Assembly: GCA_030656575.1 (NCBI GenBank) | Contig: JAUSPO010000157.1 | Coordinates: 1 to 46,435 of the forward strand | Reading direction: 5' to 3' | DNA: 46,435 nucleotides | Source of the DNA: Bacillota bacterium | GTDB lineage: Bacteria > Bacillota > Dethiobacteria > DTU022 > UBA8154 | Shown here: positions 1 through 46,435 of the stretch, one piece after another | How the letters are laid out: each line of letters begins with the position of its first letter | Position numbering within the stretch: the first letter of the stretch is position 1 | Notes under the pieces: generated by a model | Databases searched by the model: none | What the model saw: the letters and a program-made list of their open reading frames with translations, nothing else | What the model was told of the DNA's origin: nothing | Program-made: the position numbers and the translations under genes

Positions 1-140
1 TGCAAGGGGGTAGATTTCTACAGAAACTCTCATTTCTGTTGCCGAAATCTCTCAATTTGATTGCCGGTACTCTCAAAAGTACTGCCGTTTTTTTCTCAGT
101 TTGCGCTGCCGTTTTTTCTCACTTTACGCTGCCGCTTCCA
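1..140. mobile_element. Terminal region of an IS21-like insertion sequence
   Basis: Seen: four to five imperfect direct repeats spaced about 22-24 bases start near 39, 61, 82, 106 and 129. Each begins TTGCCG or CTGCCG, and most continue into a T-rich stretch, CTCA and TTT. The array stops with CA at 139-140, exactly where transposase homology begins. Multiple subterminal repeats and a CA terminus are known features of IS21-family ends, where they serve as transposase binding sites. The body of the element would lie to the left, outside the window. The family assignment is inferred from the repeat architecture only, since no istA/istB sequence is visible. Confidence 0.5.
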
Positions 141-1187
141 CCGGACCCGATCGTGCAGATGGGACTACTCATGGACACAAAAGGTATCCCTATCTTGTAT
201 GATCTTTTCCCGGGCAACACCAATGACTGCGAGACCCTGATGCCAATTTTGGACAAAGTAAAAAAAGATTATGAGGTTGGCCGCACCATCGTCGTCGCGG
301 ACAAGGGGGTCAACACGGCGGACAATATCGCGTTTTGCCTTGTTAGAGGCGATGGGTATGTCTATTCGCAGACTGTGCGCGGCGGAAATAAGGAGCTAAA
401 AGATTACGTCCTGGACGAATCCGGGTACCGGCAGATCGGCGACGATTACAAAATTAAATCAAGGCTGTATCCACGCGAAATTGCCGTCAGCAATGCAAAA
501 GGGGGCAGAAGCAAAGTCCGCATTGACGAAAAGCAGGTCGTGTTTTACAGCGCCGACTACGACCGCAAAGCAAAGGCCGACCGTGAACCCGCCCTCTTGA
601 AAGCCCGGGACCTGGTAAACAGCCCTTCAAGATACAACAAGGCCATATCCTACGGCGCGGCAAAATATGTAAAAAACCTTGTTTTCGACCCGAAAACGGG
701 TGAGATCATGACAACAAAGCAGAAGCCTGTATTCGATGAGGGGAAATTGCGTGAGGAAGAAAAGTTCGACGGATATTACGCCATCGTCACCAGCGAGTGG
801 AAGAAGAGCGATGAGGAGATCGTCGAAATATATCGCGGGCTCTGGCGTATCGAGGAGGCGTTCAAAGTCACGAAAAGCGATCTTGAAGCCCGCCCTGTTT
901 ATCTTTCGCGCAATGACCACATACAGGCGCATTTCCTTATCTGTTTCGTCGCACTTGTCATTGCCCGCCTGTTGGCGCTGCGCCTCGGCAACAAATACAC
1001 AATCCCAAGGATCGTGGAAAGCCTGAACAAATCATCAGGAAGCCGTCTTGAAGAAAACTGGTATGTTTTCGACCATGCCGATGAGATCACAAAAACGATC
1101 ACCGAAATACTCGGCGTGGATCTCAGCCGCAAGTACCTTAGATTGGGGGACATAAAAAAAATTCTGGGGGCCACGAAAAAAACCTGA
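39..1187 (+). pseudogene. Truncated IS1634-family (IS4 group) DDE transposase
   Basis: From about 141 onward the protein reads as the catalytic and C-terminal part of an IS1634-type transposase. It has the PDPIVQMGLLMD segment, an ADKG motif (second catalytic Asp, around residues 87-90) and an E-(6)-K signature within YRGLWRIEEAFKVTK. Full-length members are roughly 550-600 residues, so the N-terminal portion with the first catalytic Asp is missing. The first ~34 codons of this frame derive from the adjoining IS21-like end, which happens to keep the frame open. The gene is therefore a chimera made by insertion and should be inactive. G+C content is higher than in the genes to its right. The precise junction is inferred at about 138-141. 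Confidence 0.8.
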
Positions 1188-1213
1188 ATCCGCAACAACT
1201 TTTTGTAACATTT

Positions 1214-1257
1214 AAAAAGCCGCCAACTCCTTACTACACAAGGCTTCGGCGGCTTTT
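1214..1257 (+). terminator. Hairpin downstream of the transposase fragment
   Basis: A 10-bp perfect stem, AAAAGCCGCC at 1215-1224 with GGCGGCTTTT at 1248-1257, ends in T's. It lies 27 bases after the transposase stop and fits a rho-independent terminator. It could also belong to the terminal part of the insertion sequence. Confidence 0.6.
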
Positions 1258-1428
1258 ATTACTGTGGTTGCTGCAAAAGTCAGGATAGAAGCATAATAGT
1301 TAAAGATACAAGGTAACATTATGCTATTATATTAAATTATTTTGTAATTTATAAAATTTTACGATTACAAAAACTGATGAATAGACGCAATTTATTGTAC
1401 ATAAATTACTCGATTTACATAGATGCCC

Positions 1429-2358
1429 CTATGGATATACATTCAGAACTACTATTCCCATAGTAATTAAAGAAGCTCCCAGAACTATGCGGAGATTTAT
1501 TGTTTCAGCTTTTTTTAAAATCAACCAAGCTAAAATTATTGCAAACAGGGGTTGACTATTTCTTATAGCAATTGCTTTCCAGACTGGCACAAAAGTAAAA
1601 GCAGTTAAAAGAGCGTAACTTCCTATAAGAGAACCTAAACCTGAACCCGAATAATATAAAAGACTTTTTCGATTAATATGTTTAAGAAATTTAAAATTTC
1701 CTGATTTTATACGACAAATTAATGTTAATGTTATTAAAGCTGTGATTACACCAATGAAAAATCCAGTATTTGGAGTTGCGCCTTGTCTTATAGCTGCCCC
1801 TCTTGCAATTTGAGAAAAAGCAAAAAATAATCCAGATAACAATGCAATAATTCCTCCGGCAACTTTTGTCTTATCCAAAAGTGCAATAGTCCCGGCATGG
1901 TTCTGATATCCCACAATTAATATCCCACATACAATCATTACAACACCTATAATTCCGAACAAGCTTGGTCTTTCGCCAAGGAACATAATAGCCAGTAAAA
2001 TCGCAAAAAGAGGATTTGAACCTCCCCATAGAGCTGAAGAATGAGATGCTCCAATCTGAGCAATAGCCGTTGTGATTAAAAAAGCACCAACTACTGGACC
2101 TAATGCACCTTGGAGAACAAGTAATAATATTGCAGCATAAGTAAGAGAATTAATTTCTTGTATTATATTAAAACCAAATAGAGTTGCGATACAAATAACC
2201 AAAAGAAATAATAATAATGATGTTAAAAAAATTACAAAATTAATTTCCCACACAATTCCAGGATTTTCCTCCATTAATCCTCTACGAATTAGAACAGCTC
2301 GGGAAGTAAATCCTAATGCTGATAATAACGCTAATAACTCACCCATATATTTAATCAT
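1429..2358 (-). CDS. EamA/DMT-family membrane transporter
   Basis: A protein of about 309 residues that is nearly all hydrophobic helices, in the two five-helix halves typical of the drug/metabolite transporter (EamA) family. An internal glycine-rich segment (GALGPVVGAFLITTAIAQIG) and a helix-breaking FLGERPS loop recall the EamA repeat. The frame is open to 2442, but the only good ribosome binding site (AAAGGAGG, complement of 2361-2368) sits just before ATG 2358, with a second in-frame ATG at 2346. Spacing is short for the first and long for the second, so the start is uncertain by four codons. The substrate is not predictable; the family exports amino acids, nucleosides or metabolites. It is a monocistronic-looking neighbour of an MFS exporter. 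Confidence 0.8.
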   Translation of the reverse strand: MIKYMGELLALLSALGFTSRAVLIRRGLMEENPGIVWEINFVIFLTSLLLFLLVICIATLFGFNIIQEINSLTYAAILLLVLQGALGPVVGAFLITTAIAQIGASHSSALWGGSNPLFAILLAIMFLGERPSLFGIIGVVMIVCGILIVGYQNHAGTIALLDKTKVAGGIIALLSGLFFAFSQIARGAAIRQGATPNTGFFIGVITALITLTLICRIKSGNFKFLKHINRKSLLYYSGSGLGSLIGSYALLTAFTFVPVWKAIAIRNSQPLFAIILAWLILKKAETINLRIVLGASLITMGIVVLNVYP

Positions 2359-2578
2359 GCCCTCCTTTGACTTATCTACAAACCATTTTTTTACATTCGT
2401 AGGAAAAGGACTATAGAACTTATAACAATGGTTTAAGGACAAAATGAGACAAGAAATTTTCGGGCTATAATCTTTAAAGATATGTCACGTGTAAAGGCCA
2501 AAATATTATCAGTCAGTAAGCCTTTTTACAGCAGTGAATGCTACATAGGCTGCCTTAACAAACCAAGCTTACGTCTTT

Positions 2579-3769
2579 TTAGCCAGTGGTTAAGTTCATT
2601 TTCTCTTTAATTAATTTACTCTTTTCTAAACGAAAAAAGAAAAGTAAGATACCACAACTAAACAATACAATCAAACCATAAATTAAAAATACCGCTTGAT
2701 AGGAATAAATTTGTTGGATATATCCTCCAAGTATCGGGGCTATAGCTCCTAACCCTTGACTAAAAGTAAAATTTAATCCGATAGCAGTACTTCTAGTTTC
2801 AAAGGGCACAATATCAGCAACTTTTGCATTTACTAAAGGCCTCAGGGCAAGAACAGCGGAACCGATCATAACCGTAAAAATAATTGACCAAAAGGAACTT
2901 CCCACTAAAGAACACATAATCGCTGCCCCTGCAATTATTACACTTGATATTAATAATAACGTGTTTCTACCATAAATATCAGAAAGATATCCACATAAAG
3001 TCTGGGATATAATAGCACTAAAATGAAAAAACCCTAAGAGAGTCCCTACAGCTGCACTACTCCAACCGTAATGATGCACAAAATAAAGAGGAATAAATGT
3101 AATACATCCCCAATAAACCATCTGATTAATTCCTCCAAATGTAGTCAAAAGTAACAGCATTGGGTTAGTAAGAGTCATTCTAAGAATTTTAGATAATGAA
3201 CTATTTTTCTGCATACAATCATTTTTATTATCAAAAGCAAAAATAATCCATAATGAAATAATTATTCCTGGTATCGTTAGAAAATAAACTGCTAATTGCC
3301 AGTTTTCATTGAAAGCACCAATAATAATTGGAATTGTCGCTGCTCCAATTGAGCCAGCAACCATATAAATACCAAGAGAAAAACCCTTTCTCTCGGCATA
3401 TAAGTGAGTCAAAAAATTCATACTTATTGGATGGTAACCACTAAAACAGATACCTGCAAGAACAGCAAACAATAATAACCAAAAATAATTAGGACTCCAA
3501 GAATAACCAATTAAAGAAGCAGAAAATCCAAATAATCCTGCTGCAAGTATTTGCTTTGACTTACCAAAATAATCAGCAAGAAATGCTATTGGTAACTGAA
3601 AAATCGCCGTTGTCATTGTATATACGGTGATTACCGCTGCTACCTCAATTGTATTAAGACTAAACTTAATAGAAATAAATATTAATAATACTGGCAAAAC
3701 GAGAGAATAGCCGTCGTTTGCCCAATGAGAAATTAGTAATACAAAAAATCTACTGTGCTTTGATTTCAC
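2579..3769 (-). CDS. MFS transporter, fosmidomycin-resistance (Fsr)-like
   Basis: A 396-residue protein with twelve predicted membrane segments in two halves. It has an MFS-type loop with acidic and basic residues after helix 2 (LADYFGKSKQ) and the matching loop in the second half (LSDIYGRN). The HPISMNFLTHLYAERKGFSLG segment resembles the conserved region of Fsr-type MFS proteins. The start is GTG (complement of 3767-3769), preceded by AGGAG about 10 bases away. The gene stands alone, separated from its neighbours by 130-200 bases. The role is inferred to be efflux or uptake of a small organic compound, and nothing in the sequence identifies the substrate. Confidence 0.8.
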   Translation of the reverse strand: MKSKHSRFFVLLISHWANDGYSLVLPVLLIFISIKFSLNTIEVAAVITVYTMTTAIFQLPIAFLADYFGKSKQILAAGLFGFSASLIGYSWSPNYFWLLLFAVLAGICFSGYHPISMNFLTHLYAERKGFSLGIYMVAGSIGAATIPIIIGAFNENWQLAVYFLTIPGIIISLWIIFAFDNKNDCMQKNSSLSKILRMTLTNPMLLLLTTFGGINQMVYWGCITFIPLYFVHHYGWSSAAVGTLLGFFHFSAIISQTLCGYLSDIYGRNTLLLISSVIIAGAAIMCSLVGSSFWSIIFTVMIGSAVLALRPLVNAKVADIVPFETRSTAIGLNFTFSQGLGAIAPILGGYIQQIYSYQAVFLIYGLIVLFSCGILLFFFRLEKSKLIKEKMNLTTG

Positions 3770-3976
3770 TGCTTTAACACTCCTATATAGACTAAATAAA
3801 AAGAATTTTTCATAATAACCAAGTATTTATATCAATTTTATTCCTATTTCTTTTTGTAAATCACATGATCAGAAGCAGGTGAATACCCAAACCGATTTTA
3901 AAAAATATAACGATTATTTAACATTTTGCGGCTGCAGTTGTATTATTTGTTGTGCAACGTCAAGTAAAATCTGTTT

Positions 3977-6790
3977 TTAGAATTGTATTTTTTTGCGAAT
4001 TTCTTGTAAAACTTTATCAGTAGTTGCAGGCAATTGAGTAATTCTAATTCCTACTGCATCAGCAATAGCATTTGTAATAGCGGCTGCTGTTGGCACCATT
4101 GCTACCTCAGAAGCACCTTTAGCTCCAAATGGTCCATCTGATACAGGATCTTCTACTATTATTGAAACCATTTCAGGCAGTAATTTTATATAAGGAACTC
4201 CAAGCCTTTTTAAACGACTATTGCTCACTTTTCCATGGTTTAAAATAAGTTCCTCGCTAAGTCCATACCCCATACCCATAATGAAACTGCCTTCTATTTG
4301 GTGCTTAACCTTTTGTGGGTTGATAGCCTTACCTACATCGTGTGCACCAATTATTGCCAATAAACGCACTTCCCCTGAAGTGATATCAACTTCTACAACA
4401 GCTGCTTGAGTAAGGTAAGCATATGCTGCCCAGTTCCTGTAATTTGCTTCTTCAACTGGTATTTCATCTTCAATATATTTGTCGTAATATTTTTTATATG
4501 ACGGCTCCAAATCACTTTCAAGCGGTTGTGTAGCTGGTAAAACATACAAATAATCTACCATAATATTTTCATTAAATTTTTCGAATATTTCTTTAAGGCT
4601 TATACTTTTTCCGGAAACCTTACTAAAGACCATATTTTCTTTAATACCTATATCTTTAGGATTCTCTTTAAATAATTTTCCAACTGCATCAGTTATTAGT
4701 TTAACGAATTTATTACTTGCTCCTATTACTGCATTTCCTCCTAAATATGTCTGCCGCTGACCAATTGCAGCAACTCCTTCTGCTATAAAAGCAGTATCAC
4801 CTGTTACAACGTCAAAGAGATCATAATTAATTTTGGTTATCCCAGAAGCCATTTGTGCTAAAACAGTCCTCGTTCCTTGTCCCATATCAACTACTGAAAC
4901 ACAAAGCTCCAGCCTCCCTCTTTTTTTTAAGGCAATACTTGCACCCACCCTTTCAAAATACCCTCTACCATAACCTACATTTTTATAACCCGAAGCTATT
5001 CCAACACCAATCTTTTTACCGAAGCTACTTGCAGGTAACTTATACCTGCTTAAGAAGTCCTTAACTTGAAGCAATGTTTCTTTAATTCCTACCCCTTCCT
5101 TAAGTACCTCTCCAGTAATCGTCTTTGTTCCTATCCCAAGAGCATTAATTAATCTAAAATCAAGAGGATTTTTTACTATTTTTCTAGCCATAATATCCAT
5201 TTGGGATTCTACAGCAAAAGTAACTTGATTGATCCCAAATCCTCTAAAAGGACCCCCTGGAATATTATTAGTATAAACTGTTGCAATCTCAATTTTAAGA
5301 TTTGGCCAAACGTAAGGACCAGCCCCAAAGTATAAAGCCATCTCACCAATTGCCGAACTCATTCCTGCGTAAGCTCCAGCATCAAGTATACATTTACCTT
5401 GCAATGCAGTCAGTTTACCGTCAGAAGTAACTCCGGTTTTATAGCGCATATAAAAGGCATGCCTTTTAACTGACATACGAATTGATTCATCTCGAGTTAA
5501 GGTTATTTTTACAGGACGACCAGTTTTTAAGGCTCCGAGTCCCAAAATTATTTCAAGTAGTACATCTGCCTTCCCACCAAAAGCACCGCCTAATGGTAAT
5601 CCTGCTATTCTAATCTTTTCTTCGGAAAGTCCCAAACTTGCAGCAACTTGTTTTCGTGAAGCAAAAGGAACCTGACTTCCATAATATATAGTTAGGTTAC
5701 CACTATCGTCTAGTAGGGCTACACCTGCCTCAGGTTCTAAGTAAGCATGCTCAATGAATGGAGTAAAATAGCTCTCTTCAACTACAATATCTGCATTAGA
5801 AAATCCATTTTCAATATTACCTATCTGTAAGGATTTCTGGGATAATATATTACCTTTTTCATGAATTTGTGGAGCATTAGATTCCATAGCCGAAATAGGA
5901 TCAAATACACCAGGAAGCTCTTCATATTTAACTTTTACAAATTTCCTTGCATCCTTAGCTACCTTTTCACTTACAGCAAAAACTACAGCTATCACATCTC
6001 CAATATATTTAACTCTTTCTCCTATACTTACCATAACCGGCTGATTTGGCTCCATTCTTCCAAATCTATTTCTACCTGGAATATCCTCAGCAGTTAATAC
6101 AGCAACTACCCCTTCCTTTCCAATTGCTTCTGAAGTATTTACTTCAACTAAGCGAGCATGCGGGTAATCACTTAAAATAAGTGCACCATATAGCATATTT
6201 TCAAAATAGTAATCACTACCAAATTTAAGTTTGCCAGTTACTTTTTCAAAACCATCTTTATCTTGATATGATTTCCCGATAAAGTCATCGCTATTAAGAT
6301 AATTTAAGGCTAAATGCGTTTCCCCTTTTAATTCCTTTGCTGCATATTGTATAGCTTCAATAATGCTTTTGTAACCTGTGCAGCGACAGAGATTATTATG
6401 TAATGCATTCTTAATTTCTATTTCAGTTGGATTAGGATTTTTATCGAGCAAAGCTTTTGCTGCCATGATCATACCTGGAGTGCAAAATCCGCATTGAATA
6501 GCATCGCATTCAATAAATGCTCTTTGAAGCGGATGAAGTTTCCCATTTTGGGATAGATTTTCAATAGTTTCTATCTTCTTACCATTTAGTTTTTCTAATC
6601 TAACCAAGCAGGATTTTGCTACTTCACCATCTATTATGACTGTACATGCCCCACAGTCACCTGTGGAGCAACCGCATTTTGTCCCTGTCAGTTGTAATTC
6701 ATCTCTTAGAAAACTTAACAAGTTCTTTTTCATATCACCTACAAAAGAAATCGTCTGTTCATTTATAATAAAATTTACTTGATTAACCAT
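3977..6790 (-). CDS. MOP-like molybdenum iron-sulfur aldehyde oxidoreductase (xanthine dehydrogenase family)
   Basis: A 937-residue single-chain hydroxylase. Residues 1-80 form a plant-type [2Fe-2S] domain with the C41/C46/C49 cluster (CSTGDCGACTV). Residues ~80-160 form the second [2Fe-2S] domain (CGFCTPGM and CRCTGY). The rest is the molybdopterin-cytosine-dinucleotide part, with GGAFGGKAD, GPFRGFG and a terminal GPFGAKGASE whose Glu matches the catalytic base of the family. There is no FAD domain, so the architecture is that of Desulfovibrio aldehyde oxidoreductase (MOP, ~907 residues) rather than of xanthine dehydrogenase. The expected reaction is hydroxylation of an aldehyde or heterocycle, with electrons passed on through Fe-S centres. 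The frame extends to 6859, but the AAAGGA-preceded ATG at 6790 opens directly on the ferredoxin fold. Exact substrate unknown. Confidence 0.85.
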   Translation of the reverse strand: MVNQVNFIINEQTISFVGDMKKNLLSFLRDELQLTGTKCGCSTGDCGACTVIIDGEVAKSCLVRLEKLNGKKIETIENLSQNGKLHPLQRAFIECDAIQCGFCTPGMIMAAKALLDKNPNPTEIEIKNALHNNLCRCTGYKSIIEAIQYAAKELKGETHLALNYLNSDDFIGKSYQDKDGFEKVTGKLKFGSDYYFENMLYGALILSDYPHARLVEVNTSEAIGKEGVVAVLTAEDIPGRNRFGRMEPNQPVMVSIGERVKYIGDVIAVVFAVSEKVAKDARKFVKVKYEELPGVFDPISAMESNAPQIHEKGNILSQKSLQIGNIENGFSNADIVVEESYFTPFIEHAYLEPEAGVALLDDSGNLTIYYGSQVPFASRKQVAASLGLSEEKIRIAGLPLGGAFGGKADVLLEIILGLGALKTGRPVKITLTRDESIRMSVKRHAFYMRYKTGVTSDGKLTALQGKCILDAGAYAGMSSAIGEMALYFGAGPYVWPNLKIEIATVYTNNIPGGPFRGFGINQVTFAVESQMDIMARKIVKNPLDFRLINALGIGTKTITGEVLKEGVGIKETLLQVKDFLSRYKLPASSFGKKIGVGIASGYKNVGYGRGYFERVGASIALKKRGRLELCVSVVDMGQGTRTVLAQMASGITKINYDLFDVVTGDTAFIAEGVAAIGQRQTYLGGNAVIGASNKFVKLITDAVGKLFKENPKDIGIKENMVFSKVSGKSISLKEIFEKFNENIMVDYLYVLPATQPLESDLEPSYKKYYDKYIEDEIPVEEANYRNWAAYAYLTQAAVVEVDITSGEVRLLAIIGAHDVGKAINPQKVKHQIEGSFIMGMGYGLSEELILNHGKVSNSRLKRLGVPYIKLLPEMVSIIVEDPVSDGPFGAKGASEVAMVPTAAAITNAIADAVGIRITQLPATTDKVLQEIRKKIQF

Positions 6791-7444
6791 AATTAAACCA
6801 TTCCTTTCCCGGCATTTCCTGAACTCAACGAAGTACTGCAGGTAATTGATTCTGCTCATCCATTTCCCGGCACGTACAGCTTAGCTTTTTTATGTATTAT
6901 TAGATAACAAACTATTATAATTAATTTAATTTTCTAATATTATGAATAGTAAGTGTTTTTTTGTATCAGAACTTTTCGAATACTTTCCGTGCTGCACAAA
7001 AAGGTATTCTAAACGAGCCTTAACACAGCAACTTCGGACATGTTTTAATTATCTGAAGCTCTTAGACAAACTTATAATACAATTACAGGCAGTGCTTTCG
7101 AAATAATCGCCAAGATTAGCTGGATGTTATTCGGAAGCACTGCCACCATCAACATTACATTTAAAGCCACTAGACCCATCGACTGTATGATAGCCTCATT
7201 TCCACCCCTTGCCCGAAGTAAGTGTTTTAACTGAGTTTGGACAAGAAGCCTATACTCCTGCTTGGTAAAGGAAGCACCTTCATTCAAAACGTAACATTCC
7301 AACAAAGGTAATACCCTGCAAGGCTCTGTAGAAGCTACAAAAAACACTTTGGATAAAATCCGGAATCAAATATCGCAAGCCATTTTCCCAAGTTATCATT
7401 CTTCCTTTGCTGCACTCTCTTGTGTATATTTTAGTCCAAAAAAT
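6791..7444. other. 654-base stretch without a convincing gene
   Basis: This lies between the MOP-like enzyme and the NMT1-like protein. It is A+T rich and contains a strong inverted repeat (7088-7144) inside a weak 91-codon frame, two copies of TTTCCCGGCA near 6806 and 6862, and a marginal -24/-12-like sequence at 7375-7388. The promoter of the molybdenum enzyme should be here, but I cannot fix it. Confidence 0.4.
7088..7144. repeat. Inverted repeat with 15-base arms
   Basis: The arms 7088-7102 and 7130-7144 are complementary at 14 of 15 positions (GGCAGTGCTTTCGAA against TTCGGAAGCACTGCC), with a 27-base loop. No T-run follows on either strand, so this is not an ordinary terminator. It may be a structured RNA, an operator or a mobile-element remnant. 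Confidence 0.6.
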
Positions 7445-8341
7445 TTATTCCCCTTTTTTTGCTTTTGGAAGATAATCTAATAGGATGTACTTTTCTTCAT
7501 TAGTATCTTTAATCATTTTTTCTCTTAACATCAACTGTAAAAGTTTTTTAAAACCATCAATATTCAACTCACATCCAAATGATACTCCTTTGGCTTCTTC
7601 TATTACATAATCATAAGTTTTATAAGCATATTTTTTCTCCATATTCGTATTAGATGCAAGAATCTCTATCGCCTCTTCTTTGTTGGATGAATCATATAAC
7701 CAATGTGACGCTTTTACCATTGCTTTTAAAAATTTTTTAACAGTTTCCTCGTTTTTCTGTACAAAACTTTTATTCGCATTAATTGTTAGAGAATAGGAGG
7801 GGAAATATTTTGCACAATCAGCAAGAATATTATATCCGTCTTCTTCTGCCTGAAAATCAAACGGTGGCGATAGATAGGCAGCCGAAACCTCTCCTGAAAC
7901 AATCGCTTCATAACGAAAAGGGGTGCCGCCCACTGGTTTAACGCTGTATTTCTCCTCTTCTACCCCCCCCATACGTAATATTTCTTTTAAAACAAGAGTA
8001 CTTCCAGCGTTCACATCAATTCCGGCAACTTCGGTAAACGCTAAATCACTAAATTTAATATATTGTTTTCCTGACACAATATGTCCATAGGCTACATTAT
8101 TAACACTACCTATGATACAGAGATCTAAACCCCTATCTATTCCAACAACAGGAGCATCAGAAGCTCCAGTTGCAATACAAATTTCGCATTTAGCAAGAGC
8201 ATCTATTCCTTCTGCCATACTAGATAGGACTTTATAAGTATGATCAATACCTTCCTCTAAAAAATAACCTTTATCTTGAGCAATAAATGTGGTCCAATTT
8301 TGACTAGTTTTTGAAGTGATTCCCGTTTCAAGTTTAATCAA
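7445..8341 (-). CDS. NMT1/THI5-like (SsuA-type) substrate-binding protein without a signal peptide
   Basis: A 298-residue protein with the periplasmic-binding-protein-like fold of the NMT1/THI5 and SsuA families. It has an N-terminal FIAQDKGYFLEEGID segment, a GASDAPVVGIDRG segment and a central VSGEVSAAYLSPPFDFQAEEDG region. Family members normally bind a small ligand for an ABC importer. Here the chain starts directly at the mature fold: there is no signal peptide or lipobox, and no ABC permease or ATPase lies nearby. It is therefore probably cytoplasmic, either a ligand sensor or an enzyme as in yeast THI5-type proteins (inference). It follows the CDC48-like gene by 2 bases and is the last gene of the alcohol dehydrogenase-AOR operon. 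Confidence 0.7.
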   Translation of the reverse strand: MIKLETGITSKTSQNWTTFIAQDKGYFLEEGIDHTYKVLSSMAEGIDALAKCEICIATGASDAPVVGIDRGLDLCIIGSVNNVAYGHIVSGKQYIKFSDLAFTEVAGIDVNAGSTLVLKEILRMGGVEEEKYSVKPVGGTPFRYEAIVSGEVSAAYLSPPFDFQAEEDGYNILADCAKYFPSYSLTINANKSFVQKNEETVKKFLKAMVKASHWLYDSSNKEEAIEILASNTNMEKKYAYKTYDYVIEEAKGVSFGCELNIDGFKKLLQLMLREKMIKDTNEEKYILLDYLPKAKKGE

Positions 8342-8343
8342 TT

Positions 8344-10422
8344 TTAACCCTCCTTTTTATAAATTTCATCATACAAAATTTTATTACTTAACATACTTTC
8401 CAGTACTTCCTTAAAGTCAAGATAATATAGCTGTATCACCCCATCAATGTTTTGTTTATTTATTGCCGATATTTTTACTTCATCGCAAAGCATCCTAATA
8501 TCCGCCCCTGAAAAACCTTCAGTCCTAGGAATTATTAGATTGTATAATTCGTCCATACTACAATCAATTCTTAAGGAAGCTTTATTGGTTAGGTGTAAAT
8601 CCAACATTTCCCTCCTATCATCGTCCCCAGGTAAAGGAACATAAATGTGAGTGCCAAACCTTCCGGGTCGCAGCATTGATTGATCAATAATATCCAATCT
8701 ATTGGTTGCCCCCATGACAATAATTCCATTTAAAGCTTCCAAGCCATCTAGTTCAGTTAATAATTGATTTACTACTCGTTCGGTAGTTCTAGTTTCAATA
8801 TCACTACCTCTACGTGGGGCTAATGCATCTAGCTGATCGAAAAAAATTATTACTGGTGCCACCTGCCTTGCAACACGAAAAATATGTCTAATTGCTCCTT
8901 CGGACTCACCAAGCCATTTTGTAAAAATCTCCGGACCTTCAACAGGTATAAAATTTACTTTACTTTCATGTGCAATAGCTTTTGCCAACAATGTTTTTCC
9001 TGTGCCGGAAGGGCCATGTAGTAAAATTCCTGCAGATGGGCTTAAGCCAATTTTTTCCAAGGCTTTTCGATTTTGCAAAGATCTCTTCATTAATTCTTGT
9101 AAACGATCTTTAACAGATTTCAATCCACCTACTTGCCCCCAAGAAATATCAGGAATAGTTACTAAAGTTTCCCTTAAAGCAGAAGGATGAACACTAATTA
9201 ATGCAGTTTCAAAATCTTCTTTACCCACCGATAGGTTTATTGGCTGCAAATTAAAAGCGGAAAGGTGATCTTTAAGAAACATAGAACTTTTTCTAAGTGT
9301 TTCTAATCCAGCTTCACGGCATAATTCCATTAAATCAGCACCAACGAAACCATGAGTTACTTCTGCCAAATTATTCAGATAGTCCACAGCTTCCTCATCT
9401 AAAGGCATTTCTCGGGTATGGATTTGCAGAATGTCATACCTTCCTTGAGCATCAGGTGGCCCAATAAAAATCTCTTTATCAAACCTTCCCGGACGTCTTA
9501 AAGCAGTGTCAATGGTTTCTATTTTGTTAGTGGTTCCAATTACTATAACTCCATCCACTTTCCTTAAACCATCCATTAACGAAAGTAATTGGGTTACTGC
9601 CCGAGTATCTGAATGAGCACCTGTTTCTCCACGTTTAGGTGCCAATGAATCAATTTCATCAATTAATATGACCGATGGAGCATGATGAGAAGCTTCATTA
9701 AACATTTTACGTAAATTTGCTTCAGTTTCACCATACATTGTACCGATAATATCAGGCCCATTGATATAGTAAAATCTACATTGAATCTCATTAGCAATAG
9801 CCCTTGCTAGATGCGTTTTCCCTGCCCCTGGTGGTCCGTAAAAAATTATACCTCTTGGAGGATTAATCCCTAACTGCCTGTATGCATAAGGAACCTGAAG
9901 AGGTAGTTGAACTAGTTCCCTCACAAGACGAATTTGTTTGTCTAAACCACCGACTTCTTCGAATGTAATGTCGAAGAAAACCTCAGAAACATGTGCTTCA
10001 TAGTAATCCAATTCTATAATGGTATCTTCACAAATAATACCCTGTTCTTCTTCAACGTTATAGACCTCATAAGTTGTTCCAGAGTTCGAATTATGGAAGC
10101 TAATGTAAAGAATTGAACCTTTACTGACAGGAGTAGAATTTTTAACTAAAGTTTTTTTAATGTGATCTAATATGTTATGAGCATCACTAACATCTACAGC
10201 AGGTACTATTTTTATTTTTTTTACAAATGAAGGAGATATTTTTTCAATTTCAACTTTTTCATTTAAGCGAGCCTTGGTTCCTTGTCTGAGATATCTATTT
10301 AATCTAATTTTATTACTTCCTCTGTCTTCTTCTAAAGGCGCACCTATACGAGCTAAAATAGTACGACCCCTAATACTACGAACTTCTACCACTTCATCTA
10401 CATCAATTGCATTTCTTTCCAT
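8344..10422 (-). CDS. CDC48/VCP-like AAA+ ATPase with two AAA domains
   Basis: 692 residues from the first ATG. Residues 1-150 carry CDC48-type N-domain sequence. D1 has Walker A GPPGAGKT (196-203) and Walker B ILIDEID (Asp255, Glu256). D2 has Walker A GPSGTGKT (470-477) and Walker B IIFFDQLD, where Gln530 replaces the catalytic Glu. Arg-finger regions (RRPGRFD, LRPGRFG) are present in both. The family forms hexamers that unfold or remodel proteins using ATP. The N-domain homology continues in frame for 26-27 codons upstream of this ATG with no ATG, GTG or TTG, so the true start is likely AUU at 10500 or AUA at 10503. It is co-transcribed with AOR and cupin genes, which suggests a client among those enzymes (inference). 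Confidence 0.9.
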   Translation of the reverse strand: MERNAIDVDEVVEVRSIRGRTILARIGAPLEEDRGSNKIRLNRYLRQGTKARLNEKVEIEKISPSFVKKIKIVPAVDVSDAHNILDHIKKTLVKNSTPVSKGSILYISFHNSNSGTTYEVYNVEEEQGIICEDTIIELDYYEAHVSEVFFDITFEEVGGLDKQIRLVRELVQLPLQVPYAYRQLGINPPRGIIFYGPPGAGKTHLARAIANEIQCRFYYINGPDIIGTMYGETEANLRKMFNEASHHAPSVILIDEIDSLAPKRGETGAHSDTRAVTQLLSLMDGLRKVDGVIVIGTTNKIETIDTALRRPGRFDKEIFIGPPDAQGRYDILQIHTREMPLDEEAVDYLNNLAEVTHGFVGADLMELCREAGLETLRKSSMFLKDHLSAFNLQPINLSVGKEDFETALISVHPSALRETLVTIPDISWGQVGGLKSVKDRLQELMKRSLQNRKALEKIGLSPSAGILLHGPSGTGKTLLAKAIAHESKVNFIPVEGPEIFTKWLGESEGAIRHIFRVARQVAPVIIFFDQLDALAPRRGSDIETRTTERVVNQLLTELDGLEALNGIIVMGATNRLDIIDQSMLRPGRFGTHIYVPLPGDDDRREMLDLHLTNKASLRIDCSMDELYNLIIPRTEGFSGADIRMLCDEVKISAINKQNIDGVIQLYYLDFKEVLESMLSNKILYDEIYKKEG

Positions 10423-10503
10423 TACTAAAGGATCAATAGCTACCTCACACCTTGTGCTAGTTTGATGTTCTACTATTGAACGATCTACTGTTAGTGTAAT
10501 TAT
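10423..10503 (-). other. Probable N-terminal extension of the CDC48-like protein using a rare start codon
   Basis: In frame with the ATPase, this stretch encodes a segment reading IITLTVDRSIVEH then CEVAIDPLV. It aligns with the first strand and the 'ARIDP..M' region of CDC48/VAT N-domains. An in-frame stop lies a few codons further up, and no ATG/GTG/TTG/CTG occurs. AAGGGGAG (near 10510-10517 on the complement) lies 6 bases before ATA and 9 before ATT, so initiation at AUA or AUU is the simplest reading. A sequencing error or a decayed start codon is the alternative. Confidence 0.55.
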
Positions 10504-10526
10504 TTTAAACTCCCCTTCCTAATTCT

Positions 10527-11057
10527 TCACCTTTTTTTGTATTCAGGGCATTCTTCCAGCTGTTCAAACCCTGATCCCCTATCAACACTTAGAGCGTCAA
10601 CCACATTCGCCTCACAGGCAATGAACCTGACAATTTCGTTAGGATCTTCATTAAAATGTTGATAAATAACCCCCGGAGGTCTAAGTGGAAGCTGCACTAC
10701 ATCTCCAGCCTGCCAGTAATGTTTTATTCCATCCAAAACTGAATATCCATGCCCTTTCATAATATAAATTACCTGCCCACCCTGATACTTGATTTTTCCG
10801 GTTCTACTTCCAGGAGGAATTTCTTGCACAAAGACAAGCATACTTTTTAGAACTGTATCATTAATTGAAGGATGTAGATACCATCGCATAATTCCTTGTT
10901 TGTTTACTTCCCAGGGGATTTCTTTTCCTCTAACTAAACTAACCGCATCTTTTCGCCTCTCCCTGTCCTGATCTCTTAATTTAATTAATTCATCATAAAA
11001 GTTTTTTCCTTCAAAATTCTCTTTCCTAATTTCGTTACTTATGCTTTTTATTTCCAC
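10527..11057 (-). CDS. Cupin-fold protein with degenerate metal site
   Basis: 176 residues. A single cupin barrel occupies residues ~60-150: IPPGSRTGKIKYQGGQ is motif 1, GHGYSVLDG the turn, and AGDVVQLPLRPPGVIYQHFN motif 2. The usual HxH metal ligands of motif 1 are replaced (KIKYQGG), whereas the neighbouring paralogue keeps HRHQGG. The final His before FN is kept. Such loss suggests a binding or structural role, or a heteromer with the next cupin. It lies between the second cupin (27-base gap) and the CDC48-like gene in one leftward operon. The start is the ATG at 11057, with GGGAGG about 10 bases upstream. Ligand and reaction are unknown. Confidence 0.75.
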   Translation of the reverse strand: MEIKSISNEIRKENFEGKNFYDELIKLRDQDRERRKDAVSLVRGKEIPWEVNKQGIMRWYLHPSINDTVLKSMLVFVQEIPPGSRTGKIKYQGGQVIYIMKGHGYSVLDGIKHYWQAGDVVQLPLRPPGVIYQHFNEDPNEIVRFIACEANVVDALSVDRGSGFEQLEECPEYKKR

Positions 11058-11084
11058 TTGTAATGCCCTCCCTTATCATTTTTG

Positions 11085-11600
11085 TTATCTTGGTTTAAAA
11101 TCAGGCGACAGTTCACCCTGTGTCATTTCACTTGCAAGTTGGTCCCAGTAAGGCCAAAAAATAAACGCAATCCACTTACATGGCTTCCCTGGATCTAAAT
11201 TAAAATGCTGGTGTTCTACTCCATCTGGTTTAAATGCTAAAAGCAACAAATCGCCTTCCTCCCAATCATAGCGAACCCCATCTTCAATGGTATATCCTGT
11301 TCCTTCAATAACAAATATTATTAAACCTCCCTGATGCCTGTGACTTCCAGAGTGTCTTCTAATATCATGAGTAAAAACTTGCCAATCCCTTAAAGCAGCA
11401 TCTGAGAACTTATGGGGTTGCAAATAATATTTTAAACGTCCCTGTCTGCTCATCTCCCATTCACGGTCACTATCCTTGATAACTACTTTTCCCATGAGTT
11501 GGCTTTCGCAAAATTCTTTCCTTTTTCTCATTACAACTTCGTACGTATCCTCATTAGAAGAATCTCTTTCCCTTTCACTTACACGAACTCTTTCACTCAT
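11085..11600 (-). CDS. Cupin-fold protein with intact metal-binding motif
   Basis: 171 residues with a single cupin domain. SGSHRHQGG carries the two motif-1 histidines, GTGYTIEDG forms the turn, and EGDLLLLAFKPDGVEHQHFN supplies motif 2 with further histidines. This is consistent with a mononuclear metal cupin. It pairs with the shorter-spaced cupin downstream, with which it shares overall layout (charged N-terminal helix, WY/YYL-HP or QP segment, barrel, charged tail), so the two probably arose by duplication. The start ATG at 11600 follows an AGGAGG site. Cupins near aromatic-acid genes can be oxygenases, isomerases or sensors; in this anaerobic context a lyase/isomerase or ligand-binding role is more likely (inference). 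Confidence 0.78.
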   Translation of the reverse strand: MSERVRVSERERDSSNEDTYEVVMRKRKEFCESQLMGKVVIKDSDREWEMSRQGRLKYYLQPHKFSDAALRDWQVFTHDIRRHSGSHRHQGGLIIFVIEGTGYTIEDGVRYDWEEGDLLLLAFKPDGVEHQHFNLDPGKPCKWIAFIFWPYWDQLASEMTQGELSPDFKPR

Positions 11601-11747
11601 TTTTTTACCTCCTCAGCATAAATATGATTGAAACATATTCTTTAAAGGGGCACTGCCCCTAATTGAAACCTACATAACTGGTCATGGTTTTTCTTATGCA
11701 TCCACCGAACAACAATAAAGAATAGCTTAGATACTAACACTTATAGC

Positions 11748-13565
11748 TTATTTGCATAAGTCAGTAAGATTAATGGAAGCTAAAGTTTCTTCCAAGGGTA
11801 TTCCTGTATTTTTATCCCAACCAAATGCATCATACCCTTCATCAAGAAGCTCATCCATCGGGACAACACTTCCTCTCTGAGGTCCGTCGGGAAGGGGTTC
11901 CTTTAGCAAGCGCTCTGGCAGGTAATCGTCTTTTCGGCGCAATCCTTCCCGTACGTTAAACATTCGCTCCAGTGTAAGAATGCGGAAACCCACTTGTTTA
12001 ATATCATCTTCACTATAATTTCTGCCGGTAATAGCATTCACCGTCAAAGCCAGATTTTGGATACCTACTACACCACGAGGAAATGTACACATTACGGCGG
12101 AATCATAAAGAATACGGTCAATAGCCAAGTTTTTCACCAGGTTACCTTTACCAACAACCTTTCTTCCATTTTCAAGATCAACAGGAGATCGGGCTGGCAG
12201 GCCATACCCATGATGACAACCACCACGGCTATTGATGGCAAACTGTAGAGCCTGCCCCCACATACTTCGGCATTCATACCCTCCAAACTCTAGTCCTTTG
12301 CATTGCATGGCAAACTCGCTTGACCCGAAGATTTTCTCCGCTGCAAGACGCGTCCCCTGGCTAAGCAAAGCACCCAGCCCTTCTTGCCTGGCAATCATTC
12401 CTACCATTTTAACCATGGCTTCCGCATTTCCAAATTGCAAGTTGATTCCACCAGTATCCTCCTGAGAAATCAAACCCTTCTCGAAACACTCCATAGCAAA
12501 GGCAATGGTCGCTCCACAACTTATGGTATCAATCCCATACTGGTCACAAATTTCCTCAGCAGCCACTATAGCATCAAACTGATCCACGAAACAATCACTT
12601 CCAAACACATAAATGGTCTCATACTCTGGTCCCTCCGTTCTCACCCCCTTCCAAGGCCCACGGTCAATATTGGCAATGTGAGAGCAAGGGTTGAGGCAAT
12701 AAGGCCCACAACTTACGTTTTTTCGAGGCCAAATATCTTGAATTTCCGTAAGGGCAATACTATTTATTTTTTCGAAAATACCAGTTTTCCAGTTGCGAGT
12801 TGGCAGGATCCCTATCTCATTCATAGCCATCATATCAGCACCGGTCCCAATTAGGCGTCTTTCCTCCACCCATTTAGGCTTTGCTTTAACGCTTTCGCGA
12901 ATACCGTTTTTTGCTTGTTGAAAAGTTTCATTATCAAATATTTTTACCTTCTGAGCCCCGGCTATCACAATTCCTTTAAGATTTTTTGAACCCATTACGG
13001 CGCCGCTACCCCCACGTCCGAAGGTACGAGCCTTTTCCCCCTCAGTAAATATACCTGCCATCATATGAAGTTGTTCTCCTGACGGACCGATACAGACGCA
13101 TGAGCCTTTTGGCAGTTGGGAGTCTTTCAGCATAGAATCGTGGGCCTCAACCGTTTTCATGCCCCAGAAATGTTCAGCCGGTCGAAACTCCACATCCCCG
13201 TTACGAATAACCAAGTAGGTAGGAGCGCTTGCCCTACCCTTAATCATTATTGAAGTATAACCGGACCTCTTGATTTGATGGCCAAAACTACCACTAGCTA
13301 CGCTGAACAGGTATATACCGGTAAGTGGAGATTTTGTATGGAGAACTGCTCGAGAGCTATAATAGGCATTAGTCCCTTGAGCAGGCCCACTACTAAAAAT
13401 AAGAACGTTATCAGGGGATAAAGGATCGACTCCCTTTTGTAAAGTTGTATAAAGTAAATAGGCACCTAACCCCCGGCCACCAAGGTAGTTATATAAGATA
13501 TCATCTGGGATTATTTCAACATTAAAATTACGTTTCGTTAAATCAACCACCAATAATCTATTCAT
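11748..13565 (-). CDS. Aldehyde:ferredoxin oxidoreductase family tungstoenzyme (AOR)
   Basis: 605 residues, the normal AOR length. The N-terminal domain includes LGGRGLGAYLL and GPAQGTNAYYSSRAVLHTKSPLTG, typical of pterin contacts. The Fe-S ligands are Cys286, Cys290, Cys294 and Cys493 (MCTFPR). The first three are spaced Cx3Cx3C, whereas classical AOR has Cx2Cx3C. Known members oxidise aldehydes to acids, or run in reverse, with ferredoxin and a bis-pterin tungsten centre in the cytoplasm. The frame reaches 13631, but AAAGGAG lies 7-8 bases before the ATG at 13565, and the longer form would overlap the upstream gene. It is the second gene of the sigma-54-type operon, between the alcohol dehydrogenase and the cupins. 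Confidence 0.9.
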   Translation of the reverse strand: MNRLLVVDLTKRNFNVEIIPDDILYNYLGGRGLGAYLLYTTLQKGVDPLSPDNVLIFSSGPAQGTNAYYSSRAVLHTKSPLTGIYLFSVASGSFGHQIKRSGYTSIMIKGRASAPTYLVIRNGDVEFRPAEHFWGMKTVEAHDSMLKDSQLPKGSCVCIGPSGEQLHMMAGIFTEGEKARTFGRGGSGAVMGSKNLKGIVIAGAQKVKIFDNETFQQAKNGIRESVKAKPKWVEERRLIGTGADMMAMNEIGILPTRNWKTGIFEKINSIALTEIQDIWPRKNVSCGPYCLNPCSHIANIDRGPWKGVRTEGPEYETIYVFGSDCFVDQFDAIVAAEEICDQYGIDTISCGATIAFAMECFEKGLISQEDTGGINLQFGNAEAMVKMVGMIARQEGLGALLSQGTRLAAEKIFGSSEFAMQCKGLEFGGYECRSMWGQALQFAINSRGGCHHGYGLPARSPVDLENGRKVVGKGNLVKNLAIDRILYDSAVMCTFPRGVVGIQNLALTVNAITGRNYSEDDIKQVGFRILTLERMFNVREGLRRKDDYLPERLLKEPLPDGPQRGSVVPMDELLDEGYDAFGWDKNTGIPLEETLASINLTDLCK

Positions 13566-13602
13566 TTTTTTTCTCCTTTCATTTTGAGTGCCTAAGAAAG
13601 TC

Positions 13603-14772
13603 TTAATTCCAACCATGGAAAGCCCGTTCATAAATTTGTATTATATCATTTTCACTTGCTTTTCTTATGTTAAATTTAATTTGTGGACGGCCCATAGCGA
13701 TCCGAGCCATAGTTGGTATTACTGCTTTTGGAACCATATCTTCCGTAAAACATTGGGGAAAATTTATGTTAATAAAAAGCTCTTTAATAGCATCTATTGC
13801 AGCTGTAGCCTTCTCTTCCAAATTCATCTGTGGTTTAGTAATACCTATAACCTCAGCTATCCAAGCATATTGATATTTACAAACGGGATAATTATAATCC
13901 ATTACATAAGGCAAGAGAATCCCGTTAGCTAAGCCATGAGGTATATGATAAGATCCAAGTGGGTTAGACATTGCATGAACTAGACCTAACTTAGCATTGC
14001 CACAAGCAATATTAGCAATGGTGCTCGCATAAAGCTGGTCACTTTTAGAATTCAAGTTATCAGTATATGCTGCCGTAGCCATGTTTTTCATCATAAGGCG
14101 AATAGCTTCATAAGCGATTGCATCAGTCAAAGATGTGGCTTGGTTAGTACATGTTGCCTCAATAGCGTGAGTAAGTGCATCTATTCCAGAAATTATAAAT
14201 TGCCGAGCTGGCAGACTACGTAAGAGTAAAGGATCTAATATTGCCACATTAGGAAAGCATTTGTATCCAGTAATAGTCATTTTATAATTGTTACGAGATT
14301 CATCACTAATAATAAACGAAGGGGAGACCTCACTACCAGAACCTGCTGTAGTAGGTATTGCAATCATTGGAAGAGGAGATACCTTATATTTCTCATTACC
14401 CTCATAGTTACTAATACTACCTCCGTTAGATGCAACTAAAGCAATTCCCTTTCCTGCACATAGAGGGCTACCTCCTCCAATAATTATTACACCATTACAA
14501 CCTTTCTGCTTAAGCAGTTCAACCCCATCATTAACTACCTGGGAACCTGGATCCTCAGGAACATCATCAAAAACTTCGTAAGCTAACCCCAAAACCTCTA
14601 AAGAGTGAGTCAAAGGATCTATCACTCCAGCACTCCGAACACCTTTATCAGTTACAATTAATACTTTATTTAAGCTAAACTCCTTTACTACTTTACCAAC
14701 ATAATTAATACTATTGTACCCAAAATAAACCCTCGTTGGTAAAGTAAATAGGTTAAGACTATCAAAATTCAT
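13603..14772 (-). CDS. Iron-containing (group III) alcohol dehydrogenase
   Basis: 389 residues. The N-terminal nucleotide domain carries GGGSPLCAGKGIA; the usual GGGSxxDxAK has Cys in place of Asp. The metal-binding half has GIDALTHAIEA, HAMSNPLG and HIPHGLANG with the expected His ligands. The family reduces aldehydes or oxidises alcohols with NAD(P). The frame opens at 14802, but the ATG at 14772 follows GGGAGG with 8-base spacing. It is the first gene of the operon that continues through AOR to the NMT1-like protein, about 100 bases downstream of a -24/-12 promoter. Pairing with AOR suggests acid-aldehyde-alcohol interconversion (inference). Confidence 0.9.
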   Translation of the reverse strand: MNFDSLNLFTLPTRVYFGYNSINYVGKVVKEFSLNKVLIVTDKGVRSAGVIDPLTHSLEVLGLAYEVFDDVPEDPGSQVVNDGVELLKQKGCNGVIIIGGGSPLCAGKGIALVASNGGSISNYEGNEKYKVSPLPMIAIPTTAGSGSEVSPSFIISDESRNNYKMTITGYKCFPNVAILDPLLLRSLPARQFIISGIDALTHAIEATCTNQATSLTDAIAYEAIRLMMKNMATAAYTDNLNSKSDQLYASTIANIACGNAKLGLVHAMSNPLGSYHIPHGLANGILLPYVMDYNYPVCKYQYAWIAEVIGITKPQMNLEEKATAAIDAIKELFININFPQCFTEDMVPKAVIPTMARIAMGRPQIKFNIRKASENDIIQIYERAFHGWN

Positions 14773-14869
14773 TTTTTTTACCTCCCTCACTAATAAATAC
14801 AAAACCCCTATATTTTTTCATGTGATTTCTTAAGTTAAATGTTTAATATTTTCTATTTATTATTATACA

Positions 14870-14885
14870 TGCATATTCTATGCCA
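14870..14885 (-). promoter_or_regulatory. Sigma-54 type promoter of the alcohol dehydrogenase-AOR operon
   Basis: The complement reads TGGCATAGAATATGCA: TGGCA at -24, ATGCA at -12, with GG and GC exactly 10 bases apart. It is very close to the sigma-54 consensus TGGCACGN4TTGCA. It lies ~100 bases before the alcohol dehydrogenase start. Confidence 0.65.
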
Positions 14886-14987
14886 TCCATTCTTGTATTA
14901 CACAGTTTAGATTTGATGATAACGACCTTATTTTTGATAAGAAATTCGGTGAAATATATAATCAAAAAAATGCTTTGTTTCTTTTTT

Positions 14988-15021
14988 GAAACATTTGTTT
15001 AACAATAGGAACATTTGTTTA
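14988..15021. promoter_or_regulatory. Tandem candidate enhancer sites for a sigma-54 activator
   Basis: GAAACATTTGTTT (14988-15000) and GGAACATTTGTTT (15008-15020) are near-palindromic and spaced 20 bases, about two helical turns, some 100-140 bases upstream of the -24 element. That is a usual position for enhancer-binding proteins. Confidence 0.45.
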
Positions 15022-15077
15022 TTTATAAATTATTGTTTTTTTGGCTTTCGGCTGTTAAACTTCATACCTGGTTTTAT

Positions 15078-15098
15078 ATTTGAAACATTGTTCCAAAT
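15078..15098. promoter_or_regulatory. Candidate activator-binding inverted repeat
   Basis: ATTTGAAACA and TGTTCCAAAT form 10-base arms with one mismatch around a single central base. It shares the TGAAACA half-site seen in the tandem sites and upstream of UbiD3. It lies ~195 bases upstream of the -24 element. Confidence 0.4.
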
Positions 15099-15366
15099 AT
15101 TCGTTTAGATAAAATATTGGAAATATTAATCTTTAGTTTACTCAAAGAAATTTTTGATAGTATTCGCTTTACCCTTAATATGGTTATATGCGCATAAAAT
15201 GTGAAAAAAGATATAATGAAAATGATGCTGCCGCAGGATTAAGTTCTATGCATAACAGTCTCGCTAAATTCACTTGGCGCTTCTCTATTACATTAAGCAA
15301 TTTGGCCTCACGCCCTCTCTTCTCACATTTATAAATGTATTTTTTTCAATAATCTAATGTTTAAGA

Positions 15367-15456
15367 ACCGCCATCCCCGGTCGTCATAGCTGCTAATAAC
15401 ATTCCCTTCTATTTACCTACCTAATGTCTTCTATGACTACCGGGGATAATTGCGGT
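15367..15456. repeat. Long inverted repeat downstream of the TAXI gene
   Basis: The inner arms 15375-15389 and 15431-15445 (CCCCGGTCGTCATAG / CTATGACTACCGGGG) pair at 14 of 15 positions. Flanking ACCGC (15367-15371) and GCGGT (15452-15456) extend the stem. It follows the end of the TRAP/TAXI unit by ~50 bases, but no T-run follows, so it could be a 3' stabilising hairpin, an atypical terminator or a small palindromic element. Confidence 0.6.
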
Positions 15457-15503
15457 AATTAATTTTTAGGGTCGACCTTACCTTACTTTTAAGCCGTTCT
15501 ACT

Positions 15504-16523
15504 TTATTTAATCCAACCTTTTTCTTGATAATACTTTAATGCACCGGGATGGAAGGGAACACCTAAATCTACAGCAAGATCTTCAGGTATAACATCCTTC
15601 ATCGCCGGATTTACTTCTTTAACAAAATCAAAATTTTCTACCAATACTTTTGTCATTTCATATATAAGATCTTCAGGCATAGATCTGTGAACTGCTATCG
15701 ATATAGTAGTTGCTAACGTTGGTATATCCTGATCAACACCCCTATAACCTCCTCCTTTAAGAATTGAAGGAACTAATGCAGGGCGCAACTTACGAATAGC
15801 TTCTACTTCCCCTGGAGTAAAGCCTATAAAGCTTACATCTCTTGCCATGGCTGCATCTACAAAAAGTGCATAGGGCATAGATGTTACCAAATGAATGGCA
15901 TCAATTCTACCATTCTTAAATTCCTCAACTAAATCTGCAAATCCCGCATGGACTATCTCCACCTTATTGATGTCTACACCCAATGCCTCAAATATAACTC
16001 TTGAGGTAGTTTCAGGGGTACCACCTCTAGGACCCACACCAAGTCTCTTCCCTACCAAATCTTGTATACTATTAATTCCTCCATCTTTATTTACCATGAA
16101 CTGCACATGCCGAGGCATAACACTTGCCAGAAGAAAAACATCTTCTGTCTTACTGGTAAAAGGTTCTCTTCCCGCATAACCATCCTGCAAACCAAGACCA
16201 GTGGGTAGTCCCATTTCTGCCTTTCCTTCTTCAACACCCATTACACAAGCTAATCCAGCTCCTGGCAAAACAGAGATGGTGTCAATTTGAGGGATATGCT
16301 TTTCCCAATTATTAACTAATCTTACGGCTAATGGATATAGGTCTCCTGATGGTTCCCCTGCCATAAAATCCAGTGAATACTTCTCAATTTGTTTTTCCTG
16401 TTTCGTTTGTTCATCCTGTTTTGTTGGGGCAGTGGATGATGAACAACCAAACATTGACATCAATAATAAGACTATGATTACTAGTACTAAAATTTGAACT
16501 TTATTTTTTAATAAATTTGACAT
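15504..16523 (-). CDS. TAXI-family TRAP transporter solute-binding lipoprotein
   Basis: 339 residues. The N-terminus is a lipoprotein signal: a basic start, a ~17-residue hydrophobic core and a lipobox ending MFGC at Cys27. It is followed by a Ser/Thr/Lys/Gln/Glu linker and a TAXI-type binding domain (FMAGEPSGDLYPLA, VLPGAGLACVMGVEEGKAEMGL, VGPRGGTPETTSR). TAXI proteins bind dicarboxylates, glutamate or other organic acids and feed TRAP permeases. The ATG overlaps the permease stop (TAAATG), and AAAGGAGG lies inside the end of the permease gene, so the two are translationally coupled. It would be anchored outside the membrane. The substrate is presumably the acid degraded by the neighbouring decarboxylase genes (inference). 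Confidence 0.92.
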   Translation of the reverse strand: MSNLLKNKVQILVLVIIVLLLMSMFGCSSSTAPTKQDEQTKQEKQIEKYSLDFMAGEPSGDLYPLAVRLVNNWEKHIPQIDTISVLPGAGLACVMGVEEGKAEMGLPTGLGLQDGYAGREPFTSKTEDVFLLASVMPRHVQFMVNKDGGINSIQDLVGKRLGVGPRGGTPETTSRVIFEALGVDINKVEIVHAGFADLVEEFKNGRIDAIHLVTSMPYALFVDAAMARDVSFIGFTPGEVEAIRKLRPALVPSILKGGGYRGVDQDIPTLATTISIAVHRSMPEDLIYEMTKVLVENFDFVKEVNPAMKDVIPEDLAVDLGVPFHPGALKYYQEKGWIK

Positions 16524-18434
16524 TTAAAAAGCCTCCTTTAATTGATTAGTTTTTTTACTATAATACAGATTAATGGCTAAACCTAAACAACCTAATGTCA
16601 CCCCCCCAACATCTGTTATTAATCCTGGGAATATTAGCAACACCCCCCCCCCCATACAAAAGAACTGTGAAATCCATGACATCCGAACAAATGCATATTT
16701 GCTTAAACCACAGGTTACAAGAGAAACTCCAAGAAAGGCCGTTATAGATGACATAATAATATTTGCCGGCGTGTCCAATAATAATAAGCCAGGAGCCAAT
16801 ACAAACATAAAAGGAACAATGTATGCAGAAAAACCTAACTTACTTGCAGTTACAGCAGTTTGAATAGGATTACTTCCTGCCAAACCAGCAGCAGCATAAG
16901 CAACTAATGCTACCGGGGGAGTGATAACAGCAATAGATGCAAAATACATGACAAATATATGTGCTAAAAATGCAATCTGATTTCCTGCCAAGTGGCTGAT
17001 ACCTAAGGTCACAGCTTCTGCCTGAAGCACTTTACTTAATGCTGGTATAGTAATTGCAACCTGGAGAATATAGGAAGCAGATGCTGGCAATCCCATCCCC
17101 AGGATCAAGGTAAGTAGCATTGTAAGTAAAAGTAATACAAAAAGATTTTGCCCCGAAACTTCAATGATTAGATTTCCCATTCTAAGCCCTAGACCGGTTA
17201 AAGAAAAAATACCACTAATCATCCCAGCCGTAGCCAAGCTAGAACCAACTACCAGAGAACTTAAAGCTCCTTCTTTTAAACCGTCTAAAATATCATTAAA
17301 TCCTATCCGTGTAAGTCGTGAGAAAAAAGAAACCAGAATCGTAGATAACAAGCTATAAAAGCAGGAAAACATGGGTGAAAAGCCTCTTATGAGCAAATAT
17401 AGCAGTACTAAAATTGGTATAAGTAAATGAAATCTAATTTTTAACTCTTTTTTCCAATCTGGGACTTCCTCTTTTTTCAACCCTTTTAATCCTAGCTTTA
17501 CAGCTTCCAGGTGGACGGCCAATCCTATGCCCCAATAATATAGTAAGGCAGGAATTAATGCATAAGCAGCAATACGAATATATGGAATGCCTGTATATTC
17601 GGCCATCATAAAGGCCACAACTCCCATTAGAGGCGGCATAATTTGACCCCCTGTTGATGCTACAGCTTCAACAGCACCCGCAAAATGAGGAGAATATCCT
17701 AATTTTTTCATCATTGGAATGGTAAAGGAACCGGTGATTAATACATTAGAAATTGGACTGCCACTAATGGCGCCCATTAAACCACTAGCTACAACTGCAA
17801 TTTTAGCTGGCCCACCTGTGGTTCTCCCGGTTAATCCTGAAGCTACGTTCATGAAAAGTTCACCTAAACCAACTTTAACCAAAAAAGAACCAAAAAGTAT
17901 AAAAAGAAAGACGTAAGTGGCAGAAACACCAAGAGGCATTCCAAAAACACCACCTGTAGTTAGGTATTGAATATCAAGTAGCAAATCAATACTATATCCA
18001 CGATGTCTTAATATACCTGGTAGAAAGGGACCTAAAAAAGCATAAGAAAACATCAATAGAGCTACAATAGGCAGTATTATGCCTATTGTTCGCCTTGTTG
18101 CTTCCAATACAACTACTACAAATACTATCCCCAGGATTATTTGGAGACCCGTAAGAGGGGTAACGTAACAAAATCGCTCGTAAACTAAGTAACTATAATT
18201 TAAGAAAATATAACCTATAGACAATACCGCTAATGTTAATGGTAACAAAACCTTAATATTATCTACTATTTTTAGATAGTTATATTTTTCATTACTAATC
18301 AATATTACTAGGATTACAATGAAAAATAGGTGAATGGAGCGTTGTAATAACGGGTCCATAACACCAAATATAACTGTATATAGATGAAAAACACTCATGC
18401 AAATGGCAATAATTCTTATAAGCCTTTTAAACAA
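16524..18434 (-). CDS. TRAP transporter permease, fused small and large membrane subunits (DctQM type)
   Basis: About 636 residues and some 16-18 hydrophobic segments. An N-terminal four-helix (DctQ-like) portion is fused to the large DctM-like portion, with GLMGAISGSPISNVLITGSFTIPMM and GMGLPASASYIL motifs. This is the form that usually partners TAXI binding proteins. It uses an ion gradient to import organic acids. The frame opens at TTG 18449, but GGGAGG within that stretch places the better start at TTG 18434, 7 bases away. A run of eleven G on the coding strand (16643-16653) encodes consecutive glycines near residue ~600 and could be prone to slippage. It is co-transcribed with the TAXI gene and perhaps with the genes upstream. 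Confidence 0.92.
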   Translation of the reverse strand: MFKRLIRIIAICMSVFHLYTVIFGVMDPLLQRSIHLFFIVILVILISNEKYNYLKIVDNIKVLLPLTLAVLSIGYIFLNYSYLVYERFCYVTPLTGLQIILGIVFVVVVLEATRRTIGIILPIVALLMFSYAFLGPFLPGILRHRGYSIDLLLDIQYLTTGGVFGMPLGVSATYVFLFILFGSFLVKVGLGELFMNVASGLTGRTTGGPAKIAVVASGLMGAISGSPISNVLITGSFTIPMMKKLGYSPHFAGAVEAVASTGGQIMPPLMGVVAFMMAEYTGIPYIRIAAYALIPALLYYWGIGLAVHLEAVKLGLKGLKKEEVPDWKKELKIRFHLLIPILVLLYLLIRGFSPMFSCFYSLLSTILVSFFSRLTRIGFNDILDGLKEGALSSLVVGSSLATAGMISGIFSLTGLGLRMGNLIIEVSGQNLFVLLLLTMLLTLILGMGLPASASYILQVAITIPALSKVLQAEAVTLGISHLAGNQIAFLAHIFVMYFASIAVITPPVALVAYAAAGLAGSNPIQTAVTASKLGFSAYIVPFMFVLAPGLLLLDTPANIIMSSITAFLGVSLVTCGLSKYAFVRMSWISQFFCMGGGVLLIFPGLITDVGGVTLGCLGLAINLYYSKKTNQLKEAF

Positions 18435-18496
18435 TGTTATCCCTCCCAACTATTGACTCTCCAGATTTACCCATTCAAATTCATCTCTAAACAATA

Positions 18497-18778
18497 TTAA
18501 CCGCCTTGTAGTGGGGGAAACAACAAACACAACTGCCCTTCATAAACATATGTCATATCCCACCTTTGTGGCAAAACGATTCTACCATCCACAGCCACCA
18601 TCATATAATGCTCTTCAATAATCTTTCCATGCTCTTTGAAAAACGTCAGAGCAGAACTTATAACATCACGCAAAGTCGGAGTACTGTAAAATTCCAAATT
18701 ACAGTGATTTGGACCTTGTTTATTTTTATATGATCCAATAAGCTGCACTAATATTACCATAGCTTTATTATCTCTCAT
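18497..18778 (-). CDS. MoaD/ThiS-like ubiquitin-fold sulfur carrier
   Basis: 93 residues with the beta-grasp pattern of MoaD/ThiS: ILVQLIGSY at the start, TLRDVISSALTF, then VAVDGRIVLP, and a C-terminal PPLQGG ending in the Gly-Gly that is adenylated and thiocarboxylated in this family. MoaD supplies sulfur to molybdopterin, and dedicated copies accompany tungsten AORs. Here it may serve AOR and the MOP-like enzyme (inference). No strong ribosome binding site precedes 18778; an internal ATG at 18760 is an alternative start, with GAGAG upstream. It lies between the QueG-like gene and the TRAP permease. A matching MoeB/ThiF-type activator is not in the window. Confidence 0.8.
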   Translation of the reverse strand: MRDNKAMVILVQLIGSYKNKQGPNHCNLEFYSTPTLRDVISSALTFFKEHGKIIEEHYMMVAVDGRIVLPQRWDMTYVYEGQLCLLFPPLQGG

Positions 18779-18844
18779 ATTCTATTTTGTGTTGTTTCCA
18801 GAAAAAGCAACACAAAATGGTAGATTGTGATGAATTGTTATCGG

Positions 18845-19651
18845 TTAGAACTTGGGGATCTCTTCCTCACAAGGAAAGATAGTCTGACACTTTCCACAAG
18901 CGCTGTAAGGATAACCGAATTTTTGCCTGATTTCCTTTAAGCAATCATCGACGTGCAAATAGCTTCGACAGATAGCCTTTTCCATCCCAGCTTCAGTTAT
19001 TGCCCCTGCGGGGCAACGCTCTATGCAAGCTCCGCAAGAACCATTTCGATTATTGAGGCAGTACTCGAAGGGACCATTATATTTACGGACTGTTGGTGGG
19101 TATTCTATATCAGTAATTATACTTCCAAATCGCCCTGACATTCCTTTCTCAGTAATCAGTCCTCTGTTAAGACCAAAAGTACCCAATCCCTCAGCATATG
19201 CCACATGGCGTTCAGACCAGTTACTACGAAACATCTTGTGCTCAATAAGATAGTTGCTCTCCAGTGCCGGGGCAAGAGCCCGCCATCCATCCGCTTCCAG
19301 TTCCTGAATAATAAATCTGCGCAATTTTAAGTTAAATTTTTCGCCTTTGAAACTACCGTGCAACCATTCAACGGAAGTAATTTCACCAGAACGGTTTGTA
19401 CAGCGTACCTCTGCAGTAAAAGGAAGAAAATATGAAATCACAGTTACTGCTCCTGGGAACCACTCTTCAGGAGAAAGAAAAATACTACCAATAATATGTT
19501 CCTTTTTCATCTCCTTAAAAATAGGATCATTTGCCCGGCAAAAACCTATCAATGGAAAATCAAAGATACGAAAGCCTTTTTCCAGGTAGTTAAGGGGCTC
19601 CTCCATAGTGAAATCTGACATTTTTTTTAACAACTCTTCCTTTTCAATCAT
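18845..19651 (-). CDS. QueG-like 4Fe-4S double-cluster protein
   Basis: 268 residues. The C-terminal part has a ferredoxin-like segment CGACIERCPAGAI followed by a second Cys set (CRSYLHVDDC ... CGKCQTIFPC), the layout of the double-cluster domain in epoxyqueuosine reductase QueG and relatives. The N-terminal ~150 residues resemble the non-Fe-S part of that family (GFCRANDP, SYFLPF, AEGLGTFGLNRGLIT). QueG uses cobalamin, but many relatives are uncharacterised and found in catabolic clusters. With only 268 residues and this context it is unlikely to be the housekeeping tRNA enzyme. It may be an electron-transfer or corrinoid protein linked to UbiD1 or the transporter operon (inference). It lies ~190 bases after UbiD1. 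Confidence 0.75.
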   Translation of the reverse strand: MIEKEELLKKMSDFTMEEPLNYLEKGFRIFDFPLIGFCRANDPIFKEMKKEHIIGSIFLSPEEWFPGAVTVISYFLPFTAEVRCTNRSGEITSVEWLHGSFKGEKFNLKLRRFIIQELEADGWRALAPALESNYLIEHKMFRSNWSERHVAYAEGLGTFGLNRGLITEKGMSGRFGSIITDIEYPPTVRKYNGPFEYCLNNRNGSCGACIERCPAGAITEAGMEKAICRSYLHVDDCLKEIRQKFGYPYSACGKCQTIFPCEEEIPKF

Positions 19652-19701
19652 TTCTTAAACCATCCTTTCTTTTAATAGAAAGCGGTTTTATAAATTACAT
19701 A

Positions 19702-19735
19702 CCAGTGATTTAGAAAGATTTGAAGAAATCACTGG
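19702..19735. repeat. Inverted repeat between UbiD1 and the QueG-like gene
   Basis: CCAGTGATTT (19702-19711) and AAATCACTGG (19726-19735) are perfect 10-base arms around a 14-base loop. No T-run follows on the minus strand, so it may be an RNA processing or regulatory structure rather than a terminator. Confidence 0.5.
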
Positions 19736-19838
19736 GTGAAATGATAATATCCCAATGGCTGGTTAAAATGGCTGACCGTCTTCAACCAAAGAATATCACT
19801 ACAGTTGGGAATATTCAAGCAATTATTCTTCAAATATG

Positions 19839-21290
19839 CTATTTTAATAAATATCCAAACTTCTCCATGGTCTTTTTCTTACGTTCGGGGCTGGGAATAT
19901 TAACCACAGGGAAGTCATCTTTCCAATCGTACGGCTTGGTGGCATCAATAATAGCCCGGGAGTTCCAAAGTCTTCCTTTATCTTTATCTTCCGGACTAAT
20001 CCGTGGATCAAGTGGAGTACTCCATGCCCGATGAATAATATCAATAGAAGTAGCCGGATCCGAGCGTGTACACATTGCCCACATCAACTCTTCAAGGTTA
20101 CTTACATCCACATCATCATCAACTACAACTACATAACGGCCACAATATGCACCTATATGACACTGGGAAGCCACATGGCCTGCCTGCATTGCATGTCCGG
20201 GATAGCGCTGTTTTATAGCTACTGCTGTTAGTAAACGAGAACCACCTACTTCGTGACACCAAACAGCTTTTACATCTGGAATACCCGCTGTTTCCATCTG
20301 TTCTTTTAATAAAGGTGAACGAATAATAGCCCTGAAAAAAGCTTGCTCATCAGGTGGGCAGTTAGGGGGGCATGCTAAAATAATCGGGTTATTTCGATGA
20401 TAGACAGCCTTAATCTCAACACGTGGCTCTTGATGAAAACCACTACCATAGTACCCGGTCCATTCCCCAAACGGGCCTTCTGTTTTTAAGTCATCATAAT
20501 AAGCAAAACCCTCTAGAACTATCTCTGCATCAACAGGAATGGGCAGTCCGGTAATCTGTCCTTTTATTACTTTGTAAGGCTCACCCCTTACTCCTCCTGC
20601 CCAATCATATTCGCAAAGTTCATAAGGAAGTTCAGTACAACCCGCCCAAAAAAGCAAAGGATCTCCTCCTACTACTATAGCTAAAGGACAAGGCTCTTTT
20701 CGGGCAAAATATTTATCACGATGCATACGGCCATGTTTACCTGGAGATATATAGAAGCCTACATGCTTTTCATCATGAACCATTACACGGTAGGTTCCTA
20801 AGTTGACCCAACCGTTATCCGGATCACGAGTAATATCATAACTACCCGTGCCGATATAACGACCACCATCATGTTCATGCCATATTGGAGATGGAAACTC
20901 TAAAAGGTTTATCTCATCATCTAAGTGTACATTTTCCAAAATTGGCCCATTGTCTACATATTGTGGTGGAATAGGTTTACATTTTTTAAATTTTTTAGAT
21001 AGTGCCATACTTAAGTCTAATTTGTTCAGATCCTTTGGTAGGCCTGCAGTAATACCCAACCTTTTCTCGCTTCTTAAAGCATTAACCAATACTCTATAGC
21101 CCGCTGGATAATCACTTATTTCGTCAAAAAGTACCGCTGGACTACCTTCCACTTGATGAAGCATTTCAGTAGCCATACCTATATCTTCCTGCCATGTAGC
21201 ACCTTTAACAATTTTTAACTCTCCAACTTCTTGAACCATCTCTAACCAATCACGAAGATCTCTGTAACTTACTTTCCATTCATCTGACAT
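19839..21290 (-). CDS. ubiD: UbiD-family prenyl-FMN-dependent decarboxylase (UbiD1)
   Basis: 483 residues, normal UbiD length. The prFMN/active-site signature is complete: Arg168 (GTYRVMV) and the E-x4-E pair Glu271 and Glu276 (EGPFGEWTGYY), spaced as in fungal Fdc1 (R173, E277, E282). The family removes or adds CO2 on aromatic or alpha,beta-unsaturated acids in the cytoplasm and needs prFMN from UbiX; a ubiX gene lies at 31.4 kb. It is very similar along its whole length to UbiD2, so the two are recent paralogues. The frame extends to 21428, but GGGAGG 7 bases before the ATG at 21290 and alignment with UbiD2 settle the start. It may lead a unit with the QueG-like, MoaD-like and TRAP genes. 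Confidence 0.93.
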   Translation of the reverse strand: MSDEWKVSYRDLRDWLEMVQEVGELKIVKGATWQEDIGMATEMLHQVEGSPAVLFDEISDYPAGYRVLVNALRSEKRLGITAGLPKDLNKLDLSMALSKKFKKCKPIPPQYVDNGPILENVHLDDEINLLEFPSPIWHEHDGGRYIGTGSYDITRDPDNGWVNLGTYRVMVHDEKHVGFYISPGKHGRMHRDKYFARKEPCPLAIVVGGDPLLFWAGCTELPYELCEYDWAGGVRGEPYKVIKGQITGLPIPVDAEIVLEGFAYYDDLKTEGPFGEWTGYYGSGFHQEPRVEIKAVYHRNNPIILACPPNCPPDEQAFFRAIIRSPLLKEQMETAGIPDVKAVWCHEVGGSRLLTAVAIKQRYPGHAMQAGHVASQCHIGAYCGRYVVVVDDDVDVSNLEELMWAMCTRSDPATSIDIIHRAWSTPLDPRISPEDKDKGRLWNSRAIIDATKPYDWKDDFPVVNIPSPERKKKTMEKFGYLLK

Positions 21291-21731
21291 TGTTAAGCCT
21301 CCCTTGTCTATTAATATTGTTAAAAAAAGTTCCATAGGATTGTACGAACTAATTTTGCCTGAAATTTTATCATTTTTATTCGATAATCCTTTGGTCTCTG
21401 TTATCTCAAAAAGCGTAACACAAAACAAACATATATAAAAATATTTGAGTTATAAAAGAACAACCTTATCGCAAAATAATTATATATTTTAATTTGATTT
21501 AATTAAATAGCAATATTTTGTCTTTTTAATCTTCTTTGCTGAAAATCTCTTTCTCATAGAAAACCAACATGCACAAGCAAACTCAATGAAGCTATTAATC
21601 CAAATTATAAGTAAACGAGATAATCCATGTCTTAACAATGGGGGGCAAAAAAGATTCACAAATCTTCCTCTTGATCAAAATACGGTTTAAACAATACATT
21701 GATTCAATACATTTATCCTTATATTTAACCT
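21291..21731. other. 441-base intergenic region upstream of UbiD1
   Basis: A+T-rich stretch between araC and UbiD1. I find the UbiD1 ribosome binding site and a short hairpin with T-run after araC (21645-21667), but no -24/-12 promoter of the kind seen elsewhere in this cluster. UbiD1 is therefore probably driven by another sigma factor, possibly with the adjacent AraC-type protein. Confidence 0.4.
21645..21667 (-). terminator. Weak terminator after the AraC-type gene
   Basis: On the minus strand AAGATT-TGTG-AATCTT is followed by a run of T. The stem is only 6 bp, so efficiency is doubtful. Confidence 0.4.
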
Positions 21732-22442
21732 TTAATTTAATTGGAAACTCTGCGCAAACTGTCGCGGGGTATTTCCTACTACCTTTTTAAATACTTTTAT
21801 AAAATAACTGACATCATTGTAACCAAGCATATAAGCCACTTCCTCTAAACTGCGGTTATTTTCTAACAATAATTTTTGAGCTTTATTTATGCGTACCTTT
21901 GTAAGGTAATCTTGAAATGTATAACCCGACACCTCGGAAAACAAACGACTAAAATAACATGGACTTAGAAATACATAACCAGCCACCTCGTCGAGGGTAA
22001 TAGGATTCTGTAAATTGGAGTTAACGTATGCTTTTGCCTTCATGACTATTTCATATTTACACGATTTTCTTTTTTTTGATCTATTATTAAAAAGTATCAG
22101 GATGTAGCCACGTAGAACTTCACGAATCTCCTTAATTGAATCGGCCTGCATCAGTATTTTTGCATAACCTAAATTAGCATTGAATAAATCCCCTACATCC
22201 ACACCTATTTGAATACTTTTTCGTATTAGGAATACAGTTAAATGTAATACACAAGTTTTAATATAGTTCAGTTCCTGACCATTATTTTTAATCAACTCAG
22301 ATAAAAAGCATTCGCCACTAAAATAGGCGCTAGATAAGTTTCGTGATATAATAGCTTCTAATAGATCAGCTTCCTGCTTAAAAGGATAAATACAACTTTT
22401 TTCTTTGTAGACATACAGTTCATTTATTTTACCCTTTTGCAT
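21732..22442 (-). CDS. AraC-family transcriptional regulator
   Basis: 236 residues. The last ~100 form the double helix-turn-helix of AraC proteins: ITLDEVAGYVFLSPCYFSRLFSEVSG for the first motif and SLEEVAYMLGYNDVSYFIKVFKKVVGNTPRQF for the second. The N-terminal half is mostly helical, with Cys residues near its start, and resembles no sugar-binding cupin; it could be the remnant of a PocR-type sensor domain (uncertain). It lies between two UbiD paralogues and probably regulates one or both. The ATG at 22442 follows a run of eight G (22448-22455) that acts as the Shine-Dalgarno sequence, so replication slippage there could alter spacing and expression. Confidence 0.9.
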   Translation of the reverse strand: MQKGKINELYVYKEKSCIYPFKQEADLLEAIISRNLSSAYFSGECFLSELIKNNGQELNYIKTCVLHLTVFLIRKSIQIGVDVGDLFNANLGYAKILMQADSIKEIREVLRGYILILFNNRSKKRKSCKYEIVMKAKAYVNSNLQNPITLDEVAGYVFLSPCYFSRLFSEVSGYTFQDYLTKVRINKAQKLLLENNRSLEEVAYMLGYNDVSYFIKVFKKVVGNTPRQFAQSFQLN

Positions 22443-22470
22443 ACTAGCCCCCCCCTCAAAACTATTGCCC

Positions 22471-22500
22471 CAAAAAATCAGCTATTGCTTTTGATTTTTT
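22471..22500 (-). terminator. Rho-independent terminator after UbiD2
   Basis: AAAAAATCA (22472-22480) and TGATTTTTT (22492-22500) form a 9-bp stem overlapping the UbiD2 stop codon. On the minus strand the second arm supplies the T-run. It would separate UbiD2 from araC, at least partly. Confidence 0.5.
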
Positions 22501-23945
22501 TACTTTAACAAATACCCCCACTTATCCAAAGTCCTTTTTTTACGCTCGGGACTGGGTACGTTAACCATGGGAAATTCATCCTTCCAGTCGTAAGGCCTGG
22601 TAGCATCAATTATGGCTCGGGAATTCCACAGCCTGCCTTTTTCCTTATCTTCAGGACTGATACGGGGATCGAGATGAGTACTCCATGCACGATTAATGAT
22701 ATCAATAGAAGTAGCCGGATCTGAGCGAGTACACACTGCCCACATCAATTCATCGAGGTTGGTAACATCCACGTCCTCATCCACAACGATTACATAACGC
22801 CCGCAGTAAGCACCCACATGGCACTGGGAAGCTACATGTCCGGCCTGCATCGCATGCCCTGGATAGCGCTGCTTAATGGCAACCGCTAATAACAAACGGG
22901 AGCTTCCTGCTTCATGACCCCAAACAGCTTTAATGTCCGGAATACCTGCTTTTTCCATTTCTTCTTTGAGTAAGGGAGAACGCATAAAAGCACGGTAAAA
23001 GGCAATTTCATCAGGAGGCCGGTTAGGAGGGCAGCCCAAAATGATCGGATTATTACGGTGATAAACTGCCTTAACTTCAATTCTGGGTTCCTTGCGCGAA
23101 CCACTGGCATAATAACCGGTCCATTCTCCAAAGGGCCCTTCTTCTTTTAAGTCATCATAATGGGCAAAACCCTCCAAAACGATCTCTGCATCAGCGGGGA
23201 TCGGGAGTCCTGTATATTTTCCTTTTATTACCTTAAATGGTTCGCCACGTACTCCACCCGCCCAGTCATATTCACTCAGGCCGTATGGCAGTTCTGTGCA
23301 TCCGGCCAGATAAAGGAGGGGGTCACCTCCGACAACCACTGCTACAGGACAGGGTTCTTTACGATCGAAATATTTATCTCTGTGGATACGCCCGTGTTTA
23401 CCGGGTGATATATAGAAGAATACGTGTTTTTCGTCGTCTACCATCACCCGATAGGTGCCAAAATTAACCCATTTTTCATCCGGATCAATAGTTATATCAT
23501 AACTACCGGTCCCGATATAACGACCGCCATCAAATTCATGCCACATGGGAACTGGAAATTCCAATACATTTACATCATCACCTTCATGCACATTTTCCAA
23601 AATTGGGCCATCATCAACATATTGGGGTGGGATAGGTTTACTATTTTTAAATTTTCTGGCTATGGCTTCACTTAACCCCAGCTTTCCCAAACCCTGAGGC
23701 AGACCAGTTGCAATAGCAAGTCTTTGTTCAGTTCTTAAAGCGTTTACCAGGACTCTGTATCCTGAAGGGTAACCAGGGATATTGTCAAACAGAACCGCTG
23801 GACTGCCAGAAGTCTGGTGAAGCAGCTCTGCCGCCATACCTATATCTTCCTCCCAGGAAGCACCATCAACTACTTCTAATTCTCCGGCTTCTTTTACCAT
23901 TTCCAGAAACTCGCGAAGATCCTTATATGCAACTTTTTCAGACAT
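22500..23945 (-). CDS. ubiD: UbiD-family prenyl-FMN-dependent decarboxylase (UbiD2)
   Basis: 481 residues with a complete active-site set: Arg166 in GTYRVMV, and Glu269 and Glu274 in EGPFGEWTGYY. It is collinear with UbiD1 with almost no gaps; most differences are conservative, and the C-terminal PSPERKK..GYLLK tail is shared. Such closely related copies either act on different isomers or form a dosage pair. The start ATG at 23945 follows AAGGAGG by 7 bases, which excludes the slightly longer TTG frame. It lies 12 bases downstream of the CodY-like regulator, so the two are co-transcribed. Both UbiD1 and UbiD2 look like free-acid decarboxylases or carboxylases by motif; the substrate is unknown. 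Confidence 0.93.
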   Translation of the reverse strand: MSEKVAYKDLREFLEMVKEAGELEVVDGASWEEDIGMAAELLHQTSGSPAVLFDNIPGYPSGYRVLVNALRTEQRLAIATGLPQGLGKLGLSEAIARKFKNSKPIPPQYVDDGPILENVHEGDDVNVLEFPVPMWHEFDGGRYIGTGSYDITIDPDEKWVNFGTYRVMVDDEKHVFFYISPGKHGRIHRDKYFDRKEPCPVAVVVGGDPLLYLAGCTELPYGLSEYDWAGGVRGEPFKVIKGKYTGLPIPADAEIVLEGFAHYDDLKEEGPFGEWTGYYASGSRKEPRIEVKAVYHRNNPIILGCPPNRPPDEIAFYRAFMRSPLLKEEMEKAGIPDIKAVWGHEAGSSRLLLAVAIKQRYPGHAMQAGHVASQCHVGAYCGRYVIVVDEDVDVTNLDELMWAVCTRSDPATSIDIINRAWSTHLDPRISPEDKEKGRLWNSRAIIDATRPYDWKDEFPMVNVPSPERKKRTLDKWGYLLK

Positions 23946-23957
23946 AAACAATCCTCC

Positions 23958-24770
23958 TTAACTGTTAGATCTTTGATTTTTATTTAACATATCTTTTACA
24001 ATGGAATCAAAATTTTTCTGAAGATATGAATCTGTAATCCTGATAATGCTCCCCTTAGAACCTAAGGAACGATGTTCAATAATCCCTGCGCTCTGAAGCA
24101 GCTTCAGCGTTCGAGTTATTACCGGAGGTGAAATATTATTTTGATCTGCCATAGCTTTTATATTAGTTTTTATTGTGAATTTATCTGTTTCGAAATTTTG
24201 AAGTATAAGAAAGAAAAATTTTTCTCCGGAATAGCTCAGATTGTTGAGGACAGATTGTAGTTTCAGTTTGTTTCGTGCATCTTCATTTTTTTCTTTTTCC
24301 AATATTGAAACAAAATTCCTATTTAAGAATATAGCAATTATTTCGGATAAATAAATATTTTCTTTTGCTAGGGGCTCTTCAAAGTTAACTATAAGTAAAT
24401 GCCCAATCAGTTCATTTCCCCTGTAGAAAGGAATATTCTTAACGTGTTTAAAATTTTTACAGAAGTAATCATTTTTAAAAAGGCATTCTTTAACTACTGC
24501 ATGATTACCATTACTAAAGCAATAGGGTTTTATCAATGCCAATTTTTGCTTGGCAAGGCTGCATTCATAATAAGAAGGGCAGGATTTAGAAGCAATTAAT
24601 TTACCCTTACAATCTACAATAAAAATGGATACATCGAGCATGACTCCCAGTTCTGCTAAGATATTGTCAAGGTTATTGCCAGCAGATAACTGGAACAATC
24701 TTAAAATCTCCCTTACCCGGGGAAGCAGCACTATACTTCCAAGTTCCAAATCAATCTGCTTTACTATCAT
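23958..24770 (-). CDS. CodY-like transcriptional regulator
   Basis: 270 residues, close to CodY (259). The N-terminal part fits a GAF-type sensor (DVSIFIVDCKGKLIASKS). The C-terminal ~75 residues match the CodY winged helix: LSYSGEKFFFLIL, then VITRTLKLLQSAGIIEHRSL and GSKGSIIRI, against the LSYSELEAI and [20 protein letters not shown] pattern of CodY. Six Cys occur between residues ~54 and ~112, hinting at a metal or redox-sensitive sensor. Housekeeping CodY senses GTP and branched-chain amino acids and sits with xerC-hslVU. This copy sits in a catabolic cluster directly upstream of UbiD2, so it is probably a pathway-specific paralogue (inference). Confidence 0.8.
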   Translation of the reverse strand: MIVKQIDLELGSIVLLPRVREILRLFQLSAGNNLDNILAELGVMLDVSIFIVDCKGKLIASKSCPSYYECSLAKQKLALIKPYCFSNGNHAVVKECLFKNDYFCKNFKHVKNIPFYRGNELIGHLLIVNFEEPLAKENIYLSEIIAIFLNRNFVSILEKEKNEDARNKLKLQSVLNNLSYSGEKFFFLILQNFETDKFTIKTNIKAMADQNNISPPVITRTLKLLQSAGIIEHRSLGSKGSIIRITDSYLQKNFDSIVKDMLNKNQRSNS

Positions 24771-24890
24771 TTTACATTTCTACCTTTCCTAATATTGACT
24801 TCTTCGTCCGTAATACAAGTCAGTTGCATTTTGCTTCTAAATCCACTTAAAACCATATGAAGCCATATCAAAAAGTCTCGATTCCTTTAA

Positions 24891-25763
24891 TTAACTTATT
24901 AAGCATTTCTTAACTAAATCGGGAACTTCAAAGAGCAGTTCAGCTACCTGTACATTTGCTGCCTCAAGGGCCTTTACCTTGTTGGCAAATGTGCCTCTGC
25001 CCCTCTCAATGATCGCTCCGGCATGACCCATACGTTTACCGGGGGGCGCACTTTTCCCTGCCAGATATGCAATGACGGGCTTAACAGGGTTTTCCCTGAT
25101 ATATTCTGCAGCTTCCTCTTCTGACGTGCCGCCGATTTCACCGATCATAATGATCGCTTTTGTTTGATCATCCTGATTAAATTCTCTTAACACATCCAAA
25201 AAATTAAGTCCGGTAACCCTGTCTCCACCAAGACCTACCACTGTACTGGTTCCGATACCCTGTGCCAGCAGGCTGCCAACTATCTCATAAGTAAGTGTTC
25301 CGCTGCGGGAAATTACTCCCACCGGGCCATCTTTGAAAACATGGTTGGGAGCAACACCAATCTTGCAACCGCGGGAGGTCACGATACCGAAGGTATTGGG
25401 CCCCACTACTACTGCCCCCTGCCGGCGGGCATAATCTACAAGCCTGATTTCATCATGCAGTGGAATGTGCTCCGTAATACAGCCTATTACCTTTATTCCA
25501 GCATCCACGGCCTCGACCACCGCATCCAAGGCAAAAGGAGCAGGGATATAAATGGCCGTTGCATCGATCTGATGCTGCTCGCAGGCTGCAGCAACAGTAT
25601 CATAAACAGGTATTCCCTCCACCTGTTGTCCGCCTTTTCCAGGAGAAACCCCGGCAACAATATTGGTACCAAAGGATAGCATCTGGCGTGTATGAAAACT
25701 ACCCTGATTACCAGTAATCCCCTGTACTACTACTTGTGCATTATGAGCAACATAGATTGCCAT
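24891..25763 (-). CDS. sucD: Succinyl-CoA synthetase (ADP-forming) alpha subunit
   Basis: 290 residues, the normal SucD length. It has the CoA-binding Rossmann start (VVVQGITGNQGSFH), GPNTFGIV near the CoA site (commonly GPNTPG or GPNCPG), SRSGTLTYE, and the phosphohistidine in RMGHAGAI. With SucC it converts succinate, CoA and ATP to succinyl-CoA, or the reverse. It overlaps the end of sucC by 23 bases with its own GGGGGAG site inside sucC, so the pair is translationally coupled. Downstream of two class III CoA-transferases, its likely job is to recharge succinate to succinyl-CoA as CoA donor rather than to run a TCA cycle (inference). Confidence 0.95.
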   Translation of the reverse strand: MAIYVAHNAQVVVQGITGNQGSFHTRQMLSFGTNIVAGVSPGKGGQQVEGIPVYDTVAAACEQHQIDATAIYIPAPFALDAVVEAVDAGIKVIGCITEHIPLHDEIRLVDYARRQGAVVVGPNTFGIVTSRGCKIGVAPNHVFKDGPVGVISRSGTLTYEIVGSLLAQGIGTSTVVGLGGDRVTGLNFLDVLREFNQDDQTKAIIMIGEIGGTSEEEAAEYIRENPVKPVIAYLAGKSAPPGKRMGHAGAIIERGRGTFANKVKALEAANVQVAELLFEVPDLVKKCLIS

Positions 25764-26877
25764 TGCATTCTCCCCCTCTGGACAGCTCTACAGCTTTTAT
25801 TGCCGCTTCCTGCATATTACGGTAGGCTGTTATTCCGTTTTTCGCTAAAATTTTAAGACCCAATTCCTCGTTGGTACCGCTCATGCGCAAAACTACCGGA
25901 ACAGTGATCTCCTGCATTTTCTTGACCTGTACAAAAGCGTTGGCCACATCATCACAACGGGTAATACCACCAAAAATATTTATAAAAATAACTTTAGGGT
26001 TAGCAGCCAGCAGTATTTCCAGTGCTTTTGACGTCTGTTCCACATTGGCACCGCCGCCCGCATCCAGGAAATTTGCAGGACTTCCACCATAAAATTGGAT
26101 CGTATCCAGTGTAGCCATGGTAATTCCGGCACCGTTTGCCATGATAGCAATATCACCACCAAGCTCAACATAAGAAAGGCCGATACTTCTGGCTCGTTCT
26201 TCCAGAGGGCTGCCTTCAGTTACACGGGGGTATTCTTTTTGGCGAAAGTAAGCATCATCATCCACGGTTACTTTTGCATCCCCGGCAACAAAGCCCTTAT
26301 CGCAAAGGAACAGGGGGTTAATCTCTACCAGTTCAGCATCTGATTCTGCAAAAACACGAAAAAGTTTCGTTACAATATCCGCAAACTGTGTGATTGCCTT
26401 GCCCTGCAACCCTAACAGTCGTCCTATCTCTCTCCCAACCGAGGGGAAAATTCCTGTACTTAAGTTTACCGGCCATTTAATAATTCTCTCCTCCGGCACT
26501 TCCTCAATATCCATACCCCCTTGGGATGATGCTAAGATCACAGGCCTTCGCAGAGAACCATCCACCGTAATAGCCAGATAAATCTCCTGCTGTATCTCCA
26601 GCTTTTCTTCTACCAGTATCTTTTCCACTTTATTACCGTTCAGCTCTAAACCGAGTAGCTGTCCCGCAAATAGTTCAACCTCTCTAGGGGAAGAGGCAAA
26701 CTTAATACCTCCTGCCTTACCCCTTTTTCCGCTTAATACCTGCGCCTTCAGCACCACCTGGTTTAAACCTGAGCTGACCATTACAGCATCCCATGCATTT
26801 GAGACAACCTTGCCTCGGGGAACGGGAATCCCATGGCGTGAAAACAGCTCTTTTCCTGCATATTCAAATAGCTTCAT
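25741..26877 (-). CDS. sucC: Succinyl-CoA synthetase (ADP-forming) beta subunit
   Basis: 378 residues. It has an ATP-grasp domain at the N-terminus (MKLFEYAGKELFSRHGIPVPRG, VVLKAQVLSGKRGKAGGIKF) and the C-terminal ligase domain with GGGAN and FINIFGGITRCDDVA motifs. The start ATG at 26877 follows GAGGAGG with 7-base spacing; the six extra codons of the open frame are not needed. It lies 33 bases after a CoA-transferase gene and overlaps sucD. Placement within the CoA-transferase-UbiD3 operon ties it to succinyl-CoA regeneration for substrate activation. Confidence 0.95.
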   Translation of the reverse strand: MKLFEYAGKELFSRHGIPVPRGKVVSNAWDAVMVSSGLNQVVLKAQVLSGKRGKAGGIKFASSPREVELFAGQLLGLELNGNKVEKILVEEKLEIQQEIYLAITVDGSLRRPVILASSQGGMDIEEVPEERIIKWPVNLSTGIFPSVGREIGRLLGLQGKAITQFADIVTKLFRVFAESDAELVEINPLFLCDKGFVAGDAKVTVDDDAYFRQKEYPRVTEGSPLEERARSIGLSYVELGGDIAIMANGAGITMATLDTIQFYGGSPANFLDAGGGANVEQTSKALEILLAANPKVIFINIFGGITRCDDVANAFVQVKKMQEITVPVVLRMSGTNEELGLKILAKNGITAYRNMQEAAIKAVELSRGGECNGNLCCS

Positions 26878-26910
26878 GACACTTCCTCCTCGCAAACTAT
26901 GGCAACTGTC

Positions 26911-28128
26911 TTAACCGATAATATTTTGCTCCAGAAGTTTATTGTATTCGTCCTCTGAAAAGCCCAGCAGATTAGTGAAAAAATAGTAGTTGTGTTCCCC
27001 TATACAGGGACTGGGACGGTCAATTACCGCGGGCGTCTCTGAAAGTTGAAAAGCCGGTGACTCGTAGTTAAAACTACCCATTTCGGGGTGTTCAAGTTTA
27101 CACCAGATATGGCGGTGTTTTAACTGAGGGTCATTGTAAAGATCTTTCATATTATTTACCACACCGGCGCGAAGACCTACGGACTGCAACCTCTCCATTA
27201 GCTGCTCTGCTGTAAAGCTTGCTGTCCATTCAGCCATATGACTGTAGAGTTCATCCTCATTGCTCTTGCGTCCAGGCAGAGTGGAAAATTTGGGATCATG
27301 GGTCCACCTGGGGCTACCCATGACTTCTACCAGCTTCTCCCATTCCCGGTCGCTGAAAATGCCGATTGCGCACCAGCGATCCTCGCCCAGGCAGGGATAT
27401 ACATCATGAGGCGCCGCTGTGGAATGGCGATTACCCATACGGGTCGCAACCCTGTTGTTTATTAGATAATCCAATAACACCGGGGCAATAAACTGCAGGC
27501 CTCCTTCATACTGTGCCAGGTCAATATACTGGCCTTTACCCGTCCGGCGGCGATAATCCAGTGCTGCCGTCACGGATATAATCCCATAGCCTACACCGAT
27601 GTAATCTATATAAGGGCCATATAATAGAATGGGTGAATCATCAGGATACCCTGTTAAATGTGTAAAACCACTCAGAGAAGTTAACTGCGACCCAAAACCG
27701 GGATGATTGGCATGGGGGCCTGTCTGCCCCTGATTGCAGGAACCCACCATGATCAGGTCGGGTTTAATCTCCACTAATGCTTCGTATCCCAGGCCTAGCT
27801 TTTCCATGGTTCCCGGTGTAAAGTTCTCTATTACCACATCCGCCCAGGCAATTACTTTTTGGGCAATTTCTGAAGCCCCTGATGCCTTTAAATTGATAGT
27901 AATATCATACTTATTATTGTTGTGGATGGCAAAACAGCCGGAGCGATTCAGGCCGGGTTCATTGTCCGTATAAGGAGGATAATGAGTTCTAAAACCGTCG
28001 GGCCTGGCGAACGATTCCACTCGAACTACTTCCGCTCCAAAGTCTGCCATCATCTTACCAACTCCTGGCCCAGCAGCAAACCCACCGAATTCCGCTACTT
28101 TTATCCCCTCAAATACACGCTTTTCCAT
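26911..28128 (-). CDS. Class III CoA-transferase, subunit with catalytic Asp
   Basis: 405 residues of the CaiB/BaiF/Frc family. It has the N-terminal GIKVAEFGGFAAGPGVGKMMADFGAEVVRVE pattern, the VVIENFTPGTMEKLGLGYE helix, and Asp175 (YGPYIDYIG), which aligns with the aspartate that carries the acyl/CoA anhydride in formyl-CoA transferase (Asp169). A TGKGQYIDLA segment follows. The family moves CoA between carboxylic acids without ATP. The next upstream gene is a related family member that lacks this Asp, so the two probably form a heteromer. With sucCD behind it, succinyl-CoA is the likely donor. The acceptor is unknown; precedents for paired subunits include benzylsuccinate and phthalate CoA-transferases. 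Confidence 0.9.
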   Translation of the reverse strand: MEKRVFEGIKVAEFGGFAAGPGVGKMMADFGAEVVRVESFARPDGFRTHYPPYTDNEPGLNRSGCFAIHNNNKYDITINLKASGASEIAQKVIAWADVVIENFTPGTMEKLGLGYEALVEIKPDLIMVGSCNQGQTGPHANHPGFGSQLTSLSGFTHLTGYPDDSPILLYGPYIDYIGVGYGIISVTAALDYRRRTGKGQYIDLAQYEGGLQFIAPVLLDYLINNRVATRMGNRHSTAAPHDVYPCLGEDRWCAIGIFSDREWEKLVEVMGSPRWTHDPKFSTLPGRKSNEDELYSHMAEWTASFTAEQLMERLQSVGLRAGVVNNMKDLYNDPQLKHRHIWCKLEHPEMGSFNYESPAFQLSETPAVIDRPSPCIGEHNYYFFTNLLGFSEDEYNKLLEQNIIG

Positions 28129-28162
28129 CTTTTATACCTCCTAGTAACCCTTCTGTTAAGAC

Positions 28163-29425
28163 TTAAATTATTCCGGACTGTTTCATAATTCGAAGATCTT
28201 CGTTGTTAAAACCAAGTTCTTCAAAAATTTCTTCATTGTGCTCTCCGATCAAGGGCGCACGACGACGAATTCCGCAGGAAGCGTCAGAAAACTTGCAGAA
28301 ACCTCCTGGATAGGTAATTTCCGTCCCCAGTTCAGGATGCTCCACTTTCTGCCAGTATTCTCTGGCAGTAAGCTGGGGGTCTTCAAAAATTTCTTCAGCT
28401 GTAGCCACAGGATAACCTAACATCCGTCTTTTTATTGCTTCCTTAAAAAACTCTTTCTTAGTTTTTGTTTTAAAAAATTTTGCAGCAGGTGATTCTATCT
28501 GATCGATATCCTCTTGTGTAACAGTTGCAATATCAAAAGTACTCCAATCCTTGTTTTTAAGGTAGTCGGTAGCCATATCCTCTTCATTCATCCATTCCGT
28601 AAGGGCCTTATTGGTGATCCGCCCTGCCGGTCCACCATATACAATGAAGTTGATATAACCGTCCTTACATTCATATATAGTGCGCATCTTTGCACCTGTA
28701 ACACTGCGCCCGCTCATAATAGGGCCTTCTCGTGTAGGAATGACCCGGTTTACATCCCAGAAAGTGGGAGCATGGGCTAAAGTACAGAGCATGCTGGCCT
28801 GGGCGGAAACATCCACATGCTGACCCTTCCCTGTACTGCCGCGATAATAATGGGCCAACAGTGTACCAGCCGCTGCCTGCATTCCTGTCCACATATAGGA
28901 TTGTGGAACTGATACCCGTATCGGCGGCCTGTCAGGGTACCCCGCCAAAGACATCATGCCGCACATGGCCATAGTTATGAGATCAGATGCCTGATAATGA
29001 CTGTAAGGACCTGTCTGACCAAAAGGAGAAATGGATGTTAAAATTACCTGAGGGTTTATTTGTTTTAACTGTTCATATCCCAGCCCCAGTCCTTCAAGAT
29101 AACCAGGAGGAAAAGATTCAATCACAAAATCAGCAGTTTTTACAAGACGGCAAAATATATCTCTTCCAGTTTTCTCCTCCAGGTTAAGTGTAATGCCGCG
29201 TTTATTGTTATTATAGGCGAACCAGTAAAGACTTTTTTCATTGTCAGGCTGATCTTTAAAAAATGGTCCAAAGTTTCGTGCCTGATCACCGCCAGGTTTC
29301 TCAACCTTAATAACGTCTGCCCCCAAATCGCCGAGGATCTTTCCACATAAAAATCCATTTTCATTTGTTAAATCGAGGGCGCGAAAGGCTCCAAGCATCC
29401 AGTTTTCTTCATTTGTAAAGCTCAT
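28163..29425 (-). CDS. Class III CoA-transferase family subunit lacking the catalytic Asp
   Basis: 420 residues of the CaiB/BaiF family: RALDLTNENGFLCGKILGDLGADVIKVEKPGG, SFPPGYLEGLGLGYEQL, SPFGQTGPYSHYQASD, TGKGQHVDVSA. Alignment to the neighbouring subunit with no gaps between GYPD and TGKGQ puts Tyr177 where the nucleophilic Asp should be, so this chain alone should not catalyse classical transfer. It probably supplies structural or substrate-binding surfaces to a heteromer with the 26911-28128 product. The frame extends to 29485, but a ribosome binding site (AAGGA, 9-base spacing) favours the ATG at 29425. It lies 34 bases upstream of its partner and ~75 bases downstream of UbiD3. Confidence 0.88.
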   Translation of the reverse strand: MSFTNEENWMLGAFRALDLTNENGFLCGKILGDLGADVIKVEKPGGDQARNFGPFFKDQPDNEKSLYWFAYNNNKRGITLNLEEKTGRDIFCRLVKTADFVIESFPPGYLEGLGLGYEQLKQINPQVILTSISPFGQTGPYSHYQASDLITMAMCGMMSLAGYPDRPPIRVSVPQSYMWTGMQAAAGTLLAHYYRGSTGKGQHVDVSAQASMLCTLAHAPTFWDVNRVIPTREGPIMSGRSVTGAKMRTIYECKDGYINFIVYGGPAGRITNKALTEWMNEEDMATDYLKNKDWSTFDIATVTQEDIDQIESPAAKFFKTKTKKEFFKEAIKRRMLGYPVATAEEIFEDPQLTAREYWQKVEHPELGTEITYPGGFCKFSDASCGIRRRAPLIGEHNEEIFEELGFNNEDLRIMKQSGII

Positions 29426-29499
29426 ATACAGCCATCCTTTCCTTAAGTGGTAAAGGGATGTAATGGAGGACAGGAAGTCCTCCATCTACTTTTTTGATA

Positions 29500-31038
29500 T
29501 TAAATACCCGTTTCAGAGAACCATTTGGCATATGCACTCATAGAGTTTACAGCTTTCTCGGCCTCATCCTTATCAAACCATTTGGCAAGATCCACGAGTT
29601 TAACAGGGAATTCAGGACGATCAAAAGCCCACTTGTAGCGGTAAGGTGTCGTAGCATCAAAACCCATGCCTCCTGCATACTTGGCTTCGGATCGTACCCA
29701 CTGGACACCTTCTCCGGCAGCAGAACGTTCGGCTGGTTGGAAAGTCTGACCCATACCGCCGGGATTTACGATTAATAGATCTTTATCCACATCGACTCGG
29801 GTATTAATTGCCCACATCACATCTTCTGCCAGGTAAATGTTTATATCCTCATCCACCGCTACAGCAACCCGCATGCCCTGGGAAATAGTAAGTGCTGCTG
29901 TTAACAAGTTTTTCTGCCAGCCTTCATCCCTTTGGCGGCGCTTTTTAACCGAAAAAACACAACCTCCCCAATCGGTGCTTTCGATGGGAATATAAACATC
30001 CTGAACTAAGCCTGGAACCATCCTTTCAAAGAGTTCCAGCAACGAAGCTTCTCTAACCTTACAATCAATATGGTGAGTATCGAAACCGTGAACAATGGTG
30101 GGATAGTAAATGGGCTTGTCTTTGCGGTGAGTAATGGCTGTTATAATGAACCTGTATGTTCTGTAAGCTTTTCCCATATATCCTGACCACTCTGGATGGA
30201 ATGGATATTTCCCCTGTACATTATCTCTTTCCGCATCAGGATGTTCCCATGCTTTTTGGGTCGTATCCAGGTATCCTTCAATAACAATTTCGGCGTTAGC
30301 TATGGCGTACGCATCTACCGTCTTAGCTTTGACAAGATCTACCGGATAACCCTGTATTGCCCCGGCAATGGCGATTTCATCACAGCCAGGCGGAAGAATT
30401 GCGTAGTTAAAGCCAGAACCTGCCATTATTGTGCAGGCTGGAGGGACTCCCATATTAATGGTCATGTGAACATGCTCTTTTTTTATAAATTCAGTAACCG
30501 CCATATCCGTATGGGATCCCGGAGCTATCTGAAAGGTGCCCCAATCTTTGGCTTTGAAAAAGCTCATGCGGTTGTAACTGATATGGTGTCCGCCGAAGAA
30601 ATATTTTCCACTCATAAGGGTATTACCGCCGCCCAGGGTGCGTCCTGGATCCTTTTCGGTATGAGAAATCATAGGAACAGATTTCCAAACATCGATATCA
30701 TTACCAGTATTTACTACCTCCTGACAGGGGGCATTTTTCACTATTCTGGGAGGAATGGGATTGCGCAAAGCATCCCTGACTTTGTGTTTAAAATTTTTAG
30801 GTTCATCGACACCAAAAATTTTAGCTATTCTGCTTTCTTGAGCCATGAGATTTGTAAACAGTCTATTCTCGGGATATCCTTTTACGTTATTAAAAAGTAA
30901 TGCAGGGCCGTTATCAAGCTTTTTTTGGATTCCAGCCATCTCCAGATGGGGATCAATCTCTACATCTGTTACCAGTATTTCGCCTTCTTCTTTCAAAAAT
31001 TCCAGCGTCGACCTTAAACTCGATATGTCTTTTGCCAT
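29500..31038 (-). CDS. Divergent UbiD-family decarboxylase (UbiD3)
   Basis: 512 residues, clearly UbiD fold (NPIPPRIVKNAPCQEVV, GGGNTLMSGKYFFGG, GCDEIAIAGAIQG) but from a different branch than UbiD1/2. Arg157 (YNRMSFF) and Glu283 (HPEWSGY) of the catalytic triad are visible, but the first Glu of the E-x4-E pair is missing: the region reads GKYPFHPEWSGY, with a one-residue longer loop. It heads the operon with the two CoA-transferases and sucCD, so it may act on the CoA ester, as phthaloyl-CoA decarboxylase does (inference). AGGAGG precedes the ATG at 31038, and a sigma-54 type promoter lies ~150 bases upstream. Confidence 0.9.
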   Translation of the reverse strand: MAKDISSLRSTLEFLKEEGEILVTDVEIDPHLEMAGIQKKLDNGPALLFNNVKGYPENRLFTNLMAQESRIAKIFGVDEPKNFKHKVRDALRNPIPPRIVKNAPCQEVVNTGNDIDVWKSVPMISHTEKDPGRTLGGGNTLMSGKYFFGGHHISYNRMSFFKAKDWGTFQIAPGSHTDMAVTEFIKKEHVHMTINMGVPPACTIMAGSGFNYAILPPGCDEIAIAGAIQGYPVDLVKAKTVDAYAIANAEIVIEGYLDTTQKAWEHPDAERDNVQGKYPFHPEWSGYMGKAYRTYRFIITAITHRKDKPIYYPTIVHGFDTHHIDCKVREASLLELFERMVPGLVQDVYIPIESTDWGGCVFSVKKRRQRDEGWQKNLLTAALTISQGMRVAVAVDEDINIYLAEDVMWAINTRVDVDKDLLIVNPGGMGQTFQPAERSAAGEGVQWVRSEAKYAGGMGFDATTPYRYKWAFDRPEFPVKLVDLAKWFDKDEAEKAVNSMSAYAKWFSETGI

Positions 31039-31185
31039 CTAAAAAACCTCCTGATTTAAAATGTTTTTGTTCGCTACTTTGTAACAACAAACGTTAAACA
31101 TTAATTCAACCAAACGCATCCTTCCAAAAGAAACCTATTTTATTATATTTTATTAAAATATTTTGCCTTTTCTAACAAATTAACA

Positions 31186-31203
31186 ATGCAAGTTCTATAC
31201 CAA
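31186..31203 (-). promoter_or_regulatory. Sigma-54 type promoter of the UbiD3-CoA-transferase-sucCD operon
   Basis: The complement reads TTGGTATAGAACTTGCAT: TGG at -24 and TTGCA at -12, with GG and GC separated by exactly 10 bases. It agrees at 14 of 18 positions with the promoter upstream of the Fe-S subunit gene (34760-34777), which strengthens both calls. Confidence 0.65.
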
Positions 31204-31272
31204 CCCGAAAAGGCAAAATACTTTAAATAATGCCTTAAAATAAACTCTTCTATAAGGATAAACTGCAACCGG

Positions 31273-31288
31273 GTTTCATTTATGAAAC
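31273..31288. promoter_or_regulatory. Candidate enhancer palindrome upstream of UbiD3
   Basis: GTTTCATTTATGAAAC is a perfect 7-base inverted repeat around TT, 70-87 bases upstream of the -24 element. It carries the TGAAAC half-site also found upstream of the alcohol dehydrogenase promoter. It is a likely binding site for the PrpR-type activator. Confidence 0.5.
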
Positions 31289-31420
31289 AATCTATTCTTT
31301 TATTGAAACATTGGCTCAGAGAATTCTTTGCCTCTCTTTGCCTTTCTATGCCTCAATTATCATACAATTCTTTCTGCCAGACTTAATAATTCCAAAATTG
31401 AAACAATCTCCTCTAACAAA

Positions 31421-32008
31421 TCACCCCCTGCAGCTTATTTTTATTTTTTCTTCAACACCTTGCCAGCGGGAAAAAAGATTATGGTCAATATCGAATTGGT
31501 CCAGCACTTTTCCTACAGTCTGATTAATAAGATCCTGCATTGTTTGCGGATGATTATAAAATGCAGGCATTGGCGGTAAGAGTATACCACCTGCTTCAGT
31601 CACCATTGTCATTAAACGCAGGTGCCCTAAATGAAGGGGAGTCTCTCTTACCAGTAATACCAGCTTTCTTCTTTCTTTAAGGACAACATCGGCAGCTCTT
31701 ATCAAAAGATTTGTATTAAATGAGTTGGCTATGGCTGAAAGGGTTTTTATGGCGCATGGAGCAATAATCATTCCGCTTGTTTTAAAAGAACCGCTGGAGA
31801 TGGAAGCCCCGATATTATTGATATCGTGGACTTCCGCAGCCATTTTCTCCACTTCTTCGACTTCATAATTTGTTTCAAGTTGGATCGTTCTTTTGCTGGC
31901 TTCTGAAATAATTAAATGGGTCTCAATTTCAAGCTCATGTAATATTTCCAACATTTTTATACCATAAATTGCACCTGTAGCACCGGAAATTCCTACAACA
32001 ATTCTCAA
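31421..32008 (-). CDS. ubiX: UbiX-family flavin prenyltransferase
   Basis: About 195 residues. The Rossmann-like N-terminus RIVVGISGATGAIYGIKML, the central ISSGSFKTSGMIIAPCAIKTLSAIANSF and VLLVRETPLHLGHLRLM are diagnostic of UbiX/Pad1, which prenylates FMN with dimethylallyl phosphate to make the cofactor of UbiD enzymes. It should serve the three UbiDs of the cluster. A GTG at 32017 would overlap its own ribosome binding site; the TTG at 32008, 8 bases after AAGGGGG, gives the usual UbiX N-terminus. It lies ~50 bases downstream of the flavoprotein gene and is probably the last gene of that operon. Confidence 0.93.
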   Translation of the reverse strand: MRIVVGISGATGAIYGIKMLEILHELEIETHLIISEASKRTIQLETNYEVEEVEKMAAEVHDINNIGASISSGSFKTSGMIIAPCAIKTLSAIANSFNTNLLIRAADVVLKERRKLVLLVRETPLHLGHLRLMTMVTEAGGILLPPMPAFYNHPQTMQDLINQTVGKVLDQFDIDHNLFSRWQGVEEKIKISCRG

Positions 32009-32056
32009 GTTTGTCACCCCCTTGCTTGCGGAAGATTTAAAATAATATAAATAATA

Positions 32057-33724
32057 TCACGCAAGATACATGCCATTTTGTCCGAAATCTTTTGACGACC
32101 CACAAAAAGTTTGCATTTCCGGAACTTCACGGTGGGTATAATTGGGTAGAAGAAGGGGGGAAATCCTGCCCCCTGTATCTATACCATTATTTTCCAGCTG
32201 GCAGTGATAATTGTGAACATGATTAAGAGTTAGCTTTTTTAGTTTTACTTCCTGACACTTCTGCGCAGCATGAGAACCGGTACGGCATCCAAACACAAGG
32301 ATATCGAGAAGCGAGTTCCCCATAAGCCTGTTACGGCCATGCACACCTCCGGAGTTTTCACCTGCAACGTAAAGGTTCTCAATATTCGTTCGACCGTTAT
32401 CATCAAGCAAAAGACCACCATTTTGATAATGAAGAGTAGGATAAATAAGTATGGGCTCCCTGCGAATATCAAGGCCAAACCGTTTAAACTGCCTAATTAT
32501 GGCCGGAAACCGTTTCTCAATAGTCCCTTCACCATGAATCAGATCGATAAGAGGGGAATCAAGCCAGATACCTACCGTACCTGTTGGAGTGGCAATGCCA
32601 AGCTTCCTTTCGCTGCACTCCCTGATAATAGCGGCAGACTGCAAATCCCTTGTCTCTAAGTGATAAACAAACTGTTTACCGTTAATATTGACCAGTTTAG
32701 CACCAAGCCCGCGGAATTTTTCTGTAACCAGCATGCCCAGAATCTCGGAAGGATAAGCCACACCTGTAGGATGGTACTGGATAGCATCCATAAATGCCAT
32801 CCTGGCACCAGCACGATAACCCATTACTAACCCGTCGGCTGTCGCACCATAATGGTTGGTAGTGGGAAAACCCTGGAAATGAAGTCTCCCTGAACCACCT
32901 GTACTTAAAATTACCGTTTTAGCACGAGCGACAAGATACTCTTCCGTTTCCAGATTGTAAAGAATTGCTCCTGCAGCTTTGCCTTCTTCGTCCAGCAGAA
33001 GTTCCACTGCGGGACAATACTCCAGAATTTTAATACCCTTGTTAATAGTTTCATCTCTTAAGGTGCGCATAATCTCCACCCCTGTATAATCACGGGCGCT
33101 ATGCATCCTTCTTCTGGAGGTACCACCGCCGTGGAAAGTAATCATTGTGCCATCTTCTTCTTTATCGAACATAATGCCAATGTCTTCCAGCCATTTAATG
33201 ATTTTGGGAGCATCATTAACTAAGGCATAAACCAATTCAGGTATGTTAGCAAAATGTCCTCCACCCATAACATCGAGGTAATGGATTGCAGGTGAATCGT
33301 TCGTTTTATCAGCAGCTTGTATACCACCTTGTGCCATCATTGTATTGGCGTCACCAAAGCGCAGCTTAGTAACAAGAGCAACATCCGCTCCCTGCTCCTG
33401 CGCCATAAGAGCGGCCGCAGCACCAGCTCCCCCCCCGCCAATAATTAGAACATCCACATCGCAGACAATTTCGCTCAGGTCAAGTTCAATATGTTCTATC
33501 ATACTGCGAGCTTCAAGAAGATCAGCCAGTTCCCGGGGAACCCTATCCCCCTTATTTACTCCTACCTGGAGCTCCCGGAAACCCTCTTCAATAAAATCAG
33601 GATGAAATTTTTTAAGCAGATCCTGACCTTCTTCAGTAGTAATGCGGGGGAAATCAACGCCCAGCCTCATAGGTCGCGTTTCTTCAACTTTTTTAATCAG
33701 CTCCTTCATTTGAGAAGTATACAT
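32057..33724 (-). CDS. Fumarate reductase/succinate dehydrogenase-like flavoprotein subunit
   Basis: 555 residues. An ~85-residue N-terminal extension precedes the FAD-binding VDVLIIGGGGAGAAAALMA. The covalent-flavin/active-site family features follow: DANTMMAQGGIQ, HSARDYTGVEIMRTLRD, QYHPTG, and RNRLMGNSLLDILVFG near the C-terminus. The family interconverts fumarate and succinate or reduces related enoates. With the Fe-S subunit upstream and no membrane anchor gene nearby, it is probably a soluble complex. It may feed the succinate/succinyl-CoA cycle of the CoA-transferases or reduce/oxidise a pathway intermediate (inference). No strong ribosome binding site is seen at 33724; MKELIKK six codons inside is an alternative start. 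Confidence 0.88.
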   Translation of the reverse strand: MYTSQMKELIKKVEETRPMRLGVDFPRITTEEGQDLLKKFHPDFIEEGFRELQVGVNKGDRVPRELADLLEARSMIEHIELDLSEIVCDVDVLIIGGGGAGAAAALMAQEQGADVALVTKLRFGDANTMMAQGGIQAADKTNDSPAIHYLDVMGGGHFANIPELVYALVNDAPKIIKWLEDIGIMFDKEEDGTMITFHGGGTSRRRMHSARDYTGVEIMRTLRDETINKGIKILEYCPAVELLLDEEGKAAGAILYNLETEEYLVARAKTVILSTGGSGRLHFQGFPTTNHYGATADGLVMGYRAGARMAFMDAIQYHPTGVAYPSEILGMLVTEKFRGLGAKLVNINGKQFVYHLETRDLQSAAIIRECSERKLGIATPTGTVGIWLDSPLIDLIHGEGTIEKRFPAIIRQFKRFGLDIRREPILIYPTLHYQNGGLLLDDNGRTNIENLYVAGENSGGVHGRNRLMGNSLLDILVFGCRTGSHAAQKCQEVKLKKLTLNHVHNYHCQLENNGIDTGGRISPLLLPNYTHREVPEMQTFCGSSKDFGQNGMYLA

Positions 33725-33827
33725 AATGTCTGTTCCGGAGGAAGAACCGGATTTAAACCTCCCTTTAACTTTTTTAAAATTTCAATGGCAAGCAGCAGTT
33801 ATAAAGGTTTTTAAAAAAGCAGGCAGG

Positions 33828-34508
33828 TTATGCTTCAATGTCCCGGCTGTAATAATGATTATTTAGCTCCTGAATGTCCAGTTTCATTAGCCGCTGCAGT
33901 TCAGTCTCATATTTCCCGCCTTGAATCTCATCAACCCTTTGCTGCAATTGCAGATCCCTGGGTAATAGGTATTTGCCAAAAAGGCGACGGGCCAAAATCC
34001 CGACATTGTACTGGGCTATTTGTGCCGGACAACGGTATGCGCAGAGGCCGCACATGATACAGTCAAAGGATTCAAATGCACATCCGGCAATATCCCCCTT
34101 CCGCGCATATGCAATATACTGCTTGACATTAATGTTTTGGGGACATACCTTGGTACAGGAATTGCATCCTATACATCGGTAGATTTCCGGGTAATAGGCT
34201 TTAATAGATGAAGCGCTGGGGGGTAAATTATCAATATTATAAATTCCTTTTAATGGGGGATAAAATGGAATTTGCGCAAGGTGCATCCCAGACTCTACCC
34301 TGATCTGACAGGCCAGGCCAACCTTGAATTCATGATCGCCGGCTATACGGTAAACCGTAGCGCAGGCACCGCAAATTCCGGTTCGGCAGCCGCAGCCTCG
34401 TTTTAACTGGTAACCGGCAAACTCCATTGCACGCATGATAGTTAACGATTCAGGTACGGCATATTTCTTGCCCATGATATAAATATCGATTAATGATTCC
34501 TGAGGCAT
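33828..34508 (-). CDS. Fumarate reductase-like iron-sulfur subunit
   Basis: 226 residues. An N-terminal [2Fe-2S] ferredoxin domain (CGCRTGICGACATV, then LAC) is followed by two Cx2Cx2Cx3CP sets (CIGCNSCTKVCP and CIMCGLCAYRCP), each suited to a [4Fe-4S] cluster, where classical SdhB/FrdB has one 4Fe and one 3Fe centre. A basic C-terminal region follows. It would carry electrons to or from the flavoprotein encoded ~100 bases downstream. The open frame begins at TTG 34535, but AAGGAG 10 bases before the ATG at 34508 favours that start. It is the first gene after a sigma-54 type promoter, with an unusually long ~240-base leader. Confidence 0.87.
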   Translation of the reverse strand: MPQESLIDIYIMGKKYAVPESLTIMRAMEFAGYQLKRGCGCRTGICGACATVYRIAGDHEFKVGLACQIRVESGMHLAQIPFYPPLKGIYNIDNLPPSASSIKAYYPEIYRCIGCNSCTKVCPQNINVKQYIAYARKGDIAGCAFESFDCIMCGLCAYRCPAQIAQYNVGILARRLFGKYLLPRDLQLQQRVDEIQGGKYETELQRLMKLDIQELNNHYYSRDIEA

Positions 34509-34620
34509 ATCTTTCGAACTCCTTAAAACCTTCAATTTTATGCTTAAAATTAATAAACGAAAGAATTTAATTAAATATCGTAACTACTCAGAGTAAAGCA
34601 TTAGCAAGAAATGGGACCTG

Positions 34621-34698
34621 AGACATGGGGACGGTTCGAGCGTCACCGCAGCGTAGCGGAGGTCCGCCAGGGAAGACGATGGAACCGTCCCCATGTCT
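34621..34698. repeat. Palindromic GGGGACGGTTC repeat element, copy 1
   Basis: The arms 34621-34637 (AGACATGGGGACGGTTC) and 34682-34698 are perfectly complementary over 17 bases, enclosing GAGCGTCACCGCAGCGTAGC and related sequence. The same arm core and the GTGACGCT/GCTACG inner motifs recur at 37789-37974, marking a dispersed repeat family. This copy lies in the leader of the Fe-S subunit transcript. Confidence 0.75.
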
Positions 34699-34759
34699 TG
34701 CGTAGCGAAAAGCAGAAGGTAAAATGGAAACTGTTGGTCTGAGTAGTTACTAAATATTT

Positions 34760-34777
34760 ATGCAAAATACATACCAA
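34760..34777 (-). promoter_or_regulatory. Sigma-54 type promoter of the Fe-S subunit-flavoprotein-ubiX operon
   Basis: The complement reads TTGGTATGTATTTTGCAT, with GG and GC 10 bases apart and TTGCAT at -12. It is closely matched to the UbiD3 promoter. It fires away from the adjacent activator gene. Confidence 0.62.
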
Positions 34778-34824
34778 TCTACGGTAAATAGTTTATAATA
34801 AATTTGAAAGGTGGAGGGCTAAGT

Positions 34825-36768
34825 ATGGCTATCGAAATCTGTTTCATTTCTCCATACCCGGAACTCACCCGGGCAATCGAAGAAATTCTTCCCAGCTTAC
34901 CTGAAAAAGTGTTATTGGAAGAAGGGGCTATTGAACAGGCCGAGCCAATAATAGAAAAGGTTGAAAAGCAGGGAGTGGAAGTAATAATTACCACTGAAGG
35001 TAATGTCAGGCACCTGCGAAAAGTATTTGATATTCCTTTAATAGCCATTCCTGTAAGTGTTTTTGATACTGTCTTCGCCCTTAACCAGGCAAAAAAACTC
35101 TTTGGAGAACCCCTAGCTTTGTTTGAATTTCGTTCTCCCAATCCCCGCTTTCATGAAATCAAAGAGGTTATAGATGTTAAAATGGAACAATTTGTTTACC
35201 TAAATGAACAGGATGGCCTGGCAAAGCTGAAAGAAGCCCAAAAAAGGGGTTTTAAAGCTGCTGTCAGCGGAGGAGTTATTGCCCGTATGGCCCGTTCGCA
35301 GGGTTACCCCTGTATTCCCATTATTCCCATCACTGTAGGTAAAGATGCCATCATAAAAGCTTATTCCCACGCTAAAGAAGTAGCCTGGGCGAGACAAAAA
35401 GAACGTCGGGATGCTTTCAAATTAAAAGCTATTGTAGATTACTCCTTTGAAGGGATCATCACCGTAAATGCTCAAAATATAATAACCGTTTTTAACCCAA
35501 TAGCTGAAAAGATTTTAGAAATGAAAGCAAATGAAGTTATAGGAAAACCTATGGATTACATAGTTTCTGCTAATCGCATCCAACCACATATAATAGAAAC
35601 GGATAAAATATGTAATTTTAAAACAAAACAAGTACTCGTTAACAAAGTACCGATTTATGACCACGGCCAGATAGTAGGTTCTATTTTTGCTTTTCATGAA
35701 GTTAACCGCATCCAGTCCATGGAGGAAAAAATACGACGTGCCAATCATGAAAACAAATTATATGCCATATATCATTTTGAGAATATCATCGGTAAAAGCA
35801 GAATATTTTTTGAGACAATCCGCCAAGCCAAAAAATATGCCCATACTGATGAGACCGTATTGATTACGGGAGAAACAGGGACTGGAAAGGAGCTTTTTGC
35901 TCAGAGTATTCATAATGAGAGCAGCAGATCCTCACACTCTTTTGTTGCCGTAAATTGTGCCGCACTGTCTCCCGCACTCCTGGAAAGCGAATTATTCGGC
36001 TATGCCGAGGGAGCGTTCACGGGCGCAAAGAAAGGCGGCAAAAAAGGCCTGTTCGAATTGGCTCATCGCGGTTCTATTCTCCTTGATGAGATCGGTGAGA
36101 TTTCCCTTGATGTTCAATCCAAGCTGTTAAGAGTGCTGCAGCAAAGGGAAGTCATGCGCATTGGTGATAATAAACTTATTCCAGTCGATGTACGTGTTAT
36201 TTCGGCTACCAACCGTGATCTCTTAAAAGATGTGGAACAGGGCAAATTCCGCCGTGATCTTTACTATCGGCTTAATATTTTGAAATTAATCGTTCCGCCG
36301 TTAAGAGAAAGAAAAGAAGATATCCTTCCTTTGGCTTTTTACCTCTTAAGAAACACCACTAATGGCGAATCCGTTTCTTTGCTGGAAGAAACCTTAACTG
36401 AACATCGAGATTTATTTGAAGGATATGAATGGCCTGGCAATGTTCGAGAACTGGAAAACCTTATTAAACGGCTTAGTGTATTTGCTGACCCTGACTCCAC
36501 GGTTAAATCACTGGGTAATCACATAAAAAAAATCCTGACGGATTTTAAAGGAGAAACAAAGGAAAGAGAAAATGGCTTCATGCAAATTGAAGTAAACGAT
36601 GGCTTAAAAAAGACTATGGAGAGGATTGAAAATCAGTTAATTACCGAGGAGTACGTACGTTTGAAAGGAGATAAAACAAAATTAGCTCAAAGGTTGGGTA
36701 TCGGCCGAACTACTTTGTGGCGCAAGTTACATGAAGCAGGAATAGAAGCTGATATAAAAAGACCCTAA
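34825..36768 (+). CDS. PrpR-type sigma-54-dependent transcriptional activator
   Basis: 647 residues and the only plus-strand chromosomal gene apart from the IS remnant. Domains in order: a PrpR_N sensor (~1-195, as in propionate-catabolism regulators), a PAS domain (~205-310), a sigma-54 interaction AAA+ domain with GETGTGKE (Walker A), GAFTGA, and LLDEIGE (Walker B), and a C-terminal Fis-type helix-turn-helix (TKLAQRLGIGRTTLWRKL). The ATG at 34825 follows GGTGGAGGG; the TTG at 34804 is a worse start. It is transcribed divergently from a -24/-12 promoter, and two more such promoters lie in the cluster, so it is probably the activator of all three. The inducer may be the substrate or a CoA ester (inference). 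Confidence 0.93.
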   Translation: MAIEICFISPYPELTRAIEEILPSLPEKVLLEEGAIEQAEPIIEKVEKQGVEVIITTEGNVRHLRKVFDIPLIAIPVSVFDTVFALNQAKKLFGEPLALFEFRSPNPRFHEIKEVIDVKMEQFVYLNEQDGLAKLKEAQKRGFKAAVSGGVIARMARSQGYPCIPIIPITVGKDAIIKAYSHAKEVAWARQKERRDAFKLKAIVDYSFEGIITVNAQNIITVFNPIAEKILEMKANEVIGKPMDYIVSANRIQPHIIETDKICNFKTKQVLVNKVPIYDHGQIVGSIFAFHEVNRIQSMEEKIRRANHENKLYAIYHFENIIGKSRIFFETIRQAKKYAHTDETVLITGETGTGKELFAQSIHNESSRSSHSFVAVNCAALSPALLESELFGYAEGAFTGAKKGGKKGLFELAHRGSILLDEIGEISLDVQSKLLRVLQQREVMRIGDNKLIPVDVRVISATNRDLLKDVEQGKFRRDLYYRLNILKLIVPPLRERKEDILPLAFYLLRNTTNGESVSLLEETLTEHRDLFEGYEWPGNVRELENLIKRLSVFADPDSTVKSLGNHIKKILTDFKGETKERENGFMQIEVNDGLKKTMERIENQLITEEYVRLKGDKTKLAQRLGIGRTTLWRKLHEAGIEADIKRP

Positions 36769-36782
36769 CAAGGGTCTTTTTA
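36756..36782. terminator. Bidirectional terminator between the activator and usp genes
   Basis: AAAAAGACCCT (36756-36766) and AGGGTCTTTTT (36771-36781) form a perfect stem around AACA, with T-runs on both strands. The activator stop codon lies in the loop. It serves the convergent PrpR-type and universal stress protein genes. Confidence 0.85.
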
Positions 36783-36795
36783 TTGTTAAAACTGT

Positions 36796-37641
36796 TTACT
36801 TAACCTTAAAAAGAAGCACCGGGCAATTGGAGCGCCTCATCACAGCCTCGGCTGTTCTGCCCATAATCAGTTTTGCTAGGCCCAGGCCCTTTGTAGGCAT
36901 GGCAACAAGAGTCACGCCTTCAGACTCCACAATACTAACAATTTCCTGTGATGTAACCCCCGTTGATATTTTGATATCCACGCTGCCATCTTTTTTATTA
37001 AATTTCTTCTGCCATTCCTTTAAGCGGTCAGCAGCCTTTTGCTCCTGCTGAGATATTTCTCCGGCACTTTGTCCCTTATCAACAACATTTAAAAGAATGA
37101 TGCGGTGAATTTTGCCGGCAGCACTCAGGAACTTTCTATAAACACGGTCCGAATCAGGGGAAAAATCAGTTGGAAGCAGCACAGTAGCCAATTTTTGGAA
37201 ACAGATGGGAAGAAGGCGGGTCCCCTCACCCAGGTGAATATACTTCTCAATAAGCAGCGGCTTGTTGGTACGGCGAATCACCTCAGTTACGGTACTGCCC
37301 AACAGGAATTCACGGACAATATTTTCACCGATCGAACCGATCAGGATGAGATCCACATTCTCTTCTTCTGCCGCCAGGGCAATCTCCTCCGCAGCATGCC
37401 CAAAAGGCATCAGCAGCTTTACAGCAATCTCTTTTTGCTCAATAGCTTTGATTTTTTCCTCTATCCTGCCGGCAAAAACCTGCCTGTAGTTGTCCAGGCT
37501 TTTACCCTGCAGCTGGTCAACACTTATAGAATGAATAATAACCAGTTCTTTCATCCCCATTATTCTAAGATCAGGGATACAATTAAATAGTTCACGCGCA
37601 GCAGACGAGGAATCCATTGCCAGCAATACTTTATTAAACAT
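36796..37641 (-). CDS. Universal stress protein with tandem UspA domains
   Basis: 281 residues in two Usp folds. The first begins FNKVLLAMDSS and ends with an ATP-type loop GSIGENIVREFLLGSTVTEVIRRTNKPLL. The second begins VLLPTDFSPDSDRVYRKFL and ends MPTKGLGLAKLIMGRTAEAVMRRSNCPVLLF. The Gx2Gx9G(S/T) pattern is good in the first half and partial in the second. Usp proteins bind ATP or other ligands and aid survival under stress, energy limitation or anaerobiosis. The gene stands alone, converging on the activator gene with a shared terminator. A strong AAGGAGG lies ~28 bases upstream of the ATG, too far to be its site, so the start is a little uncertain. Confidence 0.9.
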   Translation of the reverse strand: MFNKVLLAMDSSSAARELFNCIPDLRIMGMKELVIIHSISVDQLQGKSLDNYRQVFAGRIEEKIKAIEQKEIAVKLLMPFGHAAEEIALAAEEENVDLILIGSIGENIVREFLLGSTVTEVIRRTNKPLLIEKYIHLGEGTRLLPICFQKLATVLLPTDFSPDSDRVYRKFLSAAGKIHRIILLNVVDKGQSAGEISQQEQKAADRLKEWQKKFNKKDGSVDIKISTGVTSQEIVSIVESEGVTLVAMPTKGLGLAKLIMGRTAEAVMRRSNCPVLLFKVK

Positions 37642-37788
37642 CCGTACCCAGTTTAAGAGAAACCAGGTCCACCTCCTTAAAAAAACATTTATACCTTAAT
37701 TTTACACTAAAAACAAAAAAATTCAACTGTTTTTAAACAAAACTGGTTTGTAACTCAGCCAATAGGATACTTAATCGCTCGGGACGCA

Positions 37789-37974
37789 AAGCTTGGGGAC
37801 GGTTCCATCGTCTTCCCTTTAGCTTAGGTAAGGGGACACACCCCATTTTTCAAGTGGTATGGGGACACACCCCTGCGGGGAATGTCCCCTAGGAATGTCC
37901 CCTAGGAATGTCCCCTATGAATGTCCCCAAGTCCTTCGCTACGCTACGGTGACGCTTGAACCGTCCCCAAGCTT
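37789..37974. repeat. Palindromic GGGGACGGTTC repeat element, copy 2, with internal tandem repeats
   Basis: The outer arms 37789-37805 (AAGCTTGGGGACGGTTC) and 37958-37974 are perfectly complementary. Inside are GGGGACACACCCC motifs and four 13-base units AATGTCCCCTAGG (37881-37932, the last two degenerate). The right arm runs into the argH stop codon (TGA, complement of 37974-37976). It is related to the copy at 34621-34698. It fills most of the 332-base space between usp and argH. Confidence 0.8.
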
Positions 37975-39407
37975 CACTTATTTTTAATCTGAGTAGTTAC
38001 ACTGGCTTTATTTAAAGCATCTTCAGCCAATAGAAGCTGCTTTTTAACCGCTTCGGGAGATGTTCCGCCACGGGATTTTTTTGAAAGCACAGCTATGTTT
38101 GGGTTTAACCTCTCAAGAGCTTTTGACGAGCCCAGCAGGTTGTGAAAAGTCAGAAGCTCTTCTGAGTTAAGATCTTTTAACAGTTTGCCTTGGTCGAGGC
38201 AGTGACGTACAAGCTGCCCTACAATATGGTGGGCTTCCCTGAAGGGCACACCGTTTGCTGCCAAATAATCAGCAAGCTCAGTAGCCGTGGAAAAATCATT
38301 CTGCAAAGCAGACTCAATATTTTCTTTTAGCACTTCCATACTTCTGAAAAGATCCTGGTATATGGATAAGATATTCTTTACCGTATCAACAGTATCAAAT
38401 AATGGCTCTTTGTCTTCCTGCATATCTTTGTTATAAGTTAGGGGAAGGCCTTTAAAAACCGTAAACAGTGCGATCAGATTGCCGTATACTCGACCTGTTT
38501 TGCCGCGCACCAGTTCAGGCACATCGGGATTTTTTTTCTGGGGCATCATGCTACTTCCTGTAGTAAAGGAATCGCTAAGATCGAGAAAAGAAAATTCCTG
38601 CGAAGACCAAAGCACCAGTTCTTCGCTAAGACGGCTTAGGTGCATCATTAAGAAGGACGAGCAGCTTAAAAACTCAAGAACAAAATCACGGTCGCTAACC
38701 GCATCCATACTGTTTTCATATAAGTGTTCAAAACCAAGATCACGGGCCACTTCTTCCCTGTCTATGGGAAACCCCGTCCCACTCATAGCACCTGCTCCAA
38801 GCGGCATAAGGTCAGCTCTTTTGTAAGAATCCAGGAAACGTTCCCTGTCCCTCTGCAGCATCCAGAAATAGGCCATGAAATGGTGTGAAATAAGGACTGG
38901 CTGCGCTCTTTGCAGGTGAGTATAACCTGGAATAACAACATCGAAATTTCTTTGGGCAAATTCTAGGATAACCTCCTGCAGCCCCCGGATTAATGCCTCT
39001 ACCTCCCGGATCTCCTTTTTGACGAAAAGGTGCATATCCAAGGCTACCTGGTCGTTGCGGCTGCGTGCAGTATGCAGTTTGCCTCCAACAGGCCCAATCT
39101 TGTCTGTAAGCCTTTTTTCGATATTCATATGAATATCTTCCAGGGAGATATGATACGTAAATTGACCTCCTAAAATTTCTTCTTCAATCTCAAGAAGTCC
39201 TTTTAAAATTAATTCTCCCTCATGGTCAGCAATTATTCCTGTTGTAACCAACATACGACAGTGAGCCATGCTGCCCTTTAGATCCTCCACAGCCAGGCGG
39301 CGGTCAAAAGGCAGGGACGCGGAAAAGGCTTCGACTTGTTTATCCAGTCCTTCCTTAAACCTTCCGCCCCACGGTTTCTCCTGATAATCTTTATCTTTCC
39401 CCTTCAC
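37974..39407 (-). CDS. argH: Argininosuccinate lyase
   Basis: 477 residues. PWGGRFKEGLD at the N-terminus, the TARSRNDQVALD substrate loop and the family signature GSSMMPQKKNPDVPE are all intact. It cleaves argininosuccinate to arginine and fumarate, the last step of arginine synthesis. The start is GTG at 39407, 2 bases after the argG stop, with AAGG in the argG end. It is the last gene of the arg operon; its final codons and stop lie at the edge of a palindromic repeat, so the C-terminal residues may have been set by that insertion. Confidence 0.97.
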   Translation of the reverse strand: MKGKDKDYQEKPWGGRFKEGLDKQVEAFSASLPFDRRLAVEDLKGSMAHCRMLVTTGIIADHEGELILKGLLEIEEEILGGQFTYHISLEDIHMNIEKRLTDKIGPVGGKLHTARSRNDQVALDMHLFVKKEIREVEALIRGLQEVILEFAQRNFDVVIPGYTHLQRAQPVLISHHFMAYFWMLQRDRERFLDSYKRADLMPLGAGAMSGTGFPIDREEVARDLGFEHLYENSMDAVSDRDFVLEFLSCSSFLMMHLSRLSEELVLWSSQEFSFLDLSDSFTTGSSMMPQKKNPDVPELVRGKTGRVYGNLIALFTVFKGLPLTYNKDMQEDKEPLFDTVDTVKNILSIYQDLFRSMEVLKENIESALQNDFSTATELADYLAANGVPFREAHHIVGQLVRHCLDQGKLLKDLNSEELLTFHNLLGSSKALERLNPNIAVLSKKSRGGTSPEAVKKQLLLAEDALNKASVTTQIKNK

Positions 39408-39409
39408 TG

Positions 39410-40627
39410 TTAACCTTCCACCTCATTTTTCCATGTGTCTCTCAGCATACCTTCAACCTGCAGGGGAAGACCGAATAGATTTATAAAGCCCCCGGCATCT
39501 TTCTGATCATATAGTTCATCTTCCTCGAAAGTGGCCAGACCGGGATGATAAAGCGAGTAAGGTGAGCGTTTGCTTAAAACATCAATATTCCCCTTGTATA
39601 ACTTCAGCTTTACATCACCCGTAACTTTTTCCTGGGTACTCTTTATAAAAGCATCCAACGACTTGCGCAGAGGAGAATACCAGAGACCGTAGTATATAAT
39701 CTCTCCATATTTAATTCCTACTGCCTCTTTAAAATGCATCGTCTCCCTGTCAATTGTAAGCTGCTCCAATTCCCGATGGGCAAAGTAAAGGAGCGTTCCG
39801 CCAGGGGTCTCATAGACACCTCTGGACTTCATACCAACAAGACGATTTTCAACAATGTCGACCCTTCCAACAGCATTCTCTCCGGCAATCTTATTAAGGG
39901 ACTCTAAGAGCGCCACCGGGTCCATGGGCGTGCCGTTTAATGCTGAGGGAACGCCTTTCTCAAAAGAAATCTCCACTTCCGCAGGTTTATCAGGAGCCTG
40001 TTCAGGAGAACAAGTCAGCAAAAACATTTCCTCCAGGGGCGCCTTTGCAGGATCTTCCAGAATGCCTCCTTCATAACTTATATGCCAGAGATTCCGGTCC
40101 ATGCTGTAGGGCTTCTCTGCTGTGACGGGAACAGGTATATTGTACCTTTTGGCGTACTCTAAGGCGTCCATTCTTGAACGAATATCCCAGATTCTCCAGG
40201 GAGCAATTATTTTTAACTGAGGGGCAAGAGCCTTCGCAGTCAATTCAAAACGTACCTGATCATTACCCTTTCCCGTGGATCCGTGTGCCACAGCCACTGC
40301 ATTCTCCCTAAGAGCCACCTGCACCATTGCACGGGCAATCAATGGCCGGGCAATGGCAGTGCCCATGAGGTAAGTTTTCTCATAATAAGCCCCGGACTGG
40401 AGCATGGGATAGATAAAATCCTCTACAAACTCCTTACGGAGATCCTGGATATACACTTTTGAAGCCCCCGTAGCCAGTGCTTTTTCCTCAAGTCCGTCCA
40501 GCTCACCGGGACCCTGCCCAACATCAGCGGCAAATGCAATTACATCATATCCATATTCTTCTTTAAGCCATCTTACGATTATGGAGGTGTCCAGTCCTCC
40601 GGAATATGCAAGAACTACCTTTGGCAT
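39410..40627 (-). CDS. argG: Argininosuccinate synthase
   Basis: 405 residues. It has the ATP pyrophosphatase P-loop [13 protein letters not shown] at the N-terminus, then [15 protein letters not shown] and [15 protein letters not shown]. It joins citrulline and aspartate using ATP. The ATG at 40627, with AAAGG 9 bases upstream, is preferred to GTG at 40636. It lies 24 bases after argF and 2 bases before argH. Confidence 0.97.
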
Positions 40628-40651
40628 TTTAATCACCCTTTCCTAATATGC

Positions 40652-41584
40652 TCAGGCCATGAGCATGGCCATGAGAGACTTTTGTGCGTGAAGGCGGTTT
40701 TCGGCCTGGTCGAGGACGACGGACTGCTCACTTTTCAGGACCTCTTCCGTAATTTCTTCGCCCCTATAGGCGGGAAGGCAGTGCATTACAAGGGCACCGG
40801 GTCTGGCCAGTTTAACCAGTTCACTGTTGATCTGGTATGGTGAGAATATTTTTTTGCGAGCAATTTTTTCTTCTTCCTGACCCATACTTGCCCATACATC
40901 CGTGTAAATAACATCTGCCTCATGAACGGCCTCTCTGGGGTCCTGCGTTACCGTCACCTTTGAACCGCTTATGGAAGCGTTTTCCCGGGCCTTTTTAACA
41001 ATTTCTTCAAGGGGCTGATAACCCTCAGGCGCACCCACTGATAGATTCACTCCCATCCTGGAACATCCCAGCAGCAGTGAATGGGCAACATTGTTTCCAT
41101 CACCCAGATAAGCAGCATTAACACCATCCAAATGACCGATTTTTTCTTTGATTGTGAGTAAGTCAGCAAGGGCCTGACAGGGGTGCAGGAGATCTGTTAG
41201 ACCATTTATGACGGGGATAGTCGCATGGGCAGCAAGCTCCTCCACCTCACCATGGTCAAACGTGCGGATCATAATGCCATCCAGATAGCGGGACAGTACA
41301 GCAGCTGTGTCTTTGATAGGCTCACCTCTTCCCATCTGCAGGTCCTGACTGCTAAGGAAAAGGCCATACCCTCCCAACTGCCAGATGCCTACTTCAAAAG
41401 AAACACGGGTCCTTGTGGAAGGTTTCTGAAAAATCATTCCCAGCGTCTTTCCAGCCAGGACAGGATGGGGAATACCTTTTTTTAGCTTCCCTTTCAATTC
41501 CTGAGCAAAATCCAACAATGCATCAATCTCTGAAGCGGTAAAATCCTGGAGGGATAAAAAGTGTCTTCCAAGCAGACTATTCAC
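40652..41584 (-). CDS. argF: Ornithine carbamoyltransferase
   Basis: 310 residues. It has the carbamoyl-phosphate motif KPSTRTRVSFE, the HPCQALADL motif, and the ornithine-binding HCLPAYRGEEIT near the C-terminus. It makes citrulline from ornithine and carbamoyl phosphate. The gene overlaps the end of argD by a few codons; GGAGG within argD is 9 bases from the GTG at 41584, which is a better start than TTG at 41590. Confidence 0.97.
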   Translation of the reverse strand: MNSLLGRHFLSLQDFTASEIDALLDFAQELKGKLKKGIPHPVLAGKTLGMIFQKPSTRTRVSFEVGIWQLGGYGLFLSSQDLQMGRGEPIKDTAAVLSRYLDGIMIRTFDHGEVEELAAHATIPVINGLTDLLHPCQALADLLTIKEKIGHLDGVNAAYLGDGNNVAHSLLLGCSRMGVNLSVGAPEGYQPLEEIVKKARENASISGSKVTVTQDPREAVHEADVIYTDVWASMGQEEEKIARKKIFSPYQINSELVKLARPGALVMHCLPAYRGEEITEEVLKSEQSVVLDQAENRLHAQKSLMAMLMA

Positions 41585-42776
41585 ATCCAAACACCTCCAT
41601 AAAAACAGTATCTAGAATATCCACAGCCCTATCAATCTCATCCTTGCTTACATTTAAGGGAGGCAGAAAACGCAAAGTTTTTTCTCCAATACAGTTAAGG
41701 AGTAACCCTTTTTGCTGGCAGAACTGCTGAATTTTCCGCGCATCCTTTTTAAGTTCCATACCGATGATGAGACCTTTTCCCCGGATCTCACCAACATGGT
41801 TTGTATAACTGTCCTGTAGAATGTTTAGTTTCTCCCGGAAGTAGATACCTCTCTCCCCGGCATTCTGCAAAAACCCATCCCGGGTAATTTCCTGCAGCAC
41901 AACAACGGCTGCTGCGCAGGCAACGGGATTACCGCCAAAGGTTGAAGCATGATCCCCGGGCGAAAAACCTGCCGACACTTTTTCTGAACAGAGCATTGCT
42001 CCAATTGGAAAGCCTCCGCCCAGAGCTTTTGCCAGGGTAAAGATATCAGGTTTAATCCCATAATGCTCGTAAGCAAAAAGTTTAGCTGTCCTCCCCATGC
42101 CGGATTGGACTTCATCAAAAATTAGCAGGAGGTTTTGCTCGTCACATAACCTTCGTAATCCCACCAGGAAATCTTCGTCAGCGACAATGACCCCTCCTTC
42201 TCCCTGAACAGGCTCGACCATGATTGCACAGGTGGAGCTGTTAATCTGGGATCTGAAGGATTCCAGATCATTAAAGCGTCCGTAACGAAAACCGGAGGGC
42301 AGAGGTTCAAAGCCCTTTTGGAACTTTTCCTGTCCCGTAGCTGTAAGCGTTGCCAGGGTCCGACCGTGAAAAGAATTCAAGGCTGTAACGATCTCAAATT
42401 TTTCGGGGTTTACATGTAGTTTAGTATATTTGCGAGCAAGCTTGATAGCAGCTTCGTTGGCCTCTGCACCGCTATTGCAGAAGAAAACTTTATCTGCCGC
42501 TGAATTCTCCACCAGAGATTTTGCCAATTTTACCTGAGGTTCTGTATAGTAAAGGTTAGAGGTATGTATCACTTTGTTCATTTGTTCCCAGGCAGCATTC
42601 ACAACCCCAGGGTAAGCATGGCCTAAGGCATTTACGGCCAATCCGCCAACAAAATCAAGATATTCATTCCCGTTCTCATCCCAGATAATTGTCCCTTTGC
42701 CCTTTACTACAAGGAGAGTTTCCGGCTGGCGGTTGTAAGTATTGATAATATACTCTTTCTCTTCTTCTTTGAGCAA
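41577..42776 (-). CDS. argD: Acetylornithine aminotransferase
   Basis: 399 residues, class III PLP aminotransferase. GLAVNALGHAYPGV, NSGAEANEAAIKLARKYT, SFHGRTLATLTATGQEKF, DEVQSGMGRTAKLFAYEHYG and the PLP lysine in TLAKALGGGFPIGAM are all present. It converts N-acetylglutamate semialdehyde to N-acetylornithine. The TTG start at 42776 is preceded by a run of eight G (42784-42791) as ribosome binding site. The gap to argB (~160 bases) holds a tandem 7-base repeat. Confidence 0.97.
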   Translation of the reverse strand: MLKEEEKEYIINTYNRQPETLLVVKGKGTIIWDENGNEYLDFVGGLAVNALGHAYPGVVNAAWEQMNKVIHTSNLYYTEPQVKLAKSLVENSAADKVFFCNSGAEANEAAIKLARKYTKLHVNPEKFEIVTALNSFHGRTLATLTATGQEKFQKGFEPLPSGFRYGRFNDLESFRSQINSSTCAIMVEPVQGEGGVIVADEDFLVGLRRLCDEQNLLLIFDEVQSGMGRTAKLFAYEHYGIKPDIFTLAKALGGGFPIGAMLCSEKVSAGFSPGDHASTFGGNPVACAAAVVVLQEITRDGFLQNAGERGIYFREKLNILQDSYTNHVGEIRGKGLIIGMELKKDARKIQQFCQQKGLLLNCIGEKTLRFLPPLNVSKDEIDRAVDILDTVFMEVFGCE

Positions 42777-42889
42777 GTGATCGCCCCCCCCTCAAATGCT
42801 TATTTTCATACCCATTCAATCCAGGTAATCATAGTTTTGTTTCGGAAATCTATATCCAAAATCCTTCGTTCTCTCCATTTTATCTCATT

Positions 42890-42926
<37 letters not shown>

Positions 42927-42935
42927 TAGCAATTA

Positions 42936-43832
42936 CTAGATGACCATTGTCCCTATTCCCGTATCAGTAAAGATTTCCAGAAGCATTGAGTGACTTGTAC
43001 GGCCGTCAATGATATGAGTGGCTGCAACATTGTTATTCAGCGCCCTTACACAGGCCTCAACCTTGGGTATCATCCCTGTTGATATTTCCCCGGAAATAAT
43101 CATTTCGCGCACCTTATGGCGATTCAGAGAAGAGATAAGGGTTCCCGGATCCTTTGGGTCGGAAAAGATGCCTTCCACATCGGTGAGAACAATTAACTTT
43201 TCCGCCTTCAAGGCAGCTGCCAGTTCCCCGGCAACATGATCGGCATTGATATTTAATCCTTCTCCCTCCATGCTTACACCCACAGAGGAGATAACAGGTA
43301 TGTAGCCGTGCTCGCTGAGGGTGTTGATAACACCCGGGCTGATCTCAACAACGTCACCCACATATCCCAGATCAACCGTTTCTTCTACTCCATCCTTGAC
43401 GACCTGTATGGGCGGCCTTTTCTTTGCCAGAAAAAGATTGCTGTCTTTGCCGCTTAAGCCTACCGCTTTACCGCCGTGGCGGTTAATCAGGCTGACGATC
43501 TCTTTATTAACTTTGCCCACAAGGACCATTTCCACAAGCTCCATCGTCTCCTTATCCGTAATACGCAGACCATCGACAAAACTCGCTTTCTTGCCTAATT
43601 TATCCATTAACGTCGTTATTTCCGTACCTCCGCCATGGACAACAATAGGGTTAATTCCGATAAATTTTAATAGAATGATATCGAGAGCTACTGATTTTTT
43701 CAGCTCTTCACTTACCATCGCGTGACCCCCGTATTTGATTACAAAGGTTTTTCCGGCAAAAGTACGTATATAGGGCAGTGCTTCTATTAACACTCCCGCT
43801 TTGGCAATAAGAGCATCTATGGACTTTTCCAA
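42936..43832 (-). CDS. argB: Acetylglutamate kinase
   Basis: 298 residues of the amino-acid kinase fold: FVIKYGGHAM, VVHGGGTEIT, GLSGKD, NINADHVAGELAAAL and EGIFSDPKDPGTLIS. It phosphorylates N-acetylglutamate and is usually the arginine-inhibited step. The start appears to be TTG at 43832, with AAAGGA about 10 bases upstream; no ATG is available near the N-terminus. It lies 15 bases after argJ. Confidence 0.97.
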   Translation of the reverse strand: MEKSIDALIAKAGVLIEALPYIRTFAGKTFVIKYGGHAMVSEELKKSVALDIILLKFIGINPIVVHGGGTEITTLMDKLGKKASFVDGLRITDKETMELVEMVLVGKVNKEIVSLINRHGGKAVGLSGKDSNLFLAKKRPPIQVVKDGVEETVDLGYVGDVVEISPGVINTLSEHGYIPVISSVGVSMEGEGLNINADHVAGELAAALKAEKLIVLTDVEGIFSDPKDPGTLISSLNRHKVREMIISGEISTGMIPKVEACVRALNNNVAATHIIDGRTSHSMLLEIFTDTGIGTMVI

Positions 43833-43847
43833 AATGATCGCATCCTT

Positions 43848-45068
43848 TCAGCTCCTGTAATCAGCGTTAATCCTGATATAATCGTAACTAAGATCACACC
43901 CGTAGGAAATCACTTCCTCCAGGCCCATATTCAGGTCCACCAGCACCGGTATTTCTGTCTGCATCAAAATGGCTTTCGCTTCGGACTCATCAAAAACAAG
44001 TCCTTTTCCCCGGGCAGTAACCTGCATCTTTCCAAGATAAATATCTACCTGATCAGGGATGAAATGAACATCCGCATTGCCCATGGCTGTGATAATCCGG
44101 CCCCAGTTCGCATCCTCACCAAAAAACGCAGTTTTAACAAGAGGAGAATTCAAAATACTGCGGGCAAGCTTTTTCCCTGTTTCATAATCAGGTGAACCCT
44201 TGACCGTGACTTTTATGACCTTGGTGGCCCCTTCTCCATCAACCACAATCTTATAGGCAAGATCCTGGCAAACATGAAGGAGCGATTCGTTAAAAACATG
44301 CCAGAGGTCACCGTCTTCTTCCACCTCTATCTCTGATGTCCCATTAGAGATAACCAGAACCATATCATTTGTAGACGTGTCTCCGTCAACGGTAATAACG
44401 TTAAAAGAACGTTCCACAGCCTCTTGTAAAGATTTCTGCAGTGCTTCTTTTTTTATCTTTACATCCGTTGCCACAAAAGCAAGCATCGTGGCCATATCCG
44501 GACAGATCATTCCCGAACCTTTGGCCATTCCACCTATCGTAAAAAAACCTTGTTCCCCATCCAACTGTACGCGGCAGGCACTTTCTTTGATAACCGTGTC
44601 GGTTGTCATGATAGCCCGGGCTGCATCTTCCCCGCCTTTCGGGGAAAGCTTTTCTACGGCCTTATCGATCCCCAGAGACAATCTTTCCATGGGAAGGTAA
44701 TGCCCAATAACACCTGTTGATGCTACAAGGACATCTTCTCTCCTAAGACCAAGCTTTCCTGCCACAATCTCAGCAGTGCTGAGAGCATCCTTAATCCCCT
44801 GGTCGCCAGTACAGGCATTGGCATTGCCGCTGTTAATTACAATAGCACTGACGGTCGGATTAGATATATGCCTCTCCGTGACGATTAAGGGAGCAGCCTT
44901 AAACTTATTTCTAGTGAATACTCCCGCAGCTGCAGCAGGTTCTCTGCTGTAGATAAGGGCCAAGTCGCTGTCCCCATTCTTTTTTATACCGCACTTCACA
45001 CCAGCGGCATCTATACCCGATACAGCGGTAATACCTCCCGTTATCTTTTCCATGTTCACAGAATTCAT
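43848..45068 (-). CDS. argJ: Glutamate N-acetyltransferase/amino-acid acetyltransferase (ornithine acetyltransferase)
   Basis: 406 residues. GSGMICPDMATMLAFVATD contains the autocleavage site, with the conserved KGSGMI.P..ATML context and the nucleophilic Thr; VDGDTSTNDMV and GEDANWGRI are further family marks. It recycles the acetyl group from acetylornithine to glutamate, and the bifunctional forms also start the pathway from acetyl-CoA. No separate argA or argE lies in the window, which fits a cyclic pathway. The ATG at 45068 is followed by another at MEK; either could be used. Confidence 0.96.
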   Translation of the reverse strand: MNSVNMEKITGGITAVSGIDAAGVKCGIKKNGDSDLALIYSREPAAAAGVFTRNKFKAAPLIVTERHISNPTVSAIVINSGNANACTGDQGIKDALSTAEIVAGKLGLRREDVLVASTGVIGHYLPMERLSLGIDKAVEKLSPKGGEDAARAIMTTDTVIKESACRVQLDGEQGFFTIGGMAKGSGMICPDMATMLAFVATDVKIKKEALQKSLQEAVERSFNVITVDGDTSTNDMVLVISNGTSEIEVEEDGDLWHVFNESLLHVCQDLAYKIVVDGEGATKVIKVTVKGSPDYETGKKLARSILNSPLVKTAFFGEDANWGRIITAMGNADVHFIPDQVDIYLGKMQVTARGKGLVFDESEAKAILMQTEIPVLVDLNMGLEEVISYGCDLSYDYIRINADYRS

Positions 45069-45094
45069 TCTTTCAGCCTACCTCCAAAGGGCAG

Positions 45095-46132
45095 CTAAGG
45101 CCTCAGGGGCACCATATTCAACCCCTTACTTTCCTTAAAACCCAACATAATATTCATATTTTGTACTGCCTGCCCAGCCGCGCCTTTAACCAGATTATCA
45201 ATAGCAGAAAGGATAATTAACCTGTTTTTACGTGAGTCCCATTTCACAGCCAGATCACAGTAGTTACTGGCATAAACATTCCTCGTCTCAGGCAACGATG
45301 GGGAAGGCAATAACCTCACAAACTGTTCATTCCTATAGAATTCTTCATATATATCCCGTATTTCCTTTTCATCCATTTTAACTGTCAGTTTTACGTAAAT
45401 TGTACTTAGAATACCTCTGATAATTGGTAAGAGGTGCGGGACAAAAGTAAATTCCACTTCCTGTCCGGCCAGCTTTCCAAGTTCCTGTTCCATTTCGGGA
45501 GTGTGCTGATGATCAGCAGCCCGATAGGCTCGAAAATTTTCCGTGCACTCTGGATAATGAAGCGTTTGGGAAGGCACCCTGCCGGCTCCTGACGTCCCTG
45601 ATTTAGCATCGACTACGAGTGTTTCCCAGTCCAACACGCCCCTGGCAGCCAGCGGTGCCAAACCCAGCAGCACCGAGGTAGGATAACATCCAGGATTGGC
45701 AACTAAGGACGCCCCTCTAATCTCTTCCCTGTATAGTTCGGGAAGGCCGTAAACTGCTGTGGCCAGATAATGAGGCGCGAGATGTTTTCTTTTATACCAC
45801 TCTGAGTAGAGTGCTGCATCCTTCAGGCGAAAATCTGCACTTAGATCTATAACCTTTAGTCCGGCTTCTCTTAAGATAGAAACCTTTTCCATGGACTCGC
45901 CGTGAGGCAAAGCAGAAAAAACAAGGTCTGTTTTCTCTACAGCTTCTTCTACGGAAAAAGGACGGCATACAGTCTCCATAATTTTGAGATAATGGGGATG
46001 AATCTCATCTAAAGGTTTTCCGGCAAAAGAATGTGAAGTGAGATACGTAAGTTCAACGTCATCATGGGAAAAGAGAAGCCGCATAAGTTCATTTCCCGTA
46101 TAACCTGTCACACCAATTATCCCAACCCGCAT
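45095..46132 (-). CDS. argC: N-acetyl-gamma-glutamyl-phosphate reductase
   Basis: 345 residues. It has the NADP-binding VGIIGVTGYTGNELMRLL, FSALPHGESM, and the catalytic Cys in VANPGCYPTSVLLGL; H..PE in DHQHTPEMEQEL is also typical. It reduces acetylglutamyl phosphate to the semialdehyde. The ATG at 46132 follows AAGGGGGG with 6-base spacing. It is the first gene of the argCJBDFGH operon, directly downstream of a T-box leader. Confidence 0.97.
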   Translation of the reverse strand: MRVGIIGVTGYTGNELMRLLFSHDDVELTYLTSHSFAGKPLDEIHPHYLKIMETVCRPFSVEEAVEKTDLVFSALPHGESMEKVSILREAGLKVIDLSADFRLKDAALYSEWYKRKHLAPHYLATAVYGLPELYREEIRGASLVANPGCYPTSVLLGLAPLAARGVLDWETLVVDAKSGTSGAGRVPSQTLHYPECTENFRAYRAADHQHTPEMEQELGKLAGQEVEFTFVPHLLPIIRGILSTIYVKLTVKMDEKEIRDIYEEFYRNEQFVRLLPSPSLPETRNVYASNYCDLAVKWDSRKNRLIILSAIDNLVKGAAGQAVQNMNIMLGFKESKGLNMVPLRP

Positions 46133-46435
46133 ACTAATCCCCCCTTAAATAAAGAAAGCCCCTCTTCCCAAAAGGACGAGAGGCAATTCTCGCGTTACCA
46201 CCTTTTTTGACCCTTGAGGGGTCCTCCTCACACTGCAATCGTTCCTTAGCAGCATAGTTTTATCGGAGTTTCCCGGAAAAGCCTACGCACCGAGGAAGCC
46301 TTTTCCAAATTTCGAACTTCCTGAGCTTCAGCTTTTCGCCTCCGGGGTGCGCTTCAGGATAGATCCAGCGCCGGGTTCACACTCCCCCCGGCTCACTTTG
46401 GCTCTCACTGCCCTTACTCTCCCCTTCTTCGGCAC
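46133..46435 (-). promoter_or_regulatory. T-box riboswitch leader of the arg operon
   Basis: The complement of 46191-46204 reads AAGGTGGTAACGCG, a close match to the T-box sequence that pairs with the uncharged tRNA acceptor end. Upstream (46250-46435) are stem-I-like elements, including GAGCCGGGGGGAGTGTGAA and GAAGCGCACCCCGGAG. Downstream is a terminator hairpin. Such leaders let uncharged tRNA prevent termination, so starvation for the cognate amino acid turns the operon on; arginine is expected. A CGC triplet occurs in the candidate specifier region, but I could not fold stem I well enough to assign the specifier. The 5' end may lie outside the window. Confidence 0.85.
46151..46183 (-). 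terminator. T-box attenuator terminator before argC
   Basis: On the minus strand GCCTCTCGTCC pairs with GGGAAGAGGGGC (one mismatch, two G-T pairs) around a T loop and is followed by TTTCTTT. It overlaps the region that would otherwise form the antiterminator with the T-box sequence. Confidence 0.75.

Follow-up and report, generated by a model that had tools for sequence, protein, structure and literature searches.

A probable phthalate-type CoA-transfer and decarboxylation operon with adjoining succinyl-CoA synthetase genes in a Bacillota bacterium

Which acid is broken down by an island that brings together three UbiD-family genes, ubiX, a pair of class III CoA-transferases, sucCD, a TAXI-TRAP importer and a sigma-54 activator? 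We addressed this question for such an island (Table 1) on a 46,435-nucleotide stretch of a Bacillota genome (contig JAUSPO010000157.1), here called the window. On the minus strand, the ubiD3-coaT2-coaT1-sucC-sucD core (31038-24891) corresponds in type to the phthalate locus that the denitrifier Aromatoleum aromaticum EbN1 carries. The island as a whole likely serves the anaerobic uptake, CoA activation and decarboxylation of an aromatic dicarboxylic acid, with ortho-phthalate or one of its close analogues as the most probable substrate, in a host that is probably a Gram-positive bacterium living without oxygen. A first-pass annotation had listed these genes and had read them as phthalate-type CoA transfer followed by prenylated FMN (prFMN)-dependent decarboxylation, with SucCD restoring the CoA donor and the substrate left open. 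Family scans confirmed each named gene at the coordinates in Table 1, and the core reading stands, judged from the sequences of the nearest relatives, which are phthalate enzymes. The cluster is real and its earlier interpretation largely right; the pathway is known, and the variant of it is new.

Table 1. Genes and promoter-like sites of the island in window coordinates
Feature	Position	Strand	Basis
TAXI solute-binding protein	15504..16523	-	TIGR02122, 210 bits
Fused TRAP permease	16524..18449	-	TIGR02123, 607.6 bits
UbiD1, same group as UbiD2	19839..21428	-	TIGR00148 over cut-off; 58.1% identical to EbN1 protein
AraC-type regulator	21732..22442	-	HTH_18, 80 bits
UbiD2, second UbiD group	22500..23951	-	60.3% identical to EbN1 phthalate-plasmid UbiD
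CodY-like regulator	23958..24770	-	86 bits vs CodY equivalog cut-off of 255
SucD, succinate-CoA ligase alpha	24891..25763	-	TIGR01019, 398.2 bits, over cut-off
SucC, ADP-forming succinate-CoA ligase beta	25741..26895	-	TIGR01016, 407.6 bits; NF001913, 404 bits; both over cut-off
CoA-T1, class III CoA-transferase subunit carrying Asp175 (presumed catalytic)	26911..28128	-	Family scan
CoA-T2, class III CoA-transferase subunit without catalytic Asp	28163..29485	-	CoA_transf_3; Tyr at position of T1 Asp175
UbiD3, phthaloyl-CoA-decarboxylase-type UbiD protein, 512 aa	29500..31038	-	Matches solved Pcd
Sigma-54 -24/-12-type site TGGTATAGAACTTGCA, upstream of ubiD3 operon	31187..31202	-	Exact TGGYAYN5TTGCA
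GTTTC-N6-GAAAC palindrome, candidate activator site	31273..31288		Motif chosen by eye
UbiX-type flavin prenyltransferase (predicted prFMN supply)	31421..32017	-	NF004685 and TIGR00421 over cut-off
FrdA-like flavoprotein, 555 aa	32057..33724	-	FAD_binding_2, 247 bits; aligns with SdhA and L-aspartate oxidase
FrdB-like Fe-S protein	33828..34535	-	Fer2 and 4Fe-4S domains
Sigma-54-type site, upstream of frdB-frdA-ubiX	34761..34776	-	TGGYAYN5TTGCA scan
PrpR-type sigma-54 activator	34804..36768	+	PrpR_N, 106 bits; Sigma54_activat, 230 bits

We suggest the following model. The TAXI-TRAP carrier would import the diacid, and SucCD would use ATP to join succinate and CoA into succinyl-CoA. The heteromeric CoA-transferase, with T1 as the catalytic subunit and T2 as the noncatalytic one, would then pass CoA to the diacid, and the succinate freed in this step would be reused by SucCD. 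Subsequently, UbiD3 with UbiX-made prFMN would decarboxylate the aroyl-CoA to benzoyl-CoA. Genes outside the island encode the pathway that would take up this benzoyl-CoA, with a class II (BamB) reductase and ring cleavage. Together, CoA transfer and SucCD would form a cycle equivalent to an ATP-dependent ligase that spends one phosphoanhydride bond of ATP, while AMP-forming ligases spend two.

Three observations connect UbiD3 to phthaloyl-CoA decarboxylase (Pcd). First, UbiD3 matches the solved Pcd (8oz5/8pmk) over its full length (residues 7-511) with 500 bits (E 5.8e-149), compared to 170 bits (E 6e-49) for the next-best family; on the strength of this match, the assignment of the Pcd fold can be regarded as settled. 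Second, among 394 plasmid records, UbiD3 finds its best match on the EbN1 phthalate plasmid, and the homologue encoded there is 47.3% identical. Third, UbiD3 shares 54 positions that are conserved at 95% or more in each of the two decarboxylase lineages (42 and 41 sequences) but are present in fewer than half of 10 further UbiDs; 14 of the 54 occur in 0/10 of these. In this comparison, residues 279-286 and 395-402 are biased, as two motifs served to find the loci. Pcd activity depends on prFMN, K+ and Fe2+, and a ubiX gene for prFMN supply is part of the island. At the same time, UbiD3 lies outside a 43-row clade holding the EbN1 Pcd (inner branch 0.89, support 100). Because UbiD3 is thus outside the characterised denitrifier clade, we file it as a Pcd sister lineage rather than as a proven Pcd, and ortho-phthalate is only the probable substrate.

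The two transferase subunits show the same kinship. CoA-T2 and CoA-T1 are 46.3% and 49.1% identical to their EbN1 counterparts (319 and 374 bits in tblastn), and both score highest against the EbN1 phthalate plasmid (out of 1164 and 1198 plasmid records, respectively). Two adjacent class III subunits lie beside the pcd-type gene, as expected of a succinyl-CoA:phthalate CoA-transferase. An Asp is present in T1 and absent from T2; the EbN1 pair has the same pattern, and other T1 rows also have Asp. The remaining T2 rows vary, with Glu in L052 and L066. The T2-labelled L015 and L117, which are long-branch transferases, have Asp. In five further rows under the T2 label, the Asp comes from an aligned T1 half, as T2-T1 is a single in-frame fused protein of 798-826 aa in these loci. 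In the T1 and T2 trees, the window subunits fall outside the clade of the EbN1 pair. The T1 tree left out the 550 aa L082 ORF, the class III transferases L063, L064 and L065, L083_11008 (a T2) and all loci with short or partial matches, and in the T2 tree the fused rows were trimmed to their first 430 residues. The first-pass annotation had proposed placing UbiD3 and the transferase pair among known families. The expected proximity to phthalate enzymes was borne out, since Pcd outscores all other solved UbiDs by a wide margin and the plasmid records are headed by that of EbN1, but UbiD3 and the transferases belong to lineages apart from the characterised denitrifier clade.

The module extends well beyond this host. 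The order decarboxylase, CoA-T2 and CoA-T1 on one strand is kept in 32 of the 33 related loci holding both transferases and, therefore, reflects more than chance; the module is found under eight NCBI phylum labels. In L097, L106 and L111, a decarboxylase of the EbN1 lineage stands together with transferases that resemble those of the window more closely. Xanthobacter tagetidis (L099) and Amycolatopsis (L087), which we take to be examples of aerobic isolates, have the decarboxylase family and no transferases in the fetched stretch, which speaks against the main reading. In Syntrophorhabdus L053-like loci, the transferases are replaced by a 513 aa ORF between decarboxylase and TAXI, taken by eye as an AMP-forming ligase, and L051 has a 515 aa ORF at the matching position.

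By sequence, UbiD1 and UbiD2 are members of a second group of UbiDs, a repeated neighbour of the decarboxylase: proteins of this type (at least 50% identity) are found near it in 16 of 80 loci. For UbiD2, the EbN1 plasmid is again the top plasmid record, and the nearest solved chain is 7pda (381 bits), a PDB entry for which a literature search found no paper. The first-pass annotation had placed the three UbiDs beyond the known loci; this claim has to be withdrawn, and UbiX and TRAP/TAXI do not exceed those loci either, because the EbN1 plasmid has a UbiD1/UbiD2 homologue (58-60% identity), ubiX and a TAXI-TRAP set.

These data bear on a possible, though rather unlikely, alternative in which the chemistry is the same but the window's lineage has a different natural aromatic polycarboxylate as its substrate (isophthalate, hydroxyphthalate or benzene tricarboxylate), from which UbiD1/UbiD2 would take off one more carboxyl group. 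UbiD3, T1 and T2 all belong to separate lineages, and 15 positions separate the two decarboxylase lineages (each fixed in 90% or more of its lineage), with the window protein itself deviating at four of them. The UbiD1/UbiD2 type on the EbN1 plasmid and in one-fifth of the loci, as well as the many phylum labels, point the same way. However, the mixing of lineages in L097, L106 and L111 fits one shared substrate. Moreover, in PMC8269228, the Pcd of sulfate-reducing phthalic acid degraders also forms a separate clade, and phenolic acid decarboxylase C sequences are named as close relatives of the isophthaloyl-CoA enzyme.

What differs from known phthalate loci is the succinyl-CoA synthetase beside the transferases, by which activation would be ATP-driven. 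The order pcd-T2-T1-sucC-sucD is present in the window, in a related genus (G010) and in two deltaproteobacterial genomes (L068 and L078), and SucC and SucD adjoin in only 2/80 fetched loci. The first-pass annotation had stressed a dedicated sucCD as going beyond known phthalate loci. The difference is real; "dedicated" does not apply in the window's genome (G000) or in the L068 genome because no sucD besides that of the operon was found in either (at E 1e-60 in G000). By contrast, the G010 and L078 genomes have a second sucD elsewhere, and the operon copy is, therefore, an extra one. A single shared sucCD lineage is not supported: the SucD proteins of the window and G010 pair apart from those of L068 and L078 in a tree of 24 rows holding no other deltaproteobacterial SucD.

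The divergent PrpR-type sigma-54 activator probably switches the operon on. TGGYAYN5TTGCA, a looser pattern fixed after seeing an earlier motif result, has four sites in the window compared to 0.14 expected. G010 has a perfect TGGCACN5TTGCA in the same intergenic place, a one-mismatch sigma-54-type site upstream of frdB, and the GTTTC-N6-GAAAC palindrome upstream of the operon; the half-sites of this palindrome match the PrpR enhancer printed in PMC4987338. Of the proposed local regulators CodY, AraC and PrpR, AraC-type and PrpR-type genes are present, but the CodY-like protein scores far under the equivalog cut-off and is, therefore, a CodY relative rather than CodY. Its gene and a T-box leader point to Bacillota as the source.

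FrdAB and CodY had also been counted as cluster members. In 80 loci, in a companion count that covered FrdA, FrdB and CodY but not AraC, FrdA (at least 35% identity), FrdB (at least 30%) and CodY were found near the decarboxylase in none at the thresholds used. These counts do not support FrdAB as a core member, and the place of the FrdA-like and FrdB-like proteins in the pathway is doubtful. An improbable alternative would nevertheless give them a role, with the CoA-transferases and UbiD3 serving a non-aromatic unsaturated di- or tricarboxylic acid and FrdAB reducing the product. UbiD enzymes in general act on unsaturated acids too, the transferases are somewhat similar to succinyl-CoA:mesaconate and succinate-glutarate enzymes, and frdBA adjoins ubiX and has a sigma-54-type site. 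However, the mesaconate/glutarate CoA-transferase models reach 175-222 bits against cut-offs of 700-750, phthalate enzymes are the nearest relatives of all three core proteins, and the absence of FrdA and FrdB from the 80 loci argues in the same direction.

An aromatic diacid processed to benzoyl-CoA would require downstream genes, and such genes are present in G000. A BamB-type reductase subunit scores 817 bits to 4z3w versus 221 to AOR, a second copy is 72% identical to the first, and a gene run resembles bamBCDE. The ring-cleaving hydrolase BamA (568 vs a cut-off of 464 bits) and 6-hydroxycyclohexene-carbonyl-CoA dehydrogenase are over cut-off; a dienoyl-CoA hydratase candidate is under it (167.6 vs 292.5) and lies beside a remnant of class I bzdO. 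No bzdO or bcrB over cut-off was found in G000, G010 or G018, and a pair on contig C67 considered as a class I reductase has its highest score as a 2-hydroxyisocaproyl-CoA dehydratase, without reaching the dehydratase cut-offs. G010 (∼91% complete) carries the operon at about 75-86% identity, and neither BamA over cut-off nor BamB at E 1e-150 was found in it. BamA is over cut-off in 15/50 carrier genomes compared to 0/14 controls and was not found over cut-off in the other 35 carriers searched; it is no commoner with transferases (8/33 carriers) than without (7/17, hand-chosen). The gaps in G010 and in the 35 carriers speak against the main reading, the contrast with the controls for it.

Farther down the minus strand of the window, genes for FeADH, AOR and two cupins lie at 10527-14802, and the functional cluster may reach into this stretch. 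This AOR (11748-13631) was rejected as a BamB, with 386 bits to true AOR versus 168 to BamB. Decay of the cluster, or unrelated genes brought together by chance in metagenome binning, is a very improbable explanation of the island. In its favour are a genome split into 195 contigs, the 3.36% contamination and the bzdO remnant in both G000 and G010. Against it, the core reading frames are intact, and operon and promoter-like site are kept in another genus.

The phthalate-type reading makes this operon a concrete candidate, with defined genes, for phthalate-isomer degradation in anaerobes. Phthalate is a plasticizer breakdown product, and the wide spread of the module questions an origin of the decarboxylase family with man-made phthalates. 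We tentatively propose that the module, with its eight phylum labels, could represent an ancient, natural route for aromatic polycarboxylates, of which the denitrifier phthalate route would be one branch. The window's lineage and the deltaproteobacterial versions might have recruited sucCD separately, giving a third, cheaper phthalate activation. Removal of further carboxyls by the accompanying UbiD1/UbiD2 group, which sometimes comes with two cupins, might let tri- and polycarboxylates be fed in as well. With this group marked as a recurring partner, its substrate can be sought. In PMC9516798, the pathway of syntrophic Pelotomaculum species on phthalate isomers is called unknown.

Among known systems, the EbN1 plasmid (NC_006824; order ubiX-pcd-coaT2-coaT1 ... 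TAXI-TRAP) resembles the window in its pcd-coaT2-coaT1 order, ubiX, TAXI-TRAP set and transferase-pair residue pattern, and its region also has a UbiD of the UbiD1/UbiD2 group. The two differ in that the three core proteins are 46-49% identical and form separate lineages, and a sigma-54 activator beside the operon, as well as a class II benzoyl-CoA reductase in the genome, sets the window's host apart. No sucCD is among the 18 annotated features of the EbN1 stretch shown, whose gene table may be incomplete. The two-subunit benzylsuccinate CoA-transferase (PDB 9fn0) is more distant: T2 matches chain A best (237 bits) and T1 chain B (262 bits), below the values for the EbN1 phthalate pair, although these come from different programs and are not strictly comparable. 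A 2026 review (PMC13040137) counts EbN1 among the organisms with experimentally shown succinyl-CoA:phthalate CoA-transferase and assigns the CoA-transferase route to facultative denitrifiers and ligases to obligate anaerobes. The phthalate-CoA ligase of Desulfosarcina cetonica and the isophthalate-CoA ligase of Syntrophorhabdus share with the proposed route an ATP-paid thioester followed by a UbiD-type decarboxylase yielding benzoyl-CoA (PMC13040137 and PMC9516798). Scans of 20 window proteins (15504-40636; for four of them, the best 25 families) found no other CoA ligase family. Where these two organisms use a CoA ligase, the window has a CoA-transferase together with an ADP-forming SucCD.

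The island is real and, as read from its sequence, encodes a new form of the CoA-transferase/decarboxylase route for phthalate, with its own putative succinyl-CoA supply and a phthalate-type acid as candidate substrate; its host is probably a Bacillota anaerobe. The first-pass annotation, which had proposed a CoA-transfer/decarboxylation island, was largely right: all the genes that it named were found where it had placed them, and all 35 of the window's genes that were translated by script are free of internal stops. On the minus strand, in order of transcription, frdB-frdA-ubiX is followed after a 382-base gap by ubiD3-coaT2-coaT1-sucC-sucD. Genes for a CodY-like regulator, UbiD2, an AraC-type regulator and UbiD1 lie 3′ of sucD, and 3′ of UbiD1 come a 4Fe-4S protein, a ThiS-like protein, a TRAP permease and a TAXI binding protein. 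The PrpR-type activator gene lies on the opposite strand at the upstream end of the island, and past it lie arginine genes with a T-box leader.

Several lines of evidence bear on the identity of UbiD3 and of the transferase subunits T1 and T2. First, by sequence match, UbiD3 scores 500 bits against the solved phthaloyl-CoA decarboxylase (PDB 8oz5, 8p02, 8pmk) over residues 7–511, compared with 170 bits for the next-best solved molecule, 3,4-dihydroxybenzoate decarboxylase. Of the 394 plasmid records that it hits at all, the best is plasmid 2 of the denitrifier Aromatoleum aromaticum EbN1 (47.3% identity). Second, the two CoA-transferases adjoining the EbN1 decarboxylase share 49.1% and 46.3% identity with T1 and T2, respectively, and EbN1 is the top record for both (n = 1198 and n = 1164). 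Third, the two decarboxylase lineages (42 + 41 rows) have 108 positions in common that are conserved at ≥95% in each; 54 of these are found in less than half of 10 other UbiDs, and 14 are absent from all 10. Residues 279–286 and 395–402 are favored by selection, because two motifs taken from the alignment were used to pick the 80 loci kept from a scan of a species-genome collection (at least 512 relatives). Every one of the 85 rows in the tree set has Arg157 and Glu283. The EbN1 plasmid carries a second decarboxylase copy ∼9 kb from the one beside the transferases, and the two copies agree at every one of the 467 columns read.

UbiD3 and the transferase pair have known phthalate enzymes, those of EbN1 and the solved decarboxylase, as their best matches, but in the trees they fall outside the EbN1 clade. 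In the 85-row decarboxylase tree (built by a quick method, with SH-aLRT as its sole support measure and a very long outgroup branch), the EbN1 enzyme sits in a 43-row clade of Pseudomonadota, Actinomycetota, Acidobacteriota and others, subtended by a branch of length 0.89 (support 100). UbiD3 pairs outside this clade with the decarboxylase of G010, a related genome of a different genus (support 100), amid Bacillota, Chloroflexota, Rokubacteria, Acidobacteriota and deltaproteobacterial rows. The T1 and T2 trees likewise separate the window from EbN1. Three loci (L097, L106 and L111) have a decarboxylase of the EbN1 lineage, yet transferases 59–67% identical to those of the window; T2 of all three groups nearer the window (support 80), as does T1 of L097 and L111 (support 90). 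Decarboxylase and transferases have thus probably been re-paired.

T1 has Asp175 at the position that we take to hold the catalytic Asp in class III transferases, whereas the aligned residue of T2 is Tyr; the EbN1 pair is split in the same way. In five loci (L048, L049, L091, L093 and L123; Rokubacteria, alpha- and betaproteobacterial records with two phylum labels), T2 and T1 form a single open frame of 798–826 aa. Both the Asp/Tyr split and the fused frames would fit a heteromer in which one type of subunit is active. Against the two-subunit benzylsuccinate CoA-transferase, T1 and T2 each best match a different chain.

Both transferases (≥40% identity over at least half of the length) occur in 33 of the 80 loci, and all but L083 have the order decarboxylase-T2-T1 on one strand (32/33). 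These 33 loci, mostly metagenome bins, fall under eight NCBI phylum labels where a label exists; some, such as Myxococcota for “Deltaproteobacteria bacterium,” derive from record titles. Among the 80 loci, many of which end at contig ends (24 exceed 21 kb), UbiX (≥45%) was found in 18, UbiD1/UbiD2-type proteins (≥50%) in 16, a TRAP permease (≥30%) in eight, sucC plus sucD in two (L068 and L078), cupins in two (L073 and L078) and PrpR in one; FrdA, FrdB, CodY, AOR, the 4Fe-4S protein, CDC48 and FeADH were found in none at the thresholds used. Among sampled genomes of the window's phylum, the decarboxylase is rare (2 of 398, E 1e-110); at E 1e-50 it occurs in 3 of 60 near relatives, including G010 (75%) and G018 (43%), both counts including the window's own genome.

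The run decarboxylase-T2-T1-SucC-SucD recurs in two deltaproteobacterial genomes and in G010, where identities to the window are 74.5% (UbiD3), 76.3% (T2), 79% (T1), 78.5% (SucC) and 86.5% (SucD). At L078, it continues past SucD as ubiX-ubiD-cupin-cupin with all gaps ≤137 bases. SucD copies number one in the window's genome and two in G010 (E 1e-60), and one and two in the genomes of L068 and L078 (E 1e-40). In a SucD tree of 24 rows, the operon copies of the window and G010 pair (support 100) and are separate from the copy commonly found in their order; those of L068 and L078 pair (support 98) apart from both. Since these pairs lie apart, the simple reading, from rows that are few, is that sucCD may have been recruited separately in window/G010 and in L068/L078. 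We suggest that SucCD supplies succinyl-CoA.

The EbN1 phthalate plasmid encodes a UbiD with 58–60% identity to UbiD1 and UbiD2; for UbiD2, this plasmid is the sole record of 421 at ≥60%. UbiD1 and UbiD2 share 51–74% identity with the nearer companion UbiDs in the 80 loci but ≤37% with the remaining UbiDs encoded on the examined contigs of their genome. We favor, with low confidence, the idea that they take off a further ring carboxyl group or act on a related acid. UbiD1/UbiD2-type genes are followed by two small cupin genes at L073 and L078; the window also holds two cupins (Table).

With two mismatches allowed, TGGCACN5TTGCA has 22 window sites versus 12.5 expected, so weak sigma-54-type sites mean little. 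The looser TGGYAYN5TTGCA, set after those sites were seen, has four exact matches versus 0.14 expected, two intergenic and two inside genes. An independent look at G010 found a perfect TGGCACN5TTGCA upstream of the decarboxylase gene and a one-mismatch site upstream of frdB, among nine sites in all (6.1 expected). A GTTTC-N6-GAAAC palindrome, picked by eye, lies upstream of the sigma-54-type site in both genomes; with one mismatch, it occurs four times in the window (9/100 shuffles reach four) and four times in the G010 stretch (1/200 shuffles). Identical half-sites, separated by a shorter spacer, make up the PrpR enhancer given in PMC4987338. frdBA is tied to the operon by promoter motif and neighborhood only, and in G010 lies away from the operon on the opposite strand.

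Table. Positions of features in the window and of the bzdO remnant
Feature	Position	Remark
Two cupin genes	10527-11600	After AOR; similar to those of L073 and L078
GTTTC-N6-GAAAC palindrome	14977-14992	Before FeADH-AOR
TGGYAYN5TTGCA, intergenic	31187-31202	Exact match; points at ubiD3
Inverted repeat (ggggacggttc ... gaaccgtcccc)	34615-34700	By eye; possible small repeated element between frdB and its sigma-54-type site
TGGYAYN5TTGCA, intergenic	34761-34776	Exact match; points at frdB
T-box leader	46169-46432	95.6 bits; upstream of arginine gene cluster
bzdO remnant, contig C57	L033:8320-8586	With stops

One contig of the window's genome encodes the ring-cleaving hydrolase BamA (568 bits against a cut-off of 464), 6-hydroxycyclohexene-carbonyl-CoA dehydrogenase (479 against 339) and a dienoyl-CoA hydratase candidate that scores under its cut-off. 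It also carries BzdQ, which exceeds its cut-off, and a further activase-type gene. The benzoyl-CoA reductase of this genome is most likely class II: a 666-aa protein scores 817 bits against a chain named “benzoyl-CoA reductase, putative,” presumably Geobacter BamB, versus 221 for AOR. A second copy, 72% identical to the first, is followed 3′ by a 182-aa protein, a CCG/4Fe-4S protein and a 942-aa flavin/4Fe-4S protein, an order that we take to be bamBCDE. The 3-Mb genome has thirteen AOR-family matches, two of them BamB-type. The class I gene bzdO is a remnant beside intact activase-type genes here, and a frameshifted remnant in G010 (L125, contig C21). With bzdO reduced to a remnant and the BamB genes intact, the window's genome looks like a case of class I being replaced by class II. 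At E 1e-150, 26 of 60 near relatives, counting the window's own genome, carry BamB-type genes, and none was found in G010. In 50 carrier genomes surveyed (the 33 with both transferases and 17 of the 47 without), BamA exceeds its cut-off in 15, namely 8/33 and 7/17, and so does not track the transferases. Thus, many decarboxylase carriers lack this pathway, have incomplete genomes or use the product otherwise. The L078 genome has two high-scoring BamA pieces on two contigs, which may be one split gene.

Within the literature searched, no paper was found that brings together phthalate, succinyl-CoA synthetase and benzoyl-CoA. Section 2.4 of PMC13040137 describes phthalate activation by a CoA-transferase in denitrifiers and by ligases in Desulfosarcina cetonica and Syntrophorhabdus. 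A passage of PMC8269228 places the phthaloyl-CoA decarboxylase of sulfate reducers in a clade of its own, and passages of PMC9516798 term the Pelotomaculum pathway unknown and describe the Syntrophorhabdus isophthalate ligase as yielding AMP + PPi. With an ADP-forming SucCD, each substrate molecule would cost one phosphoanhydride bond.

Follow-up and report, generated by a model that had tools for sequence, protein, structure and literature searches.

A phthaloyl-CoA decarboxylase homologue with a probably displaced triad glutamate in a predicted phthalate operon of a Dethiobacter-related Firmicute

The third of three neighbouring UbiD-family genes (UbiD3) in the window, by which we mean the whole stretch of 46,435 nucleotides analysed here, raises the question of whether its product has lost a glutamate of the catalytic triad and which substrate it decarboxylates. 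That triad was defined as Glu277-Arg173-Glu282 in Fdc1 of Aspergillus niger, the activity of which requires both acidic positions (PMC5818171). A sequence-only reading of the window held that UbiD3 keeps Arg157 and Glu283 but has GKYPFHPEWSGY, with a loop one residue longer and no glutamate five residues before Glu283, where UbiD1 and UbiD2 have EGPFGEWTGY, and suggested that the change reflects a CoA-ester substrate or a different protonation route. The 512-residue open reading frame is present as described (Table 1), contains all three UbiD domains (PF01977, PF20695 and PF20696, all above cut-off), and on translation agrees with each of these residues, including the lack of glutamate at position -5 from Glu283. 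UbiD1 and UbiD2 do carry EGPFGEWTGY and the triads assigned to them, the numbering in UbiD2 being R168/E271/E276 from a TTG start and R166/E269/E274, as first given, from ATG. The source genome is a draft of 195 contigs with 3.4% estimated contamination.

In the UbiD proteins compared, a strand AE[IV]V[IL]EG is followed by the first triad glutamate, that of EGPFGE, 15 residues past the strand's first glutamate. Glutamate stands at this +15 position in UbiD1, UbiD2, phthaloyl-CoA decarboxylase (Pcd) and the protocatechuate decarboxylase AroY, and the +15 residue of UbiD3 is Glu265. Among 47 UbiDs, 42 have glutamate at +15 and four more have it at +16 or +17; the only one lacking it at all three positions is that of locus L009. 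Arg157 and Glu265 occupy invariant columns in MAFFT alignments of 13 and 22 UbiDs, and a profile made without the Pcd clade or AroY aligns the EGP glutamate with Glu265 of UbiD3 and with the matching glutamates of PDB 8OZ5, the Pcd of Aromatoleum aromaticum EbN1, and AroY. By alignment, Arg157, Glu265 and Glu283 correspond to Arg158, Glu266 and Glu284 of the Pcd structures 8OZ5 and 8PMK. The same profile places three members of the Pcd clade (L021, L024 and L025) differently in the loop, each having a glutamate at +15 or +16, so a profile by itself is a poor guide to the alignment between the two glutamates. AlphaFold models, whose input alignments comprised 22 sequences from the window and the loci and which were compared by their strand boundaries, show a 14-residue strand in UbiD3 (251-264) followed by Glu265 and a strand of the same length in UbiD2 (257-270) followed by Glu271. 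The Glu-Arg-Glu residues of UbiD3 (E265, R157 and E283) align with the family triad; judged from alignments and models, UbiD3 very probably keeps a complete triad, Glu265-Arg157-Glu283, with its first glutamate only displaced along the chain. The sequence-only reading had itself counted occupation of the missing position by Glu265 or Glu270 against its claim, and Glu265 does fill that register; neither the loss of a triad glutamate nor the different protonation route derived from it is supported.

Seventeen residues lie between Glu265 and Glu283, against four in UbiD1 and UbiD2, so the insertion amounts to 13 residues rather than one, and the unusual loop is that of Pcd, its counterpart in 8OZ5 reading QGRFHFHPEWAGYMGKAYK. 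A genuine absence of the peripheral triad glutamate, with another residue or proton path used in its place, is very unlikely: it would accord with the lack of glutamate at -5, with the length and different sequence of the loop, and with the presence of Glu270, Phe280, Pro282 and Trp284, which all Pcd-clade members share and which are rare or missing at these positions in other UbiDs, but it conflicts with the register of Glu265, with the invariance of this residue throughout the family, with its place directly after the strand that in UbiD2 precedes Glu271, and with the occurrence of a displaced glutamate in AroY as well. The two glutamates of AroY, whose substrate is a free acid and whose catalytic acid is Glu289 (PMC5656893), are 12 apart, with 11 residues between them; a missing glutamate at -5 is therefore no mark of a CoA-ester substrate, and the loop itself was rejected as such a marker, its kind of displacement extending beyond CoA-ester UbiDs. 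It is also quite unlikely that the loop of the Pcd clade forms a CoA-ester-specific lid in which Glu270, and not Glu265, tunes the arginine and proton transfer proceeds unlike that in Fdc1. A false case of triad loss is removed, and a rule follows for UbiD enzymes: the first glutamate should be located by counting on from the strand ahead of it, rather than by stepping five residues back from the second.

The suggested comparison with phthaloyl-CoA decarboxylases places UbiD3 among them. The closest solved structures are those of Pcd (8OZ5/8P02 and 8PMK, 500 bits; E 6e-149 for 8oz5), of which 8OZ5 and 8PMK come from cryo-EM, and AroY comes next at 170 bits. In a fold search with the UbiD3 model (VIA), 8oz5 ranks first (Z 45.1, rmsd 2.7 over 454 residues, 46% identity) and the next match other than Pcd is HmfF (Z 43.0); Foldseek agrees. 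Six Pcd-like sequences, including UbiD3, 8OZ5 and the EbN1 Pcd, form a single clade (support 100/100), within which UbiD3 and a 75% identical relative from a Dethiobacter metagenome-assembled genome join the 8OZ5/EbN1 pair, apart from the two other members of Firmicute origin, L024 and L025 (94/94). Were UbiD3 a common free-acid decarboxylase like AroY, neighboured by CoA-transferase genes through chance, one could account for the branching of AroY next to the Pcd clade (98/98, on a long branch) and for the shared P-E-[FW]-x-G-Y motif and displaced glutamate; this is extremely improbable given the bit scores above, the position of AroY outside the Pcd clade, which sets UbiD3 apart from the AroY lineage, and the finding of adjacent CaiB genes in 0 of 20 control UbiD regions. 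UbiD3 is most likely a phthaloyl-CoA decarboxylase by homology, and very probably a Firmicute addition to an already known kind of enzyme, not a triad variant.

Gene order agrees with this assignment. UbiD3 likely heads the CoA-transferase operon, as had been claimed, being the first of a tight series UbiD3-CaiB1-CaiB2-SucC-SucD with a sigma-54 motif in front. UbiX, UbiD3, CaiB1 and CaiB2 are 48%, 47%, 47% and 49% identical to their counterparts in the EbN1 phthalate cluster, so that the UbiX and the predicted phthalate-activating enzyme beside UbiD3 match EbN1 in both order and sequence. CaiB2 keeps an aspartate in the window and in EbN1 (GPYIDYIG and GPYIDFIA, respectively) at the position expected for the catalytic residue of class III enzymes, and the alignment shows tyrosine at this position in CaiB1 of both organisms; the pair is predicted, from sequence, to be a succinyl-CoA:phthalate CoA-transferase. 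The sucC-sucD order behind the caiB genes is kept in a related locus (L020; SucC 79% identical), and the SucD of the window is the only one above cut-off in its genome. CaiB or an ADP-forming acyl-CoA synthetase occurs near UbiD at all five Pcd-clade loci (window included), and neither of these nor SucCD occurs near UbiD in the 20 control regions from this and related genomes, a contrast that is only indicative because the loci are not independent and several controls have short flanks; PaaK-type ligases do adjoin other UbiDs. The TAXI-TRAP transporter of the window is a candidate for phthalate uptake, and transporters of this type follow the CoA-transferase genes in EbN1 and sucCD in L020.

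Table 1. Coordinates of features of the window (L019, EbN1 phthalate cluster; L020, locus of a relative)
Feature	Position	Strand	Evidence
UbiD3, Pcd homologue, predicted triad Glu265-Arg157-Glu283	29500..31038	-	PDB 8oz5, Pcd clade
Glu265 codon	30244..30246	-	Glutamate reported missing; counted from ORF start, alignments, strand boundary
Glu265-to-Glu283 stretch with 13-residue insertion EHPDAERDNVQGKYPFHPE	30190..30246	-	Pcd 8OZ5 has equal length
Sigma-54 -24/-12 motif TGGTATAGAACTTGCA before UbiD3	31187..31202	-	Exact consensus match
Palindrome TGTTTCATAAATGAAAC (candidate activator site)	31273..31289	-	Upstream of UbiD3 sigma-54 motif; 0.06 expected
UbiX flavin prenyltransferase (makes prFMN)	31421..32017	-	NCBIfam UbiX subfamily, 271 bits (cut-off 188)
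CaiB1, class III CoA-transferase subunit	28163..29485	-	PF02515; 47% to EbN1 11561-12748 (L019)
CaiB2, class III CoA-transferase subunit	26911..28128	-	PF02515; 49% to EbN1 12745-13965 (L019)
SucC, succinyl-CoA synthetase beta	25741..26895	-	TIGR01016, 407.6 bits, above cut-off
SucD, succinyl-CoA synthetase alpha	24891..25763	-	TIGR01019, 398 bits
TAXI-TRAP transporter (binding protein and fused permease)	15504..18449	-	TIGR02122 and TIGR02123 above cut-off
PrpR-like sigma-54 activator	34804..36768	+	73% to L020 7609-9549, whose best NCBIfam match is PrpR

A CoA-ester substrate is thus strongly supported by the Pcd clade and the two CaiB proteins, not by the loop that had first suggested it. 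Since UbiD3 and tested Pcd are only about 47% identical, the same mechanism could serve to decarboxylate a different aryl-dicarboxyl-CoA (isophthaloyl-, terephthaloyl- or a heteroaromatic CoA), and the Pcd-clade relatives L024 and L025 adjoin other CoA-activating enzymes; this is nevertheless unlikely, as both CaiB proteins are 47-49% identical to those of the EbN1 phthalate cluster and share with them the lack of the aspartate in one subunit, the EbN1 transferase is reported to be inactive with iso- and terephthalate (PMC13040137), and UbiD3 branches with tested Pcd apart from those two relatives.

We consider it likely, with good confidence, that UbiD3 is a prFMN-dependent Pcd with a complete triad and a 13-residue insertion, acting between CaiB1/CaiB2 and BamBC in a pathway recharged by SucCD. 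CaiB1 and CaiB2 would transfer CoA from succinyl-CoA to phthalate, giving phthaloyl-CoA; UbiD3, with prFMN made by the adjacent UbiX, would convert phthaloyl-CoA to benzoyl-CoA, releasing the second carboxylate as CO2; BamBC and a ring hydrolase would process benzoyl-CoA further; and SucCD would regenerate succinyl-CoA from succinate, CoA and ATP. The conversion of phthaloyl-CoA to benzoyl-CoA by Pcd is characterised by dependence on Fe2+ and K+. Genes for BamB (799.5 bits), BamC (206.5 bits; both scored to 4z3w) and a ring hydrolase (568 bits, cut-off 464) are present in the genome, so that use of benzoyl-CoA by the host is indicated at the level of genes. An aldehyde oxidoreductase of the window (11748-13631) was considered as BamB and rejected, scoring 386 bits to aldehyde oxidoreductases and 168 to BamB. 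The host, an anaerobic bacterium, is probably able to degrade the plasticizer acid phthalate. According to one review (PMC13040137), all known o-phthalate clusters contain UbiX and UbiD. The same review describes phthaloyl-CoA as very labile, a property that fits the tight gene cluster. It reports the succinyl-CoA-dependent CoA-transferase route only from denitrifying bacteria, and ATP-dependent CoA ligases for the activation of phthalate by a sulfate reducer and of isophthalate by a fermenter. On the present reading, the succinyl-CoA-dependent route would extend to a Dethiobacter-related Firmicute that has a succinyl-CoA synthetase of its own, a local peculiarity being that the genome's only above-cut-off SucD, together with SucC, lies in the predicted phthalate operon behind a sigma-54 motif.

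Sigma-54 motifs are enriched in the window (4 against 0.25 expected; 0 of 100 shuffles), two of them lying inside genes and the second intergenic one at 34761-34776, in front of a fumarate-reductase-like gene pair. The site before UbiD3 was found with the IUPAC consensus and was missed by a stricter pattern; a scan of the window for sigma-70 promoters and terminators gave no more sites than in shuffles. L020 has sigma-54 sites at both corresponding places, including that before its Pcd gene, and a similar palindrome upstream of its promoter. The conjunction of sigma-54 motif, activator and palindromes in both loci indicates that UbiD3 likely heads its own transcript, with the PrpR-like protein as a candidate regulator of the operon. 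The fumarate-reductase-like pair consists of a flavoprotein resembling fumarate reductase/aspartate oxidase, with its N-terminus extended by 80 residues, and an iron-sulfur partner; it occupies 32057-34535 (minus strand) of the window and 3914-6279 (minus strand) of L020, behind a sigma-54 motif in each. Between the activator and the iron-sulfur genes lies an inverted repeat, GACATGGGGACGGTTC...GAACCGTCCCCATGTC (34614-34700), which may be a small mobile element or a repeat, and a transposase-like gene (39-1187, plus strand) lies at the contig edge.

UbiD1 and UbiD2 (19839-21428 and 22500-23951, minus strand) are 79% alike, and the EbN1 phthalate cluster contains a further UbiD (L019 4711-6225) that is 58-60% identical to them; UbiD2 has a 91% match in L101, and genes of this type recur beside Pcd in two phyla. 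In L025 (8458-12283) a Pcd-like gene is immediately followed by an ADP-forming acyl-CoA synthetase, possibly a further route of phthalate activation, and then by TRAP genes; in L024 (1146-18234) a Pcd-like gene lies between a PaaK-type ligase and CaiB, with two benzoyl-CoA reductase class I-like subunits and beta-oxidation genes nearby. Candidates for real triad variants are the UbiDs of two relatives (L039 979-2676 and L040 997-2562, minus strand), which have EGPAGSYTGYY, with serine at the expected catalytic Glu/Asp. The UbiD of L009, from the source genome itself (C122), reads Val-Asp-Pro where Glu-Gly-Pro would hold the first triad residue.

Compared with known systems, UbiD3 shares with Pcd (8OZ5, 8P02 and 8PMK) the fold, full-length identity of 46-47%, the 17-residue spacing of the glutamates and the loop QGxxxFHPEWxGYMGKAY, and differs in about 53% of residues and in its host, a Dethiobacter-related Firmicute and not a denitrifying proteobacterium. 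The EbN1 Pcd, like UbiD3, is adjoined by ubiX and two caiB genes, and the EbN1 plasmid cluster (NC_006824, L019) has the same ubiX-ubiD-caiB-caiB order as the window, along with TAXI-TRAP genes, which in EbN1 follow a transposase. The window alone has sucCD, the sigma-54 sites with the PrpR-like activator, and the fumarate-reductase-like pair, which is not seen in the EbN1 cluster; the latter, unlike the window, has a second Pcd-like gene (L019 1-1406, 48% identical to UbiD3). AroY (5NY5, 5O3M) resembles UbiD3 in its UbiD fold, displaced glutamate and PE[FW]xGY motif, but has a free-acid substrate, 28% identity and an insertion of 7 residues, not 13. Fdc1 of A. niger differs from UbiD3 in that its glutamates are five apart, its substrates are acrylic acids and its identity is about 23%.
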